Origin: Verpa conica | Lineage: Eukaryota; Ascomycota; Pezizomycetes; Pezizales; Morchellaceae | Length of the DNA stretch: 64,000 bases | Reading direction: 5' to 3' | Assembly: GCA_033030425.1 (NCBI GenBank) | Contig: JAUFSD010000011.1 | Span: 186,001-250,000 of the forward strand | Shown: positions 1 through 64,000 of the stretch, piece after piece | How positions within the stretch are numbered: the stretch's first letter is position 1 | Layout of the letters: each line of letters begins with the position of its first letter | Made by a program: the position numbers and the translations under genes | Notes under the pieces: generated by a model | Databases searched by the model: none | What the model was told of the DNA's origin: nothing | Seen by the model: the letters and a program-made list of their open reading frames with translations, nothing else

Positions 1-35
1 TCTGTAATTTTTTATTTAATTTATTATTATTTACC

Positions 36-160
36 TCGAGCCACCTCGAGGCGAGCCCAGAGAGAAGCCTCGAGGTACCTCGACCTTGTGGCCCCCCGGC
101 CTTGCGCCTCCTCGAGGCCGATACCTCAAGGCGAGGCCCGAGGCGCCTCGGCCTCGTGGA
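36..160. repeat. CTCGAGG-rich short palindromic repeats
   Basis: This GC-rich stretch in AT-rich surroundings repeats the motif CCTCGAGG and variants at least five times in about 125 bp. The motif is its own reverse complement, so the stretch has many overlapping inverted repeats. No coding sense is visible. Confidence 0.5.
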
Positions 161-1242
161 CCACACTACTCACAGCATATTTAGGAATCTCCACCAATCT
201 CTATTGGAATAGCTACCTAATTAGGTATAGCTCTTTCCAGAAATAGGTGATAACAGTTTATTAGCAAGAGTATGGAAAGTCTTGAGAAGGGTATTTATTA
301 GGGTTTTAGGGTATCGTAAGACTAGATAAGGCAGACATATATATAAAGAGGGCATAGAAGCCTTTCTCTCTCCTAGTTAACTGCTCCCTATGGAAGGGTT
401 TCCACGCCTTCTTTATATATACGCCTTAGCCAATCACACGATAACCCAAACCCTGAGAAACCTCCTTGTCAAGCTTTTTCATAAGATTACTAATAAACCT
501 CGGGGTCACCTGGTATTACCTGTCTCTGACAAGCGCTATACCTAATTAGGTAGTCATTCCCTAAAGTTCAAAGAGATAGGAATAAATTAGATAAACGGTT
601 ATGAAGCCCCTCCTTTTATACAAAAATGGGCTTCAGTGCCAAGCCGTTTCGAGAAATACTCTATATAAGCGGAAGAAGACAAGTATGCGCCTTGTTACAA
701 AGTGTGGCAACCGCTTATTAAAATCTCTATTATAGATCTTCCTAAATAGCCTGGATCTTCACCTTGTCATTTCGGCGAGACCTCCATATAAGCGGGCCGA
801 CCACGGCCCGATATAGGGATATATAGGAGTAGGAGTACGCCCCTAGGGCAGTAATAGACCATTGAACCTTTCTATTTTTCAACAATCTTATTGTAGATGC
901 TTCCTAATAAGGATAGCTAATGGGCGGTTTCATATATGAGTCACGTGTTTTCCTATTTGCTAGGTTTGAGGATCCAGGTAAAGGCATACCATATGAGGGT
1001 TTAGGGTTTTCTCTTTTGGAGCATATATCAATAGATCTCTCTATCTCTTTTAGACAATCAATTCAGCACGTTATTACCACAAATCAAGCGGTGAGCGAGG
1101 GAAGCGAGGGGACAGATTGAAGAGCGCAAGTTACTAGTGCTGTGTTTGTATGGCGGACTGTTTTGTTGGAAGTTTTGATTTTTGTTTTGTTTTTGTTTTT
1201 GTTATTTTTGTTTTTGTTTTTGCGTTTTTCACAAGTATTTGA
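161..1242. other. Gene-less AT-rich stretch
   Basis: No supported gene. Open frames are short and show no family resemblance. A T-rich, TTTTG-repeating tract lies at about 1165-1230. The forms TTAGGG and CCCTAA occur singly, not as a telomere array. Confidence 0.4.
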
Positions 1243-1283
1243 AGTGCGAATACTTTAGCTCTAGGGCTCCATGTATTTATGAA
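1243..1283. repeat. Paralogue of the LTR1a insertion site
   Basis: This segment is the reverse complement of the sequence that flanks the solo LTR at 11816-12434 (left flank 11786-11815, right flank 12440-12456). Here the two flanks are joined without the LTR, so it represents an empty site of a dispersed repeat. Confidence 0.6.
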
Positions 1284-1312
1284 AAATTCATTCATTCATT
1301 ACCACAAATCTC

Positions 1313-1495
1313 TAGCATCTATCAGCGAGTGATAGGATATGATGCACCTCCGGCCGGTCCAGTTTATTCTGTATGTAGATCACCCTTAGAGATAATAGTA
1401 GGGTGTGATTCTAGGTACTCAATATTCACTGGTAGTGCATATCGGAAAGCTATGCTAGAATAATAATTGACATTACGTGGTTGTAAGCTGTGGTC
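1313..1495. repeat. Diverged duplicate of 7408-7610
   Basis: Shares the block ATCAGCGAGTGATAGG followed by similar spaced blocks (…GATAATAGTAG…, GCATATCGGAAAGC / GTATGCTAACCGGAAAGC, …CTAGAATA…) with 7408-7610 in the same orientation. No protein is evident; it may be an old segmental duplication or a degenerate transposon. Confidence 0.4.
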
Positions 1496-1683
1496 AGGGT
1501 CTTATAATAGCACCGCCACACCAGCTACCATTACTTAGGTCACTTAATTAGAATCTGCCGCAAAAAAAAACTCTATATTAGTGGGCAAAAGACCTAGCTC
1601 TAGTCTCTTCTTTATATCTCTGTTTGGTGTTCTGTGTTGTTGCAATCATATATATTGTGCTGAGTTTTTTCTGTTGCCCCGTC

Positions 1684-1728
1684 ACTTGGGCTACAATCTC
1701 AGTCTGGGTATATAATTGTAGCCCAAGT
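1684..1728. repeat. Perfect 14-bp stem hairpin
   Basis: ACTTGGGCTACAAT at 1684-1697 is repeated as its exact reverse complement at 1715-1728, with a 17-base loop. It may be a small foldback or transposon end. Confidence 0.5.
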
Positions 1729-1859
1729 ATGGACTAGACAGAAACAGACACATAAGCCCTATAGCCTTCATTATAATTATTGGCTAGGGAGTAGTCTTTG
1801 TCTAGTGCTTACTCCTATAATTTCTACAGGCGATCTCAAACGCCGGGAAAGCCTTTAAG

Positions 1860-1971
1860 TACTAGCGAAGCCGAGAGATTATTAAATCACATGACGTTAT
1901 CTTGGTGAGTAGGACGGATTTGCCCACCAAGATAAGGTCATGTGATTTAATGATCTCTCGGCTTCGCTAGT
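1860..1971. repeat. Near-perfect 49-bp inverted repeat (foldback)
   Basis: The left arm 1860-1908 and right arm 1923-1971 are reverse complements with only about two mismatches and a loop of about 14 bases. Each arm starts TACTAGCGAAGCCGAGAGAT at its outer edge. It resembles a foldback MITE. The outermost bases are TA, which fits a TA target, but the element ends are not certain. Confidence 0.65.
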
Positions 1972-2135
1972 ATTAGGTGGCGTACGTTTTCCCAAGGAAT
2001 ATTTATAAAACCTAAGGTGTAATGATTTCACACGCTGGAGGCGGGGGACATGTGTTAGGTGGCATTATCAGCCATCTGAGACTTGGCAGGCTAGTATGTA
2101 TTACGGCTCTCCCACCTTGTGATACGAGCATCATA

Positions 2136-2362
2136 CCGTATTTCTCACGAGATTCGACCCGCTGTGGTAGGGGTTAATATTCGGTTTTGCGCAATTTTCA
2201 ACCCAAGAAAATAAAAAGTAAAACAGTTTTACTCTGTATCAGTACAAGTATGTATCTTTCTTGCCCTAGCGCCAGGCACCTCCATGGCTCCTAACTGTTC
2301 CAGCGCCTGTTAATGCGTACTAACCCCGGCCACAGCGGGTCGAATCTCGTGAGAAAATACGG
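2136..2362. mobile_element. TA-flanked MITE (227 bp)
   Basis: Long terminal inverted repeats begin CCGTATTT(T)CTCACGAGA and run for about 40 bp (left arm from 2136, right arm ending 2362). A TA dinucleotide sits on each side (2134-2135 and 2363-2364). No coding capacity. The TA duplication is typical of Tc1/mariner-type non-autonomous elements. Confidence 0.75.
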
Positions 2363-2959
2363 TACTGTTCAGGCTTCACAAGAGCACGGGCCATAGTTAC
2401 TAGTCGCTAATCCTAAGGAATTATTGGTTTTATTTCATTTACTATAGCTACATGTGCGCAAGGTTGTGACAGTATAATTTCACGTAATATATATGTACCC
2501 GGGTTTCCACACTCTATCTCTATCCTATCTGAACAAGAACCTGCAGGGGTGTGGGAATTTGACCCAATTGCTGTATGCAAGATGCAATGTGGATGCCCAA
2601 TGATACCTCTCATATCCCGCTTGCATGGTCAATGACGTTTTTGTGGGGGCATTCTGCATGAGCTTGGGTGGAATTCGATTGGTGTAATAGAGCGGCTGCA
2701 TCGTCCCTGCATCTCGAGAGAAGATTAGGAAATATTCTAGAACTTCTCTTCAAGAATTGGGGTGCCACGTCTCGAGGTCTGGACATGGGTTCATCGCCAG
2801 CGGCTGTGAACTGATTGGCTCGGCGTATAACGCTGTCAGATTCAAAACGGTCAAGGCTAGATTAAAATAAGCGAATAGATAACCTTTGAAGAGTATCAAT
2901 CTGGGATTGGGAGAAGATATTCATATTTCCCGTGCGGTGGATGACTGTGATCTCATGTA

Positions 2960-3227
2960 TCCCTTAGTCTGGTGGAAAATGCTACCCACCCAAGGTGGGG
3001 GCTAAAAAAGAGAAAGGAGTGGCTTTAACTTAAGAGTGGCAAGTAAGTCAGATCTTGAATGTTTCTGTCAGTACAATAGGCAGCACTGCCAGGGGATTTC
3101 ACTTTTTTTAAATTATGGGTTAGGGATTCCTCCCCCCAATCATTGGTAGGGTATCAAAATACCTATGTGCACCGCCTCGCCGATTTTGGCCCCCACTAAG
3201 GGTGGGCAGCACCACCAGACTAAGGGA
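2960..3227. mobile_element. TA-flanked MITE (268 bp)
   Basis: Inverted ends starting TCCCTTAGTCTGGTGG extend about 48 bp inward with some mismatches. TA duplications lie at 2958-2959 and 3228-3229. The ends resemble those of the MITE at 63448-63664, so these are probably one family. Confidence 0.7.
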
Positions 3228-3656
3228 TACAGTCTCCAGTAGGATTAGTTCGAGAATACGCCACTCAAGGCTCAGAGGTCTGATTGGCATTTGATGTTCC
3301 CAACGAAGATTCTAGTTGTGAGCACCGACCACATAGCCCTTGCTCGCTAACCCCTGTTTTCGCAATAGTCTTACTTGAGAATAGTCGAGATGATCAAGTC
3401 ATTATTGGTGGACTTAGTACGTATAGTACAGCAACCGGCAAGGTTATTTTAGAAACTTGGTAAACAGTTTTATTGGGTCTTTTAGTCTCTTGGAAACGTT
3501 TCTGGGAGTGGCACTTGCCGTATGCATGTAAACCCTTGTTTCTACGCGCCACAGCCAATAAGTTCCCGGAAATACAGGTTTCTCTACTGGATACGGAGGC
3601 CTCTCTGTGAAGAGTCTGCTTAACATTGGTGAAAATACTCATCCGCATTTTGGGTA

Positions 3657-3801
3657 CTCGGGTCAGGGAAGAAGTTTGGAAAAACAAGGGAGACCCTTCA
3701 AGCCAGACTCATTGGCTAGAAGAACAAAAGTTATTGAAAGAATGCTTCCCATTCGCCGTAGGGACCCCCCTCGTTTTTCCAAACTTCTTCCCTGACCCGA
3801 G
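3657..3801. mobile_element. TA-flanked MITE (145 bp)
   Basis: Both ends carry a 29-bp inverted repeat beginning CTCGGGTCAGGGAAGAAG. TA flanks are at 3655-3656 and 3802-3803. The right TA is also the left target TA of the next MITE, so one of the two used the other's target duplication. Confidence 0.8.
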
Positions 3802-3803
3802 TA

Positions 3804-4242
3804 TAGTGCGCAGTCTTAAATTTGTCACAGTATTTGGGGCGATGTTCTGGCGCCTATAGCTAGCTAAATCACTAACAAAAAGATATGTGGCCTGCTATAG
3901 CCTTAATAAAGCTCCATATTTTTTATTAAGCTTGGGGATGTGTGGTTGTTGTGGAATAAGACTTCATTTTTGGCTGTAAAAAGTACCAGATGAAACCATT
4001 CCTAGAAATACTTAAGCATGATGGATGCTACACATGGCCTAACAAGTAAGAATGGATATACCAGAGGTAAAGCTCTATTAAAATCATATATTGGCAGTAT
4101 TTTTTTTCTATTGAATATATACCTGAGCTTGCAGGATTTTTTTAATTTTTACATAGCCTAGATTATTGAAGTTTGGCCCAGATTCGGTTGGGTTGCTGTC
4201 TCACCTTGGGTTTGGCTAGCACATTTAGGACTGCGCGCACTA
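3804..4242. mobile_element. TA-flanked MITE, TAGTGCGC family, copy a
   Basis: Inverted ends TAGTGCGC…AGTC(T/C)TAAAT lie between TA dinucleotides (3802-3803, 4243-4244). Internal sequence (…GTTGTTGTGGAATAA…, …TTTTTGGCTGTAAAAAGT…) matches the element at 35466-35964. 439 bp, no coding frame. Probably a non-autonomous Tc1/mariner or pogo-type element. Confidence 0.7.
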
Positions 4243-4244
4243 TA

Positions 4245-6334
4245 CATATTGCCTGCCACGAGTGCAATAACCTTGCAGATCACTGTACTAATCCCACAAT
4301 ACATGTTTATGACGGCATTTCGCCACCCGATGAGAAGAGGTTGATTTAAATGGTAAACCGGAGTTTATGTTTCTTTTTCTTTCTTTGCTTATTTCACCAA
4401 GCATGAGTCGGAATCTTAATTGGAGACATGAAAAAAGTCACATATGCTCAGATTTGAGAATAATAAGTATATATCGACACGGAGGCTTATCTTAAGTAAA
4501 AGATTATAGGTTGTATAACATGAGAAAGGAGAAGAAGATCGGAAAATGATCAGGGAAAGCCCGTATACTTTTGATCTCTAGGTCCTCCATAGCTAGTTGG
4601 TAAACCTTACTCGTCGGATGCCGCTAGATAGAGATCCGGGTCAGAGATTAAGACTTGCGCCTCCCAAACCTATCCCTGCCCTTAAATATAGGGGTGCATG
4701 AACTATCTGTAGGTATATGTCTAAACGAAACTAGCATACGTAGGCTCTTGCACTCGCAATAGGCATAAAGAACCTAAACATATAACTATCAAGAGCAAGG
4801 ATTTTTATTAGTCAATTTTCTAGCGAGTAAATTATCCCTAATAATTTGTGAGATACGGTCTGTACGTTCAAGTCCTTAATGCCTGCCGAGAATACCAGAG
4901 ACCTACATGTACGAATGTTATTCACATTGAACAATTCCAACACAAGGCCAATATAAGGTAAGTGCAACCAGGATTCAAGGTAAGCTGTCACATGAACCCT
5001 GCCTTTACGACGCAGTTCCTAGGAGGTACTGCAATTACCAATTATATTCCATCACTCCTGCAAACTACAGGATCCCACGCAAGCACTGACCGATTTTAAA
5101 AGCTATACCGCCCCCCTTTCTTTCTTTTTTCTTACTTCTTTTTTTCACCTATAGGGGCTGAGTCTCTTACTATAAGTTAATTATCTAAAAACTTTCTCGT
5201 AGTTATTGTCCCTTGGCTCTACATATATTAATTTTCGGGAGACATAAATAACACCCACACGAAAGATAAGAGCGCCACATTAACACAATACCTTCTCCCA
5301 CTATATAAGTTAATAGTACACAAATTAACACTTTATTCCCTCTATGGTCCAGCTTTTTTTTCTTATCAATTTTTGTAGTGCCTAGCTGGGTTGCAATTGG
5401 TTATATATATGGCTGTCATGTGTGGGGGTTATTTTGTCCTCCAACAATACGTATACTCATGTATCTTACAATTTGATATATCTATCTCTCGTAACGCAGC
5501 ACCTATCTATAACAGGAGACCTATTTAACAGTGAAGAAATCTACTATTTTATGGGATTAATTGGCAAAGACAATTTTTGTGTTCAAGAATATAGCCCCAT
5601 GCAAGTAGCAGTGCACTGCCTCCATCAAGAGTTGTGCAGTAGCGCGATCCTGACTGTACATGATCGGATGTAGGCCTCATTCTCTCATACGCGCTGTGGC
5701 ACCAGACTAGTCGTTAGGGTTATTAGCTAGATATAGGCACCGTTACCGTTTGTGCACGACCAATCACCTGAACACTTAGAGCCCTGTTTTGCGGGACTTA
5801 CTAAACATGCATATTCCTCATCCCGATACACTGTTCGATCGCCTCAATGGCGCTGTATTGCAGTCTAGGCTCCTAGCATATCTCTTAGTCGAGTCTAGCT
5901 TAACTACCAATAAGACTGGCTTTACTACACACCTCATTTATTTATTGCCTTACGCTTATGTAACCATGCATTTCAGTATACCGCGGAAACACTCCGATGC
6001 CACGCAATACTTATAAGCCATAGACCATCTTATATGTGGAGTTTTTATCTCTACAAATTTCATCTCTTTCTATTCTTCTCCTTGTGGTTATACCCAGTAC
6101 TCGTGCCGAATAACTCCTCCATAGACCACACTCAAGTAGCCAATTTTTAGCTGGCCGTAGTGGTCCCGGCCGGGCTCCCAAATACGCCGCCTACTTCCAT
6201 TGACACGTACCTACAGCCGTTTTCTTTGAAACCCCGATTCATCACAACAGGAGCAACGTTTTCATACCTTCATATATTATCTCTTAGGCAACGTACAGCA
6301 CCAAATCAGAGTTATTCTTGCGGAGAAGAAGCCA
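4245..6334. other. Gene-less stretch
   Basis: About 2.1 kb with no convincing gene. The longest open frames (such as 5422-5673) have no domain, no family match that I recognise and no codon signal. The part near 5100-5200 is pyrimidine-rich. The region just before 6335 presumably holds the promoter of the small membrane-protein gene. Confidence 0.35.
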
Positions 6335-6806
6335 ATGTCTACATATCGAGATGCCCCGCTGCCACAGCCCCTAAGCTCTACAAAGCACAGCTATGATGGG
6401 TTTACTATCACCATGCTTATACTTCAAGCGCTTGCGACTATTGCCGCAATAGTTACTCTCGCCATGAAAGGCTGGACGTTTTGGAGGAGATCTAGGGAGG
6501 TAAGCGCAATCTTGTGTAAGGTCATAATCAATACATTATCTCTGCTCGGTGCTAATTACAATTTCATGATTACGGCAGGTACAGAAAAATACACCGCTTC
6601 TAGAAACTAGAACTGAAATAGGTTCAGGTACTGCCTCCCAGGACGGTGACGACAGCGTGAACAATGCCCCCCGCATAGATAGTAGTGGCATACAGCCTGA
6701 CGGCCCTCCGATATCTTCTAGGTTTATAGCAGCGTACAGTATAGTAACTGAACCGCGGTCTGGGGCGGGTGGTTACCGAGAGAGGCAATATGCAGCTTCT
6801 TTATAG
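6335..6806 (+). CDS. Small single-helix membrane protein, family member 1
   Basis: Two-exon gene: exon 1 6335-6499, intron 6500-6578 (GTAAGC…GGCAG with a CTAAT branch site), exon 2 6579-6806, phase-0 intron, 130 residues. Residues 1-20 are polar, with the family motif YRD near the start and YDGF at about 20. A hydrophobic helix follows at about residues 23-46 (motif LQALATIAAI), then a basic patch (WRRSRE) exactly at the exon junction. Exon 2 encodes a polar, acidic and Ser/Gly-rich tail ending RQYAASL. The basic side after the helix suggests a cytosolic C-terminus (positive-inside rule). Five other genes in this window share the design. I do not recognise the family, and the function is unknown. 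Confidence 0.7.
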
Positions 6807-9800
6807 TATACTTGGGCGTATGTGGTGATTCAGACTTGGCCAATTTCCTTTCTTGTTTTTTGTTGTTTAGCCTCAGGTTTTCTAGTATGTTTACGTACGG
6901 ATTGAGTATTTGCGTTTGAATTTCTTGTTTGTTTCTGTATTTTTTACGTGGTTGCTTGGTTTTGTATGAGGGTCTTTTTTTCATTGTATATTTAGGTGAC
7001 TATATAGTGTGTAGCAATGCCATAATGAGCTAGTAACGTGGCTTATCTCCGGTACCCAAAGATAATATCACCACAAAAGATATATCACAAATCGCCTGGC
7101 CTACGATTTATCGGCGTCACGTCGGTTGTAGCGATAAGAGGGTATACTTTACCTCCACCCGAAACAGTTAGTGGCGTCGTATTTTCCGTGCAGTTGATGA
7201 ATATATATATTAGAGCCTAGAGCTTCAATATTTGTCAGTAGGCGCTGTCTTGTCTCATTATCCGGTACATATATCTAGTTATTTATCATACTGTTCCTAA
7301 GCTATTCAAGGAACGGAATTTTGAATCACGCTACCTTTATCTGCTTTAGCGTAGGTATTACTTTATTAATATTATCGGTAGATCCCGGTCCCCATGTATC
7401 TATTCATCTTCGGTAAATATCAGCGAGTGATAGGGTATGATTCACATTTATCCAATCCCGTTTTTCTCTATATTCAGCTTATTGGGGATGATAGTAGAGA
7501 AATTAATTGTGTATTCTAAGCGTCTATTATCTATTGTATTTGGTGATGTATGCTAACCGGAAAGCCAAGCTAGAATATTAACTGTCATTGTGTGGTTACG
7601 GTAAGGGTATAAATTCTCTAAGGCGTACGGGGCCCAAGTGCTCAGGAACAATATCCTGCAGTCCATAATAATGCTAGAGCTCAGAATCAAAAAGACCGAT
7701 GACAGTCCCCAATCCCAAGCCCCGGGTTTTTTGATCTTTTTACTGTTTGCTGCACCGTGGTGACGCTAGGATGTCCCATCTAGGCATGCGGTATAGCCGG
7801 TCCGACGGTTGTCAGGGTTTGAGACATAATACTAATTGTGTATGGCTAGCGATTGGGTGCTTCGGGTACGGGGGTGGGGGCGAGCTGGGTTTGTGTTGGA
7901 TAGGATTGTTTGGGAAAAGCAAGTTAACTTCTAGGTTGGAGTCTAGCATAGAAACATTCAATATCTGTGCATGTAGCATATAGAATTCCCAACTAGTATA
8001 CAGCTAGCTCAGACTATGTGGTAATAGGCTGCAAAGAAGCTCATTAAATATAGCCTTTCAGATGTCACTATTCAGTAGGCAATCAGAACTGGGCAGCCAA
8101 GGAGGTCTCCCAGGGTCGAAGACTGATTTCCTTGGAGCCGAGACCGGCAGCATTGGCAACGGGCAATAAGTACCCGGGAACACAGATCTCGGGTAGTAAT
8201 CATCTATCCCTAGCGAAGCCTTTCTGTTACAAGTACACCTAACTATTTGTGGGAATATCAACCTGTATTTCCCATCTATCGCGATTAAGTATACTTGGGG
8301 CCGACAAAAAGATGTTTTGTTAGTAATGGGTTTTAATTTGCTTTGACTATGGAAGTCTGAAAGTTAATTAATGGTTTTAGGACTTGGATTTTCAGATTCT
8401 TTTGTCTAGCCTTAGTAGCGGGAGGTTTTCATGTGTTACTTTTTTTTTCAGAAAGAGTGAGCATGGGCTATCCTAGAAACCTTACAAGTCTTGTGTGGGT
8501 GGGTTGGAACGGGTGCTGAGTGGGCGAGAGAGTGGATGGCACCAGCGCAGCAGCTACCCGTTCCTACATCTCGGTATTGATCATCAAATCAAAATCTTGG
8601 ATCTAGTGCCACATTTCTTATTTTCACTGAGTAAAAGTCCGGAGTTCCATCACCAGTGGTTAAACACTATGAACTGCATATAGTCTCTTGATTGGTTGGT
8701 TGGTGCCCAATTACGGCCGCGGTACTTGACAGTCTTTAGATTGCGATGGAACGTCTGCAATCATGCCAGCCATGTAACCTCTATTTCCTGGAGATGAAAC
8801 CGGCACCCCCTCTTAGCCTGTAATCACTGGATAAAGACGACCCTGAGTGTTGTTGCTGATCGATCGTAAATCGACTAGCTTATATGGGTGCGGTACTCAG
8901 GCGGGTGGTTGCTATCCCATGCCCCGCTTTATTCCATCGCCCGAATGCATGTAGGAACAAATTAGGTGCGAAAAATTAGATATAAGCTAAAACATGTCTT
9001 AAATCAATGGTAAGATAGTGCCATGCTTACACAGAAAACAAGAGCGAATACGGCAAAGGAATTGCTAGAGGTACTCTATGATGGGCTTTTGTACAAGATA
9101 GAAACACATCTTTCTATTGAGTGTAGTAGCATCCTTGAATGTTTCTTTATTCTATTCTGATTAGGCATAAATCCTGCTCTAGATGAATTTAGGGTTTAGC
9201 TTTGGTCTCTAGTATTAATTAGGCTCTTCTAGAACTTGAGATCTACTATGAAATTTCTAACAAGTCATTAAAAAAGGATGCATTGAACTACACCTACTTA
9301 GAGTTGGGTGTTTGCTTACTCGAATTACAAGCCTATACAAGCTGTTAGCCTGAGATACACATAAAAAATACGATTGTATAACGTTACAATCAACGGATAA
9401 ATTCCCGATAAAGAACATTATATCCCTTTTTGGCCACGCGCAGCTGTGGAATAATATGCCCATTATTTGTTGTCGAGGGACTACTTGTGGTTGACTAACG
9501 TTTTTATATAGGACTGGGTCCACATATCATATAAAACCATACAAAACGTATGGTGCACGGGCACAGCCCGATGCACAAAAATCAGCTAAATACGAGTAGT
9601 TTGCCGTTGTTGCTGCCTGGTTTATACCCAGTTGGATTTAAACAAGATGCCCCCTGTTCCTTACACAAAGCTTATAGGAGGAGTAGGAGGGGTAAGCGGG
9701 GTAAGAATTTCAATGATCATATAAGGTGAAACAGATCTCTTTTGCTTTTTCCCTGCAGATGACGGTCAGATATTTTTTTATTTAGATATCTGCACATACG

Positions 9801-10093
9801 TATGTACATAAGTAGGCATATATATTCTCTACCGTCTGAGAAGTGCTATATGTGAACCTCCATCTACAATTTACTTCTCTTCGCTCGTATCAATACTCAG
9901 AACCCGAGCCAAATATCTCGCCTGTACCCACCCGAGCTATCATCTATTAATTGCTTGTAGTAGTTTCGGGCACTGAATACGCAGCCTACTACTACCCCCT
10001 GGTCTCGTCTTCCTAGGAGACGTTATAAGCCCGAGCTATTAAAAATCAAAATCAGCTTAACTACTCAGTTCATACTACGCCTTCTCAGTCAGC
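6807..10093. other. Gene-less stretch with a repeat
   Basis: No supported gene in 3.3 kb between the first two members of the small membrane-protein family. It contains the repeat at 7408-7610. Open frames such as 7747-7983 and 9257-9523 have no support beyond being open. Confidence 0.35.
7408..7610. repeat. Diverged duplicate of 1313-1495
   Basis: Direct-orientation relative of 1313-1495, starting at the shared block ATCAGCGAGTGATAGGGTATGA-like sequence and ending near the shared block …AATA…TTGTGTGGTTACGG. No coding function is seen. Confidence 0.4.
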
Positions 10094-10564
10094 ATGCAGG
10101 ATCAGGAAAATCCTACAGATACAGAATCAATGCTCGTATACCGAGATAGCTCCCCACAACAGTACCTAGGTCCTACAAAACCTACCTACGATGGATTCGT
10201 CATCGCCATGCTCGTACTCCAAGCATTGGCGACCATTGCTGCAATGATTACACTAGCAATCAAATTAGGCTGGAATTTCTGGAGTAGTGGGCATAGAAGA
10301 GTATGTATTCCTTTTGCGGGGCTAAACCACTACATCATCTATTCCCAGTACTGATCTTAACCCATTGATTAGAGGCAGAAAAGAAGTATCGCACTGCCCC
10401 TAGAGCCTGGGACTGAATTAGGGGATAGCACCCTCCATAGTGACAGGGATAGCACTAGCGGTGGTCCTAAGAATAACAGCATAGAGATCGGTGATTTACA
10501 AGAATCATCAGGATCTACAATATCCGAGCCTCGCTTCGGCGAAGATGGTGAATCTTCCTTGTAA
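10094..10564 (+). CDS. Small single-helix membrane protein, family member 2
   Basis: Exon 1 10094-10300, phase-0 intron 10301-10378 (GTATGT…GGCAG), exon 2 10379-10564; 130 residues. The start gives a slightly longer N-terminus than in relatives; a second in-frame ATG just before the VYRD motif would give the shorter family form. The helix spans about residues 36-60 (motif LQALATIAAM), followed by a basic HRR at the exon junction. The exon 2 tail is polar; its start (LPLEPGTELGDST) aligns with member 1 (LLETRTEIGSGT). The conserved helix and changeable tail suggest selection on membrane placement. Function unknown. Confidence 0.7.
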
Positions 10565-11815
10565 TGTGAATGCGTTCTTATTTTACCTGAGATTGTGCTC
10601 TTCCAGTGTTTTCTCGCTATGTACGTTGTGATTTTCGACTTTTTCTGTTTTCACGTATTAGTTTTGATCTTTGCTTTTGTTTCGTCTTTTTCGACTTACT
10701 TGATTTTTGGTGAATTCATTTCCTCTCCATTGCTTAGATGGGGCAATTTTGTAGTAATAGGAAAATATATATGGGTTTATAATCAGTTTAAGAGAATTAG
10801 GATAATCTAAGAACTTCCCTAGTTGATGTCAAAGGGTTTCTAAGACAAAGATAAAACAACCTAGCGATAGAGCAGTGCGATCAGATTTGTATAGACAACG
10901 GCTGTTAATTACATGTACCTATGCAAACCCTATACTGCCTTGGACGAAGTGAAGAGGTATGGTTATAGGCGAATGATCTAGAAAACTATTGATTGGCTGC
11001 TTCATGAAGGGTGTGTGACGTTCTCCTTGGTGAACATCTCTCCGGTCTGATCTGGTGGCGTCTCGACTCTGTTTACGGAATACTACCAGGTGACCTGGCG
11101 CGGGTGCGCTGGCTGGAGAATCGGGTGAGTATTTGACTTTTTTGTACCAATACTATGTATGCTGGAGGTTATACTCATCCTTGGCAGGGGTAACGTTTGG
11201 GGTGATGAGGGTGCATGATGTACTAACTGGTTGAAATTCTGTACCTGCATATAAGTGCATGATGGGGAGGACTGGTGTCGCGTGCATCAATCGATTCGTG
11301 GAGCTTATAAATACACCTGCAATGCCACTGCAGGCCAGGTCACGTGAACTGCATGCTCAGCTTCTCTTTTACATAGGTTGAGGAAAGTGATTCACCATTC
11401 GATCTTGCAACATAACATGCATGGGGTTAACACTCCAGGTTAGTACAGACTTTGGTGATAGATTTAATTTATTAGATTTACAGTTAAAGTTCTTAGGATT
11501 TGATTTCGGAAAACTAGATCGATCTCACAAGTGATATGGAGGGGTCAATTTCCGGTCTTGGAGTGCTATGAAGGTAACCATAAGGGGTTTTTGATTCATT
11601 TCACAGAGTTAAAGTTTGTACCCTCAAAAAGTCTGCTTATTTGTAGCTTATATATAGGGCCTTGCCTACGGTTTGCTGTTGAGAATATGTAGACATCACT
11701 TCCTATAACCCTAACCCATAGCCTATTGTTACTGTGCAACCATACGTCTAGAAGCTGAAGAAAAGATGATGATGATGATGATGATTATTCATAAATACAT
11801 GGAGCCCTAGGGCTA
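10565..11815. other. Gene-less stretch with a GAT microsatellite
   Basis: No gene supported. A (GAT)n microsatellite lies at about 11765-11784. The final 30 bases belong to a dispersed repeat also present at 1243-1283, and end in GGCTA (11811-11815), the left target duplication of the solo LTR. Confidence 0.4.
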
Positions 11816-12434
11816 TGTCGCGGGCAGCTCCGAGAGCCGACAACCTTCGCGAAAGAAGGTGGCGTTCGCCCCCACTTCTGTCAGAAGGTCGGACCGCCTT
11901 AGGGCGCAGATTTAAACTTGGCAATTACGAGAAAGAAACCAATTTCAGGTGGGTTAAGCTATCGCGTCACGCGAGGCGTAGATGGGAGGTTGGGGGTCGG
12001 GTCGAACGGAAGCACCGGGAGCCCAGAAATGGTAGAAGGAGACAGGGCGGAGCTAGCGTGCTTAACGGAGGAGATAGGAGGAAAGTAGCTTTAGTATAGG
12101 AACAGTATAGAAAAGGGACTTGCGCGTCGAACATGACATGTTCGACGGCATTTGTAAAAGAAAAAGGTAACGGAGTGGGTTTGGGTTGCACGAAGAGGGA
12201 AACAGAGGGGTATATAAGAGAGAGGTTTTTCCCCCTCTCGGTGGGATTTCTTTCGTTACGCAATCTCTTGTTCTCTAAGTTTTACCAAAGAAAATTCCAT
12301 TTCTTAGATCTGTTATATCTAAGAATTTTATCAAAGAATCAGTGTCCCCGTCCGAGTTCTCCACGGTTTCCAAGGTACCCTAGTTTTTGTCCGCGTCACC
12401 TAGACACACTTTCCCCGCCGAGGCCCCCGCTACA
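11816..12434. mobile_element. Solo LTR, family LTR1, copy a
   Basis: The element begins TGTCGCGGGCAGCTCCGAG and ends CCCCCGCTACA, i.e. TG…CA ends. It has a perfect 5-bp target duplication GGCTA (11811-11815 and 12435-12439). A TATA-like GTATATAAG lies near 12207. Length 619 bp. The empty-site relative at 1243-1283 confirms the insertion. No internal retrotransposon region is present, so it is a solo LTR left by LTR-LTR recombination. Confidence 0.9.
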
Positions 12435-12516
12435 GGCTAAGGTATTCGCACTGCACACTGCGCACTAACAAAATATGTAAAAACAAAAAGAAAAACACAA
12501 CCTTAACTCTTCTACT

Positions 12517-13180
12517 CTGTCTCTCCGCTTGCTGCACTCTCTCTCTCTTCCCACAAATCCCCCCAGCCCCATTCCTCTTCTTTGTCTTCCCCTACTCCCC
12601 CCATGTCTACCTCTCCGACTAGTGTTTGTTTTGGGGCAATTTGGAGCGGTTCCTAGGCTAATGGACCTGCCCCGGCTAGGGTTCGGGGCCTGATTTTTGG
12701 TGAAGGAACTGTCTCAATAGGAAATAACTGGTAGGGTCTATTAGGGCCACTGCATTTAATTAGGTTAAATCTTAGTTAATGAGGAATTTTTAAAAGGCAA
12801 ACCCGACCCAGTCGGGGAATGGAACGGTTCAGGGTGGTTTCTTAGTGTGGTTCCCTGAAGAGTTTGGGGGACCAAATCCCTGTGACAAACACTATCTCCG
12901 ACTCCTTTCGCCTTCCTAATTCTGCTTCTCTTCCTTCTAAACTCTCTCCACACTAAAGCTCCCCACGTCCAGTGCCTCGGGTCCTTCGGGTAGAGAATGT
13001 CGTCGAGCGTCAGGTCTTGGTCTGTTCCGAGTTCCCTCTGGATGATCCTTCTTCTAACTTCGGTAAACGGGCACTTCAGTAGGTCGTGTTTGACGGTTTC
13101 TTTAGAAGCTCCGCACTCGCACTTCTCCGATTCTGCTTTGCCAATTCTGTGTAGATACTCTGCGCAGTCGATATTGTGAC
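12517..13180 (-). pseudogene. LINE-B ORF2, C-terminal zinc-knuckle end
   Basis: This is the C-terminal end of the old LINE-B polyprotein. After the RNase H region it reads YLHRIG…KCECGAS…KHDLLKCP, a CxCx7-8Hx4-5C knuckle usual after the RNase H of Tad/I-like LINEs. It continues through an acidic tail to a stop near 12517 once the MITE at 12620-12894 is disregarded. It joins in frame with 20437-21781, on the far side of repeat P. Part of a dead nested element. Confidence 0.75.
12620..12894. mobile_element. hAT-like MITE (275 bp)
   Basis: Inverted ends TAGTGTTTGT…ACAAACACTA are flanked by a perfect 8-bp direct repeat TCTCCGAC (12612-12619 and 12895-12902). The 8-bp duplication is the hallmark of hAT superfamily elements. 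It interrupts the LINE-B C-terminal reading frame, which is restored when the element and one duplication copy are ignored. Confidence 0.85.
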
Positions 13181-13889
13181 GAGCTAACCATCGTCATAAC
13201 TAGTCTCAAGTACCTCTCCATAGAGACACCTAAGGATCTCCCTTGAGGGATAGGACCAGCTATCCTATTCCGGTCAATAGATACTAAGGAAAGTCGTTAC
13301 TATGATAGCCCGATCCCTAAGCGAGCTGGCGAGCTCCTAGGACGGAGCGAAGCTCACCGTCGTCGGTATGCGACAGAGACCAGAGTAATGCGTCTATAGC
13401 TTATAGCTACGGGAGATACTAGTGCAATGAGACTGAAGCTGTTGCCTCCATGAACAGAGTTAAGCTCCTGTTCCTCTAGGAGTTTCAAGGGGGACAGCGT
13501 GCGGGCAGCGTAACCACAGGATACAACTAACTCGATGGCAAGGTAACTATCCGTTACAAGCAAAATACCAAAGGTTTGTGAAGTAGGAAGTGGGTTCAGC
13601 GATCGCGAAGCGATGAAACAGCGGAGAGGCAGCGAAGAGAGAAGTTGGTATTGAGTCTAACTGAAGAAAGTAAAGTAAAGTAAAGTAAAGTATTTATTTT
13701 CCCATCTAGCCCCGAGGGCCACTAGGTAAGCCCCGAAAGGCCGCCTACAAACTACCGCCTAAAAAAAACAAAAACAAAAAAAACAAAATACAAAATTAAA
13801 ACAAACAGAACTAAAACCTTTTCCATTTCGCTTATCGCCCGATATTATTGCCTGCAAACAAAAGAAAAACTTCCTCCCGCAGGTCACCT

Positions 13890-16800
13890 TCAATTTTTCC
13901 CCTTGCCCTTTTTCCAAACTACTTTCGTTGCTCTCAGGAACGAGAGTAGGGGTAGATAACTGTCGTGGCTGACTATGTCTTCCCAGGAGCCTCCATGTGT
14001 TTGATCGATTAGTTCCTTTCTTTGTTGGTCCAGTAGTGGGCAGTGTAGTACTACGTGCTTGCTGGAGAGACTCGCTCCGCACTCGCACTGTGCTGGTGTT
14101 CGGAAGTGTGTTGAATCGATATGTGTTGCCTCGTTGCGTACTCTGAAGAGTGTGTCTGCAAAGCGCTTACTAACTTCGCTGTAAGGTGGGTATGGTCCCT
14201 TCGTAGAGCCTGTTTGTTCTTGTAGTACATGTCGTGGGAGGCTTTGGAGCCAGGTGATGGTAGCCTTTCCGTATGTGTCTGTTATCTCGAGTGCTTTTTT
14301 GGCTAGAGCGTCAACTTTATCGTTTCCTGTTATGCCAACGTGTGAGGGGGTCCACTGTCCTCTGACACTACAGCCTCTCTGCTGTAGCGTCTTAATGTCC
14401 TCCAGGCTTTGCCTTGTAAATTCTTTGTTGGGTGCTGCTGCCCCTGTGAGTCGTTTTAGCGCCGTTTGGTTATCGACCATCAGGCATATTTCAGTCTTCG
14501 TGATTCCGGAGGCTACCAGCTCTCTGAGTGCCCCCGCGATTGCTGCCAGTTCTCCGTCCAGTATGTCCGCTTTCGGCCCTATGTTTACGCTTCCTTTTAT
14601 TGATATCTGGTTTGACAGGTCTCCTGTCCAAGCCGCGCTGACTGTTTTGTCTTTGGATCCGGCGCTGTATACTGGGAGTACGTTTGGGTTGTTTCTGACC
14701 CAGTGATTGTGTTCTTTGGCCGCTTCTTCCTTGGTGTTGTTTGATATAGTGATGTTGTGGGGGGAGAGCCACAGTTCTTTTGGGATGTCTTCTGTGTCTT
14801 CGATGGGTTGATGTTGAGTGTAGTGCTGAACGATGTGGGCTATTCGCTCTAATCCTACTCCGTGGTAGTGATTTTCTTTCTGTAGTAACTTTACTAGGGT
14901 TGACTTGTTGGGACTGTCGCTGGTGCTACTGAGTGTCCTGATGCCGTATCGTAGTGATTTGATGTCCAGCTGTGTTTTGAGCGGGGGAAGGCCGGCCTCC
15001 TTCAGGAGTCTTCCGGTGTCAACGTGTTGGGGGAGTCCCGTTATTATCTGCGCTGCCTTGTTGTAGGTCGGGGACAGACGGTCCAGAATGTGTCTGGCAC
15101 CTGTCCACCATACTTCCGATCCCCACATTAGGGAGGGCAGAAAAAGGCCTGTTATTAGTTTGTAGACACTTTTAGGTGTGATCGTGTTGTTGTTGATGGC
15201 TTTTTTGATTATTGCTAGTATTGTATTGCTTTTGGAGATGGCTTTGCTGATGTGCTCTCTAAATGTGAGCCTTTGATCTAGGTAGACTCCGAGTATTTTT
15301 ATGTTCGTTTGGGGGATAACAGGTTTGCCGTAGAGATTGACTGGTACTGTCTTGCTGGATTTGCTGGTTGTCGGAAAGAGATACAGTAGGTCTGCCTTTT
15401 CGGGGGCGAAACGGATGCCCAGTATCTGTGCCTTTTGTTCCTTCTCACTCATTCGTTCTTGTAACCTGATGGCAATAAACTTCTCCGATCTGGCTCCTTG
15501 CAGCATGGCGTCATCGTCCATGTAAACGTTGTTAAGTTCTGTGGTCGTCTCTTTTGGTCTGAGAAGTAGGTCCGCTAGAATCATGTACAGTATGGGTGAG
15601 AGTGGAGAGCCCTGGGGTACTCCTGAGTTGTAGGGTAGCCGTTCCGATTCTTCCTGGTTAAAGGCAAAGAAGACTTTTCGGTGCGAGATGAAGTTTTCCA
15701 CCCACTTGCAGGTATACGTGGGGAATTTCCTAGCTTTCATGATGTGTACTAGCCGCTCGTGGTTTACCAGGTTGAAGGCTCCTTCTACGTCGTTTGTGAG
15801 TATGGCCGGTCTTATAGGGGTTTGGCCTGTTGTCTTTTTTGTTCTGAGCCATTCCTGTGCTGGGGTGAGCATTTTTAGGAGAGCGTCTGTGCTGGACCGC
15901 CCTTCCACTGCTCCCATCTGGGAGTTCGAGAGTCCGCCGCACTCTTTGCCATACCGGGTAATTCTTCTAGCCACTATGCTTTCCAGTAGCTTGCTCATGC
16001 AGGGTAATAGGGAGATAGGTCTGTAGGATTTGGGTTCTTGTAGTTCCGTTTTTCGGTGTTTGAGTATCGGTACGCACTTGGCTATCTTCCACTCTTCTGG
16101 GTGTACGCCGTGCCACAGTAGCTGTGAGAAGACTACTTGGAGAAGCTCGGGATTTGCTTTGTGTATTGCCACTACTGTGTCCCACTTCATGTTGTCTGCC
16201 CCTGGTGCTGTTTTTAGGTCTCTTGACAATGCCCGGTTTATTTCTTCTATGGTTATCTCTGTGTATGCGTTACTGAGATCCTTGGTACAAGGGGGTATAA
16301 ATTTCTCTGGAATTGGGGGTAGGGGACTGTCATTTTTGGGGAAGAAGGATGTGTTAAACCTGTCCACCTTCCCCGCAAACGTGTCATCACCTTGCATTTC
16401 CGGTATTCTCATAACTCTCTTGGGTTTCTGAACGAGCTTCCATAGTATGTTTTTGTTTGCTTTGGCGAGGTTTTGTTTGATGTAATCTCCCCTGGCGTAC
16501 CTGACTGCTTGTTTCCACTTATTGCTTGCTCTGTTTGCCGTTTTCCTTGCTTCTGAATTGTGGGGAAAATTTCTTGCGCTTCTGGTGGTTCTTGCTACTC
16601 CCTTTTTCAGGGAGTTTGGATGTTCTGTCCACCAGGGGTGGCTGTACCGCCCTGCTTTTCTTAGAGGGACTGTGATTTCTATGATGCGGTCCACTTCCTT
16701 GAGGATGCTTTCGATGCTTTCTAGCGTGCTTGTTGGGCTCGTCCAGTTGTACCGGTTCGCTTTGAGTTTTCGGATCTCATCTGAGAAGATTTGTGTGTTC

Positions 16801-17537
16801 AGCTTGTTCCACGCTCTTTTTGTTGTGTTTTTTGGGGGTTCGAAGTTCCATGCCGTCTGAACCGCAGAGTGATCTCAATTGTGGGATGGTCCTTCGTCAG
16901 TTTGTACGCTGTGTATTAGCTCTTCGGCTATTCCTTTTGCCATTGTCAGGTCTATTACTGTCGGGGACTGGCCGTTCCTTGGATAGTGTGTGTAGCTGGA
17001 GTCGTTTAGTAGCGTTAGGTTCTGATCCTCGAGCCATTCTGCTACTTTGTGTCCATGGGTGTCTGCTCTTATTCTGTCCGAGTGTAGAGGGGTTTTTTCT
17101 TTGTACCACCATTCATTGTGGCTGTTGAGGTCTCCCGCTAGGTATGTGTTGGAATCGATTTGGAGTTGTTCTGATGCTTCTACTATATGTTTGGATCTTC
17201 CAGGTGAGTAGATATTAAGAATAAGTACTGTTTTTTTGTTGACTTGGATCGTGACTCCTAGTATGAAATTTTCGATTGACTGAGTGATAATCGGTCTCAG
17301 TCCCAAGTCTTTTCTAATGTAGGTAGCGCACTTTGCTGGGATTGCTGGGGTAAATAGATCAAAATTTGGTATAGATGGGGGGAGTCCGTTTTCCTGGACC
17401 CACGGTTCTTGTAGTAACAAAAGAAAAATATTTTTGGATGAGTTGGCTTGTTCCAATACTGAAAGAGTGGAGGCCATTCCCTTGGCGCCGTTCAGTTGCT
17501 GTGCTAGGGCTGTGCCTGTTTTTGGGATGTCGCACAT
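13890..17537 (-). pseudogene. LINE1 ORF2: endonuclease, reverse transcriptase, RNase H
   Basis: A 1216-codon frame read in one phase with a single internal TGA (16875-16877). Residues 1-220 are the APE-type endonuclease (LQEPW, GDLNSHNEWW); the stop falls right at the SxDH motif region that should end the nuclease active site. The RT follows, with SYRPISLLP, SGVPQGSPLSP and YMDDDAML motifs. The RNase H has DGELAA, VDNQTA and GNDKVD, but its first catalytic Asp position reads YSAGSK instead of YTDGSK. A CECGAS…KHVVLHC knuckle ends the protein. The ATG directly follows the ORF1 stop (TAAATG), suggesting termination-reinitiation. Confidence 0.88.
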
Positions 17538-19136
17538 TTAGTCGGCGTCCATGGCCTCTTTGTATGCTTCCTCTTGTGCTGTTCTGCGGTCCTTTGCTAT
17601 CTGTAGCTTCATCGGGCAGTTCCTGTCTGAGGATTTGTGTAGCGAGTTGTTGCAGTTAACGCAGCGATGTGGGGTGTGTTCGCAAGTGATGCCTCCTTTG
17701 CACTGAGCGCACTTGTGGTCCTTGGTGTGGTGTTGTTCTGCGCAGACTGCGCAGGTGGGGATTTTTTCTTTGCATAGCGGTATGGGGTGTCCTAGCTTGT
17801 TGCAGTTGTGGCACTGTGTGCTTGGTCCGTACTGGTGGTATGTCTCCATTCTGCAGAATTTGTTGTCCACTATGAGGTACCTAAAGCCCAGGGTCTCTAG
17901 GGTGTAGTTTCCGTTCACCGCTATGACCATCGTCGACCACGGTTTGTTTTCTCTGCTTTCTTTTCGGGTGAGCCAGTATGGTACTTGGGCTAGTTTGACT
18001 TGTTTGTAACTTTCAGTGATGATGCTGGCCAGGTTCATTCCAGATTCCTTGTCGTCTTTTCCGATATCTGTTGGGATGCCGTGTACCAGGAATTTTGTCA
18101 ACCTGGAGTTGGCCTTTACTTCCCCGACGTTGAACCCGTGTCTGTTGAGGGTGTCCGCTATTTCCTTGGTGAACTTGAGAAGATGTGATGAGTCCTGGTC
18201 GAAGGGGGCAGATGCTACTATTGTCTGTTTGCCCAGTTTTTTGGTCATCAGGACTTTCTGTCCTGTTGGTTCTAGTCCTTTGCTTATGATGTGGTGTAAT
18301 GCGTTATCGGTGGTGGTGATGGGAATGTCGCTGATGGTTTTGATGATGATTTCTCTATTAACCCTAGAGAACTCTGGTTTGAAGAGCGGGGCCTTTTTCT
18401 TTGGTGCTACTTTTTCCCAGTTATCCGTTTTTGGTGCAGATGCTGCTGCTGCTGCGGCGTAGCTTTTGTTTTTGGGGGGCTGGGCTTGGTTGCTCTTTTT
18501 ATTCGGTCCTGGTCTGGTGTCTCTGGGAACCGGGGGAGGGTTTGCTGGGATTGGGTGGCTGTTGGCTGCTTTCAGCTGTAGTATATTGGTGGTGACGGTG
18601 TTGTGCCTGACTTGCGCGTCCAGGGCTTGTTTCTGGATAATTTCTTTGAGGTCTGAAATCTCGTTCCTGAGTTTCGCGATCTCGGACTGGTTCGCTAGCG
18701 AGGACTCTCCAACCAGCCACGCTATATAGTTGAAGGCTCCTGACTTAGAGATGGTGGAGTCTTGCGCTACCGGAAGGTAGTTGGTTTCCGGATCGTATTC
18801 TTGTGTGTATGGGGGGGCAGTGAAGTGTGGTTCTTCTTCGTCAGAGTTGGAGTCTTTGTCTTCGTCCATTGCTTCTTCCTCGACGACGGGGAAGGTGGGG
18901 TCGGGCATGGTTGAGCTGTCCGTCGTGAGTTCTGGTGTGTTGTCTGGGCCTGTGGTGGTTCCAAAGGGGAGGGTGCTTTGTCTAGACATCTTGCTAGGCG
19001 AGCTTGACCGGTGATTTGGGGAGGAATTAGTTCGCTTAAGGCTGCGCTTCTCTGGTGAGAGCGGTAGCGCGAATATCCTTGGTAAGAAAGGGGGAGGGGT
19101 GGATGGGCTCTCAGGACGCGAGGCTGAGGTATCCAC
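17538..19136 (-). CDS. LINE1 ORF1 gag-like RNA-binding protein
   Basis: 532 codons. The N-terminal third is low complexity and Ser/Pro/Thr-rich with an acidic patch. A short coiled-coil-like part follows (SEIAKLRNEISDLKEI), then a Pro/Ala-rich linker. The core has the family motif LAQVPYWL. The C-terminus has three Cys/His knuckles (CHNCNKLGHPIPLC, CAVC…HHTKDHKC, CVNC…C). Such ORF1 proteins coat LINE RNA. The frame begins with GTG at 19134-19136; the first ATG is at 18987-18989 (MSRQS). The upstream peptide is conserved in LINE2 and LINE3, so translation may start at a non-AUG codon. Confidence 0.85.
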   Translation of the reverse strand: MDTSASRPESPSTPPPFLPRIFALPLSPEKRSLKRTNSSPNHRSSSPSKMSRQSTLPFGTTTGPDNTPELTTDSSTMPDPTFPVVEEEAMDEDKDSNSDEEEPHFTAPPYTQEYDPETNYLPVAQDSTISKSGAFNYIAWLVGESSLANQSEIAKLRNEISDLKEIIQKQALDAQVRHNTVTTNILQLKAANSHPIPANPPPVPRDTRPGPNKKSNQAQPPKNKSYAAAAAASAPKTDNWEKVAPKKKAPLFKPEFSRVNREIIIKTISDIPITTTDNALHHIISKGLEPTGQKVLMTKKLGKQTIVASAPFDQDSSHLLKFTKEIADTLNRHGFNVGEVKANSRLTKFLVHGIPTDIGKDDKESGMNLASIITESYKQVKLAQVPYWLTRKESRENKPWSTMVIAVNGNYTLETLGFRYLIVDNKFCRMETYHQYGPSTQCHNCNKLGHPIPLCKEKIPTCAVCAEQHHTKDHKCAQCKGGITCEHTPHRCVNCNNSLHKSSDRNCPMKLQIAKDRRTAQEEAYKEAMDAD

Positions 19137-19357
19137 GATGTCTGTGGTGTGGTGTCTTCAAGCTATCTGATAGCGTTGAAGAGAAACGTTGATGGAACTA
19201 AAGCGGGGAAGTTGTCTGAAGTTATGAAAATAAAGGTTTTCGGTGTGTGTAACCGTCGCTTAGAGTTATTCCCGAAGTATTTTGTCCCTAACGATCAAGA
19301 AACGTTGCGTAAAGAAGAAAGAAAGAAAAACTATTACAGAGAGGGAGCAACGCTCCC

Positions 19358-19366
19358 TATTTATAC
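19358..19366 (-). promoter_or_regulatory. TATA-like box of S upstream of LINE1
   Basis: GTATAAATAG reads on the minus strand in the S half that lies just 5' of LINE1, about 60-70 bases before the LINE start. The same box occupies the same place upstream of LINE2 (31205-31212) and LINE4 (45711-45718). Inferred promoter; no transcript evidence. Confidence 0.5.
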
Positions 19367-19598
19367 CCAAACTTCCCAGTTATACAATGCCTTTGTTCCC
19401 TTCCTCAATACCTGTTACCCTGCCTCCCTCCTTGCATGAGTCACAACGAGACTCGCCCTGGCGCCCCTGCTCGATCCGTGAAAAGGAGGAATAACAACGG
19501 TTTCGCTGATGGCCAACCTTATGGGAGGCCGAGAGCCGTGAGATGAGAGCAAAGCTATGCTTAGTAGTTAGGGCCGTCAGCAAAAATAATAATTAACC

Positions 19599-19693
19599 TG
19601 GCGGCGTCACGAATCGAACCATACGGGGCTATGCCTTGTGCTTCGCCCTAAAGGCCCTTATGGATCAAGATTACCTCTCCGCCACGTCCCCAG
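19599..19693 (-). other. tRNA-like A/B-box segment in repeat P
   Basis: On the minus strand GTGGCGGAGAGG resembles a tRNA A box, and GGTTCGATTC, about 58 bases on, fits a B box. The T-arm and acceptor stem do not pair well, so this is not a functional tRNA. Perhaps a pol III-type internal promoter of a tRNA-derived repeat. Confidence 0.4.
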
Positions 19694-20436
19694 GTTGGAC
19701 TAGGAACGTGGGAAAGGAATCTAAGCAACGGCAGGAATCGACAGTGGGTTACCCTACCTAGGGGACTCTGTGTTTTTTCTAACACCCCCGAGGCGCCCCA
19801 CTGTGCCACCCGCCGTTTGCAGAGGGGGCCCCCCTGAGTTGCTGATTCCCTAACAAAAAGACAAGTTTTGGACCCCAAAAATAACCCCAAAACCGTCAGG
19901 AAAATTTGTTCAACCGAACCAAACTCGAAGGGTATATGGGGGACAGTGCTGCAAATCCATAGGTGCAATTGGATTTGAAATCGGACCATTTTAGCAATAG
20001 TTACAGAGCTTTTAGTAACCAACGCTTTTTAGTCGTCAGTCTATCGACCCCGCTAGTTCTTAGGGGCGCTCTAGACTCAGTTGATTTCCAAGCGCGGAGG
20101 AATTGTTCCCCCGCTCCTTGGCAGCCTGCTCGCAATCAAAATCATAGCTTAAACCCGTCCTTCCCCCAGGACAATCATTCTTGCTAGTCAACGAACAACC
20201 GTTGTTCAGAGACCCTCATACTCTTTGCTAAAGACGTTTGTCTTCCCCTGGGAAGCAGAGCCTTTTAAAGTCTTTAGTTATCTATCCATTAAATCCTTAT
20301 TCCTGTTTTGCCTAGGGACTGTCGACCTTCCGTGTTGACGAGCGGTTCTAAGCCTCGCTGCTGAAGCTTCTCGTCAGAAAGGGAGGTTGTTGGTTTTTTT
20401 GGTACGGCAGTACTCCCCTGGGAGTGCCCCCGTTAC

Positions 20437-21781
20437 AGATATGTCCCGTGCGCAGGCGTGTCATGACGGTTCTTGCTGTGCGTTCATCGCTGGGGAATCT
20501 GGCCTTGTGTCTGCTAATGGGTGAATTGGTGTACTGTCTCCCCACTCCTTGACGTCCGGATCTCCTGGCTTCTTGATAGCTGTCTTCCCAACCGCTAACC
20601 ACTTTCTGTCTGGAGCTTGCTTCTAGATAGGCGAAGGATGTGAAAGCGTGCCGGCTTTTAGGTTCTCGGGTTGCTTCCTTGGCGAGTTGGTCTGCTAGAG
20701 TGTTCCCCTGGACTCCTATGTGTGCCTTAACCCACTCAAGTTTGACTGCGATCCCTTCCGCCTTGGCCACGTCGCACTCCCACCTGATTTGCTCGGCTAA
20801 CATCTCTCCTTTGGTTGCTCTCCTGGTGACTGTCCTCAAGATTGCGTACTTGCTGTCGGACCTGACCGTAACAACCCTTCTTCCGCTGCTCCTCGCCGAC
20901 TCCGCTCCAAGTTTCACCGCTTCCCTAATCCCTATCATCTCCGCGTTGCCTATCTCCATCTCTTTGCCTAAACTCACTTTCTTCTCCCTTACACTTGTCC
21001 CTTCTAAATCAATCCTCACCACTGCCGCCCCTACCCCGTTCTCACCCTTGCTTGCGTCGCTATATACAATCACCTCGCTCCCAGCTTCTACTCTCTCCAT
21101 TTGCTTCTCCCTCTCTTCGTTACAATCTTTTCTGACTACAATTTCAATTTCTTCCCTAATTTTCTTTTCCCAATTTGGTTCATCCTTAAAAATCCTACTC
21201 CATTTCTCAATTTTGCTCTTCTTAATCTCTAGCTCCTTGACTAGGCACTGGATCTCCCTTCCAACTCCCTTTCTCCTGTCCTTCTTCGCCTTTGGTCTAT
21301 TCCAGGTACGATCTTGATCTTCTTTCCTGTTTCTCGCTTTCAGTGTTGCTTCAACTTCTTTTCGGCGGGGTCCTTTGGTGAGGTTTGGAGGGCTTTGACT
21401 GCTCCCATGCGTCGTCTGTGATTAAGTCGATGTTCGGCCGGAATAAGATCGTTTTCTATTTCAACTGCCTTGGATGGGACGCTGTTGTAGTGGCCTCCTA
21501 TTTTCCGCATGGCTCTGGTGGCTTCCTGATCAAGCTTGCTTGCAAAGCCCGCTTGCCCTTTCCACCACACTCTGCTGGCGTATTCCATGACTTGTCTGGC
21601 GCACGAAATGTACATCTGTCGAAGGTCTCCAATTCCAACTCCTCCTCTGATTAGCCCTAAAACATTCCAGGCCGCTTTCTTTCCTTTCGCGATTTTTATC
21701 TTGAGATGTTCTTGAAAACTCAGGTTCCTGTCAACCCACACTCCAAGCCATCTCATTACTTTCCGCTCTTCAATCTCTACT
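20437..21781 (-). pseudogene. LINE-B ORF2, RT C-terminus and RNase H
   Basis: The RT thumb region begins VEIEERK…WLGVWVDRNLSF, joining the RT part at 23789-25317 across repeat Q. A frameshift lies near 21350. The RNase H follows (from about 21100 downward) with all four acid positions visible: YSDASK, NAEMIGI, VRSDSKYA and GNTLADQLA. The fragment ends at RTGHICN, where repeat P cuts it from the zinc knuckle at 12517-13180. This LINE is clearly diverged from LINE1-3. Confidence 0.85.
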
Positions 21782-21809
21782 GTAACGGGGGTACTCCCAG
21801 GGGAGTACT

Positions 21810-22177
21810 TTTCACGGAGTGATCGAGGGAACAGGGATGAGTCTCGCTGTGACTCATGCGAGGGAGAAGATAGGGTAACAGGCGTTGGAATGGGGAACAA
21901 AGGTATTATGCGACGAGGGGATTTTTGTATAAATAGGGAGCGTTGCTCCCTCTCTGTAATAGTTTTTCTTTCTTCTTTCCTTACGCAACGTTTCTTCAGT
22001 TAGAACCAATACAAACTTTCTTCTTCGCTGCCTCTCCGCTGTCTCATCGCTTCGCGATCGCTGAAACCACTTCCTACTTCACAAACCTTTGGTATTTTGC
22101 TTGTAACGGATAGTTACCTTGCCATCGAGTTAGTTGTATCCTGTGGCCACGCTGTCCCCACGCTGTCATCCTTGAAA
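21810..22177 (-). mobile_element. S element, empty copy (368 bp)
   Basis: Begins TTTCACGGAG, ends ATCCTTGAAA. The 5-bp target duplication GTACT is perfect (21805-21809, 22178-22182). The LINE target site is intact (ACGCAACGTTTCTTCAGTTAGA-like), showing the unoccupied state. TATAAATA is present. Confidence 0.9.
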
Positions 22178-22898
22178 GTACTGCCGTACCAAAAAAAACC
22201 AACAACCTTCCTTTCTGACGAGAAGCTTCAGCAGCGAGGCTTAGAACCGCTCGTCAACATGGAAGGTCGACAGTCCCTAGGCAAAACAGGAATAAGAATT
22301 TTAATGGGTCGATAACTAAAGACTTTAAAAGGCTCTGCTTCCCAGGGGAAGACAAACGTCTTTAGCGAAGAGTATGAGGGTCTCTGAACAACGGTTGTTT
22401 GTTGACTAGCAAGAATGGTTGTCCTGGGGGAAGGACGGGTTTAAGCTATGAATTTGATTGCGAGCAGGCTGCCAAGAAGCGGGGAACAATTCCTCCGTGC
22501 TTGGAAATCAACTGAGTCTAGAGCGCCCCTAAGAACTAGCGGGGTCGATAGACTAGCGACTAAAAGGGGTTGGTTACAAATAGCTCTGTAACTTTTGCTA
22601 TAATGGTCCGATTTCAAATCCGATTGAACTTATGGATTTGCAGCACTGTCCCCCATATACTCTCCGAGTTTGGTTCGGTTGGACGAATTTTCCTGACGGT
22701 TTTGGGGTTATTTTTGGGGTCCAAAACTTGTCTTTTTGTTAGGGAATCTGCAACTCAGGGGGGCCCCCTCTGCAAACGGCGGGTGGCACAGTGGGGCGCC
22801 TTGCGGGTGTTAGAAAAACACAGAGTCCCCTAGGTAGGGTAACCCACTGGTGATTCCTGCCGTTGCTTAGATTCCCTTCCCACGTTCCTAGTCCAACC

Positions 22899-22992
22899 TG
22901 GGGACGTGGCGGAGAGGTACTCTTGATCCATAAGGACCTTTAGGGCGAAGCACACGGCGTAGCCCCGTATGGTTCGATTCGTGACGCCGCCA
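22899..22992 (+). other. tRNA-like A/B-box segment in repeat Q
   Basis: Same segment as 19599-19693 in the opposite orientation: A-box-like GTGGCGGAGAGG and B-box-like GGTTCGATTC. It is well conserved between P and Q, but has no good cloverleaf. Confidence 0.4.
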
Positions 22993-23148
22993 GGTTAATT
23001 ACTATTTTTGCTGGCGGCCCTAACTACTAAGCATAGCTTTGCTCTCATCTCACGGCTCTCGGCCTCCCATAAGGTTGGCCATCAGCGAAGCCGTTGTTAT
23101 TCCTCCTAGAGGAACAGGAGCTTAACTCTGTTCATGGAGGCAACTGCT

Positions 23149-23520
23149 TTTCACGGGGCGATCGGGGATGCCAGGGTGAGTCTCGTCGTGACTCATACAG
23201 GGAGGAAGGTAGGGTAACAAGCGTTAAGGATGGGAACAAGGGCATTGTACAAAGAGGGATTTAGGGTATAAAAAGGGAGCGTCGCTCCCTCTCTGTAATA
23301 GTTTTCTCTCTTTCTTCTTTACGCAACGTTTCTTCAGTTAGACTCAATAGAAGCTTTCTCTTCTCGCTGCCTCTCTCCCATTTACATCGCTAAAGCGATC
23401 GCTGAACCCACTGTGACTACATCACAAACTCTTGGTATTTTGCTTGCAACGGATAGTTGCCTTGCCATTAAGTTAGTTGTGTCCTGTGGCTACATTGTCC
23501 TCACGCTGTCCCCCTTGAAA
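23149..23520 (-). mobile_element. S element, empty copy (372 bp)
   Basis: TTTCACGGGG…CCCCCTTGAAA with perfect target duplication CTGCT (23144-23148, 23521-23525). The joined flanks match the uninterrupted sequence of repeat P near 13431-13446. The internal LINE target is unoccupied. Confidence 0.92.
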
Positions 23521-23788
23521 CTGCTTCAGTCTCATTGCACTAGTATCTCCCGTAGCTATAAGCTACAGACGCATTACCCTGGTCTCTGTCGCATACCGAC
23601 GACGGTGAGCTTCGCTCCGTCCTAGGAGCTCGCCAGCTCGCTTAGGGATCGGACTGTCATAGTAATGACTTTCTTTAGTATCTATTGACCGGAATAGGAT
23701 AGCTAGTCCCATCCCTCAAGGGAGATCCTTAGGTGTCTCTATATGGAGAAGTACTTAAGACTAGTCATGTCGATGGTTAAATCGTCAC

Positions 23789-25317
23789 ATCTACTCCCTC
23801 TTCAATCTCCAACTCTCCTTCACTTCCTACTTCTTCTCTGCACCACAATCTAATCCATTCTGTTTTCCCCTGATCAAACACTAGTCCTTTGTCTCTCCCC
23901 CATTCCATTGCTCTTTTCGCAAGATCAGTAACAATCCGGAGGGTTCTGGTCCAGCTTGTGCCTGCTACTACAAAGGTGAGGTCATCAATGAAGGTAGGAG
24001 TGATGGCATCGTCAGGGTAATGTGTTCCAATGTATTCTTCAAAATAGTCCAACAGAGCTGCCATGTGCAAGTTGAAAAGTGTGGGTGAGACTGGGCTGCC
24101 CTGGGGAATGCCTGTATGTGCAGTTCTCCACTCGCCTACTTGATCGTCCAGCTTAATCCTAACTTTTCTTTGATTCATAAAGCTTTCTGCCCACTCTACT
24201 AAGCTCTCGGGGACGTCTTGTTCGCGAAGTCTGTTGCCTAAGACTCTGGACGGGGTATTCGGAAAAGCTTGGGCTACGTCCGTGGCTACCAACACTACTT
24301 TTTTCCCCTCTTGCTTCTTCATTTCACACCACGCCAGCGTGGTGAGAACACAATCTTCTGCAGACCTTCCTGTTCTGCCTCCCCACTGGTGCTTATTGTA
24401 CGCTCTCTTTTCCCCCACCAAACTCAGGGCTTCCATGGCCAGCCTTTCAACCCCTTTGCCCAGAACACTTAGCAGAGATATCGGCCTGTAAGCTTTGGTA
24501 ACTGTGTAATCGCCTTTGTCCGGTTTGGGGATGACCGCTACGTCTGCTCTCTTCCAGCACTGAGGGTGTTTGCCTGTGCTTAGGGACGCATTGGCGAGAA
24601 ATTCGACTTTCTCTCCTAGTACCGGCCAGCACTCCTTCCACACCTTGCTGTTAATACCATCCGGGCCTGGGGCCCTATTTGGCGACTGGGTGCACACCGC
24701 CTTCCTTACTTCTTCGTTGGTAGCTTCTTTGAATCTGGCCGTGCTCGCTTTGCTTTTGGGGAGATCGTATTCTTGCCCCTTGGGAAACAGGGACTCATAA
24801 AAGGCGCTCTCCTTGTCTTCGAAGGTAACACACACTCTTCCCGTTGCTGTTACTATGTTTGGAGTGTGAACTGTTTTCCTCTTGTTCACACACTTCCAAA
24901 CTCTCCACATGTCTTTGCCCCTGGACTCGGCAATGAACTTGCCCCAGGCTTCTTTCTTCTTCTTCCTCACGAGTCTAAAATACTCATTTCTTTCTTTCTT
25001 CCACCTCTCACACCTCTTGGCCCACTCTTTCCCTGTCTCACTCCTGACATCCACCCTCTTACGCCACCTGTCCTTCCTTGCCACCTCTCTCCTTTTCTCC
25101 TTCACCTGTTCATCGAATCACCCTTTTGACCTCCAAACTGTTTGCTTAGGTTTGCTGTGTTCCTTCAGTGTCTTGCTCACCCATTCTTCCAGCAAGGCTG
25201 CCATGTTGTCCACATCTCCGGTTTCTGCGACTGTGGCCCACTGTTCTTTATGTTGGGTTACGCGCTCCTGAATGGACTCTCTGAATTTGTCCCAGTTTAT
25301 TTTGCTTATGTCAGTTT
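23789..25317 (-). pseudogene. LINE-B ORF2, linker and reverse transcriptase
   Basis: Reads in one frame from about 25317 with a single TGA near 25118-25120, then through RT motifs: TKAYRPISLLS, GGRTGRSAEDC, VATDVAQAF, GIPQGSPVSP and TFIDDLTFV (the YxDD box, here FIDD). It joins the endonuclease at 31332-32036 upstream (across S/LINE2) and the RT C-terminus at 20437-21781 downstream (across Q). Dead fragment of a Tad/I-like LINE. Confidence 0.85.
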
Positions 25318-25698
25318 TTTCAAGGGGGGACAGCGTGGAGACAGAGTGACCACAGGATACAACTAACTCGATGGCAAGGTAACTATCCGTTACAAGCAAA
25401 ATACCAAAGGTTTGTGAAGTAAGAAGTGGTTTCAGCGATCGCGAAGCGATGAAGCAGCAGAGAGGCAGCGAAAAGAAAGTTCGTATTGAATCTAACTGAA
25501 GAGAGAGAGAGAGAGAGAGAGAATTTATTTCCTATCTAGGCCCTCGGCCCATTAAGTAAGTCGCTAAGCGACCGCCTACAAAAACGTCCCCAAAAATACA
25601 AGTAACACATAACGTTTTAAGCTTAAAGAAAAAGAAAACCCGCGTATCCATTCTCGCCTGCAAACAAAAGAAAAACTTCCTCCGCGCAGGTCGCCCCG

Positions 25699-28600
25699 TT
25701 ATTTCCTTCTGGTATTGAGCTCTGTACTGAGCATAAATCGTATGAGGGGATAGCAGTTGCTATCGTTAATGAGTTGGTCCCATGAGTGGGAGGGGTAGTG
25801 TTCCTCGATCATGAGTTTTCGTTGCTGATCGTATCGGTGGCAGTCGAGTAGTACGTGTTTGCCAGACATGTCTTCTCCGCACTGGCAAGTCGGTGGTGTG
25901 TAAAAATGGGATTGATCGAGATGGGTGACTGAGTTTCTGATTTTCCACATGATGCTGGCATGTCGTTTATTAACTGATGCTAGATGGGGGGTGGGTATGT
26001 GATGTGGGAGCCCGTCATGTCTGAGCCGATGAGGAAGTCCTTTTAGCCAGGTGAGTGAGACTATAGGGTTATTGCAAAGTAGTGAGAGGCCGTCCCTAGC
26101 TAGTTTATCTGCTAGGTCGTTGCCTTTGATACCGACGTGTGAGGGTGTCCACCGAACGCGGACTACACAGCCCCTGTTGTTTAGAACCTGTATGTGTTGT
26201 AAAGATTTTTGAACTGGCGCAAGGACTGGGGCTGCTGCTCCCGCGAGGCGCTGGATAGCCAGCTGGTTGTCTACGCAAAGCCAGATGGGGGTGTTGGTAA
26301 TGTTATTGTAATTAAGGTGGCCGAGTGCGTGGGAGATGGCTTCTAGTTCGCCGTCTAGAATGTCTGCAAAGCGGCCTAGGTTGAGGGAGCCCTTGTTTTG
26401 AATGGTGTCACCGACTATGGATACCCAGGCTGCGCTTACCGATTCGTCTTTGGAGCCGTCTGTGTATACTCTGTAGATGTCTGGGGCGTTTTTGACCCAT
26501 TCTTGGTGGTTGGCGCTTTCCGTCTCTTTGTCGGTTCTGGCTATATAAATATGTGTCTGAGGGAGCCAGGGTGCGGAGATGTCTGAGGCGTCTTCTATTG
26601 GGAGACCGTGTGTTGTTGTTTGTAAAAGATGTGCTATTCTTTCCAAGCCGAAGCCTGTTTTCTGGGTGGGTTTCCGGAGGAGCTGGAGCAGCTGTTTTTT
26701 GATCTTATTGGAGTCCGGGCTAAGAAGTGTCCTGACGCCGTACCCAATGGATTTCGAATTAAGCAAGTTTTCCAGGGTGGGGAGGCCTGCTTCTTGTAGG
26801 GTTACTTTGGCGGGAGTGTGATTGGGGAGGCCGGTGATGAGCCGGGCTGCCCTTAGATACACTGGCTTGATTCTTCTAATGATGTGATCCGCGCCTGTCC
26901 ACCACAGCTCCGATCCCCACAGTATGGCTGGGATGAATAGGGACTGTACTAGCTTGTGGGTGACTAGCGGCGTAATGTTCTGATTCCTAAGAAAATTGCG
27001 GATCATTGCCGAAATGGTGATGGCTTTGGAGACTGCTCTGCCGGTTTGTTCCCTGAAGGTGCATTTTTGGTCTATATAGACTCCTAGAATCTTGATAGCT
27101 TCTCCTGGGAGAATGGGTTTCTGATATAGGGGTACTGTTGTTGTTGGGGGGGAGCTTTTACTTGTTGTGGGGAGCAAGAATATGAGTTCCGCTTTCTCTG
27201 GTGCGAATTCTAGTCCAAGGGTTGTAGCTCTGGCTTCCTTAACCGCCATCCTGTTCCCGAGTCTTTTGCTGATGATGTGTGGGGTAGTGCCTCCCTGTAG
27301 CATGGAGTCGTCATCCATGTATACGGTGTTGACCTCGTTAATCGATGTTGTTGTTGGTAACAGAGGATCTGCAAAGATCATGTAAAGCACCGGTGAAAGT
27401 GGGGAGCCTTGTGGGACGCCTGAATTGTATGGGAGGGAGTGTGACATTTCCCCGTCAAATGCAAAGTGAATCCTGCGATTGGTGTTGAAGCTGTTGACCC
27501 ATTTACAGATGTACTCCGGGAACTTCTTTTCCTTCATGATTTGCATGAGTGTTGAGTGGACAACCGAGTTGAACGCTCCTTTGACGTCGTTGGTTAAAAT
27601 GGCTGGTCTTGTTGGTTCTTGACCGGTAACTTTCTTGACGCGGAGCCACTTCTGTGCTGGTGTCATGATGGTCATGAGGGCGTCCATGCTGGACTTTCCC
27701 GGTCTAGCCCCCATTTGTTGGTCGGAGAGCCCTCCGCACTGTGTGCCGTACTGGTCGAGTCTTCTTGCTACTATTGCTTCCAGCAGCTTGCTTAAGCAAG
27801 GAAGTAGAGATATGGGGCGGTAGGATTTCAGGTCCAGGGTGTCTGTTCTCCTGGTTTTGAGAATGGGTACGCACTTGGCTGCCTTCCATCTTTCTGGGTG
27901 TATGCCGTGCCAAAGGAGTTGTGAGTACAGGGTGGTCAGGAGGCTGGGGTTGGCTTGTTGTATGCGAATGACTACTGGCCAGCCGATGCCGTCTATTCCC
28001 GGGGCTGTTTTTGTATCGCGCTTAAGGGCGGCGTTGATTTCTTCGATCGTAACTGCAGCGTAGTGATCACTAAGGTTTCTAGTAGATGGGGCAATAAATT
28101 CTAGGGGGAGGGAAGTCGGGGGGCGTCCATTATGGGGGAAGAACGTCTTGTTAAGAAGATGGACTTTCCCCCGAAATGTGCTTTCACCTTGTATGTCTGG
28201 TATGCTGGTGGATGTTTTGAGGCCTTTTAGGGCCCTCCACACTGTCCTGCTGTTTTTGTTGTTGAGCTCCTGGTCGAGGAAGTCTTTCCTGGCGTACCTG
28301 ACTCCCTTTTTCCAGTCGTTTTGGGCTTTATTTCTTAGTTTTTTGTTTTCCTCTGTGGCTTCTTTTCTGTAGTTTCTTGTTGCTTTTCTGGCAGCGTGTT
28401 TTAGATCGTCTAGATGTTTTGACCACCAGGGGTGCCCTTTGGTGCCGGCTTTTCTAAAGGGGACTGTTTCCTCGATCGCGCCGTCGATAGTGGCTAGGAT
28501 GGTGTCCATGTTTTCGACCGTTGCTGTGACTGTGTTCCAGTTAAGTGTTGCGGGATCGATAGCCGAGATGATTGTATCGAATTTTGCCCAGTCCGCTCTG

Positions 28601-29328
28601 TTCCAGGATCTTCTTGGTGTAGTTTTGGGAGGAATTAGTAGCCAGGCTGTCTGTGTGCAGGCATGGTCCGATCCGTGTGATGCGTCCGTGTCGGTAGCCC
28701 ATTCTTGTACGAGTTGATTGGGGATGCCTCTTGAAAAGGTGAGATCGATGATGCTGGGCAGGCATCCGTTGCGGGGAAAGTGGGTGTATTTCGGTTTGTT
28801 GTGTAATTGAAATCCTTCTTCCGTAAGCCAGTCCACTATGTGACTGGCGGATGAGTCGTTTCTTATGACGGCTGGATGGATTGGAGTTTTGTGACCGTAC
28901 CACCATTCGTGGTGGCAGTTGAGGTCCCCGGTGATGAAGCAATCTTGACTAGGTCGTAGGTTGGGCAGAACTTTTCTGAGATGTAGAGATCTGCCTGGTG
29001 AGTATAGATTGTAGAGTTCAATGCGTGTGTTGTTGATGGTGACTGTGACTCCTAGGAAGGAGTTGTTGATTTTCATTGATACACTGGGATTGAGACCCCA
29101 GTCTTTCCGTATGTAGGTGACGCACTTTGGGTTAATAGATGGAGTAAACATATCAAAATTTTGCATGACGGGTGGGGAGCCCGTCTCCGAGACCCAGGGT
29201 TCTTGTAAAAATAGGAAAAAAACATTTTTTTGTATGCTAACTTTTTGGATGACTGAAAAAGTGGAGACCTGTCCCTTAGCGCAATTCAGCTGCAGCGCTA
29301 GGGCTATGCCTGGCTTGTGAGGAGGCAT
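25699..29328 (-). CDS. LINE2 ORF2: endonuclease, reverse transcriptase, RNase H
   Basis: 1209 residues, uninterrupted. The APE-like endonuclease occupies about residues 1-230 (LQEPW with the catalytic Glu, GDLNCHHEWW, HGSDHAC). The RT lies at about 420-720 (SYRPISLLP, NDVKGAF, SGVPQGSPLSP, YMDDDSML at about 670). The RNase H lies at about 950-1080 with all acids in place (YTDGSK, DGELEA, VDNQLA, GNDLAD). A CxC…Hx4C knuckle (CQCGEDMSGKHVLLDC) follows near 1150. The start overlaps the ORF1 stop as TAATG, a known coupling arrangement in some LINEs. It nicks target DNA and reverse-transcribes the element RNA in place. Confidence 0.93.
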   Translation of the reverse strand: MPPHKPGIALALQLNCAKGQVSTFSVIQKVSIQKNVFFLFLQEPWVSETGSPPVMQNFDMFTPSINPKCVTYIRKDWGLNPSVSMKINNSFLGVTVTINNTRIELYNLYSPGRSLHLRKVLPNLRPSQDCFITGDLNCHHEWWYGHKTPIHPAVIRNDSSASHIVDWLTEEGFQLHNKPKYTHFPRNGCLPSIIDLTFSRGIPNQLVQEWATDTDASHGSDHACTQTAWLLIPPKTTPRRSWNRADWAKFDTIISAIDPATLNWNTVTATVENMDTILATIDGAIEETVPFRKAGTKGHPWWSKHLDDLKHAARKATRNYRKEATEENKKLRNKAQNDWKKGVRYARKDFLDQELNNKNSRTVWRALKGLKTSTSIPDIQGESTFRGKVHLLNKTFFPHNGRPPTSLPLEFIAPSTRNLSDHYAAVTIEEINAALKRDTKTAPGIDGIGWPVVIRIQQANPSLLTTLYSQLLWHGIHPERWKAAKCVPILKTRRTDTLDLKSYRPISLLPCLSKLLEAIVARRLDQYGTQCGGLSDQQMGARPGKSSMDALMTIMTPAQKWLRVKKVTGQEPTRPAILTNDVKGAFNSVVHSTLMQIMKEKKFPEYICKWVNSFNTNRRIHFAFDGEMSHSLPYNSGVPQGSPLSPVLYMIFADPLLPTTTSINEVNTVYMDDDSMLQGGTTPHIISKRLGNRMAVKEARATTLGLEFAPEKAELIFLLPTTSKSSPPTTTVPLYQKPILPGEAIKILGVYIDQKCTFREQTGRAVSKAITISAMIRNFLRNQNITPLVTHKLVQSLFIPAILWGSELWWTGADHIIRRIKPVYLRAARLITGLPNHTPAKVTLQEAGLPTLENLLNSKSIGYGVRTLLSPDSNKIKKQLLQLLRKPTQKTGFGLERIAHLLQTTTHGLPIEDASDISAPWLPQTHIYIARTDKETESANHQEWVKNAPDIYRVYTDGSKDESVSAAWVSIVGDTIQNKGSLNLGRFADILDGELEAISHALGHLNYNNITNTPIWLCVDNQLAIQRLAGAAAPVLAPVQKSLQHIQVLNNRGCVVRVRWTPSHVGIKGNDLADKLARDGLSLLCNNPIVSLTWLKGLPHRLRHDGLPHHIPTPHLASVNKRHASIMWKIRNSVTHLDQSHFYTPPTCQCGEDMSGKHVLLDCHRYDQQRKLMIEEHYPSHSWDQLINDSNCYPLIRFMLSTELNTRRK

Positions 29329-30983
29329 TATGATTGCTCCACCTCGATGTCCTCGGGTTGGGTTCTCCTGGCTCTGATTGACTCAATGGCTTTGGCTTTG
29401 GCGGGGCACGTGAGGTCCAATGATCTGTGTAAACTGTTGTTGCAGTTGACGCATCTGTGTGGGGTGTGGGTGCACTGGTAGCCTCCCTTGCACTGATCGC
29501 ACTTATGTTGTCGGGTGTCGTGGGTTCCTGCACATACCGCGCAGGTGGGGGTCTTTTCCTTGCAGAGGGCCGTGGGGTGTCCGAGTCTGCAGCAGTTTTT
29601 GCACTGCGTGGCTGGTCCATACTGGTGGTACATTTCCAAGCGGCAGAATTTGTTGTGGATGGCCAGGTACCTGAGGCCGAGATTTTCGAATGTGTGAGTG
29701 CCGTTAATGGCGATGACCATGGTGGAGTGTGCTTTTCCTAGTCTGTTTTCTTCCTTGCTGAGCCAGTATGGGATTTGAGCCAGGGTGAACTGTCTATAGT
29801 TCATCTTTATGGTGGCGGCTACTTCTTCTCCGGCTTCCAGGGGATTTTTTCCGATGTCTGTGGGGACTCCGTGTAGGAGGAATTTAGTGGTTTTGGTGTT
29901 GGCTTTGATGTCGCAGACGTCCAGCCCGCACCTGATAAGGGTTGCCCTGATCTCGTTTTCCCACTTCATGAGATGTTGGGCGTCTTGTTCGAAGGTTGCT
30001 GTGACGATAACGGTTTGTTGGCCGATTTTCTTCGCCATAAGGGCTCGCTGTTGTTGTGTTTCCAGTTCCTTGTTGATATGGTGGAGTATGGCGTTATCGG
30101 TAATGGTGGAGGGAATGTTGGTGGCCGTTTTGACCACGATTTCTCTGTTGACTTTGGAGAAGGCTGGTTTAAACAGAGGGACCTTCTTTTTTTTCATGAC
30201 TTTCGAGATTTTCCAGCTTCCCTCTACCTCAGAGCCTGAGGCAGCTGCGCTGGCGTAGCTCTTTTGCGTCTGTTGTTGTTGTTGCTGCTGTTGTTGCTGT
30301 TGTTGCTGTGGCTGCTGCTTCTGCTGGGCTGCCTTGGGTGCCGGCTGCTCTTTAGGAGCTGCCGTCTTTCTGGTGTCTGGCTTGGGGGGAGGTGTGGCGG
30401 GTTGCGCTCTTAGGCTCATGTTGATGTCCGCGAGCTGTCTGTTGGCTGTGGTGAGGTCTGTTGGGAGCCTCTGGGTGTGGTTGTATATGGAGTTGAGGGT
30501 CGACTTGAGGGAGCCGATCTCACTTCGAAGTCTAGTTACTTCGTCGCTGACCGCCGCGGTATTATTCCTGATGAGCCAGGCGAGGTAGTTGAATGCCTGG
30601 GACTTGGTGATGGCGCTTTCTTCCATCTCGAGATAGTTGATGTCGGGGTTGAAAATTTGAGTGACGAGGGGCTCCTCATCTTCCTCGCTGCCGCTGTGGT
30701 TGCTTTCCACGTCCATTGTGTCTTCTGGGATTGGGGGGGCTGTAGGGTCTGGAAAGGTGGAGGGGGTGACCGTCATTTCTGGGGTCATGTCCGGTCCTCC
30801 GACCGTGCCAAAAGGGAGGGTGGATTGTCTAGACATCTTTGTAGGAGAGCTAGATCTGTGGGTGGGAGATAGCGCAGGTCGCTTAAGGGAGCGCTTCTCT
30901 GGGGACAGAGGAAGACTGAAGATACGCTTGGGAGGGGTAGAGGGGGCGGATGGGCTCTCAGGACGCGAGGCTGAGGTCTCCAC
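29328..30983 (-). CDS. LINE2 ORF1 gag-like RNA-binding protein
   Basis: 551 codons, open throughout. The Ser/Pro-rich N-terminus (ETSASRPESPS) matches LINE1, an acidic stretch follows, then a coiled-coil-like stretch (VSDEVTRLRSEIGSLKSTL) and a Gln-rich linker with a CAG/CTG-type run (near 30260-30310). The core contains TLAQIPYWLS, and the C-terminus has Cys/His knuckles (CKNCCRLGHPTALC, CAVC…HDTRQHKC, CVNC…C). The frame opens with GTG; the first ATG is at the MSRQSTLPFG motif. Overlaps ORF2 by one base (TAATG). Confidence 0.88.
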   Translation of the reverse strand: METSASRPESPSAPSTPPKRIFSLPLSPEKRSLKRPALSPTHRSSSPTKMSRQSTLPFGTVGGPDMTPEMTVTPSTFPDPTAPPIPEDTMDVESNHSGSEEDEEPLVTQIFNPDINYLEMEESAITKSQAFNYLAWLIRNNTAAVSDEVTRLRSEIGSLKSTLNSIYNHTQRLPTDLTTANRQLADINMSLRAQPATPPPKPDTRKTAAPKEQPAPKAAQQKQQPQQQQQQQQQQQQQTQKSYASAAASGSEVEGSWKISKVMKKKKVPLFKPAFSKVNREIVVKTATNIPSTITDNAILHHINKELETQQQRALMAKKIGQQTVIVTATFEQDAQHLMKWENEIRATLIRCGLDVCDIKANTKTTKFLLHGVPTDIGKNPLEAGEEVAATIKMNYRQFTLAQIPYWLSKEENRLGKAHSTMVIAINGTHTFENLGLRYLAIHNKFCRLEMYHQYGPATQCKNCCRLGHPTALCKEKTPTCAVCAGTHDTRQHKCDQCKGGYQCTHTPHRCVNCNNSLHRSLDLTCPAKAKAIESIRARRTQPEDIEVEQS

Positions 30984-31204
30984 GATGTCGGAGAGGTAAT
31001 ACCTTCAAACTATTTGATAGCGTTGAAGGGGAAGGTTGATAGAACTAAAGCGGGGTTTGTGTCCGAAGTTATGAAAATAGAGGGTTTTGGTGTGTGTAAC
31101 CGTCGCTTAAAGTAATACCGAGTGTTTTTTATCCCTAACGAGGAAGAGACGTTGCGTAAAGAAAGAAGAAAGAAAAACTATTACAGCGAGGGAGCAACGC
31201 TCCC

Positions 31205-31212
31205 TATTTATA
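31205..31212 (-). promoter_or_regulatory. TATA-like box of S upstream of LINE2
   Basis: TATAAATA on the minus strand in the S half 5' of LINE2, about 60 bases before the LINE start. Position and sequence match those upstream of LINE1 and LINE4. Inferred only. Confidence 0.5.
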
Positions 31213-31331
31213 CAAAAATCCCTGCCTCGCACAATGCCTTTGTTCCCCACTCCCGACACCTGTTACCCTATCTCCCTCCTTGCATGAGTCACGATAAGGC
31301 TCACCCTTGCGTCCCTGATCACTCCGTGAAA

Positions 31332-32036
31332 AGTTTGATGTCTCAGGGGATCCGGAATTCTCTTTGCTTCTAGGCGAATACTTACCCCAATAGCCGCATG
31401 GTTGGAACCTGCGCCACTATTGGTCAGTATTTCCCAATTGCACACCGGATATAATGCTTTGCTGGCCCACGCCAGGTCTAGCACTGACTCTCTCACTTTT
31501 CCTCGGATGACTCTTTTCCACGTAAAACTATTCCGAGTATTTAGTAGTGTCATCTTCTCGGCCGTCATTCTATGGAGCAACCTTCTCCCTTCTCTGTCCT
31601 CCTTGCACTCAACGTCCCACTCCTTTGATTTCGCATTAAAATCTCCCAGAATGATCAAATTTTTGGCCCTAAAAACCTCCTTAGGGATTCTCCTTGCGCA
31701 CCACTGGCTTCCTCCCTTACGGGACTGATTGTACACGTTCACCACCCTGAGTACTTCTCCTTTTATCGATATGTCGAGGACGCTAGCGTCACTATCTCTC
31801 CAGATGTCTGTTCTGATGCTGTAGTCCAATTTGCTAGTTTTCTTAATCAGCCACGCGACTCTGGGTTTGTGTTCGGTTGTCTGGTACTCGCTGTGCCACC
31901 CTGGGTGACTTTTCGTAATTGCTTGACTCAAAGAAAAACTCCTCTCCTCATCCTATCTCACGTTCCCTCCGGCCCCTCTGCCTCCTACCCACGGTTCCTG
32001 TACTGCCATAATGTCAAACTCTCCCTGGTCTGAGAT
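31332..32036 (-). pseudogene. LINE-B ORF2 APE-type endonuclease
   Basis: The endonuclease frame shows MAVQEPWV near 32000, LIILGDFNAKSKEWD, VLDLAWAS and GAGSNHAAI. One TAG lies near 31950. The 5' edge meets an S copy at 32037 and the 3' edge meets S copy b at 31331, so the domain is split from its N-terminal residues and from the RT. It is distinct in sequence from the LINE1-3 nuclease. Confidence 0.85.
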
Positions 32037-32404
32037 TTTCAAGGATGGCGGCGTGGGGGCAGCGTGGCCACAAGATACAACTAACTCGATGGCAAAGTAA
32101 CTATCCGTTACAAGCAAAATACCAAAGGTTTGTAAAGTAAGGAGTGGGTTCAGCGATCGCGAAGCGATGAAGTAGTAAAAAGGCAGCGAAGAAAAAAGCT
32201 TTGTATTGAATCTAACTGAAGAGACGTTGCGTAAGGAAAGAAAAGAGAAAACTATTACAGAGAGGGAGCAACGCTCCCTATTTATACATAAAATCCCCGT
32301 TTTGTACAATGCCTTTATCCTTCCCTTCAACACTGGTTACCCTACCTTCCTTCTTGCATGAGTCACACCAAGACTCACCCTGGCGTCCTAATCATTCCGT
32401 GAAA
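32037..32404 (+). mobile_element. S element, empty copy (368 bp)
   Basis: TTTCAAGGATGG…CCGTGAAA with perfect target duplication GAGAT (32032-32036, 32405-32409). The LINE target is intact and unoccupied (TCTAACTGAAGAGACGTTGC). Inserted near the start of the LINE-B endonuclease. Confidence 0.92.
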
Positions 32405-32841
32405 GAGATTCCACTGAACACATTTGTCAACCCGCAAATGTTGTGTTGGAGAATTTTTAGGTGTTCTAATATTTATTCAACAACAAAGGGGCGGGAGTAT
32501 CGTTAATGGTTGACGTAAAGTATTCCTCTCTCTTTTTGCAATATGGCGACTTTGCCGAGTGAGGGCCTCCACAGTTGGCGCACTTTTTGGCTTGCCAGTG
32601 GCCTTCCTTGTTGCACCACCCCTTGGAGTTGCACCCTTCCCGGGACTTGTCGCACGGATGTTGGTAGGTTGCGTGTCCGCTTCTGGCGCAGATTCCGCAC
32701 ACTGCAGCCTTGCCTTGTCTCCGAACTGGACATACTGCCCACCAGTGTCCCCACTTGCAGCAGGTGCTACAGATGGCCTCTCTCTTTGCCGCCTTGGAAA
32801 TGTACTCCCTGACCTGGTGAACTTTAAGGCCTTGTGCTGAG
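32405..32841 (-). pseudogene. LINE-B ORF1 zinc-knuckle end and ORF2 start
   Basis: Three knuckle-like blocks are visible on the minus strand: CSTCCKWGHWWAVC, CGICARSGHATYQHPC and CNKEGHWQAKKCANC. The ORF1 frame stops near 32466; ORF2 then begins and continues, across the S copy at 32037-32404, into the endonuclease. The 5' side joins 33209-33373 across another S copy. Confidence 0.75.
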
Positions 32842-33208
32842 TTTCACGGATTGATCAAGGACGCCAGGGTGAGCCTCATGGTGACTCATGCAAGAAGGGA
32901 AGTAGGGTAACAGGTGTTGAGAATGAGGACAAAGGCATTGTAGACGTAGGGATTTTTGGTATAAATAGAAAGCGTTGCTCCCTCTTTGTGATAGTTCTCT
33001 TTCTTTTCTCTTTACGCAACGTTCTCTTCAGTTAGATTCAATACAAGCTTCTTTCTTCGCTGCCTCTCTACTGCTTCATCGCTTCGCGATCGCTGAAACC
33101 ACTTCCTACTACACAAACCTTTGGTATATTGCTTGTAACGGATAGTTACCTTGCCATCGAATTAGTTGTATCCTGTGGTCACGCTGTCCTCACGCCGTCC
33201 CCTTGAAA
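32842..33208 (-). mobile_element. S element, empty copy (367 bp)
   Basis: TTTCACGGATTG…CCCCTTGAAA. The target duplication TGAGT is visible if one T is shared with the element end (32837-32841/2, 33209-33213). LINE target intact. It splits LINE-B ORF1. Confidence 0.88.
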
Positions 33209-33373
33209 TGAGTAGTCATACTGATCTGGGAGCTTAACTCCCCCTTTGGTGGCTTTTTCAGCTGCTTCTTTATTGGCAAAGTGGAGGACAAGGTCTAACG
33301 TTCCTCTTCCCTTGGTGTCAGCTTTAGTGAGCCAGTGTGGGATCCTCATGAGTTTGGTGTTGTTGTCTTTTTC
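33209..33373 (-). pseudogene. LINE-B ORF1 middle fragment
   Basis: About 55 residues of gag-like core, with MRIPHWLTKADTKGRG and ALDLVLHF-type sequence corresponding to the LAQIPYWLS region of LINE1-3. It continues in frame at 32841 once the S copy is disregarded. The 5' part of LINE-B beyond 33373 is not found in the window. Confidence 0.7.
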
Positions 33374-33564
33374 TTTCACGGAATGATCGGGACGCCAGAA
33401 TGAGTCTTGGTGTGACTCACACAAAGAGGGAAGTAAGGGTAACAGGTATCAGGGAGAAGGACAAAGGCATTGTACAAATGGGGATTTTGGGTATAAATAG
33501 GGAGCGTTGCTCCCTCTTTGTAAATAGTTTTTTTTTTCTCTTTTCTCTTTACGCAACGTTTCTT
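33374..33564 (-). mobile_element. S element, 5' half only
   Basis: Starts TTTCACGGAATG and runs to ACGCAACGTTTCTT, where the NA element begins at the usual target. No matching second half with a fitting target duplication is found, so the copy is chimeric or truncated. Confidence 0.8.
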
Positions 33565-34655
33565 ACGCCGCGACCGAGCTTCGCTCGGTCACGGCTACCA
33601 CCATCGGTTCCCCCATTCTCACGACTCTAGAGTTATAGCAAACCTTCGGGCGCGCTGAGACTCCATCTTACGGCAATACTGGGCACGTAGGACGGGAGTT
33701 GTTGAAGCAAACCTTTGGGCGCGCTGTAGCTTCTTTGTCGACCCAAACTTCGTTCAGGTGCCCTTCGGGGAAGTTGCGTCCACCTGCCCCCATTACCTTC
33801 GGATTTCACACTGCCAGTCTCTGTAAGCCTAGCGCTGGAACCTCTGTCAAAGTCCTCCGGAAACCCTCTCCATTCCATTTGGTTTGGATGAGCCCTTACT
33901 CGTTGCCTTCGGGCGCTCATCATGATGTTGGAGGTATCTCACCCGAGAACCAACCTCCCCACTACCAGTGAGCGGGCAGTCCCCCTCAACAACACTTTAC
34001 TTTACCGGACCAGGTAGACTCGATTCTCCAGGTCCTTTATTACATATAAACACTTTCTCCGACCGGAGAAAGTGCTCTACTTGACAGTTGGTCGACATCC
34101 GAGATCACCAACCCCTCCTTCACCTCAACGGCATACTGAATGACACCGGCCCCATGCCTTACACTACCATACTTCGGCCCCGTCCGAGCCCCTAATCTTT
34201 TTTACACCTTTGCTCTTCCTCTTTTTTACCAGATTATGTGACCGTGTCCGCTTCGGCGGGGGTAGAACACTTTTCTTGGTACCGGAGCTCCCCTAGGATG
34301 ATTATAGTCTTGAACTATAGGACGACTGGACCGGATTACATGCCAGAAATTAGCCTCTCTCGTTACTACGTCGTTGGATCGGAGGATTAGTGCTAGGAGA
34401 GTTGGGATGGGTTTACACTTGGCTTATTACATGTTCTTTCTTTGGTGTCGCTTAGTTAGTTCTATGTATTACGTTCTTTGTTGAGGTCCCTCTATGCGCT
34501 TAGTTCATAGATACCCGTTCACTCATTTTTGTTATCGGTACTCGATACCGATAGTTAGTTAGTTAGTTAGTTCGTGCCACCTAGTGGCTTACCTAGTGGC
34601 CCTTGGGGCTAGATGGGAAACAATATACTTTACTTTACTTTACTTTACTTTCTTC
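33565..34655 (+). mobile_element. NA element copy 1 (1.1-kb LINE follower)
   Basis: Starts ACGCCGCGACCGAGCTTCGC, a near-hairpin, and ends CTAGATGGGAAACAATA plus (CTTTA)n, the same 3' end as LINE1. A TTTCTTC target piece follows, then LINE3. No frame is conserved intact between the two NA copies (one is frame-shifted relative to the other). Two internal copies of GCAAACCTT(C/T)GGGCGCGCTG are present. Probably non-autonomous and moved by the LINE proteins. Confidence 0.8.
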
Positions 34656-35465
34656 TTCGTTAGGGATAAAAAAACACTCGGTATTACTCTAAGCGACGGT
34701 TACACACACCCAAACTCCCAATTTTCATAACTTCGGACATAAAACCCCGCTTTAGTTCTATCAACACTCCTCTTCAACGCTATCAGATAGCTTGAAGATA
34801 CCACTTCTTCATTATCGTGGATACCTCAGCTTTGCGTCCTGAGAGCCCATCCACCCCCCTCTACCCCCCCAAAGCGTATCTTTAGCCTTCTTCTGTCCCC
34901 AGAGAAGCGCTCCCTCAAGCGATTCGCCTCATCTCCCACTCATAGGTCTAGCTCCCCCACAAAGTTGTCTAGACAGTTCACCCTCCCATTCAGCACGGTC
35001 GGAGGACCAGACGAGACACCGGAAATCACCATCTCACCCTCCACATTCCCGGACCCCACAGCCCCCCCTATTCCAGAAGACACAATGGATGTGGAAAGTA
35101 ACCACAGTCACAGCAGCGAAGACAAGGAACCACTCCTCACTCAGGTCCTCAACCCGGACATCAACTATCTAGAGATGGAGGAAAGCGCTATCTCCAAGTC
35201 TCAAGCTTTTAACTATCTCGCCTGGCTCATCAGGAACAACACCGCGGCAGTCAGCAACGAAGTAACCAGACTTCAGAGCGAGGTCGGCTCCCTCAAAAGC
35301 ACTCTCAACTCCATTTACAACCACACCCAGAGGATCCTAACGGACCTCACTACTGCAAACAGTCTCCTTGGCGACATCAACACGAGGGTCACCGCACAAG
35401 CCTTTCCCCCACACCCTCCAAAGAATCCCCCTCACCCTAAAACACCAGCGGCCTCAAAACAGCTA

Positions 35466-35964
35466 TGGTGCGCGCAGTTATAAACCCGGACCAACATTTT
35501 GAGCCGATATTCCAACACAACTAATGGATAGAATTTTCTATAAAAACTTGGGAAACTTTCTAATATACTATTAAAGCTTCCCAAGTTTTTATAGGCCATT
35601 AGGGGCTATGGTTGTTGTGGAATAAAACCTCAATTTTAGGTGTGAAAAGTGTCATATGGAACAGTTCTCTATTATACCCAGACCATGACCAGATATACTT
35701 TGGTATATTTTTTCAGTATTATATATTAAAGTACTGTTTTTCATTCTAAAAATACTGGGGTATACTCTTTAAGTCACTGGAGATCTTTTGGAAGTGTTAT
35801 AAGAGAGTTTATATTTTTGAGGGGAAGTAGTCAACAATATTAGGCATACATGAGCATACATGAGCATACTTGGGCATACTTGGGCATACTTTGGCGCTTT
35901 TAGGCATGATAGGCGTGTTCCAAGCCCAACTTTTATTGGTCCGGGTTTAAGACCGTGCGCACCA
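35466..35964. mobile_element. TA-flanked MITE, TAGTGCGC family, copy b
   Basis: Ends TGGTGCGC…AAACCCGGACCAA are inverted at both sides (499 bp), with TA at 35464-35465 and 35965-35966. It shares internal sequence with 3804-4242. It splits the Gln-rich linker of LINE3 ORF1. Confidence 0.85.
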
Positions 35965-36536
35965 TACAACAGCAACAGCCGCAACAATCACAACAACAGC
36001 AACAAAAGCAACAGGCCTCCCAAAATACAGGCAGGAAAAGCTACGCCAGTGCTGCGGCACCCAGCAACAGCAACCCCGAAATAGAAGGAGAATGGAAAGT
36101 TTCCAAGGTTTTCAAAAAAAAGAAGGTCCCCCTCTTCAAGCCGGCCTTCTCCAAAGTCAACAGAGAGGTAGTCGTCAAAACCGCCACCAATATACCCTCC
36201 ACCATAACGGACAATGCCATTCTACACCACGTCAATAAGGGCCTGGAGCCACAACAGCAGCGAGCCCTCATGGCAAAAAAAATTGGCCCCTAAACAGTTA
36301 TAGTTACAGCCCCATTCGACCAGGACCCTCACTACCTGATGAAATGGGAACAAGAAATCAGAGACATTTTGGTCAGGTGCGGTTTGGACGTCAGTGAAAT
36401 CAAGGCCAACACCAAAACCACCAAGTTCCTCCTACACGGAGTTCCCACGGACATTGGCGCCACCCCTATGGAAGCAGGAGAAGAGGTCGCAGCCACCGTT
36501 AAAATCAACTATAAACAGTTCACTTTAGCCCAAATC

Positions 36537-37985
36537 TTTCAAGGGGGACAGCGTGAGAACAGCATGACCACAGGACACAACTAACTTAATGGCAAGGCAA
36601 CTATCCGCTGCAAGCAAAATACCAAGAGTTTGTGATGTAGTCGCAGTGGGTTCAGCGATCGTGTAGCAATGTAGTAGCAGAGAGGCAGCGAGAAGAGAAA
36701 GCTTCTATTGAGTCTAACTGAAGAAAGTAAAGTAAAGTAAAGTATTTATTTTCCCATCTAGCCCCAAGGGCCACTAGGTAAGCCACTAAGTGGCACGAAC
36801 TAACTAACTAACTAACTGTCGGTATCACGACCGACAACAAAAATGAGTGAACGGGTGTCTATGAACTAAACGCATAGAGGGACCTCAACAAAGAACGTAA
36901 TACATAGAACTAACTAAGCGACACCAAAGAAAGAGCATGTAATAAACCAAGTATAAACCCATCCCAACTCTCCTAGCACTAATCCACGATCCAACGACGT
37001 AGTAACGAGAGAGGCTGATTCCTGGCGTGTAATCCGGTCCAGTCGTCCTATAGCTCAGGGCTATAATCATCCTAGGGGAGCTCCGGTACCAAGGAAAATG
37101 TTCTACCCCCGCCGAAGCGGACACGGTCACATAATCTGGTGGAAGGGGGAGAAGCAAAGGTGTAAAGAAGGTTAGGGGCTCGGGCGGGCCGAGGTATGGT
37201 AGTGTAAGGCATGGGGCCGGTGTCATTCGGTATGCCGTTGAGGTAGAGGGGGGGTTGGTGATCTCGGATGTCAACCAACTGTCAAGTGAAGCACTTTCTC
37301 CGGTCGGAGAAAGTGTTTATAAATAATAAAGGACCTGGAGAATCGAGTCTAACTGGTCCGGTAGAATAAAGTGGTGTTAAAGGGGACTGCCCGCTTGCTG
37401 GTAGTGGGGAGGTTGGTTCTCGGATGAGATACCTCCAGCTTTATGATGAGCGCCCGAGGGCAACGAGTAAGGGCTCAGCCAAACCAAATGGAATGGAGAG
37501 GATTTCCGGAGGACTTTGACAGAGGTTCCAGCGCTAGGCTTACAGAGACTGGCAGTGTGAAATCCGGAGGTAATGGGGGCAGGTGGACGCAACTCCCCGA
37601 GGGGCACCTGAACGAAGTTTGGGTCGACAAAGAAGTTACAGCGCGCCCAAAGGTTTGCTTCAACAACTCCCGTCTAACGTGCCCAGTATTGCCGTAAGAT
37701 GGAGTCTCAGCGCGCCCGAAGGTTTGCTATAACTCTAGAGTCGTGAGAATGGGGGAACCGATGGTGGTAGCCGTGACTGAGCGAAGCTCGGTCGCGGCGT
37801 AAAAAACGTTGCGTGAAGAGAAAAGAAAGAAACTATTACAGAAAGGGAGCAACGCTCCCCTTTTTATACCCCAGATCCCACTTTGTACAATACCCTTGTT
37901 CTCATCCTTGACACCTGTTACCCTACCTCCTCCTTGTATGAGTCACGTCAAGACTCACCCTGGCGCCCCCGATCGCTCCGTGAAA
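36537..37985 (+). mobile_element. S element, copy g (hosts NA copy 2)
   Basis: TTTCAAGGGGG…CTCCGTGAAA with perfect target duplication AAATC (36532-36536, 37986-37990). Disregarding S and one AAATC rejoins the LINE3 ORF1 codons GCC CAA ATC CCG TAC TGG (AQIPYW). This gives the clearest proof of the S boundaries. Confidence 0.95.
36727..37802 (-). mobile_element. NA element copy 2
   Basis: Same 1.1-kb element as 33565-34655, in reverse. The (AAAGT)n tail is at 36727-36745 and the 5' end near 37802. It lies at the fixed LINE target of S, in the same orientation relative to S as the LINEs. Includes an AACT microsatellite near 36800-36818. Confidence 0.85.
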
Positions 37986-38307
37986 AAATCCCGTACTGGC
38001 TCAGCAGGGAAGAGAACCGCAAAGAAAAAGCTCACTCCACCATGGTCATCGCCATCAACGGCACACACACCTTTGAAAGTCTGGGACTCAGATACCTGGC
38101 CATCCACAACAAATTCTGCCGTATGGAAGAATACCACCAGTACGGACCAGCCACACAGTGCAGGAAGTGCTGCAAGCTAGGACATTCCACGGCCCTGTGC
38201 AAGGAAAAAACCCCCACCTGTGCGGTCTGCGCAGGACCACACGACACCAGGCAGCACAAGTGCGAACAGTGTAAGGGAGGAAACCAGTGCACCCACACCC
38301 CCCACAG

Positions 38308-38959
38308 ATGTCGCGGGCAGCTCCGAGGATACCAACGCCACCGTCGCACGGAACAAAACCAAAACCGGACCACACCCCAGCAAGAGAGTCACCTTCGACC
38401 TCGCCCCCACTAGGCGATCGAGTCGATTGAATGCGCGCATTGTGAGCGATTTAACGGAAAGGGAATAATGGGCGCGGGAAGGCTCGTATCCACGCACGCG
38501 AGGTTGATGGGGGTTTGTGTCTCTGGCAATAAGGTTCTCCGGGCCGACGGCCCCTCGTGGTAGTTTCGGAATTTACGTAACGTTATCGTATGACCCCAGG
38601 AGCTCTTTGTACACTTTGTATGCGGTTTGTATGGGAAAGATACCTTTCTGTTGGATATGACATATCCAACAGAAACAGTGGGGGAAATTTAGTTTAGAGT
38701 GAAAAAGTTTTCTTTGGCGTTAAGGTTATTTTGGAAGCGGAGAAGAAGGGAAAAATAGGGGAAGCATATAAGGAGGGGCCTCGCCCCGAGGATTTTCTTA
38801 GGCATGCAACGTCTTGTTTATATTGTTTGGTAAAGAAATATTACAGAGTTTTTCACTTGTAATATCTTTTGTAGTAACACCGTCCATTGTCGCCGTCTCA
38901 GTCGCTGTCACCGTTCCGTTGCCTAGGCTTCACCGTACCATCCCAACCGCCCCGCCACA
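38308..38959. mobile_element. Solo LTR, family LTR1, copy b
   Basis: TGTCGCGGGCAGCTCCGAGG…CCGCCACA, 652 bp, with perfect target duplication ACAGA (38303-38307, 38960-38964). A TATA-like CATATAAGG lies near 38766. It interrupts the LINE3 ORF1 knuckle HRC|VNCN. Confidence 0.92.
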
Positions 38960-39089
38960 ACAGATGCGTCAACTGCAACACCAGCCTCCACAAGTTATCA
39001 GACCCCACGTGCCCAACCAAGGTCAAAGCTATCGCAGCTATCAGAGAAAGGAGAACCCAACCCGTGGACAACGAGATGGCTCATGAATA

Positions 39090-40384
39090 ATGGCTCCTCA
39101 CAAGCCAGGCATAGCCCTAGCGCTGCAGCTGAACTGCGCTAAGGGACAGGCCTCTACTCTTTCAGTTATTCAAAAAGCTAGCACTCAAAAAAACGTTTTT
39201 CTTTTATTTTTACAAGAACCATGGGTCTTGGAAACGGGCGCCCCACCCATCATGCAAAATTTTGATATGTTCATACTATCGGCCAACCCAAAATGCGCCA
39301 CATACATTTGCAAAGACTGGGGCCTCGCCCCCAGCATATCAATGAAAATCAAAGACTCCTTTTTGGGGGTCACCATCACTATTAACGGCACATGCATCGA
39401 ACTTTACAATCTCTACTCACCAGGCAGGTCCCACCATCTCAAGAAGATACTGCCCAACTTGCAACCAAGAGAGAATTGCTTCATTATCGGCAATTTCAAC
39501 TGTCACCACGAGTGGTGGTACAGTCACAAAACCCCACTTCATCCGGCCGTTATCAGAAACAACTCATCAGCCAGTGATATTGTAGACTGGCTCCTAAGAA
39601 AAGGCTTCCAACTACACAATAAACCAGAATACACCGATTTTTCTCGAAACGGGTGTCTCCCAAGTATTATTGATCTCACCTTTTTGAGAGGTACCCCAAA
39701 TCTGCTTGTCCAAAGCTGGGCCACCGACACCGACTCCTTACATAGATCAGATCATGCCTGCACACAAACAGCATGGCTACTGGAATCCCCAAAAGCTACA
39801 CCAAGGAGGGCCTGGAATAGAGCAGACTGGACTAGGTTTGACGCCAAAATATCAGCTATTAACTCTTCACAATTCAAGTGGAACACAGTCAAGGAAACGT
39901 CCGAGAGCGCGGACATAATTCTTGACACCATTAACAAGACAATCGAGAAGACAGTTCCCTTCAGGAAGGCCAGCAGAAAAGGCCATCCGTGGTGGAACAT
40001 ACAACTAGACGAACTCAAGAACATTGCCAGAAGGGCAACGAGAGACTACAGACACTCTCCTACGGACGAGAACAAGAGGCACAGAAACAAGGCTCAAAAC
40101 AACTGGAAAATGGAAATCAGATACGCCAGAAAGGACTTCCTAGACCAAGAACTCAGGAAAAAAGACAGCAAAGCAGTATGGAGCGCCCTAAAAGGCAGGA
40201 AAGTTCCTACCAGCATCCCGAATATACAAGGTGAAAGCACATTTGGGGGGAAAGTCCGTCTCCTAAACGAGACCTTCTTCCCCCATAATGGACGCTCTCC
40301 AGTTTCCCTTCCCCCAAATTTTATCTTCCCCCCCTTTAAAGATATTAGTAACCACTATACCCCAGTCACACCCGAGGAAGTCAA
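39090..40384 (+). pseudogene. LINE3 ORF2, endonuclease and start of RT only
   Basis: About 430 residues open: endonuclease motifs LQEPWVLETG, NFNCHHEWW (the usual GDLN reads GNFN here, so a catalytic Asp is replaced) and HRSDHAC, then the linker. The frame ends when LTR2a starts at 40385, before any RT motif. Non-functional. Confidence 0.88.
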
Positions 40385-40807
40385 TGTAAAAGTACACAAG
40401 CCCTTGCTCTAGTGGGGACAGCAGGTGATGTCTAAAGAACTGGGACACTAAGGGCACATGGACTAGAAGACTGGGAAGACTGGAACTAGAGTAGGTACTT
40501 GGTAGTAAATACAAGTTGAAGGATAGAGAGCTAAGACTAAAAACTGGGGAAATGGCTCGATACTTATAGTATAGCTGAAACATGAAAGGGAAGAGGCTGA
40601 AACGCATAGCGTGTCAGACTACATGAAACAGAAACATGATATGTGATATGAAACTAGGAGATCCTGATGGTGTGGCAAGCCACATCATCCCATACATGAA
40701 ACATAAATGAGACTAGACATGAAACTGATATGAAACAGCAAGGCTGACTGGTGGTCAAGTGACAATTTGTCACCAAGTAAGAACTGATGATTTTGTCGTT
40801 CTTGACA
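40385..40807. mobile_element. LTR-like element, family LTR2, copy a
   Basis: TGTAAAAGTACACAAGCCC…GTCGTTCTTGACA, TG…CA ends, 423 bp, very similar to 50302-50703. No target duplication: the left flank is LINE3 ORF2 and the right flank is the middle of an S element. This suggests rearrangement through the LTR. Confidence 0.75.
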
Positions 40808-41219
40808 TAGATTCAATACAAACTTTCTTCTTCGCTGCCTCTCTGCTGCCTCATCACTTTGCGATCGCTGAAACCATTTCTTACTCCACAAACCTTTGGT
40901 ATCATCAGCAAACCTGCAAGATTGCGTCAGGAGCAACTGTAGCACGGGACGCTAGTGATGCCACATTCGGCAATTGGCCGAATATGACGCTACTGTGAGG
41001 CGTCAGGGGCTCCTGACGCTCCGCTGAAGGCGTCAGAGGCTCCTGACGCAACACCAAAGACTCCTGATGCCTCTGACGCTTTCTGGTAGGCTTCCTGACA
41101 TTCTCTGGTGCTGCTTGGTACTGTCACACTCTTGTCACAGTCACATCACAGAAGTACTAGTACGGTTCTCAATTATTTTATTATATGCTATCTAATATGT
41201 ACAAAATATCCCTAATTCG

Positions 41220-41937
41220 CTTGTCCTCAGCACCTGCTTGTCACCCTAACGGTCTCGAGGATCCTGCTGCTGCTGCTTAGTAGGTCCTCCTGCTGTCGCT
41301 TGGGGGGGGTCTCGAGGGTCTTGCTGGTACTGCTTAGGAGGTCTTGCTGCTGTCGCCTGGAGGGGGTCTCGAGAGTCCTGCTGCTGTCGCTTAGTGGGTC
41401 CTGCTGCTGTCGCCTGGAGGGTCTTGAGGACCCTGCTACTGTCGCTTAGGGAGTCCTGCTGCTGTCGCCTGGGGGGGGGTCTCGAGGGTCTTGCTGCTGC
41501 TGCTTAGGAGGTCTTGCTGCTGTCACCTGGAGGGTCTTGAGGACCCTGCTACTGTCGCTTAGGAGTCCTCCTGCTGCTGTCGCTTAGGAGGTCCTGCTGC
41601 TGTCGCCTGGAGGGTCTTGCTGCTGCTGCTTAGAAGGTCTTGCTGCTGTCCCTTAGGGGGTCGTGCTGCTGTCGCCTGGAGGGTCTCGAGGACCCTGCTG
41701 CTGTCGCTTAGGGGGTCTTGCTGCTGCTGCTTAGGAGGTCCTGCTGCTGTCGCTTAGGAGGTCTTGCTACTACTACTTAGGAGGTCTTGCTGCTGTCGCC
41801 TGGAGGGTCTTGCTGCTGTCGCTTAGGAGGTCTTGCTGCTGTCGCTTAGGGGGTTTTGCTGCTGTCGCCTGGGGGTCTCAAGGGTCTTGCTGCTACTGCT
41901 TAGGAGGTCTTGCTGCTGTCGCCTGGAGGGAGTCTCA
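41220..41937. repeat. CTG-rich minisatellite in X, left part
   Basis: Variants of TCCTGCTGCTGTCGCTTAG with G-runs and interspersed GTCTCGAGGG are repeated some 25-30 times, unit about 23-36 bp. The array resumes at 45838 after the nested S, so it predates that insertion. Long frames here are repeat artefacts. Confidence 0.85.
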
Positions 41938-41952
41938 TTTCAAGGGGGACAG

Positions 41953-42310
41953 CATCAGCAAACTTGAAGGTTTCTCTCAGATGCATCAGATGCATCTGAG
42001 GCTTAGGATACAGTTGGTGGAATTCGACGATCAGGAGACGGGATATGTCTCAGGGACACTCGGCTAGCTGTCAGAGCTCTCAGGAGAGCCTCAGAGGCTC
42101 CCATAGTCAACTCTGGAGACGTCAGGAAACGTCAGGGGATTCTATAGACGTCTCTGGGAGGGCCTTGCTAGTCACATTGGTAGTCACGCTGGTAGTCACA
42201 GTTCGGAGTCTTCAAAATTTTATTTATTTTACTATGTACATTTTCTAGTCTATATACAAAATACTACTGCTTTACCCCCCTCCCCACCTGCCCCCTGCCT
42301 GCCTGCCTGC

Positions 42311-42343
<33 letters not shown>

Positions 42344-43447
42344 GCCTGCTGTCGTGCTGGGAGTCGTCTGGGGGTCACGTCCGAACATAGGACACGGGGG
42401 GTTCGTACAGTCACGGGTAGGTTGTTCGCTTGGTGGCCCGGAGGCTGCTGGAGGTGCTAGAGGCTTGCTGGAGGTCCTGGGGGGGGTCCTAGGGGGTCTG
42501 CGGCTGCTGTCGCGCTGGGGGTTCTCTAGAGGTCACGTCAACACGTCGGACATGGGGGGTTTGTACCTCGACTGGTAGGTTATTCGCTTGGTAGCCCGGA
42601 GGCTGCTGAAGCCTTGCTGGAGGTCCTAGGGGGTCCTGCTGCTGCTGTCGCGCTGGGGGTCCTTGGGGGGTCGCGTCGACGCGTCGGACAGAGGGGGTTC
42701 GTACCTGGACGGGTAGGTTGTTCACTTGGTGGCCCGGAGACTGCTGAAGGCTGCTGGAGCCTTGCTGGAGGTCCTAGGGGGGTCCTGCTGCAGCTGTCAC
42801 GCTAGGGGTTCTCTGGGGGGTCACATTGACGCGTTAGACACGGAGTGTTTGTACCCGTACGTTGTTTGTTGGTGGCTCAGGGCCACCAGAGGCAGGCAGG
42901 CAGGCTTTGCTGGAGGAGGTTCTCGTGATTCTGAATAAGTTGTTAGCTCTATAATAGACTGCTTCTAGGTGGGGGAAGGTAGGAGGTATGGAGTTACTGC
43001 AGGTAGGGGGTTGCTGCAGGTACGCAAGACTGTGGGGACTTAGAGGATTTTGGCAAGGGTTGTGATGGGTGCAGGCCGGGTAACTGTTTAGGGACTTAGC
43101 AAATCTTAGCGAGGTGCAGGTGTTTTTTCGGAAGGAATAACCTCCAAAGCTCCGATAGTTACTATCAGTGCTTTAGAAGCCACCGTCAGGGCTTTTAAAG
43201 CTCCGTCAGACAGAGCTGCAGTAAAAAGTATCTTAGAGTTTTGGGTGCTCCAGGAGACTTTACCAGATACTTCAGGAGACTCCACCAAAGTCTCTGGAGC
43301 TTCCCGGAAGATGTCAGGAGACATCATGAGACTGGAGCTCCTAGAAGTTCTATCAGGACAGGGTGGATGCATCTGATGTACAATTTTCTAAGCCTGTATC
43401 CTGACACAGTGCTTGTCCCTCCTGATACAAATTTTAGTTTGCTGATG
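41953..43447. mobile_element. TIR element Y (1.5 kb)
   Basis: Ends CATCAGCAAACT are inverted, with a 2-3-bp duplication (AG or AGC) in S. The first ~110 bp match the end of Z at 49762-49882 in reverse. Holds the 42360-42830 minisatellite and no convincing gene. Same family as X and Z. Confidence 0.8.
42360..42830. repeat. GC-rich minisatellite in Y (about 140-155-bp units)
   Basis: Three or more units contain GGGTAGGTTGTTCGCTTGG (near 42416, 42570, 42712), CTGCTGTCGCGCTGGGGG and a GTCACGTCGACACGTCGGAC-like block. A (GCTT)n run precedes it at about 42312-42342. Confidence 0.75.
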
Positions 43448-43621
43448 AGCGTGAGGGCAGTGTGACCACAGGATACAACTAACTTGATAGCAAGTTAACT
43501 ATCTGTTACAAGCAAAATACCAAAGGTTTGTGAAGTAAGAAGTGGTTTCAGCGATCGCGAAGCGATGAAGCAGCAGAGAGGCAGCGAAAAGAAAGTTCGT
43601 ATTGAATCTAACTGAAGAGAG

Positions 43622-45648
43622 AGAGAGAGAGAGAGAGATTTTATTTCCCATCTAGGCCCGAGGCCCATTAGGTAAGCCATATAGATGGCGCGCACTGGAG
43701 ATAAATACAAAAATAGGAAGCGACAAGAGAACTATTTGACTAGATCAAAACGTGTAAGGAAAAACTGCAAGAGAAAAATACCCTATAACTGAAAAGAAAT
43801 TACAGACTAACTGTAGTCGTAAAAAGCGAAAAGCAAAAGGAAAGAAAAGAAAAACCCCTAGTCCGTCATGACTACTTCGACTTCCTTACCTTTCTTAATG
43901 GATAACTTGGCTCGCGTAGGGCAAGCTGGGTCGTTGGCCTTATGTCCTGGGTTCTGCGGACAGTTGACACACTTGATGGGTAAATGAGTGCACTTAACAC
44001 CTCCTTTACAGGAGTGGCACTTATGTTCGGAGGAGTGATGGGAGCCAGCACACACTGCGCAGCAAGCTTCACTTTTGCAGCGTAGATGATGGTGGCCGTA
44101 GCGCTGACAGTTTTGACACTGTGTGGATGGGGTAATTGGGATGAAGGGTTCGAGGCGGCACATCTTATTCAAGATGACTAGGTACCTGCACCCGAGGTTT
44201 TCGATAGTGACTCTTCCGGGGAAGGCGAGGATCATGGAGGAGTGGTTTTTGTTGGTCCGGTCTCTACTGAGCCATCTGGGAATTTGTGCTAGCTGCACAT
44301 TTGGGAGGTTAAGCTCGACGTGGGCGGCTATCTCTTCGCCCGCTTTAACTCCATCTCCGACGGATGTGGGAACTCCGTGGAGGATAAATTTTGACCAACG
44401 GCTGTTGGCTTTGGCTGAGGTGGGGGAGAGACCGAGAGCGGATAGTGCCGCACAGATGTTTTCTGCGTACGGTGCCGCGTTTTCTCCTGGTTGGTTAGGG
44501 CCGCCAGAGAAGACCAGGTTTGACTTGCTGGTGTACCGAGCCATGAGGAAGAGAACTCCCGTTCCCTTAAGGGTGTTATTGACTTTGGCCAGGATGGAGT
44601 CTTCAGAGACTCTGTCTGGCGCTGGTTCAGAGAGTTCTATCACAAACTCTCTGTTGATCTTTGTGTATTGGGGTTTGAAGAGGGGTTCAACCTTCTTCTT
44701 TTTGGCTGGAGGGGAGGGAGCCTTGGGTGCTGGCTGGGCTGGCTTCTTCGCTGCCTCGGCATAGCTGGCCTTGGTTTGTTTCTGGGGTTTGGGGGCCGCG
44801 GGCTTTGGGGCCTTTGGCTGTTGAGGCTGTGGCTGTGGTACTGGTGGGGAGGATTGTTGTGGACGGGTGTTGGTCTGTAAGCGAGCCACGGTCGCCTTGA
44901 GGTAGACCACCTCGTCTGTCAAGGTGTCGATGGATTTAAGGAGGGGGGAGATGGCGTTGTGGATCAGCCAGGTGGTGTAATTGACTGTCCCGCTCTTGGA
45001 CTCGACTGAGGGGGGAAGGTAGGAAATTTTAGGATCGTACGGGGCCAGGAAGTCTGGCTGGTCCAAGGACATCTCGACGTCCTGGGTCTGGGGGGTGGGG
45101 TCTTTGAGGGGTGTTTCCACCTCAAAACTCTCTGCCAGAGCGGAGAAACGGCTACCACTAGCGGTAGAGTCGACTCTAGGTCGTTTTGAAGGGGAGGTGG
45201 TTCTGGAGGAGGAGGAGGCCGCGGTGCCAAAGGGGAGGACACTTTGGGTAAGCGGGGTAAACGAGGGGGTGGATCCAGGAGTGGCGGCCATGACTTTCTC
45301 AGTCTGCCTCCGCTGGATTTCTGTCTTGATTTCCGCCGTCTTTTGCTGGAAATAGGCCCAGTTGTTGTTAGCCATCTGGTAGCCCGACTTGGTGTGCTGC
45401 TGTTGCGTAGTTCTTTTCCTCGCTTTGAGCAGTATTTCCAGGTGAGAATCGTCGTATTCGCTTAGGGGTTTGTCGGCAAAGGGGTCGACATAGTCGACGT
45501 AGGAACCGGAGAAGGACATTTCTGAAGGTACGCAAGGCTTCAGAAAGAAATAAAGTGTATAGATCGAAAGACTCTTATCAAAAGGAACTTGCCCGAAGGT
45601 TTGCGCCCGTGAAAGAGGAAAAGGTCGTGGTATAGACACGCTCCCTAG
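43622..45648 (-). mobile_element. LINE4, ORF1-only element
   Basis: About 2.0 kb on the minus strand at the fixed S target (duplication GAAGAGA). One ORF (gag-like), then a 3' UTR ending CTAGATGGGAAATAAAAT plus (CT)n, the LINE2-type 3' end. No ORF2. The 5' end differs from LINE1-3. Comparable in design to mammalian HAL1, which is an ORF1-only L1 relative. Confidence 0.85.
43858..45519 (-). CDS. LINE4 ORF1 gag-like RNA-binding protein
   Basis: 553 residues from the ATG at 45517-45519 (MSFSGSYVDYVDPF). The open frame extends further upstream into S sequence, but that part is S-derived and unlikely to be coding. Order: acidic N-terminus, basic coiled-coil-like region (residues ~30-80), Ser-rich linker with SVLPFGTAASSS, a Pro/Gln/Lys-rich tract, the gag core (VQLAQIPRWLSRD), then knuckles CQNCQRYGHHHLRC, CAVC…HHSSEHKC and CVNC…C. 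It is free of stops although it lacks a partner ORF2 in the same element. Diverged from LINE1-3 ORF1. Likely role: binding its own RNA for transport to the LINE machinery. Confidence 0.85.
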   Translation of the reverse strand: MSFSGSYVDYVDPFADKPLSEYDDSHLEILLKARKRTTQQQHTKSGYQMANNNWAYFQQKTAEIKTEIQRRQTEKVMAATPGSTPSFTPLTQSVLPFGTAASSSSRTTSPSKRPRVDSTASGSRFSALAESFEVETPLKDPTPQTQDVEMSLDQPDFLAPYDPKISYLPPSVESKSGTVNYTTWLIHNAISPLLKSIDTLTDEVVYLKATVARLQTNTRPQQSSPPVPQPQPQQPKAPKPAAPKPQKQTKASYAEAAKKPAQPAPKAPSPPAKKKKVEPLFKPQYTKINREFVIELSEPAPDRVSEDSILAKVNNTLKGTGVLFLMARYTSKSNLVFSGGPNQPGENAAPYAENICAALSALGLSPTSAKANSRWSKFILHGVPTSVGDGVKAGEEIAAHVELNLPNVQLAQIPRWLSRDRTNKNHSSMILAFPGRVTIENLGCRYLVILNKMCRLEPFIPITPSTQCQNCQRYGHHHLRCKSEACCAVCAGSHHSSEHKCHSCKGGVKCTHLPIKCVNCPQNPGHKANDPACPTRAKLSIKKGKEVEVVMTD

Positions 45649-45710
45649 GAAGAGACGTTGCGTAAAGAAAAGAGAAAGAAAAACTATTACAGAGAGGGAG
45701 CAACGCTCCC

Positions 45711-45718
45711 TATTTATA
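45711..45718 (-). promoter_or_regulatory. TATA-like box of S upstream of LINE4
   Basis: TATAAATA on the minus strand in the S half 5' of LINE4, placed as for LINE1 and LINE2. Inferred promoter element. Confidence 0.5.
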
Positions 45719-45837
45719 CACAAAAATCCCCGCTTTGCACAATGCCTTTGTCCTTATCCTCGATACCTATTACCCTGCCTCCTTCCTTGCCTAAGTTACA
45801 CCGAGACCCACCCTGGCGTCCCGATCGTTCCGTGAAA

Positions 45838-46010
45838 TCTCGAGAGTCCTGCTGCTGTCGCTTAGGGGGTCCTGCTGCTGTCGCTTAGGGGGTCCTGCTG
45901 CTGTCGCTTAGGGGGTCCTGCTGCTGTCGCTTAGAGAGTCCTCTTGCTGCTACTTAGGAGGTCCTGCTGCTGTTGCCTGGCGGGGGTCTCAAGGGTCTTG
46001 CTGCTAGCAC
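45838..46010. repeat. CTG-rich minisatellite in X, right part
   Basis: Continuation of the array interrupted at 41937: four nearly identical 23-bp units of the TCCTGCTGCTGTCGCTTAG type, then diverged ones. The rest of X to 46542 is unique, with a GTAGGGGGTAGGC run near 46110-46150, and shows no gene. Confidence 0.8.
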
Positions 46011-46627
46011 GACGCGTTGGTAGAACACATTATGATACAGGTGAAAGGAAGCAAGACAGCCTGCATATAACTTAGCTTTTACTGTTCAAATAGCAATAGA
46101 GAAATAGGGAGAGGGGTAGGGGGTAGGGGGTAGGCGTAGGGGGTAGGCGTAGTGTGTGGTGCAATGAAGTGGGTGTGTGTGGTGTGTTCAGGGACTTAGA
46201 GAATTTTGGCGAAGTCTCTGGAGGAATAGGGGTAGGGTTAGGGATATCCAAGCAGGGTTAGGGTTGGCGGAACGCACCTCCAAAACCTCGCTTGTTTTTC
46301 TGAAGAGAACGGTAGTTAATAAAGACTAGTAATCTGCGAGTAGGAGGGAACAATAGTTCTCTCACAAGAAACTTAATTTTTCAAGTAGTACGGTTCCCAG
46401 AGCCTCTTGTGGGGCACTCCTGGCACTGGCAGTGGTATGGTGACGCTTGGGGTGCTGGGGATGCTTGTGATGCGGGTGATTTCCTGTGATGCAACAGTTG
46501 CTACACCAATTGCGTCAGGGCACAATTGCAGGTTTGCTGATGTATTTTGCTTGTAACGGATAGTTACCTTGCCATTGAGTTAGTTGTATCCTGTGGTCAC
46601 ACTGCTCTCACGCTGTCCCCCTTGAAA

Positions 46628-46900
46628 ACCGATCAAGATCTAGCAGACAGGGCTGCAGTTATTGAGGAAGCCAGAATAGCTTTGCTCATGGTTCCTGTGG
46701 CTCCGGTGGGTCCTCCTGTGCCTCTACTTCCCGGTGGTGATGATGGTGGTGACGATGGTAGTGATGCCCCTCCACCCCCTCCACTCCCCGGCGGTGATGA
46801 TGGTAGTGACGATGGTGGTGATGCCCCTCCACCTCCTCCACCTCCTCCACCCCCTCCAGGCCCAGGCGCCGACGACGTGGGTAATGGTGTGGTAGCATAA
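46628..46900 (+). CDS. C-terminal part of an acidic, Pro-rich protein (5' end missing)
   Basis: An open frame entering from the S junction reads DLADRAAVIEEARIALL, then alternates PGGDDG…SDAPPPPP blocks in a short in-frame repeat, ending NGVVA at 46900. The upstream part seen as open is S sequence and not part of this protein. Related wording (GCAGACAG…GCTGCAG) occurs in Y near 43200. Function unknown. Confidence 0.4.
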   Translation, partial: TDQDLADRAAVIEEARIALLMVPVAPVGPPVPLLPGGDDGGDDGSDAPPPPPLPGGDDGSDDGGDAPPPPPPPPPPPGPGADDVGNGVVA

Positions 46901-47516
46901 AAGGCTTTGGAAGCAGTGAAGAGACCCCTGGGAGTTTTGATTAAGTTTTTTGCCTTATATTTTTTGGTTATTGGGTTCTATTTCGTTTATATACTGTCTA
47001 TTATTAATGTATTTTTATGATCATAGCTCTAGGAGCTATTGCGAGAGTTTTAGGTGTTTTGGCAAAGGTCAAAGAAACCTTTATGGGGGATTTTGATATT
47101 GATTTTATATTTTTATATATTTTTTGTTATCTGTCGATCATTTCCTTTGTGCGATATCTATTATTGGGTTTATTTTGATTATGGCTCTGGGAGCTATGGG
47201 AATGACTTTAGGAGCTATCATGAAGACTAGCAATATAGTTTCTTTTGTGGCGGAGCATATTTTTACATACCTAAATATTTGCATATGTATTAGGTATTGG
47301 AAATTGATTCTATTGGTCTAACGAGCTTTTGGTGCGGTGTCAAAGGGCTGGCAAGCAATAAAGAGGGGGAGGCTCCTGGAGCCCTCGCTAAAACTCCATT
47401 AATCTTCTTCATTGCCTCTAGCAATCTATTTACAGTTTTTACCGCCATATACAGTCTTTATCGCTCTTTTGCTTCCTTTTATATTGTACTGACACTTCTT
47501 GATTATTTCTTTTGTA

Positions 47517-49350
47517 ATGGCAACTAGAAAACGCCCTATGATCACGTATAGCAAAGTCTCCACAAGGAGGTCTCGACGCGAACCCCCCCCTCCTCCTCCT
47601 CCCGCTTCCGAAGCTGAATATATAGAGCTATCGACCGAAGAAGATGACTATGTGAATCATTTCGAACATGACAGTGAAAGCTCTGAGAGCTTTGATGATG
47701 GCGCTGAGGGCTTTAACTGATGCAAGGAGTCTAATTCAAAACGTTTGAACTCTGGTGACGATGGCTATTGGGCTGATGGAAATGGAGCAGTATCCCAACT
47801 TTCTCCTACACACCCTAAACAACCGCGTGTTTTTAAAAAAATAGGGAAAGTGCCAAAGAGAGCTGTGTGGACTTCCACTAAGGCTACAGAAGCCGTCGAG
47901 GCTACGAGGAAGCGAAAGGCAGGAGAAGCAATCGCTGCCTTGTCAATTCAGCTGAATATCATGCAGGTAAAGGATTCTTTTTAAATATTCTTGTTAGGGT
48001 TTGCTGACAAATTAAAGCACGGTAAAAGAGCAGTCCCACAGGCTAAAAGGATCAGGCTGAAGGCCCCTGCAGCTTTAGTGGAGGCTTCAGGAGCAACAAG
48101 CCCACCTCAACCACCGGCACCTCCTTCTTCTCCAAATTTTAGGAACTCTGAACCTCCCAGACCCTCTCAATCATCAGATGATCCCGATGGCAATGATGAA
48201 AGCTCCAACAACTCTCTCCATGATAGTCGAAGTTTTGCACACCTTAGTGGTTCAGCAAGAAATGTTTTAATTCATTGCGCAGAGCTAATGAGAGAACATA
48301 CTTTGCTTGAAGAGCCTTTGCCTTCTCCAGCACGCCTTGTGGCCCTTATTGCAGAGCTCTGGGAAAGAGCCAGCAATAAAGCAAACATAAAAGCTAATTT
48401 ATGCAGTATTAGCAAACTTCACGTAACAGCCCCCAAAGCTTTCATGAAAGCTTTCAGAGCTATTGCTAATACGTAATAGTTAAAAGGTGTTCATTCCCGC
48501 ACTAGGTCTCACTTGATATACCTAATCAAAGTAAGAATATCTACTGGGGATATGTATGGGCTCCACCATTGCAAAACCTCAGGAGAGAAGGCAACAATGG
48601 TCGAGTATCCACTAGAAAAAGACCGATTCTTGAGCAATCCGGAGAATTATCAGGTAACGGTTTCCACGGTAGCTTTGAGAGCTTTGATGAATATCCTAAC
48701 GGCTTTCAGAGTGGTTCTTGCAGGTTTCTTGCACCTGAGATTTCTGATGCCATTTACAGCAAATATTTTGAAGGATCAAAAATGATTGGGTCTAGAGATC
48801 CCGAGTTCCTTAATAGAATCACTCCGGTATTGGTGTACTTTGTAGCAACGGGGATATGGCACTGCTTATGCGCCTGGCGTACCGGAGTCTATCTCAAACC
48901 AGCGGATTTCAATACTGGAAATCAGGGTATAACTTGTAAGACTCCTTTTACTACTGTGATGACTCCAGCTGATTTCACCATGGCTCTAGGGACCTTCACG
49001 AGAATGAAAAATACTTGGAAAAACCCTAGCTTAACAAATCAACAGGGTATACTGGCGGAAATCAAGTATAGAGTTCAAATAGCAGTATGTTAGTAATCTC
49101 TAGAGTAGACCCAGCGCTAATCATTCAGTAGATTGATGCGAGAAAAGGCACTTCCGAGTCTATACCAACAGAGGCAATGACCGAAGATGATATAGCTCTG
49201 GCAATAGTTCTACGTGATATCACCAGAGCTCGTGGGAGTATGACGCTTACTCGACATGAACAGGGTGTAGTAACTCCCGATGACTCCGACGAGGTCATTC
49301 AAGCGCAGCTGGTAGGGGTGGAGGAAAGCGATATTGGTGGTAGCAGCTAG
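47517..49350 (+). CDS. DUF6532-like multi-exon protein inside element Z
   Basis: Suggested exons: 47517-47651, 47727-47966, 48042-48472, about 48506 (or later) to 48653, about 48710-49084 and about 49132-49350. Most introns are phase 0 with GT…AG and branch-like CTGAC/CTAAC/CTAAT; the third intron is uncertain. The N-terminus is basic then Pro-rich and acidic. Residues ~230-270 (LMREHTLLEEPLP…LIAELWERA) and the block VLVYFVATGIWHCLCAWRTG fit the DUF6532 pattern known from fungi. The C-terminus is acidic and ends GVEESDIGGSS. A role in the element is inferred from location only; no nuclease motif is visible. Confidence 0.6.
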
Positions 49351-49761
49351 GATGTGGTAGGAAGTAGGTAAACTATGGTAAAAAAAAGGGGCTGTGGGGA
49401 TAGCTAGTAGAGCTTTGGTGATTGCTTTGGGGATTATGTAGAGCTAGGAAAATTAGGGAGTTAGGCTTCTTATCGATAGTATTTAATATAATATTTTACC
49501 ATACCACATAATTGTGAAAGCTGCCAGAGCCATCAGGAGAGCTTTCAGCAAATCCTGACATGCATTTGGTGAGAATGAGGTATGAAGAGGACTCGGGAGG
49601 GGGTATATGAAGTTTCAAGAGAGCTCATGATAGTCCCTGAGTTAGACTTGCAAAGTCAGAAGGGCTTTGGAGATATCAGGGTTTAGCGTAGGGTATATCA
49701 GAACGTGTCTCGATAGCTCCAGATATTGTGGTTAAAGCCTCCTGAGCTTTTCTGAGAGCTC
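49351..49761. other. Non-coding 3' region of element Z
   Basis: No gene seen. The text is rich in GAGAGCTTT/GAAAGCT variants, as is much of Z. Confidence 0.4.
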
Positions 49762-49882
49762 TGATAGCTGACCAAGCGTCTCTGAGACACATCCCGTCTC
49801 CTGATCGTCGAATTCCGCCAACTGTATCCTGAGAATCAGAGGCATCAGATGCGTCAGAGAGAAACCTTGAAGTATGCTGATG

Positions 49883-50301
49883 CTGCTAATAACAACTGGG
49901 CCTACTTCTAGCAGAAGACGGCAGACATCGAGACAGAAATCCAGCAAAGGCACACGGAGAAAGTGATGGCCGCCACTCCTGGATCCACCCCCACCTTAAC
50001 CCCGCTCACCCAAACTTTTCTTCCTTTTGGCACAGCGGCCTCCTCCTCCAGATCCGCATTCCCTTCAAAACGACCTAGAGTCGACTCTACTGCCAGTCGT
50101 AGTCGTTTTTCAGCTTTGGCAGAAAGTTTTGAGGTGGAGACCCCCCTTAAAGACTCCACCCCCCAAACCCAGGACACCGAAATGTCTCTGGACCAGCCAG
50201 ATTTCCTGGCCCCTATGACCCTAAAGTCTCTTACCTTCCCCCCTCCGTTGAGTCCAAGAGCGGGACAGTCAACTATACCACTTGGCTGATCCATAACGCC
50301 A
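49883..50301 (+). pseudogene. LINE4-type ORF1 fragment
   Basis: About 140 codons matching LINE4 ORF1 from NNNWAYF through MSLDQPDFLAP to TTWLIHNA, with CAG changed to TAG near 49911 and a frameshift near 50210. The left edge is the end of Z and the right edge is LTR2b. Not functional. Confidence 0.85.
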
Positions 50302-50703
50302 TGTAAAAGTACACAAGCCCTTGCTCTAGTGGGGACAGCAGGTGATGTCTAAAGAACTGGGACACTATGGGCACATGGACTAGAAGACTGGAAAGACTGG
50401 AACTAGAGTAGATTCTTGGTATTGAATGCAAGTTGAAGAATAGAGAGCTAAAACTAAGAACTAGGGAAATGGCTCGATACTTATAGTATGGCCGAAACAT
50501 GAAAAGGGAGGGGCTGACACGCATAGTATATCAGACTTCATGAAACAGGAAGCATGATACGTGATATGAAACTAAGGAGATCCTGATGACTTGGCAAGCC
50601 ACGTCATCCCATACATGAAACTGATATGAAACGGGCAAGGCTGACTGGTAGTCGAGTGACAATTTGTGACCGAGTGAGAACTGATGATTTGTCGTTCTTG
50701 ACA
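50302..50703. mobile_element. LTR-like element, family LTR2, copy b
   Basis: TGTAAAAGTACACAAGCCC…GTTCTTGACA, 402 bp. As at copy a, the left flank is LINE coding sequence, the right flank is the inside of an S element, and no target duplication is seen. Confidence 0.75.
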
Positions 50704-50877
50704 CGTGAAGAAGAAAGGAGAAAAACTATTACAGAGAGGAAGCAACGCTCCCTATTTATACAAAAATCCCTACTGGTACAATGCCTTTGTCCCCATCCTC
50801 AACACCTGTTACCCTACCTCCCTCCTTGCATGAGTCACAATAAGGCTCACCCTGGCGCTCCCGATTATTCCGTAAAA
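50704..50877 (+). mobile_element. S element, 3' half only
   Basis: From CGTGAAGAAGAAAGG to ATTCCGTAAAA, including the GGAAGCAACGCTCCC and TATTTATAC blocks. The other half is missing; LTR2b abuts it. Confidence 0.8.
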
Positions 50878-50879
50878 GT

Positions 50880-50952
50880 TCTCCTCGTTCTCCGAAAGTA
50901 CCGAAGTCCTTTGTCCGTGTTATCTAGGCACACTCCCTGAACCCCCGCTACA
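50880..50952. mobile_element. Terminal fragment of an LTR1-type LTR
   Basis: TTCTCCGAAAGTACC…GTCCGTGTTATCTAGGCACAC…CCCGCTACA matches the last ~75 bp of LTR1a (ending 12434). The remainder was lost to the S/LTR2 pile-up on its left. Confidence 0.65.
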
Positions 50953-51568
50953 CCCAAGAACTTTCTAAAGTTGAAATCAAGTGGGAAGAAAGAGTATTCC
51001 GAGAAAATAAGTGAATAAGAACAGTTTTAGTGTGATCTTGAATAATGAGGCCATTTTGAATTTGAGATGCAGTGTAGTGAGTATAGAGGGTGAGCTTTTC
51101 TGGAGGCAGTTGAAAGATAGTACTAGGTTGAGAGTTCCGGGTTCTGTGATTTAAAGATGCGAGATTGATGTTTTGATTCTTTATCATGATGATAGTGGTT
51201 TCCTCCAAAGCTTTCCCCCCCTTCTCTTCAAAGAAAATTGTATTTCTAGGCTTTACTTTTCTCTTTCTCTTATTCCCCCTCTTTTCTTCTTTTTCCTCTT
51301 CCAAAGGAATCTCCAACACAGTATCAATATGCCAACATGGGTCACAAGCCCATCCATCAGGACGTAGAGGAGGTGTATAGCCATAAGTATTTAATATCGC
51401 TTTCAATCTCTCCTCTGATTCCTCCAGTACAACTTACTCTTCTTCTGGCTCCTCCAATAGCCATTGCAGAAAATCATCATCCTTATTCAATAAAGAATCA
51501 TGCTGTATAAAGAATCTTATCTCTTTATCAATATTGGCTGCAGTCTCGGCGTTCTCGATATTGTCCAT
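50953..51568 (-). pseudogene. Broken gene, possibly a retrotransposon gag
   Basis: From an ATG at 51566-51568 (MDNIENAETAANID) the frame runs about 45 codons to a TAA, then stays open to 50953 where LTR1-type sequence cuts it. Features: acidic N-terminus, DGWACDPCWHID, a Lys/Glu-rich basic-acidic stretch, then a longer polar part. Upstream (near 51770-51790, minus strand) TTGGATATCAGAATC loosely resembles the TGGTATCAGAGC primer site of Copia elements. Identity uncertain; it could equally be a host gene. Confidence 0.4.
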
Positions 51569-52204
51569 CTCGGCGTTTCTAGCTGTGTTTCGTGCTTTGT
51601 TTGTGTTTCGTTTCCGTCACTTCGTTTCCGTTTCGTTTCCAGAGATGTGGGAGTATTTCTATAAGACAGTTAGTATAGGGTTCAGGGCCAAGGGCTAAAC
51701 CCTACTTTGTTCTCTCACAACGCGTCTTAACACGCTCCTTAGACAATGTGAAGGAGGATAGCGTGTTAACAGTGATTCTGATATCCAAAAGTAATAATTG
51801 AATCAGAGGATATAAGATTAAACTAACTCAGTCTAGAATCAAATAACGTAATACTCGATAGGTGGGTGTTGGGCGCGGGTCTGCTGGGAGCGAGTGACGA
51901 TGGTCGGAGGCAGCAAGCTGCAGGCCGGCTGCAAGCGACCGGGGGATCCTGCTGACAAAGCACCCACACCACGGCGTCGCTCGCAACTGCGAGCGAATGG
52001 AAACCTCGCTAGGCCTTTCACCCCATAACCCTTTCACTTCGTTCAGGGCACTCGTTCCGATGATAAACATGACTACCAACGAATTCCTACCCATCAGCGA
52101 CTTGCTTGCTTTTTGCTACCAATCAACGACTTACTTTTTCTCGGGTGCATGCACACGTAGACGGCCTCATGCACGCCAACCCTTGTACGCCAGTTTACTA
52201 ACCT
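51569..52204. other. Gene-less stretch
   Basis: Contains CGTTTCC/GTTTCG direct repeats upstream of the broken frame, the inverted pair GCGTCTTAACACGCTCC/GGATAGCGTGTTAAC near 51720-51770, and a GC-rich unique part. No gene supported. Confidence 0.35.
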
Positions 52205-52344
52205 GTTTGGCAGGAAAAAAAACCGAAGTAATAATAACCCTAACCCCGACACGCCTCTCCAGTCGATCACCAGTTTGGCAGGAAAAAAACCCTTGAGCGA
52301 GAAGTAATAATAACCCTAACCCCGACACGCCTCTCCAGTCGATC
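52205..52344. repeat. Tandem duplication with a telomere-like core
   Basis: Two copies (52205-52269 and 52273-52344) of GTTTGGCAGGAAAAAAA…AAGTAATAATAACCCTAACC…CTCTCCAGTCGATCA. The second has a small insertion. Each holds CCCTAACCCC, but this is not an array. Confidence 0.8.
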
Positions 52345-52569
52345 AAAATTCTGGCCGCGTTCAACTGGTCTTTGCCTTTAATCTGCTGCCATGGGCCTTC
52401 TCTCTTCCTCTCTTCCTCCTAACCATCTCTCCTTCACACCTCCTTTAAAGTTTCTCTTGGCCTCTGGTTCTGTAATCTGCCCTGATCCGTTAGCCCGAAC
52501 AAACATTACAAGTCTCCATTGCAATTTTATTACTCCTTACTACCACACCCTTAGCCAACGTTTCAAGCA

Positions 52570-53116
52570 ATGCTCACTCACCGAGATAACTCTCCATCAC
52601 AGACACCAGGTCCCAGACCTAGCTATGATGGATTCACCATTGCCATGCTTATACTTCAAGCACTTGCAACCGTTGTTGCAATTATTACCCTAGCCATTAA
52701 AGGCTGGAATCTCTGGAGTAATCGGGTTAAAAATGTAAGAGGACCAATTTTAGACTACTTATTTATACACTATCTACCCCATTAAACTACAAGCTCATTA
52801 AAACTATAGTTCTGTATTACTAACACCTCTGCAAAATTACTAGCAAGCCCAAAAAAACCCACTACCTACGGCCAGGAACCGACTCGGAGCGGAAAATACC
52901 CCCCAGTGTACCGGCGAAATAGATCGGCTGAGCAGTAGTCCCTATACAAGAAACCATGAAAACAGCAACACACAACTTAGCCATCTTCAACTATCCTCCA
53001 TGTGTCAAACATACAACATAGCCCCCGAGCAGCATTGTGGAAACTGTAGGGCCCAGGAAGAAAGTATGGTGCCACGTTGTGATATTGTCGATGCATACCC
53101 CCGAAATTTTATATGA
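52570..53116 (+). CDS. Small single-helix membrane protein, family member 3
   Basis: Exon 1 52570-52734, phase-0 intron 52735-52843 (GTAAGA…ACTAG, CTAAC branch), exon 2 52844-53116; 145 residues. Order: polar start with HRD motif, YDGF at ~19-22, helix ~23-46 (LQALATVVAI), basic SNRVKN at the exon junction. The tail starts QAQKNPLP, is Ser/Asn-rich, and has TYNIAPEQHCGNCRAQE, a Cys pair shared with member 5. The start ATG lies 9-10 codons before SPSQTPGP, as in other members. Unknown function. Confidence 0.72.
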
Positions 53117-56100
53117 AAGTATCCTGTTATACTTAGCTAAATAGCTCATATACTCCCCTTCTCTCTATGGTCTAGCGGTTTTACATTTTGTGTTCTTTTA
53201 CGCTCAGTGTTTGGGGTTTGACTTTTTTTTTTACTGTCTGAAATATTTATGTTTAAATTTATAAGTCAGTCATTTTATTTTTTTCAGAAGTGTAGCGGGC
53301 GCACATGGTGTTAAAATAAAGGGAGTTCTAAAAGAATGTAGCTTTAAAATATATACGCGCAAAAAACCATGAGGAAAACAAAAAAACTAGGAATCCGTGC
53401 TCACACCCTCCTGCCTTGATCCAGGCCCTGATGACCCCCACTGCTTACTCAGCACCTCACAGGTCTTGGGTTCAATAAAATATTGGCTTGGCATGCTTTG
53501 CGATATCTTAAAACCCCTGCCCGCCATCAGAAAGTGTCCACCGTCTAGCCATGAACGACTATACTTAAGAGCACGGTGGAACTCCGGGGCTTAATGGGAT
53601 CTAACGAGCTTTATTGAGACGGTCAGTGGCCAGAAACATGGTTAACTAGGCTCTTAGCCTAAAGGTAAGTTTAGCAGATAATCAATTGTGAATCTAGAAT
53701 TTAAGCACAATAGCCATTATTAATGAATCAAGAATAAATAGGTTACGCATATATAATGTCATCAGTACCTTCCAGCGATCAAGCAGGGTGGTGTTTGGAA
53801 CATCCTCTAGGAATATCTTCTACTCGTACTGCCGAGCTTTAGTAGGGGTTGCCCTATTCCCAACCTTAATTTCCTTAATATCGGCGATAGGGGTTTTCAA
53901 TCCACAATCATAATCTATGAGTGGGTGCTTGAAGTATTATCAATGAATGATCTCCAAGGTTTAAAGCCGGTACGTAATTAATGTGGCTACAAGATTCTAC
54001 TCGAGAAGCCCATATATATTCACTAACGATAATGATTATATAGAGAACGTGTTAAATATCTCACCATGTAAGGCTAATCAGGGTTTTTTTTGGCTAGCAT
54101 ATAGACTAAGTACCTTTGCTAATTAATATACAGCACATTTTGATCACCACCTACTTTACATATTGTCGCCGGAGCAAATTTTCAGGGTCTATATACGGAG
54201 GTATCATCAACCAACTATTTTATACTCTCATATCCCGAAGGATTGTACTGTCAGTCTACCTTATAAAGCTACTTCTACCAGATCAGCCACTAGAGAACCC
54301 AAGTTCATTATATACCCCAAACAATATCTATCGTCCAAGGCACATACTTTAACAGCCTTGAGAAGAGAACTATTAAAAAGATACATAAGGAGTGGCTGAG
54401 TTAACGTAGGTATGGCCAGTGGGTATTTTCCTATTTTAGTTCATCAAGTACTTGCAGCAATTCACCTGCCAATGGCAAACCCCCCTCTCAGGAATAGGGT
54501 CTAAAATCTAAGGCAAAAATGTATCAGATTGGGGCTAGCAATTCTGCTGCGGTTGATATAGCTAGCCACACGGAGCATCCGCCGTTGATGTGTGGGCGGC
54601 GCGGCTGGGTTACAGTTGATCGCCAAGCCAAGTCTGACAAGGGGCAAAGCTTACTTCGGCAGCTATGCAAATAACGTCATGTTACACAAACTCTGAGTTT
54701 TCTACATAGGTCTCAGATTCGCAAACGTGCACGCATACCCCAAAGGAATTTACCCACTATCTAGATAATCAATATTGCATCCAATTATATACAGGACGGG
54801 CTCTTCTAAGTGTACCGCAATTTCGCTCTTGCGCAGAAATTACACGCAAAAACATACATGGGAGCAGGCTAAAACAAATGAAATTCAATATATTTATGCC
54901 AGAATGATCGATACTAGCATTTATACAACACAGAGCCGCTTCCCTTGTGTTTATATACTCTATTACCCATGTCTACACAGAAGCGAAAGTATGGTAACGC
55001 CCTGAACTAAGCGAAACGAAGTGAAGGTGCCGCTGCGGGCTTTTGCTTGGCTACCGGCCAATCATAGCTCTAGTTCAGCAAAAACTAGCCCGGTTTCAAA
55101 GATCCCAGGTATTGGGGTCGGCTCAGCCGCGCGGTGGCCCGTCTCGACTCACTAGCTGCGTCTGCCAGGGCAGACGACTAACGGATACAAAGGAGGATAC
55201 TAAAAGAGGGGCCTGCCGGCATGGTGCCACGCAGCTACCAATTACCCCGCAATAGATATTTTGAAACGAATTTCCCAGTCCAAACTTTTCGAGTGCTCAG
55301 CATTCTACTCTATATTACGAATATTAAATTTTGGCATTACTGTTGAGCCCCTAAATTTTTAATTTTACGAAGAACAATATATATATCGAAATAACGCTAA
55401 ACCCCAAAGATTTTGCGGTTAAAAATAACTTAAAGGCCTCTTTAGCGATATATATGGCAGCTCGGCCGCGGTATCTAGGGCTTAGCTGTGGATGTGCTGG
55501 GAAGTGCTTATCTTGTTCTATATAGTACCCAGACGATAGAGATGTTCATTCTTCTATACATAAAACAAGTGTATTTCTAGAACTATTACAGTGGGTGTTA
55601 AGGGCAAGGAAATCAACCTCTCACAGCGCAGTAGAGAAGGAAGGTCTCAGGATACTGAGGTTTTGCTGAGATCCTAGCCATTACGAACAGAATAGGTAAC
55701 ACATGATATACGGCATGCATATACATTCAACCTACAAGCAACAAGGCATATAGTACCCAGAAATACAGGCAGACGCTTCCACAAATCAACAGGTACTCGG
55801 GGCAGGCAATAAGTACCCGAAAATGCAAGTTTTGGACCCACCAACTGAAGCTGCATTTTATTGCATAGAGGCTGCCATATCCAATAAAAACAGCCTTGCC
55901 CGAGACTTGTACTTTCGGGTACTTAGTACCTGCCCCGATTATATTCTACGCAGAAAGCCATTCACATCCAATAAAATTTCCCTATCCAAGACTTGCACTT
56001 TCGGGTACTTAATACGTGTCGCGAGCACCTACTATATACAATCGCGGAGCGCGAAATACGACATACCTATTAGAAGCATTACATATATATCCTGAATTTT

Positions 56101-56526
56101 TTATATACCAATTAGGCTTAACATTATATATCCGGCAACTCATGCATGCTACACGACCCCGCAGATATTGGATGCTACATGACTTTCCGGATATAGTAAT
56201 TATCTGTAGCTTATACTCTAAGTTGTAGTAAAGGCAGTTCAACCTGCCGCGCTTTTCGAACTGACGCGACCTACACCAACACTTGAAAACTCTTGACTAC
56301 CTTACAAGTTCATCCTCCAGTATATATATACCGACCAGATCCGTGTTTCTAGATCGATAGCTGGCCTTTCCTACTCACTATATATCAGTCATCCCTCGCT
56401 TCTCCTACTGTAAATCTCAGGCTACCCTCCTTATTCAACAAACTTAGCACTATTTCAGCCTCACCTCGCCTTTTCTATTATTTCTCAGCAACCCAACACA
56501 GGCCAATAAACTTCTCAAATAGAATC
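53117..56526. other. Gene-less stretch with MITE-like pieces
   Basis: 3.4 kb without a supported gene. The start resembles the 3' flank of member 5 (both have a CTCC-rich piece, then TTTTACTGTCTGAA / TTTTTCTTTACTTTCTGAA). Contains the inverted-repeat element at 55798-55937 and several TTTCGGGTACTTA motifs to 56012. Confidence 0.35.
55798..55937. repeat. Short inverted-repeat element (140 bp)
   Basis: Ends CGGGGCAGG…TAAGTACCCGAAA are inverted over about 32 bp with a few mismatches. A further TTTCGGGTACTTA copy lies at about 55999-56012. No clear target duplication. Related motifs occur near 63710. Confidence 0.5.
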
Positions 56527-56977
56527 ATGATATTCAAATACCGAGATATTTCACCTCCACAATCCTCAGACTATACTAAACCTACCTTTGATGCATACGT
56601 AATTGCTATGCTCATCCTTCAGGCACTGGGAACTATTGTTGCAATAATCACACTGGTCATTAAAGGCTGGAATTGTTGGAGTCATCGCCTGAGAAGAGTA
56701 AGGGTGTCCGCCAAAGTACATACTCTTCTATAACTAGATAAAGACTTATAACCACTAGCAAAAGGAGGCCGCTATACAGCTCGTAGACTCCAACGCCCTA
56801 CCTAGCCCCGACAACCCACAGTGTGACAGTCCTCCTGATGCGCTTCACAACAGCAACACACAATACAACCACCACCCCCAGTCATCCACCAGCTTTGTAC
56901 CAGAGGACAATGCTGCTCCTGGGCAGCGCTCTAGTGAGGATATTGCTGAAGAAAGTCGTTACGAAGCCACTCAGTAG
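56527..56977 (+). CDS. Small single-helix membrane protein, family member 4
   Basis: Exon 1 56527-56697, phase-0 intron 56698-56758 (GTAAGG…ACTAG), exon 2 56759-56977; 129 residues. KYRD motif, FDAYVIA in place of YDGF, helix ~27-50 (LQALGTIVAI), basic HRLRR at the junction. The tail QKEAAIQLVDS…CDSPPDALHNSN is polar and acidic and pairs with member 6 (PGQRSSED versus TGQRSSEE). Unknown function. Confidence 0.72.
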
Positions 56978-57863
56978 TATCGATGGATGTGTTTTGCGCA
57001 ATAACTGTATAATCTCGGCTATCATGAAATGACTTCTTGCTGTGGTAACGTTTCTAGTCTTGGCACCGGCTCGTTTAGCAAATTGAAAGTTATCCGGTCG
57101 TAAAGCGAACGGTAAAAAAGATCGAGAAATACAAGACAAGAGAATCAGCGTTCCTACCCGTTCTTTAGATTTTTGGTGAAGATTCTAAGAGTAGGATTGG
57201 CTACAAGGCCCTTTTAGCAGACACTGGTTTCTCGATCTTTTTTGCTATGCGCTGTAGACTCCCCACTAATCATTGCGGCTTTGGTTGGCCTAGCGCTCGA
57301 TCTTAGTGCTCTTGGGAAGACAGTGCTAATTTGTCACCTGTTTTTCCCGGTTTCTCCGATCCAACGCGTTGGGATCTTCCCGCGAGGAGGGCACCGGCTG
57401 ACAGCTCTGGTAGTCAGTACTGGTAATTCAGGTATTACATAGGTTCATGATGTACAAAGCAAAACTGTGACCACCCAGATCCGTCCGTCTGTCCCAATAT
57501 CTCGCGAGTAGTGCTGACCGCTTATAAAAGTGGTTGATCCAGACAAGTAACCCTTGGCTCAAACAAGTGGTGTTGCTTTTATTCTTTTGTGAGGTAGGTG
57601 TTTAATGTAACCCTAACCCGCATCTCCCCTCGGGAATATAGCGGCCAGGGATGCGCTGCACCAACACGCATGCAGAATCTCTCTATATCTTCCTTGAATT
57701 TCCCCTCCACATTTCCATTAAGGATCATCAAAGTTTCCAAAACTGAGGTCAACTCGAACAAATTAAAACCTTGGTCCGCTACAATCGTTTTATTACCATT
57801 CTACTGCTGCTATCCTGGCCAACGTACAATAACAGAGGAATTATATACTACTAGGCCAAGGGT
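56978..57863. other. Gene-less stretch
   Basis: Includes an ACTGTATAATCTCGG motif at about 57005 that recurs downstream of member 6 (60489). An isolated TAACCCTAACCC lies near 57606. No gene supported. Confidence 0.35.
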
Positions 57864-58359
57864 ATGATGCTTACGTACCGAGATGCCCCCTCATCCCAAG
57901 TACCAGGCCCTAAATTTACTTATGACGAATTTACCATCACTATGCTTGTACTTCAAGCACTTGCAACCGTTGCTGCAATTATTACTCTAGCCATTAAATG
58001 TTGGAACTATTGGAAGAATAGAGCTAGAGATGTAAGAGTCCCCCTTGTAGAGCGTATATATCTATCTTATCTTATACCTTAATCAGTGCTTAGTGCTAAC
58101 ACAGCTTCAAAATTATTAGCAAGTCCCAAAAAGCATACCACTTCTAGAACTCAGTACTCGATACGAAACAGAAGGTGCTCCGTGTACCGGCAGCATAGAT
58201 AACGCAGGTAGCGGTCCTCATCCAATAAACCGCGAAAATATCAACACACGAACTAGTCGTCCCCACCCATCTTCTAGGTGTCGGACATACAACGTAGCTC
58301 CTGAACGGCATTGCGACTACTGTGGGCCCCAGGAAAGACAATATGCTGCTACGTTGTGA
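57864..58359 (+). CDS. Small single-helix membrane protein, family member 5
   Basis: Exon 1 57864-58031 (two adjacent ATGs; the second is the likelier family start), phase-0 intron 58032-58119 (GTAAGA…ATTAG, GCTAAC branch), exon 2 58120-58359; 135 residues. TYRDAP motif, YDEFTIT, helix ~24-47 (LQALATVAAI), basic KNRARD at the junction. The tail begins QVPKSIPLLE, carries ERHCDYCGPQ and ends RQYAATL, nearly the same last residues as member 1 (RQYAASL). Unknown function. Confidence 0.72.
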
Positions 58360-60020
58360 TATAGATGTATACCTTCACATGCTACAAGCCTATCCTGTTA
58401 AAATTTGTCAAACCCCAGCCCCTTTCTCCATAGGATTTCTAACCGTATTTTCCTATATTGACTATTTTTTTCTTTACTTTCTGAATTTATATTTAGAAGC
58501 GAATTATTTAGCTATTTTCAAAATTTTTATGGCGAGCGCGCGTCGACGTCGATAAAGATTTAATCTGGACAAAGAAGAAATTATGCAACATGAAGAGAAT
58601 CGGATTTTTCATGACATAGGGTACCACAAAGTGATGCAACGCCTAGGCTAGGAATGCCTAAAACCCACACTAAACACAAAAAATTGGGAATGACCCATAT
58701 AGTAATCTAGATTTATTGATACACCTCACATTAGATCTCAACACTGTTGCCTTCCACGATTGCCTTGTGCTACCCTATATACCTTAGCGGACCCTTCTCC
58801 GTGTGCAAAATCACATCCAATTCAGTCCGCAGGTGGTAGAAAAAGAAATTACAATGGACAGGGGTTGATTGGTAGAGAGATTTTCCATGATCGGGATATG
58901 TTTAGGGTCAGGGTTATTATATTTATAGTCTATGAACAAGTCAATATCTAATGAATGAATTAATTAATCATAAGTACATCGAGACAAGTCAATATCTCTT
59001 CCTCACGCCCATTACAGAGATCTTATAGCGTATTCATTTGTGGGCTGTCACCTAAGAGATGTTAACCTTCGGTAACTTGCCTCGATCCTACATACAGCAC
59101 GTGGCTCCTCCGCTTGGCATACAGTAACACCGCCCCTACGTCCATAGAAAGACGAGACATATATGATACATAAAATTATATACAGAAATAAACTAAAGCC
59201 TCTAAAGTCCATGATACCAATACAAAAAATGCAAGAAATTCTACAATGTAAAGCTACTACTCCTCTTGCACCAGGAAATATTTTATACTACTTATTTCAG
59301 CCCTGAGGCGAAATTACGGTAATAAACTGTTGCTTAGATTTAGCGATATAGCTAATTTCAGAAGATAAGACTCGTTACCTTTACCTTTGCCATCCCTTAT
59401 TCCGGCGGACAATGCTACCACCCTCTAAGCCACCAAAAAGAAAAAAGTCAGATTAGGAAGTTTTAGGTAGGGTCTAGACGTAAGCTATACTTCCTTCATG
59501 GCCCCTATAGAAGTACCGTAGCTTCACCTGAGAGATAGATAACTATAAGGGGTTGGGGGATAAGGTTCGCCTAAACCTAATAAAGGAATAGTTCTCATTA
59601 GTTGATTTATAGGGAGCTCTTCTTAGGCTTTGAGTGTTTAGAAGTATACCCTGAGCTACGAGAGTTATATCTTGGCAGCTCATGTGAGTTCTAGATTTCT
59701 TCATAGTGAACTAAAAGAAGGAGTGTATATCAATGATGTCTAAATAGGAGGATTCCTCCTTAGATATACATTAGCTTATATAAGGAACCCTAACCCATAT
59801 CAGAGGGATCTATCTGATAAGGTCCTGCTGTGTGGCATCGGTCTTCTCGCCGGTCGCGTGGGCAGACTTCTTAGTGTTGGATACCAGAAACATTGTGTCT
59901 TGGCACGCCGCGTTCTCCCCCTTATTCCATCCGCCCAAATTCCTTACTTTAACAAGTATACCCTCTAGGATATTCACTCAGACTGTTCCTTTTCTAGGCC
60001 AACAAACCTCAGCTACAAAC
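58360..60020. other. Gene-less stretch
   Basis: 1.7 kb without a supported gene. Its first part aligns loosely with the 3' flank of member 3. An open frame upstream of 60021 is in phase with member 6 but has no family resemblance and was not taken as coding. Confidence 0.35.
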
Positions 60021-60480
60021 ATGATACCCAAGCACCGAGACCCTGCATCACCATCACAACCTTTAGATTATACGAAACCCACCTTTGATACATCCATCAT
60101 TGCTATGCTCATTCTTCAGGCATTAGCTACTATTGCTGCAATAATTACATTGGCTATTAAAGGTTGGAACTGTTGGAGTAACCGCCGGAGAAAGGTAAGA
60201 ATACCAAAAGTAGATACCCTCCTATCACTAACCATAAACTTATAACCACTAGCAAAGTCAGCCGGCTATGCTACTACCTAGCCTAGACAGCCCACTGAGG
60301 GACGAGAGTCCTCCTACTACATCTCACAGCGGCAACGTACAGTACGACCACCCCCAGAAACCCGCCGACTTTGTAGCAGAACATAGCGCTGTCACGGGAC
60401 AGCGCTCCAGTGAAGAGAGTGTTGGAGAATCGAGAGCTGTTACAGAGTCACCCTATAGTACTGGTAGATGTGTTGGGTAG
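60021..60480 (+). CDS. Small single-helix membrane protein, family member 6
   Basis: Exon 1 60021-60194, phase-0 intron 60195-60252 (GTAAGA…ACTAG, 58 bp), exon 2 60253-60480; 133 residues. KHRD motif, FDTSIIA, helix ~28-51 (LQALATIAAI), basic SNRRRK at the junction. The tail QSQPAMLLPSLDSP is Ser/Glu-rich. Closest to member 4. The start was chosen at the ATG that matches relatives; the frame stays open upstream to 59832. Unknown function. Confidence 0.72.
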
Positions 60481-60484
60481 ATAA

Positions 60485-60602
60485 ATATACTGTATAATCT
60501 CGGTTATAACGAAGTGGGGCTGAGCTAGCTAGTGAGTACTCATCGTGGCGCTAGCTAGTACGTCACTTCGATGAGTTTGCTATAGACGACATTATACGGT
60601 AG
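60485..60602. repeat. Inverted repeat after member 6 (MITE-like)
   Basis: TACTGTATAATCTCGGTTAT… and …ATAGACGACATTATACGGTA are imperfect inverted ends, with CGAAGTG/CACTTCG further in. TA lies at both edges. A relative of one end is at about 57005. Confidence 0.5.
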
Positions 60603-63447
60603 GCTCATATCCATTATTTCAGCCTAACAGTCATCTTTTTCTAAAACTCTTCTCTAAATTTTTTGTACGGTTCTCTAAAATTAGTTTTTTACGCTTGTTA
60701 TCCTAATTTTTTTTCCCCAAGTTTATTTCCAAACTTATTTGCCGAAGTTTCCCATCCCTTTTTATTTCTAAATATCTTCTATTTCTCTTTGAGGAATGTA
60801 TGACTAGCTAGAAGGAGCAAATTTAAGATATAACGACTATTTTTACTAGCTGCATACCGCATAATCTACTCGTGCTTCGATCCGAGTCAAGAAGTGGAGA
60901 CCTGAAACTCACGTGTAGCCATAGTAGCTAGTGGGGGTAGTAGTATTGATCGTGATTTCAGACTTGAGGGGTTATAATAGGTTGAATCTTCAATAGATCT
61001 ATATATTTATAATGTGCTCTGAACTTCCCCCCCACTGTAACCACCTACTACACCTGCACGTGAATTTCACGTGTCCATTTCTTGGCTAGGAAGCAAGAGC
61101 GGGGGTTTCTCTCGCTTATATCTGCTGCGTTAGGGATAGAGGCTTTATTTGCGGGTTAGTTGCTTTGCCACCTCTTATTTCAACCTCCGAAGATTAACCT
61201 TGCAACCAAGCAAACCACCCACCACAACCCTATTCCAGAGGTTCTGCCTTGAAGATAATACTAGAATTATAGACACTATATCCCTTTGATATCTCATAAA
61301 TTAGATTATTTTTCTTATAGTTATCATGGCTGCGGAGTAATACTTGTGCGGGGATAATTTCACACACAAATTGCGAATACTTCCCGGCGGCTGTGTTATA
61401 GTTTGCCGGTAGGAATAATATGCAGAATCATTATGCCCTTTAAGAAACTAGTACGGACCAGCCAGGTGTGGCCCACCCTTTGCTCAGCCGTAGCAAGGGA
61501 CTTATGTCATTTAGCCCAACCTAGGGTAAAGAAGTCTCCGATGCCGGTGCTCAAGGCGCTGTTAGTGATTTTCCCGACGCCTCTCCCGTGATTTTTACTA
61601 GCTAGCTAGCCCAGCCTAAAAAAATTAGGCTAGAAAAGCTTGGCTCCTAACCCGATTATGGGAGCATGATGAAATATATTGGTCTAGATTACGAGCCACA
61701 GAAGGCTCTAATATATTTTTAGGTATAGTTTTCGGTAGATTTATTGCAGAAGTGTGGCGTGCAGGACAAATGAGTTTGATTGGGTTCCCGGTAAAGATTC
61801 AGCACCAGTATTGGCTGCAAAACTCCTGCTCTTAATTCATCCTCCCACAAAACGATTCTACCGGAAACTATACAACATGTTCAAGCATGCCAAGGTAAGT
61901 ATTAATGGTACGTTCATCGTGACACCACCTAAGCTCGGTGCAGAATTACCCGATAGGTTACCTGTGCTTTAATATACGCCTGAAGAATACATCTCAGAAC
62001 AGGCTTCTTCATCAACATGAACGGTCACTCGCCTACGTAAAAGTAATACTTACTTAGCACAGATCTGTTATTTAAGGTGTCTTTTATATAAAGAGGTAAG
62101 GCTATATAGCACTATAACTTTCTAGGCAAATATACGCAAAAATAGGCCGAGTGATAATTTACGACTACAACATACGTATCATAGAATATCACTCGGTCTA
62201 TCATACGTGCCCCACGCACGCAAGCTAGTCAAAACTCCAGGAAATTGGTTGTTGAATCAATTTTGGCAAATAGTACGAAAGCTTATCTAAAGACTTATAT
62301 CACTCTTACTATCCCTACTTCAGCCCCCACAACCACGATAATAGTAAATGAGTTAAACAAAAAAAAAAAAAACGATAATAGTAATAAAGGGCTCATAAAT
62401 AATGAGAGGAAAAAAAATAATAATAGTAATGACATAGAATATATATTTAGATTCTATACTAGCAGATATATATAAAATTATTAATTAGAACTGAGCATGA
62501 ATATTGAGCCACTATAGAGAAAATCTCTAATCCTCAGACTAGAATTTAGTTTACGTTGAGCTCTCTTATTGCTTAGTTCACTACCTATAGGCGCCCCTAG
62601 TATATTAATTGCGTTGAAGATACTAAGTATACCACTGGTACACCACACATCTGTTATAAGAATACTCGTTATAAGAATAGCTGTTCTACAAAAATACGGT
62701 ACACCGGTCCCATAGTCAGTTTAGGGTGGGTTATATGCATGCGTTATAAGAATAAGTAGTCTATAAGAACACAAAACCCCGGTCCCAAGCATATTCTTAT
62801 AGCAGAAGTCTACTGCACGCTACTTACACCAACTAAGACACCCTAATATATTCTACTATTTAATTAGTACTTATGATTAATTCATTCACTATGTAATTAG
62901 ACCACAATCTATCACTCGCCTAACTTTCAATAAGATCACAGCCTATCACTCGTCACACCAGTGACCTAGAACCCAACCACACTAAACCCTACTTACCACA
63001 ACGCGTGCCAGACGTGAGGAGCCAATACTTTTAACCAGCGTATGGGATGCGCATATACACTACCCAAAGAAACCCATACCTAAACGCACCAACAGCAACC
63101 CACCTCGCCTATTCCCAAATCAGTCTTCTCACTCCTACAACCAATCACGCATGATCCCACAGACCCGGGAACATATGTACCCGCATTAAGTACCCCGGAA
63201 ATTGCATGTTTCGAGTCAGGCCGGATAGATAATACAATTCTTATTCTCACCAGCCAATACCGTAATAACTCGGCGATACCGAACACGACCGTGTGATCAA
63301 AGAAATTCTGAGATTGGTTAAATGCACATTGAGGCTCAGTTATGGCCAATAAGCTAGACGCCAAGCTCAACTCAAACAGGCTTTGGCCACTAGTAATGTT
63401 CTGCGCTCTCACACAGCCCTGTTCGTTATGGCCGAGTTAATACGGTA
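60603..63447. other. Gene-less stretch
   Basis: No convincing gene. A 44-codon stretch at 61754-61891 ends at a GTAAGT donor-like site but has no recognisable partner exon. A/T-rich low-complexity tracts lie near 62360-62470. TTATAAGAATA motifs repeat at 62640-62810. Confidence 0.35.
62148..62192. repeat. Small hairpin
   Basis: CCGAGTGATA and TATCACTCGG are inverted around a ~25-base AT-rich loop. The GAGTGATA word also occurs in the 1313/7408 repeats and, reversed, near 62908-62960. Confidence 0.4.
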
Positions 63448-63664
63448 TCCCATAGCCCGGTGGAAAATGCTGCCCCCCCAAAGTGGCGGTGCGATTGCTT
63501 ATTCAATGGCAAATGGCCAATAATAAAGTGTTCTTGAATAAAGTCTTTGTGATTTTTAGCCAGTCAGGGCCTACTATTTGCTAGCGATGACACCTTTGAC
63601 CAATAGAAAAACCAGGACTTCTCTTTGGCCCCCACGAAAAGGTCAGCTTCACCGGGCTATGGGA
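63448..63664. mobile_element. TA-flanked MITE (217 bp)
   Basis: Inverted ends TCCCATAGCCCGGTG with TA at 63446-63447 and 63665-63666. The left end resembles the MITE at 2960-3227 (…GGTGGAAAATGCT…). Confidence 0.7.
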
Positions 63665-63850
63665 TATGTACGTATTCGCGATTACACTCCAATAAAAACA
63701 ACTCATACTCAAGACTTGCATTATCCGGTACTTATGGCCTACCCCCCCCCCCACCGAGTAGGGAGATTTTATTAGGATATGGATGATTTTCTGTGTAGAA
63801 TATATACCTATCGATTGGTGGGGAAAAAAACACTCATCTGCATTTCCGGG

Positions 63851-64000
63851 TACAGTCTCTGGTAGAATTATTTCGAAAAAAACAAAAACAAACAGGGGTT
63901 TGGCGAGTAAGGAGTTATACTCAAGACTTGTATCATCGGATATAGTCTCTGGTAGAATTTATTGCGGGGGAAAAACAAAACAAGAGTTTAGCGAGAAAGG
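63851..64000. repeat. Direct tandem duplication at the window end
   Basis: Two units (from about 63851 and 63938) share AGTCTCTGGTAGAATT…, an AAAACAAA tract and GTTTNGCGAG(T/A)AAGG. The second unit runs off the window. The word ACTTG(C/T)AT…CCGG precedes each and also occurs near 63713. Confidence 0.6.

Follow-up and report, generated by a model that had tools for sequence, protein, structure and literature searches.

Tx1L of Xenopus, a member of the Tx1 clade, is an APE-type LINE specific for a site in another mobile element, its target being a DNA transposon. R1 and TRAS target rDNA or telomeric repeats, and HAL1 is a half-LINE, an ORF1-only relative of a LINE. In excerpts of the literature, Tx1 and R1 are named as the target-specific APE-type clades, target specificity of APE-type LINEs being reported mainly for these two (PMC4640811), and "other TEs" are listed among the targets of non-LTR retrotransposons (PMC8869645). 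Excerpts of two further papers give telomeric repeats as the target of SART1Bm (PMC7265360) and describe MoTeR, FoTeR and Cnl1 as elements with a restriction-like endonuclease that target telomeres (PMC12857005).

We analyzed a 64,000-nt stretch of the Verpa conica genome (hereafter, the window) and extended the analysis to the 45.8 Mb genome. The LINEs found there resemble Tx1L in being APE-type and in using a fixed site inside a mobile element, a likeness of targeting. They differ from it in that their targets are the LTRs of two gypsy families, hit at the presumed transcript start, and in their passengers and tandem stacking. R1, TRAS and SART, of the R1 clade, are likewise APE-type and target-specific, but their targets are rDNA or telomeric repeats, not LTRs. 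MoTeR, FoTeR and Cnl1 are also fungal, target-specific non-LTR elements, whereas the LINEs described here combine an APE-type endonuclease with an LTR target. The accompanying ORF1-only elements are comparable to HAL1 but share the LTR targets and the tails of their presumed helpers. No printed case of an LTR-specific LINE was found in the titles and abstract beginnings of open-licence PMC papers.

LINEs and Their Target Copies in the Window

The first-pass annotation of the window had proposed that LINEs insert at one fixed site inside another transposon, S. As it stated, the same two S positions flank LINE1, LINE2, a 1.08-kb non-coding element and a 2.03-kb element (annotated as "LINE4"), and four S copies are unbroken at the site. 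Non-coding copy 1 adjoins an S right half, also as annotated; the 5′ end of LINE3, which had been placed against S as well, adjoins copy 1 in tandem. The sequence TCTAACTGAAGA is present in eight copies, all exact (0.5 expected with up to one mismatch), and AACGTTGCGT in 10 copies with up to one mismatch (2.2 expected). The features of the window are as follows:

13483..13668, + strand: left half of S (gypsy LTR) at LINE1; outer edge with 5-bp duplication AGGAG
about 13669..19296, − strand: LINE1; (AAGTA)n tail on A-allele S; ORF2 broken, in two frames
19297..19483, + strand: right half of S at LINE1; contains the TATA box of the LTR, directed toward the LINE1 5′ end
21810..22177, − strand: empty S, solo LTR; site unbroken
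23149..23520, − strand: empty S, solo LTR; site unbroken
25318..25504, + strand: left half of S at LINE2; duplication AGTTT
25505..31142, − strand: LINE2; (GA)n tail on G-allele S; ORF1 and ORF2 open
25699..29328, − strand: LINE2 ORF2; APE-type endonuclease, RT (YMDD), RNase H, CCHC-like motif
29328..30983, − strand: LINE2 ORF1; three CCHC-like motifs
31143..31331, + strand: right half of S at LINE2
32037..32404, + strand: empty S; site unbroken; duplication GAGAT
32842..33208, − strand: empty S, GAAGAGAACG allele; site unbroken; outer duplication imperfect
33374..33564, − strand: right half of S beside non-coding copy 1
about 33565..34645, + strand: non-coding element copy 1; (AAGTA)n tail; in tandem, next to the LINE3 5′ end
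34660..40384, + strand: LINE3, similar to LINE2, broken; interrupted by an S that inserted later
36537..37986, + strand: S with duplication AAATC; inserted into LINE3, then received non-coding copy 2
36725..37800, − strand: non-coding copy 2, 1.08 kb; inside the S of 36537..37986
43448..43618, + strand: left half of S at the ORF1-only element; outer edge truncated
43619..45648, − strand: ORF1-only half-LINE, 2.03 kb (earlier "LINE4"); (GA)n tail on G-allele S
45649..45837, + strand: right half of S at the ORF1-only element
50302..50703, + strand: T3, a third solo LTR; TTGAATGCAAGTTG in common with T2 in this copy, without GTTGCGT; used by 0 of 60 LINE 3′ ends in the genome

LINE2 ORF2 matched an APE-type endonuclease (PF14529, above cut-off) and a reverse transcriptase (PF00078, with YMDD), followed by an RNase H (PF00075, 27 bits versus a cut-off of 25.8); no other kind of nuclease was detected in it (Pfam, E ≤ 0.001). 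Judged by this domain content (endonuclease, RT, and RNase H), LINE2 is a predicted APE-type LINE of the I/R1/Tad group. The closest LINE relatives were distant, with 31–35% identity for the best matches and 24% for a named fungal protein. The 2.03-kb element had been taken for a LINE with a diverged ORF1. Its long open frame is ORF1-like only, with 33% identity to LINE2 ORF1 and no Pfam match, and we reclassified it as an ORF1-only passenger. The related suggestion that diverged lineages share the specificity was correct. Autonomous LINEs, ORF1-only half-LINEs, and non-coding elements have the site in common.

Site Specificity across the Genome

We scanned the genome with the 3′-end pattern of these LINEs, which finds only ends that retain the pattern. 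There were 60 matches, compared to none for a reversed-pattern control, and 59 of them lay at one of two fixed sites. Forty-one were S-type, with 33 directly in S and eight stacked in tandem on an insert already present. The other 18 were T2-type (11 direct and seven in tandem), T2 being a second LTR with a matching site. Twenty-four of the 33 direct S inserts were read, and nine are known by junction pattern only. Thus, a LINE group with a fixed site inside another mobile element was found as proposed, while S was not its only target. Copies at unrelated sites, named beforehand as counter-evidence, were looked for, and a single one was found among the 60 ends (L059), lying directly against another repeat and lacking a tail.

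An independent count based on the RT yielded 28 matches of at least 57% identity in 22 loci. Nineteen of these loci carry such a LINE 3′ end, at two more a correctly oriented S junction lies no more than 4 kb away, and the remaining one (C4:870667) has no identified junction. The LINEs are thus site-specific for two LTR sites. Insertions deviated from a single position by no more than a base or two and went with the LTR allele; in one T2 insert (e22), the left and right duplications were unequal. All 44 direct inserts were in the LTR sense.

Promoters are generally open chromatin, and the start of an LTR might be a passive hotspot, open or fragile and accessible to LINEs at large. We regard this as very improbable, as only two of 63 distant LINE RT matches were located within 5 kb of such a 3′ end. 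Judging from the coordinates, the proximity in both cases arises from an S that carries an insert and lies inside or next to the old LINE. The precision of insertion, to a base or two, and its agreement with the LTR allele likewise argue against a hotspot.

The second condition that had been set for the proposal was copying of S and LINE together as one old unit, by segmental duplication or as LTR elements with LINE cargo. S copies are numerous and LINE-bearing ones are common, as this would have it. However, both outer edges were read in nine occupied S copies; in eight of them the 5-bp duplications match, each copy having a different one, and the ninth serves as 5′ LTR to a full-length element. 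The left S parts of 20 occupied copies did not cluster by cargo (13 changes, compared to an average of 11.4 after shuffling, in a tree of poor resolution), and unrelated cargos and four tail types occur at the same site. With duplications that differ and S sequences that do not follow the cargo, we rejected co-duplication, which we find hardly credible.

The Targets Are gypsy LTRs with a Putative Self-Primer

S had been described as a short independent element, and its short inverted ends and 5-bp duplications suggested a MITE; both were ruled out by paired copies flanking a gypsy RT and a PBS. All 14 same-orientation S pairs, 5.4–7.3 kb apart, enclosed a gypsy RT, which identifies S as the LTR of a Ty3/gypsy retrotransposon, and the internal region matched PF00078 and PF17917/PF17919. 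T2 is a second, related gypsy LTR, with a gypsy RT enclosed by nine of 10 pairs. Among the best 120 of 7989 matches, the closest named gypsy RTs were from Podosphaera aphanis (74%) and Morchella sextelata (65–78%). The strand of the RT in the 14 S pairs also showed that the inserts, annotated as always antisense to S, are sense relative to LTR transcription.

The insertion site lies downstream of the TATA box in both LTRs, directly after a motif of 9 nt, which reads ACGCAACGT in S and ACGCAACAA in T2 and is preceded by the TATA box at a distance of 55 nt (S) or 39 nt (T2). Each motif is exactly complementary over 9 nt to the PBS of its own element, and motif and PBS vary together from S to T2 (read in a single copy of each element). 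The complement is at offset 2 in both, a match reached by 90 and 71 of 20,000 random PBS. Genome-wide, the PBS pattern was present in 14 of 14 S pairs and seven of 10 T2 pairs, compared to none in the control; the form of the PBS was read in 18 of the 29 genome-wide pattern matches. The data therefore show a constant site and orientation, target duplications that are short, the use of two targets, and a position right after the PBS-complementary segment.

According to an excerpt of PMC4600332, Tf1 and Tj1 are Ty3/gypsy elements with a 5-bp duplication and a PBS complementary to a segment within the LTR. S and T2 share these three properties. S differs from Tf1/Tj1 in its unusual TTTCA...TGAAA ends, and the mRNA 5′ end of both families is a presumed one. 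Both families look self-priming (Tf1/sushi-type), with the LTR segment as the putative mRNA 5′ end. Rfam at gathering score and a tRNA search of the window returned no known RNA and no tRNA. The site choice of these LINEs is linked to a constrained point in the LTR retrotransposon life cycle, namely the self-primer and the presumed transcript start.

Recognition of the Target

Two natural target variants, single-base alleles, an unused LTR and tandem inserts jointly allowed the recognition to be dissected. It is well supported that recognition rests on the promoter side of the site (ACGCAAC plus the duplicated 5–7 bp), since it is the only side left to tandem inserts, and since T3 LTRs escape insertion although some of them have the other side in common. 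The genome contains 37 T3 sites, used by none of the 60 ends; T3 is a weak control, as the left half is shared by only some of its copies and their age and accessibility may differ.

Proposed Promoter Capture

We consider it likely that an APE-type LINE clade and its ORF1-only and non-coding passengers use target-primed reverse transcription to enter the LTRs of two self-priming-like gypsy families at a single site in the 5′ leader, that the promoter side is what they recognize, and, by inference, that the LTR promoter drives the inserts. Transcription would start about 15 nt upstream of the LINE, and one and the same site would offer both a promoter and a multicopy safe haven. Target sequence would then form the start of the LINE RNA and could assist in closing the 5′ junction, and the insert would disable its LTR for the gypsy element. 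As all direct inserts are in the LTR sense, the LTR promoter would read into them, and the site may let a newcomer borrow that promoter. Orientation follows from a fixed nick, however, and alone is no proof of promoter use.

The same site data fit a pure safe haven, in which the endonuclease motif happens to lie in LTRs, the LTR promoter is irrelevant and the LINE promoter is internal. Targeting of multicopy sequences is usually explained as harm avoidance, according to an excerpt of PMC4640811. The conserved 160-nt LINE 5′ leader could hold an internal promoter, possibly one without a TATA box, and LINE1 and LINE2 resemble each other more closely over their first 430 bp (75%) than over the aligned parts of their ORFs (68%). 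We nevertheless judge this explanation somewhat unlikely. Both LTRs have the site a short way past the TATA box and the presumed start, and three classes of elements with differing, TATA-less 5′ ends have all spread. In one LINE, one ORF1-only element and one non-coding element, the initial 200 bp contained no TATA box, and the LINE 5′ ends match neither of the other two classes. The source of promoters for target-specific LINEs thus becomes a directly testable question.

Tails, Lineages and Passengers

The type of 3′ microsatellite tail matched the target in 44 of 44 direct inserts. Tail type was also paired with the LTR allele, a relation recognized only in hindsight, at 15 of 15 junctions. 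In a tree of 10 LINE2-like copies, T2 and S users were separated by a branch with 100/100 support; when the divergent LINE1 was included, the split was not supported. That S and T2 are used by different autonomous LINE lineages is well supported.

A wider joint reading is possible, and we offer it tentatively. The LINE clade would read the self-priming start of gypsy, a sequence that gypsy cannot change without changing its PBS, take over the LTR promoter and stack new copies beside it. Lineages would have switched between the two gypsy families and would discriminate single-base LTR alleles. The helper RT would mark the elements it moves, whether autonomous or passenger, with a microsatellite tail specific to its lineage; tails would then record who moved what, and gypsy would be held in check by parasites of its own promoter.

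In a tree of the ORF1-only elements, T2 inserts appeared in two places. A single T2 clade was not rejected (p-AU 0.215), and free exchange of helpers is therefore not proven. The mechanically called frame of the 2.03-kb element in the window begins outside the element, past its 5′ end, within the right half of S.

Identity of the S repeat

We assessed the S repeat (about 370 bp; as drawn, it starts with TTTCAAGG and ends with CCGTGAAA) throughout the 45.8-Mb genome, where exact empty S sites numbered 89. The 5-bp duplications at its edges varied among copies. Those read in the window were:

AGGAG, duplication at the S copy carrying LINE1
AGTTT, duplication at the S copy carrying LINE2
AAATC, duplication at the S copy in LINE3

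Fourteen pairs of S copies lay 4–9 kb apart in the same orientation, 11 of them with a spacing of 5.38–5.44 kb, and all 14 enclosed a Ty3/gypsy RT encoded antisense to the drawn orientation of S. The first-pass annotation had described S as a short transposon; it is instead the LTR of a Ty3/gypsy element. The natural RT stretch of the one S element read matched the RVT_1 and RT_RNaseH families, and among the matches listed its closest named relatives were Podosphaera and Morchella proteins, some labelled Tf2-like, as would suit an ascomycete host. The termini, TTTCA...TGAAA rather than TG...CA, are unusual for an LTR and were accepted because the 5-bp duplications and the PBS edge agree. A further gypsy family, G000 (e.g., C10:133878 and C1:2981830), had an RT 74–75% identical to that of the S element.

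Separate insertion of LINEs into S

LINE1, LINE2, a 1.08-kb non-coding element, and a 2.03-kb ORF1-only element occupied the window between the same two S positions, and four S copies there were unbroken, in agreement with the first-pass annotation. Both outer edges were read for nine occupied S copies, a count that omits three further copies with a damaged or unread edge. In eight of the nine, a matching duplication spanned the insert, and all eight duplications differed, indicating that S inserted first at many places and that the LINEs entered S later, separately. Co-duplication of one S+LINE unit, the alternative raised earlier, is contradicted by these different duplications. The ninth copy (C1:286.9 kb) serves as 5' LTR to a full-length element. 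At this locus (C1:286.9–290.8 kb; L010 and L040), an ORF1-only element lies within that LTR, and the pol frame of the S gypsy element is open (1264 aa).

Site specificity across the genome

LINE 3' ends were searched for with a 19–20-base pattern, which gave 60 genome matches, against none for the reversed pattern. Flanks were read for 51 ends; the other nine were placed solely by an S-junction pattern. Thirty-three ends lay directly in S (24 read, nine via the junction pattern) and 11 directly in T2, a second repeat. Eight more were tandem ends of S type, judged by tail and duplication, each placed behind another insert's 5' end, and seven were tandem ends of T2 type. One of the eight (L068) sits a few bases past a T3-like LTR end, not at the T3 site, within the apparent 5' end of another element. 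Scoring genomic copies by their flanks, a check proposed earlier, thus placed a single end of the 60 elsewhere: L059, which adjoins another repeat and has no tail.

A count based on RT, independent of the 3' end, yielded 28 matches at at least 57% identity in 22 loci (grouped by eye). The patterned 3' end was present at 19 loci; at two, a looser pattern (40 matches vs. four in the control) placed a correctly oriented S junction no more than 4 kb away, and the remaining locus had no identified junction. RNase H and RT pieces occupy 20348–21100 and 23777–25105 of the window; the RT piece, at about 31% identity, falls in a distant LINE group that has 63 matches genome-wide and is unassociated with S. 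Two of the 63 distant matches (about 26–35% identity) lay within 5 kb of a patterned 3' end; by coordinates, S with its insert is in or beside both.

T2, T3, and the probable recognized side

T2 measured 360 bp in one copy and has TG...CA termini. Two empty copies had 5-bp duplications (CTAGC and TTTTC); in the third copy read (C22), none was seen. The T2 site pattern had 70 matches, including right halves of occupied copies. A gypsy RT lay inside nine of 10 T2 pairs (same orientation, 4–9 kb apart); where its match to the RT of the S element is long, identity is about 61%. One T2 insert (C4:1264051–1275398) had unequal duplications, ATGCAAG on the left and ATATAAG on the right.

A third LTR, T3, had 37 pattern sites in the genome and these copies in the window:

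40385–40807, T3 LTR
50302–50703, T3 LTR

T2 and some T3 copies share TTGAATGCAAGTTG, ACGCAAC is missing from T3, and the T3 site held none of the 60 LINE ends. Of the target, tandem inserts (15 of 59) retained nothing but the duplicated 5–7 bp and, in cases with the far junction in hand, the promoter side. Each new insert is thus placed on the promoter side of the older one. Their other flank was the 5' end of another element, which makes the far LTR side dispensable. Retention of the promoter side, together with the absence of LINE ends from T3, points to recognition on the ACGCAAC side.

Position of the site in the LTR

Read in LTR sense, S has TATAAATA; its TATA lies 55 nt before ACGCAACGT, which is followed by (T/C)TCTTC and then the insert. 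In T2, TATAAAA lies 39 nt before ACGCAACAA, and CTTGCAT or a variant separates this motif from the insert. Just within the 5' LTR edge, the PBS was TT-ACGTTGCGT in S and CT-TTGTTGCGT in T2 (one copy read for each). Each PBS is the exact 9-nt complement of its own LTR motif, S and T2 differing in step; an equal complement arose for 90 and 71 of 20000 random PBSs, respectively. A genome pattern written to admit both forms had 29 matches (control, 0) and was present in 14/14 S pairs and 7/10 T2 pairs; among the 18 matches with letters seen, 15 were of S form and three of T2 form.

In Tf1 and Tj1, the mRNA 5' end acts as primer, according to an excerpt of PMC4600332, and the S and T2 PBSs are likewise complementary to an LTR segment. 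This complement is, as judged from sequence, a signature of self-priming. Since the motif beside the site complements the PBS, the LINE entry point lies immediately downstream of where the gypsy transcript presumably starts.

Inserting elements

LINE2 (about 5.6 kb) has open ORF1 and ORF2, with APE-type endonuclease, RT, and RNase H. The same kind of site is used by ORF1-only elements (about 2.03 kb) and by two related kinds of non-coding elements (about 1.1 kb or more). The ORF1-only half-LINE family (window 43619–45648 and L010, L011, L012, L014, L016, L019, L022, L026, L033, and L035) is about 2.03 kb when whole, 85–93% identical to the window copy over long matches, and present at S and T2 sites alike. 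The first 200 bp of the LINEs showed no match to ORF1-only or non-coding elements, and examples of all three classes had no TATA box in that stretch. ORF1-only and non-coding elements had in common a short 5'-proximal motif around GCAAACCTTCGGGC, possibly an RNA or protein-binding element, which the compared LINE 5' ends did not show.

In a tree of 10 LINE2-like copies, a 100/100 branch parted T2 users from S users; when the divergent LINE1 (an S user) was included, the forks between them were unresolved.

Tails and S alleles

A (GTA)n tail, with tail types counted by eye, was carried by 11/11 direct T2 inserts and 0/33 direct S inserts. The 15 tandem inserts were typed by tail and duplication and hence are no test of tail–target pairing. 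With these included, S-type inserts (41) had (GA)n (23), (AGTA)n (14), (AAGTA)n (three), and (GAA)n (one) tails, and all 18 T2-type inserts had (GTA)n.

Next to the site, the 89 empty S copies had G (38), A (46), or an extra GA (five). Where the right flank was in hand, GA/GAA-tailed inserts were at the G allele (8/8) and AGTA/AAGTA-tailed inserts at the A allele (7/7), a pairing spotted post hoc. Most simply, the protein of each LINE lineage would choose its allele and give a tail of its own both to the LINE and to passengers, although the tail may be dictated by the primer end.

Proposed mechanism and known systems

Starting from the observed site, orientation, duplications, LTR identity, and PBS complement, we propose that the LINE endonuclease would nick the LTR site, with priming probably from the GAAGA or GCAAG end. 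The inserted element might use the LTR promoter and could affect the gypsy element.

Nearest in kind is Tx1L, a LINE reportedly specific for another mobile element. A literature search by titles and abstract starts of open-licence PMC papers found no LINE specific for an LTR. 'Other TEs' are named among LINE targets in a passage of PMC8869645, and APE-type target specificity is assigned to the Tx1 and R1 clades in part of PMC4640811. The fungal target-specific non-LTR elements in an excerpt of PMC12857005 are telomeric and have a restriction-like endonuclease, in contrast to the APE-type of LINE2.

The window also contains internal repeats at 41233–41930 and 42340–42861 (offsets of about 110–190 bp), with related copies near 45838–46006.
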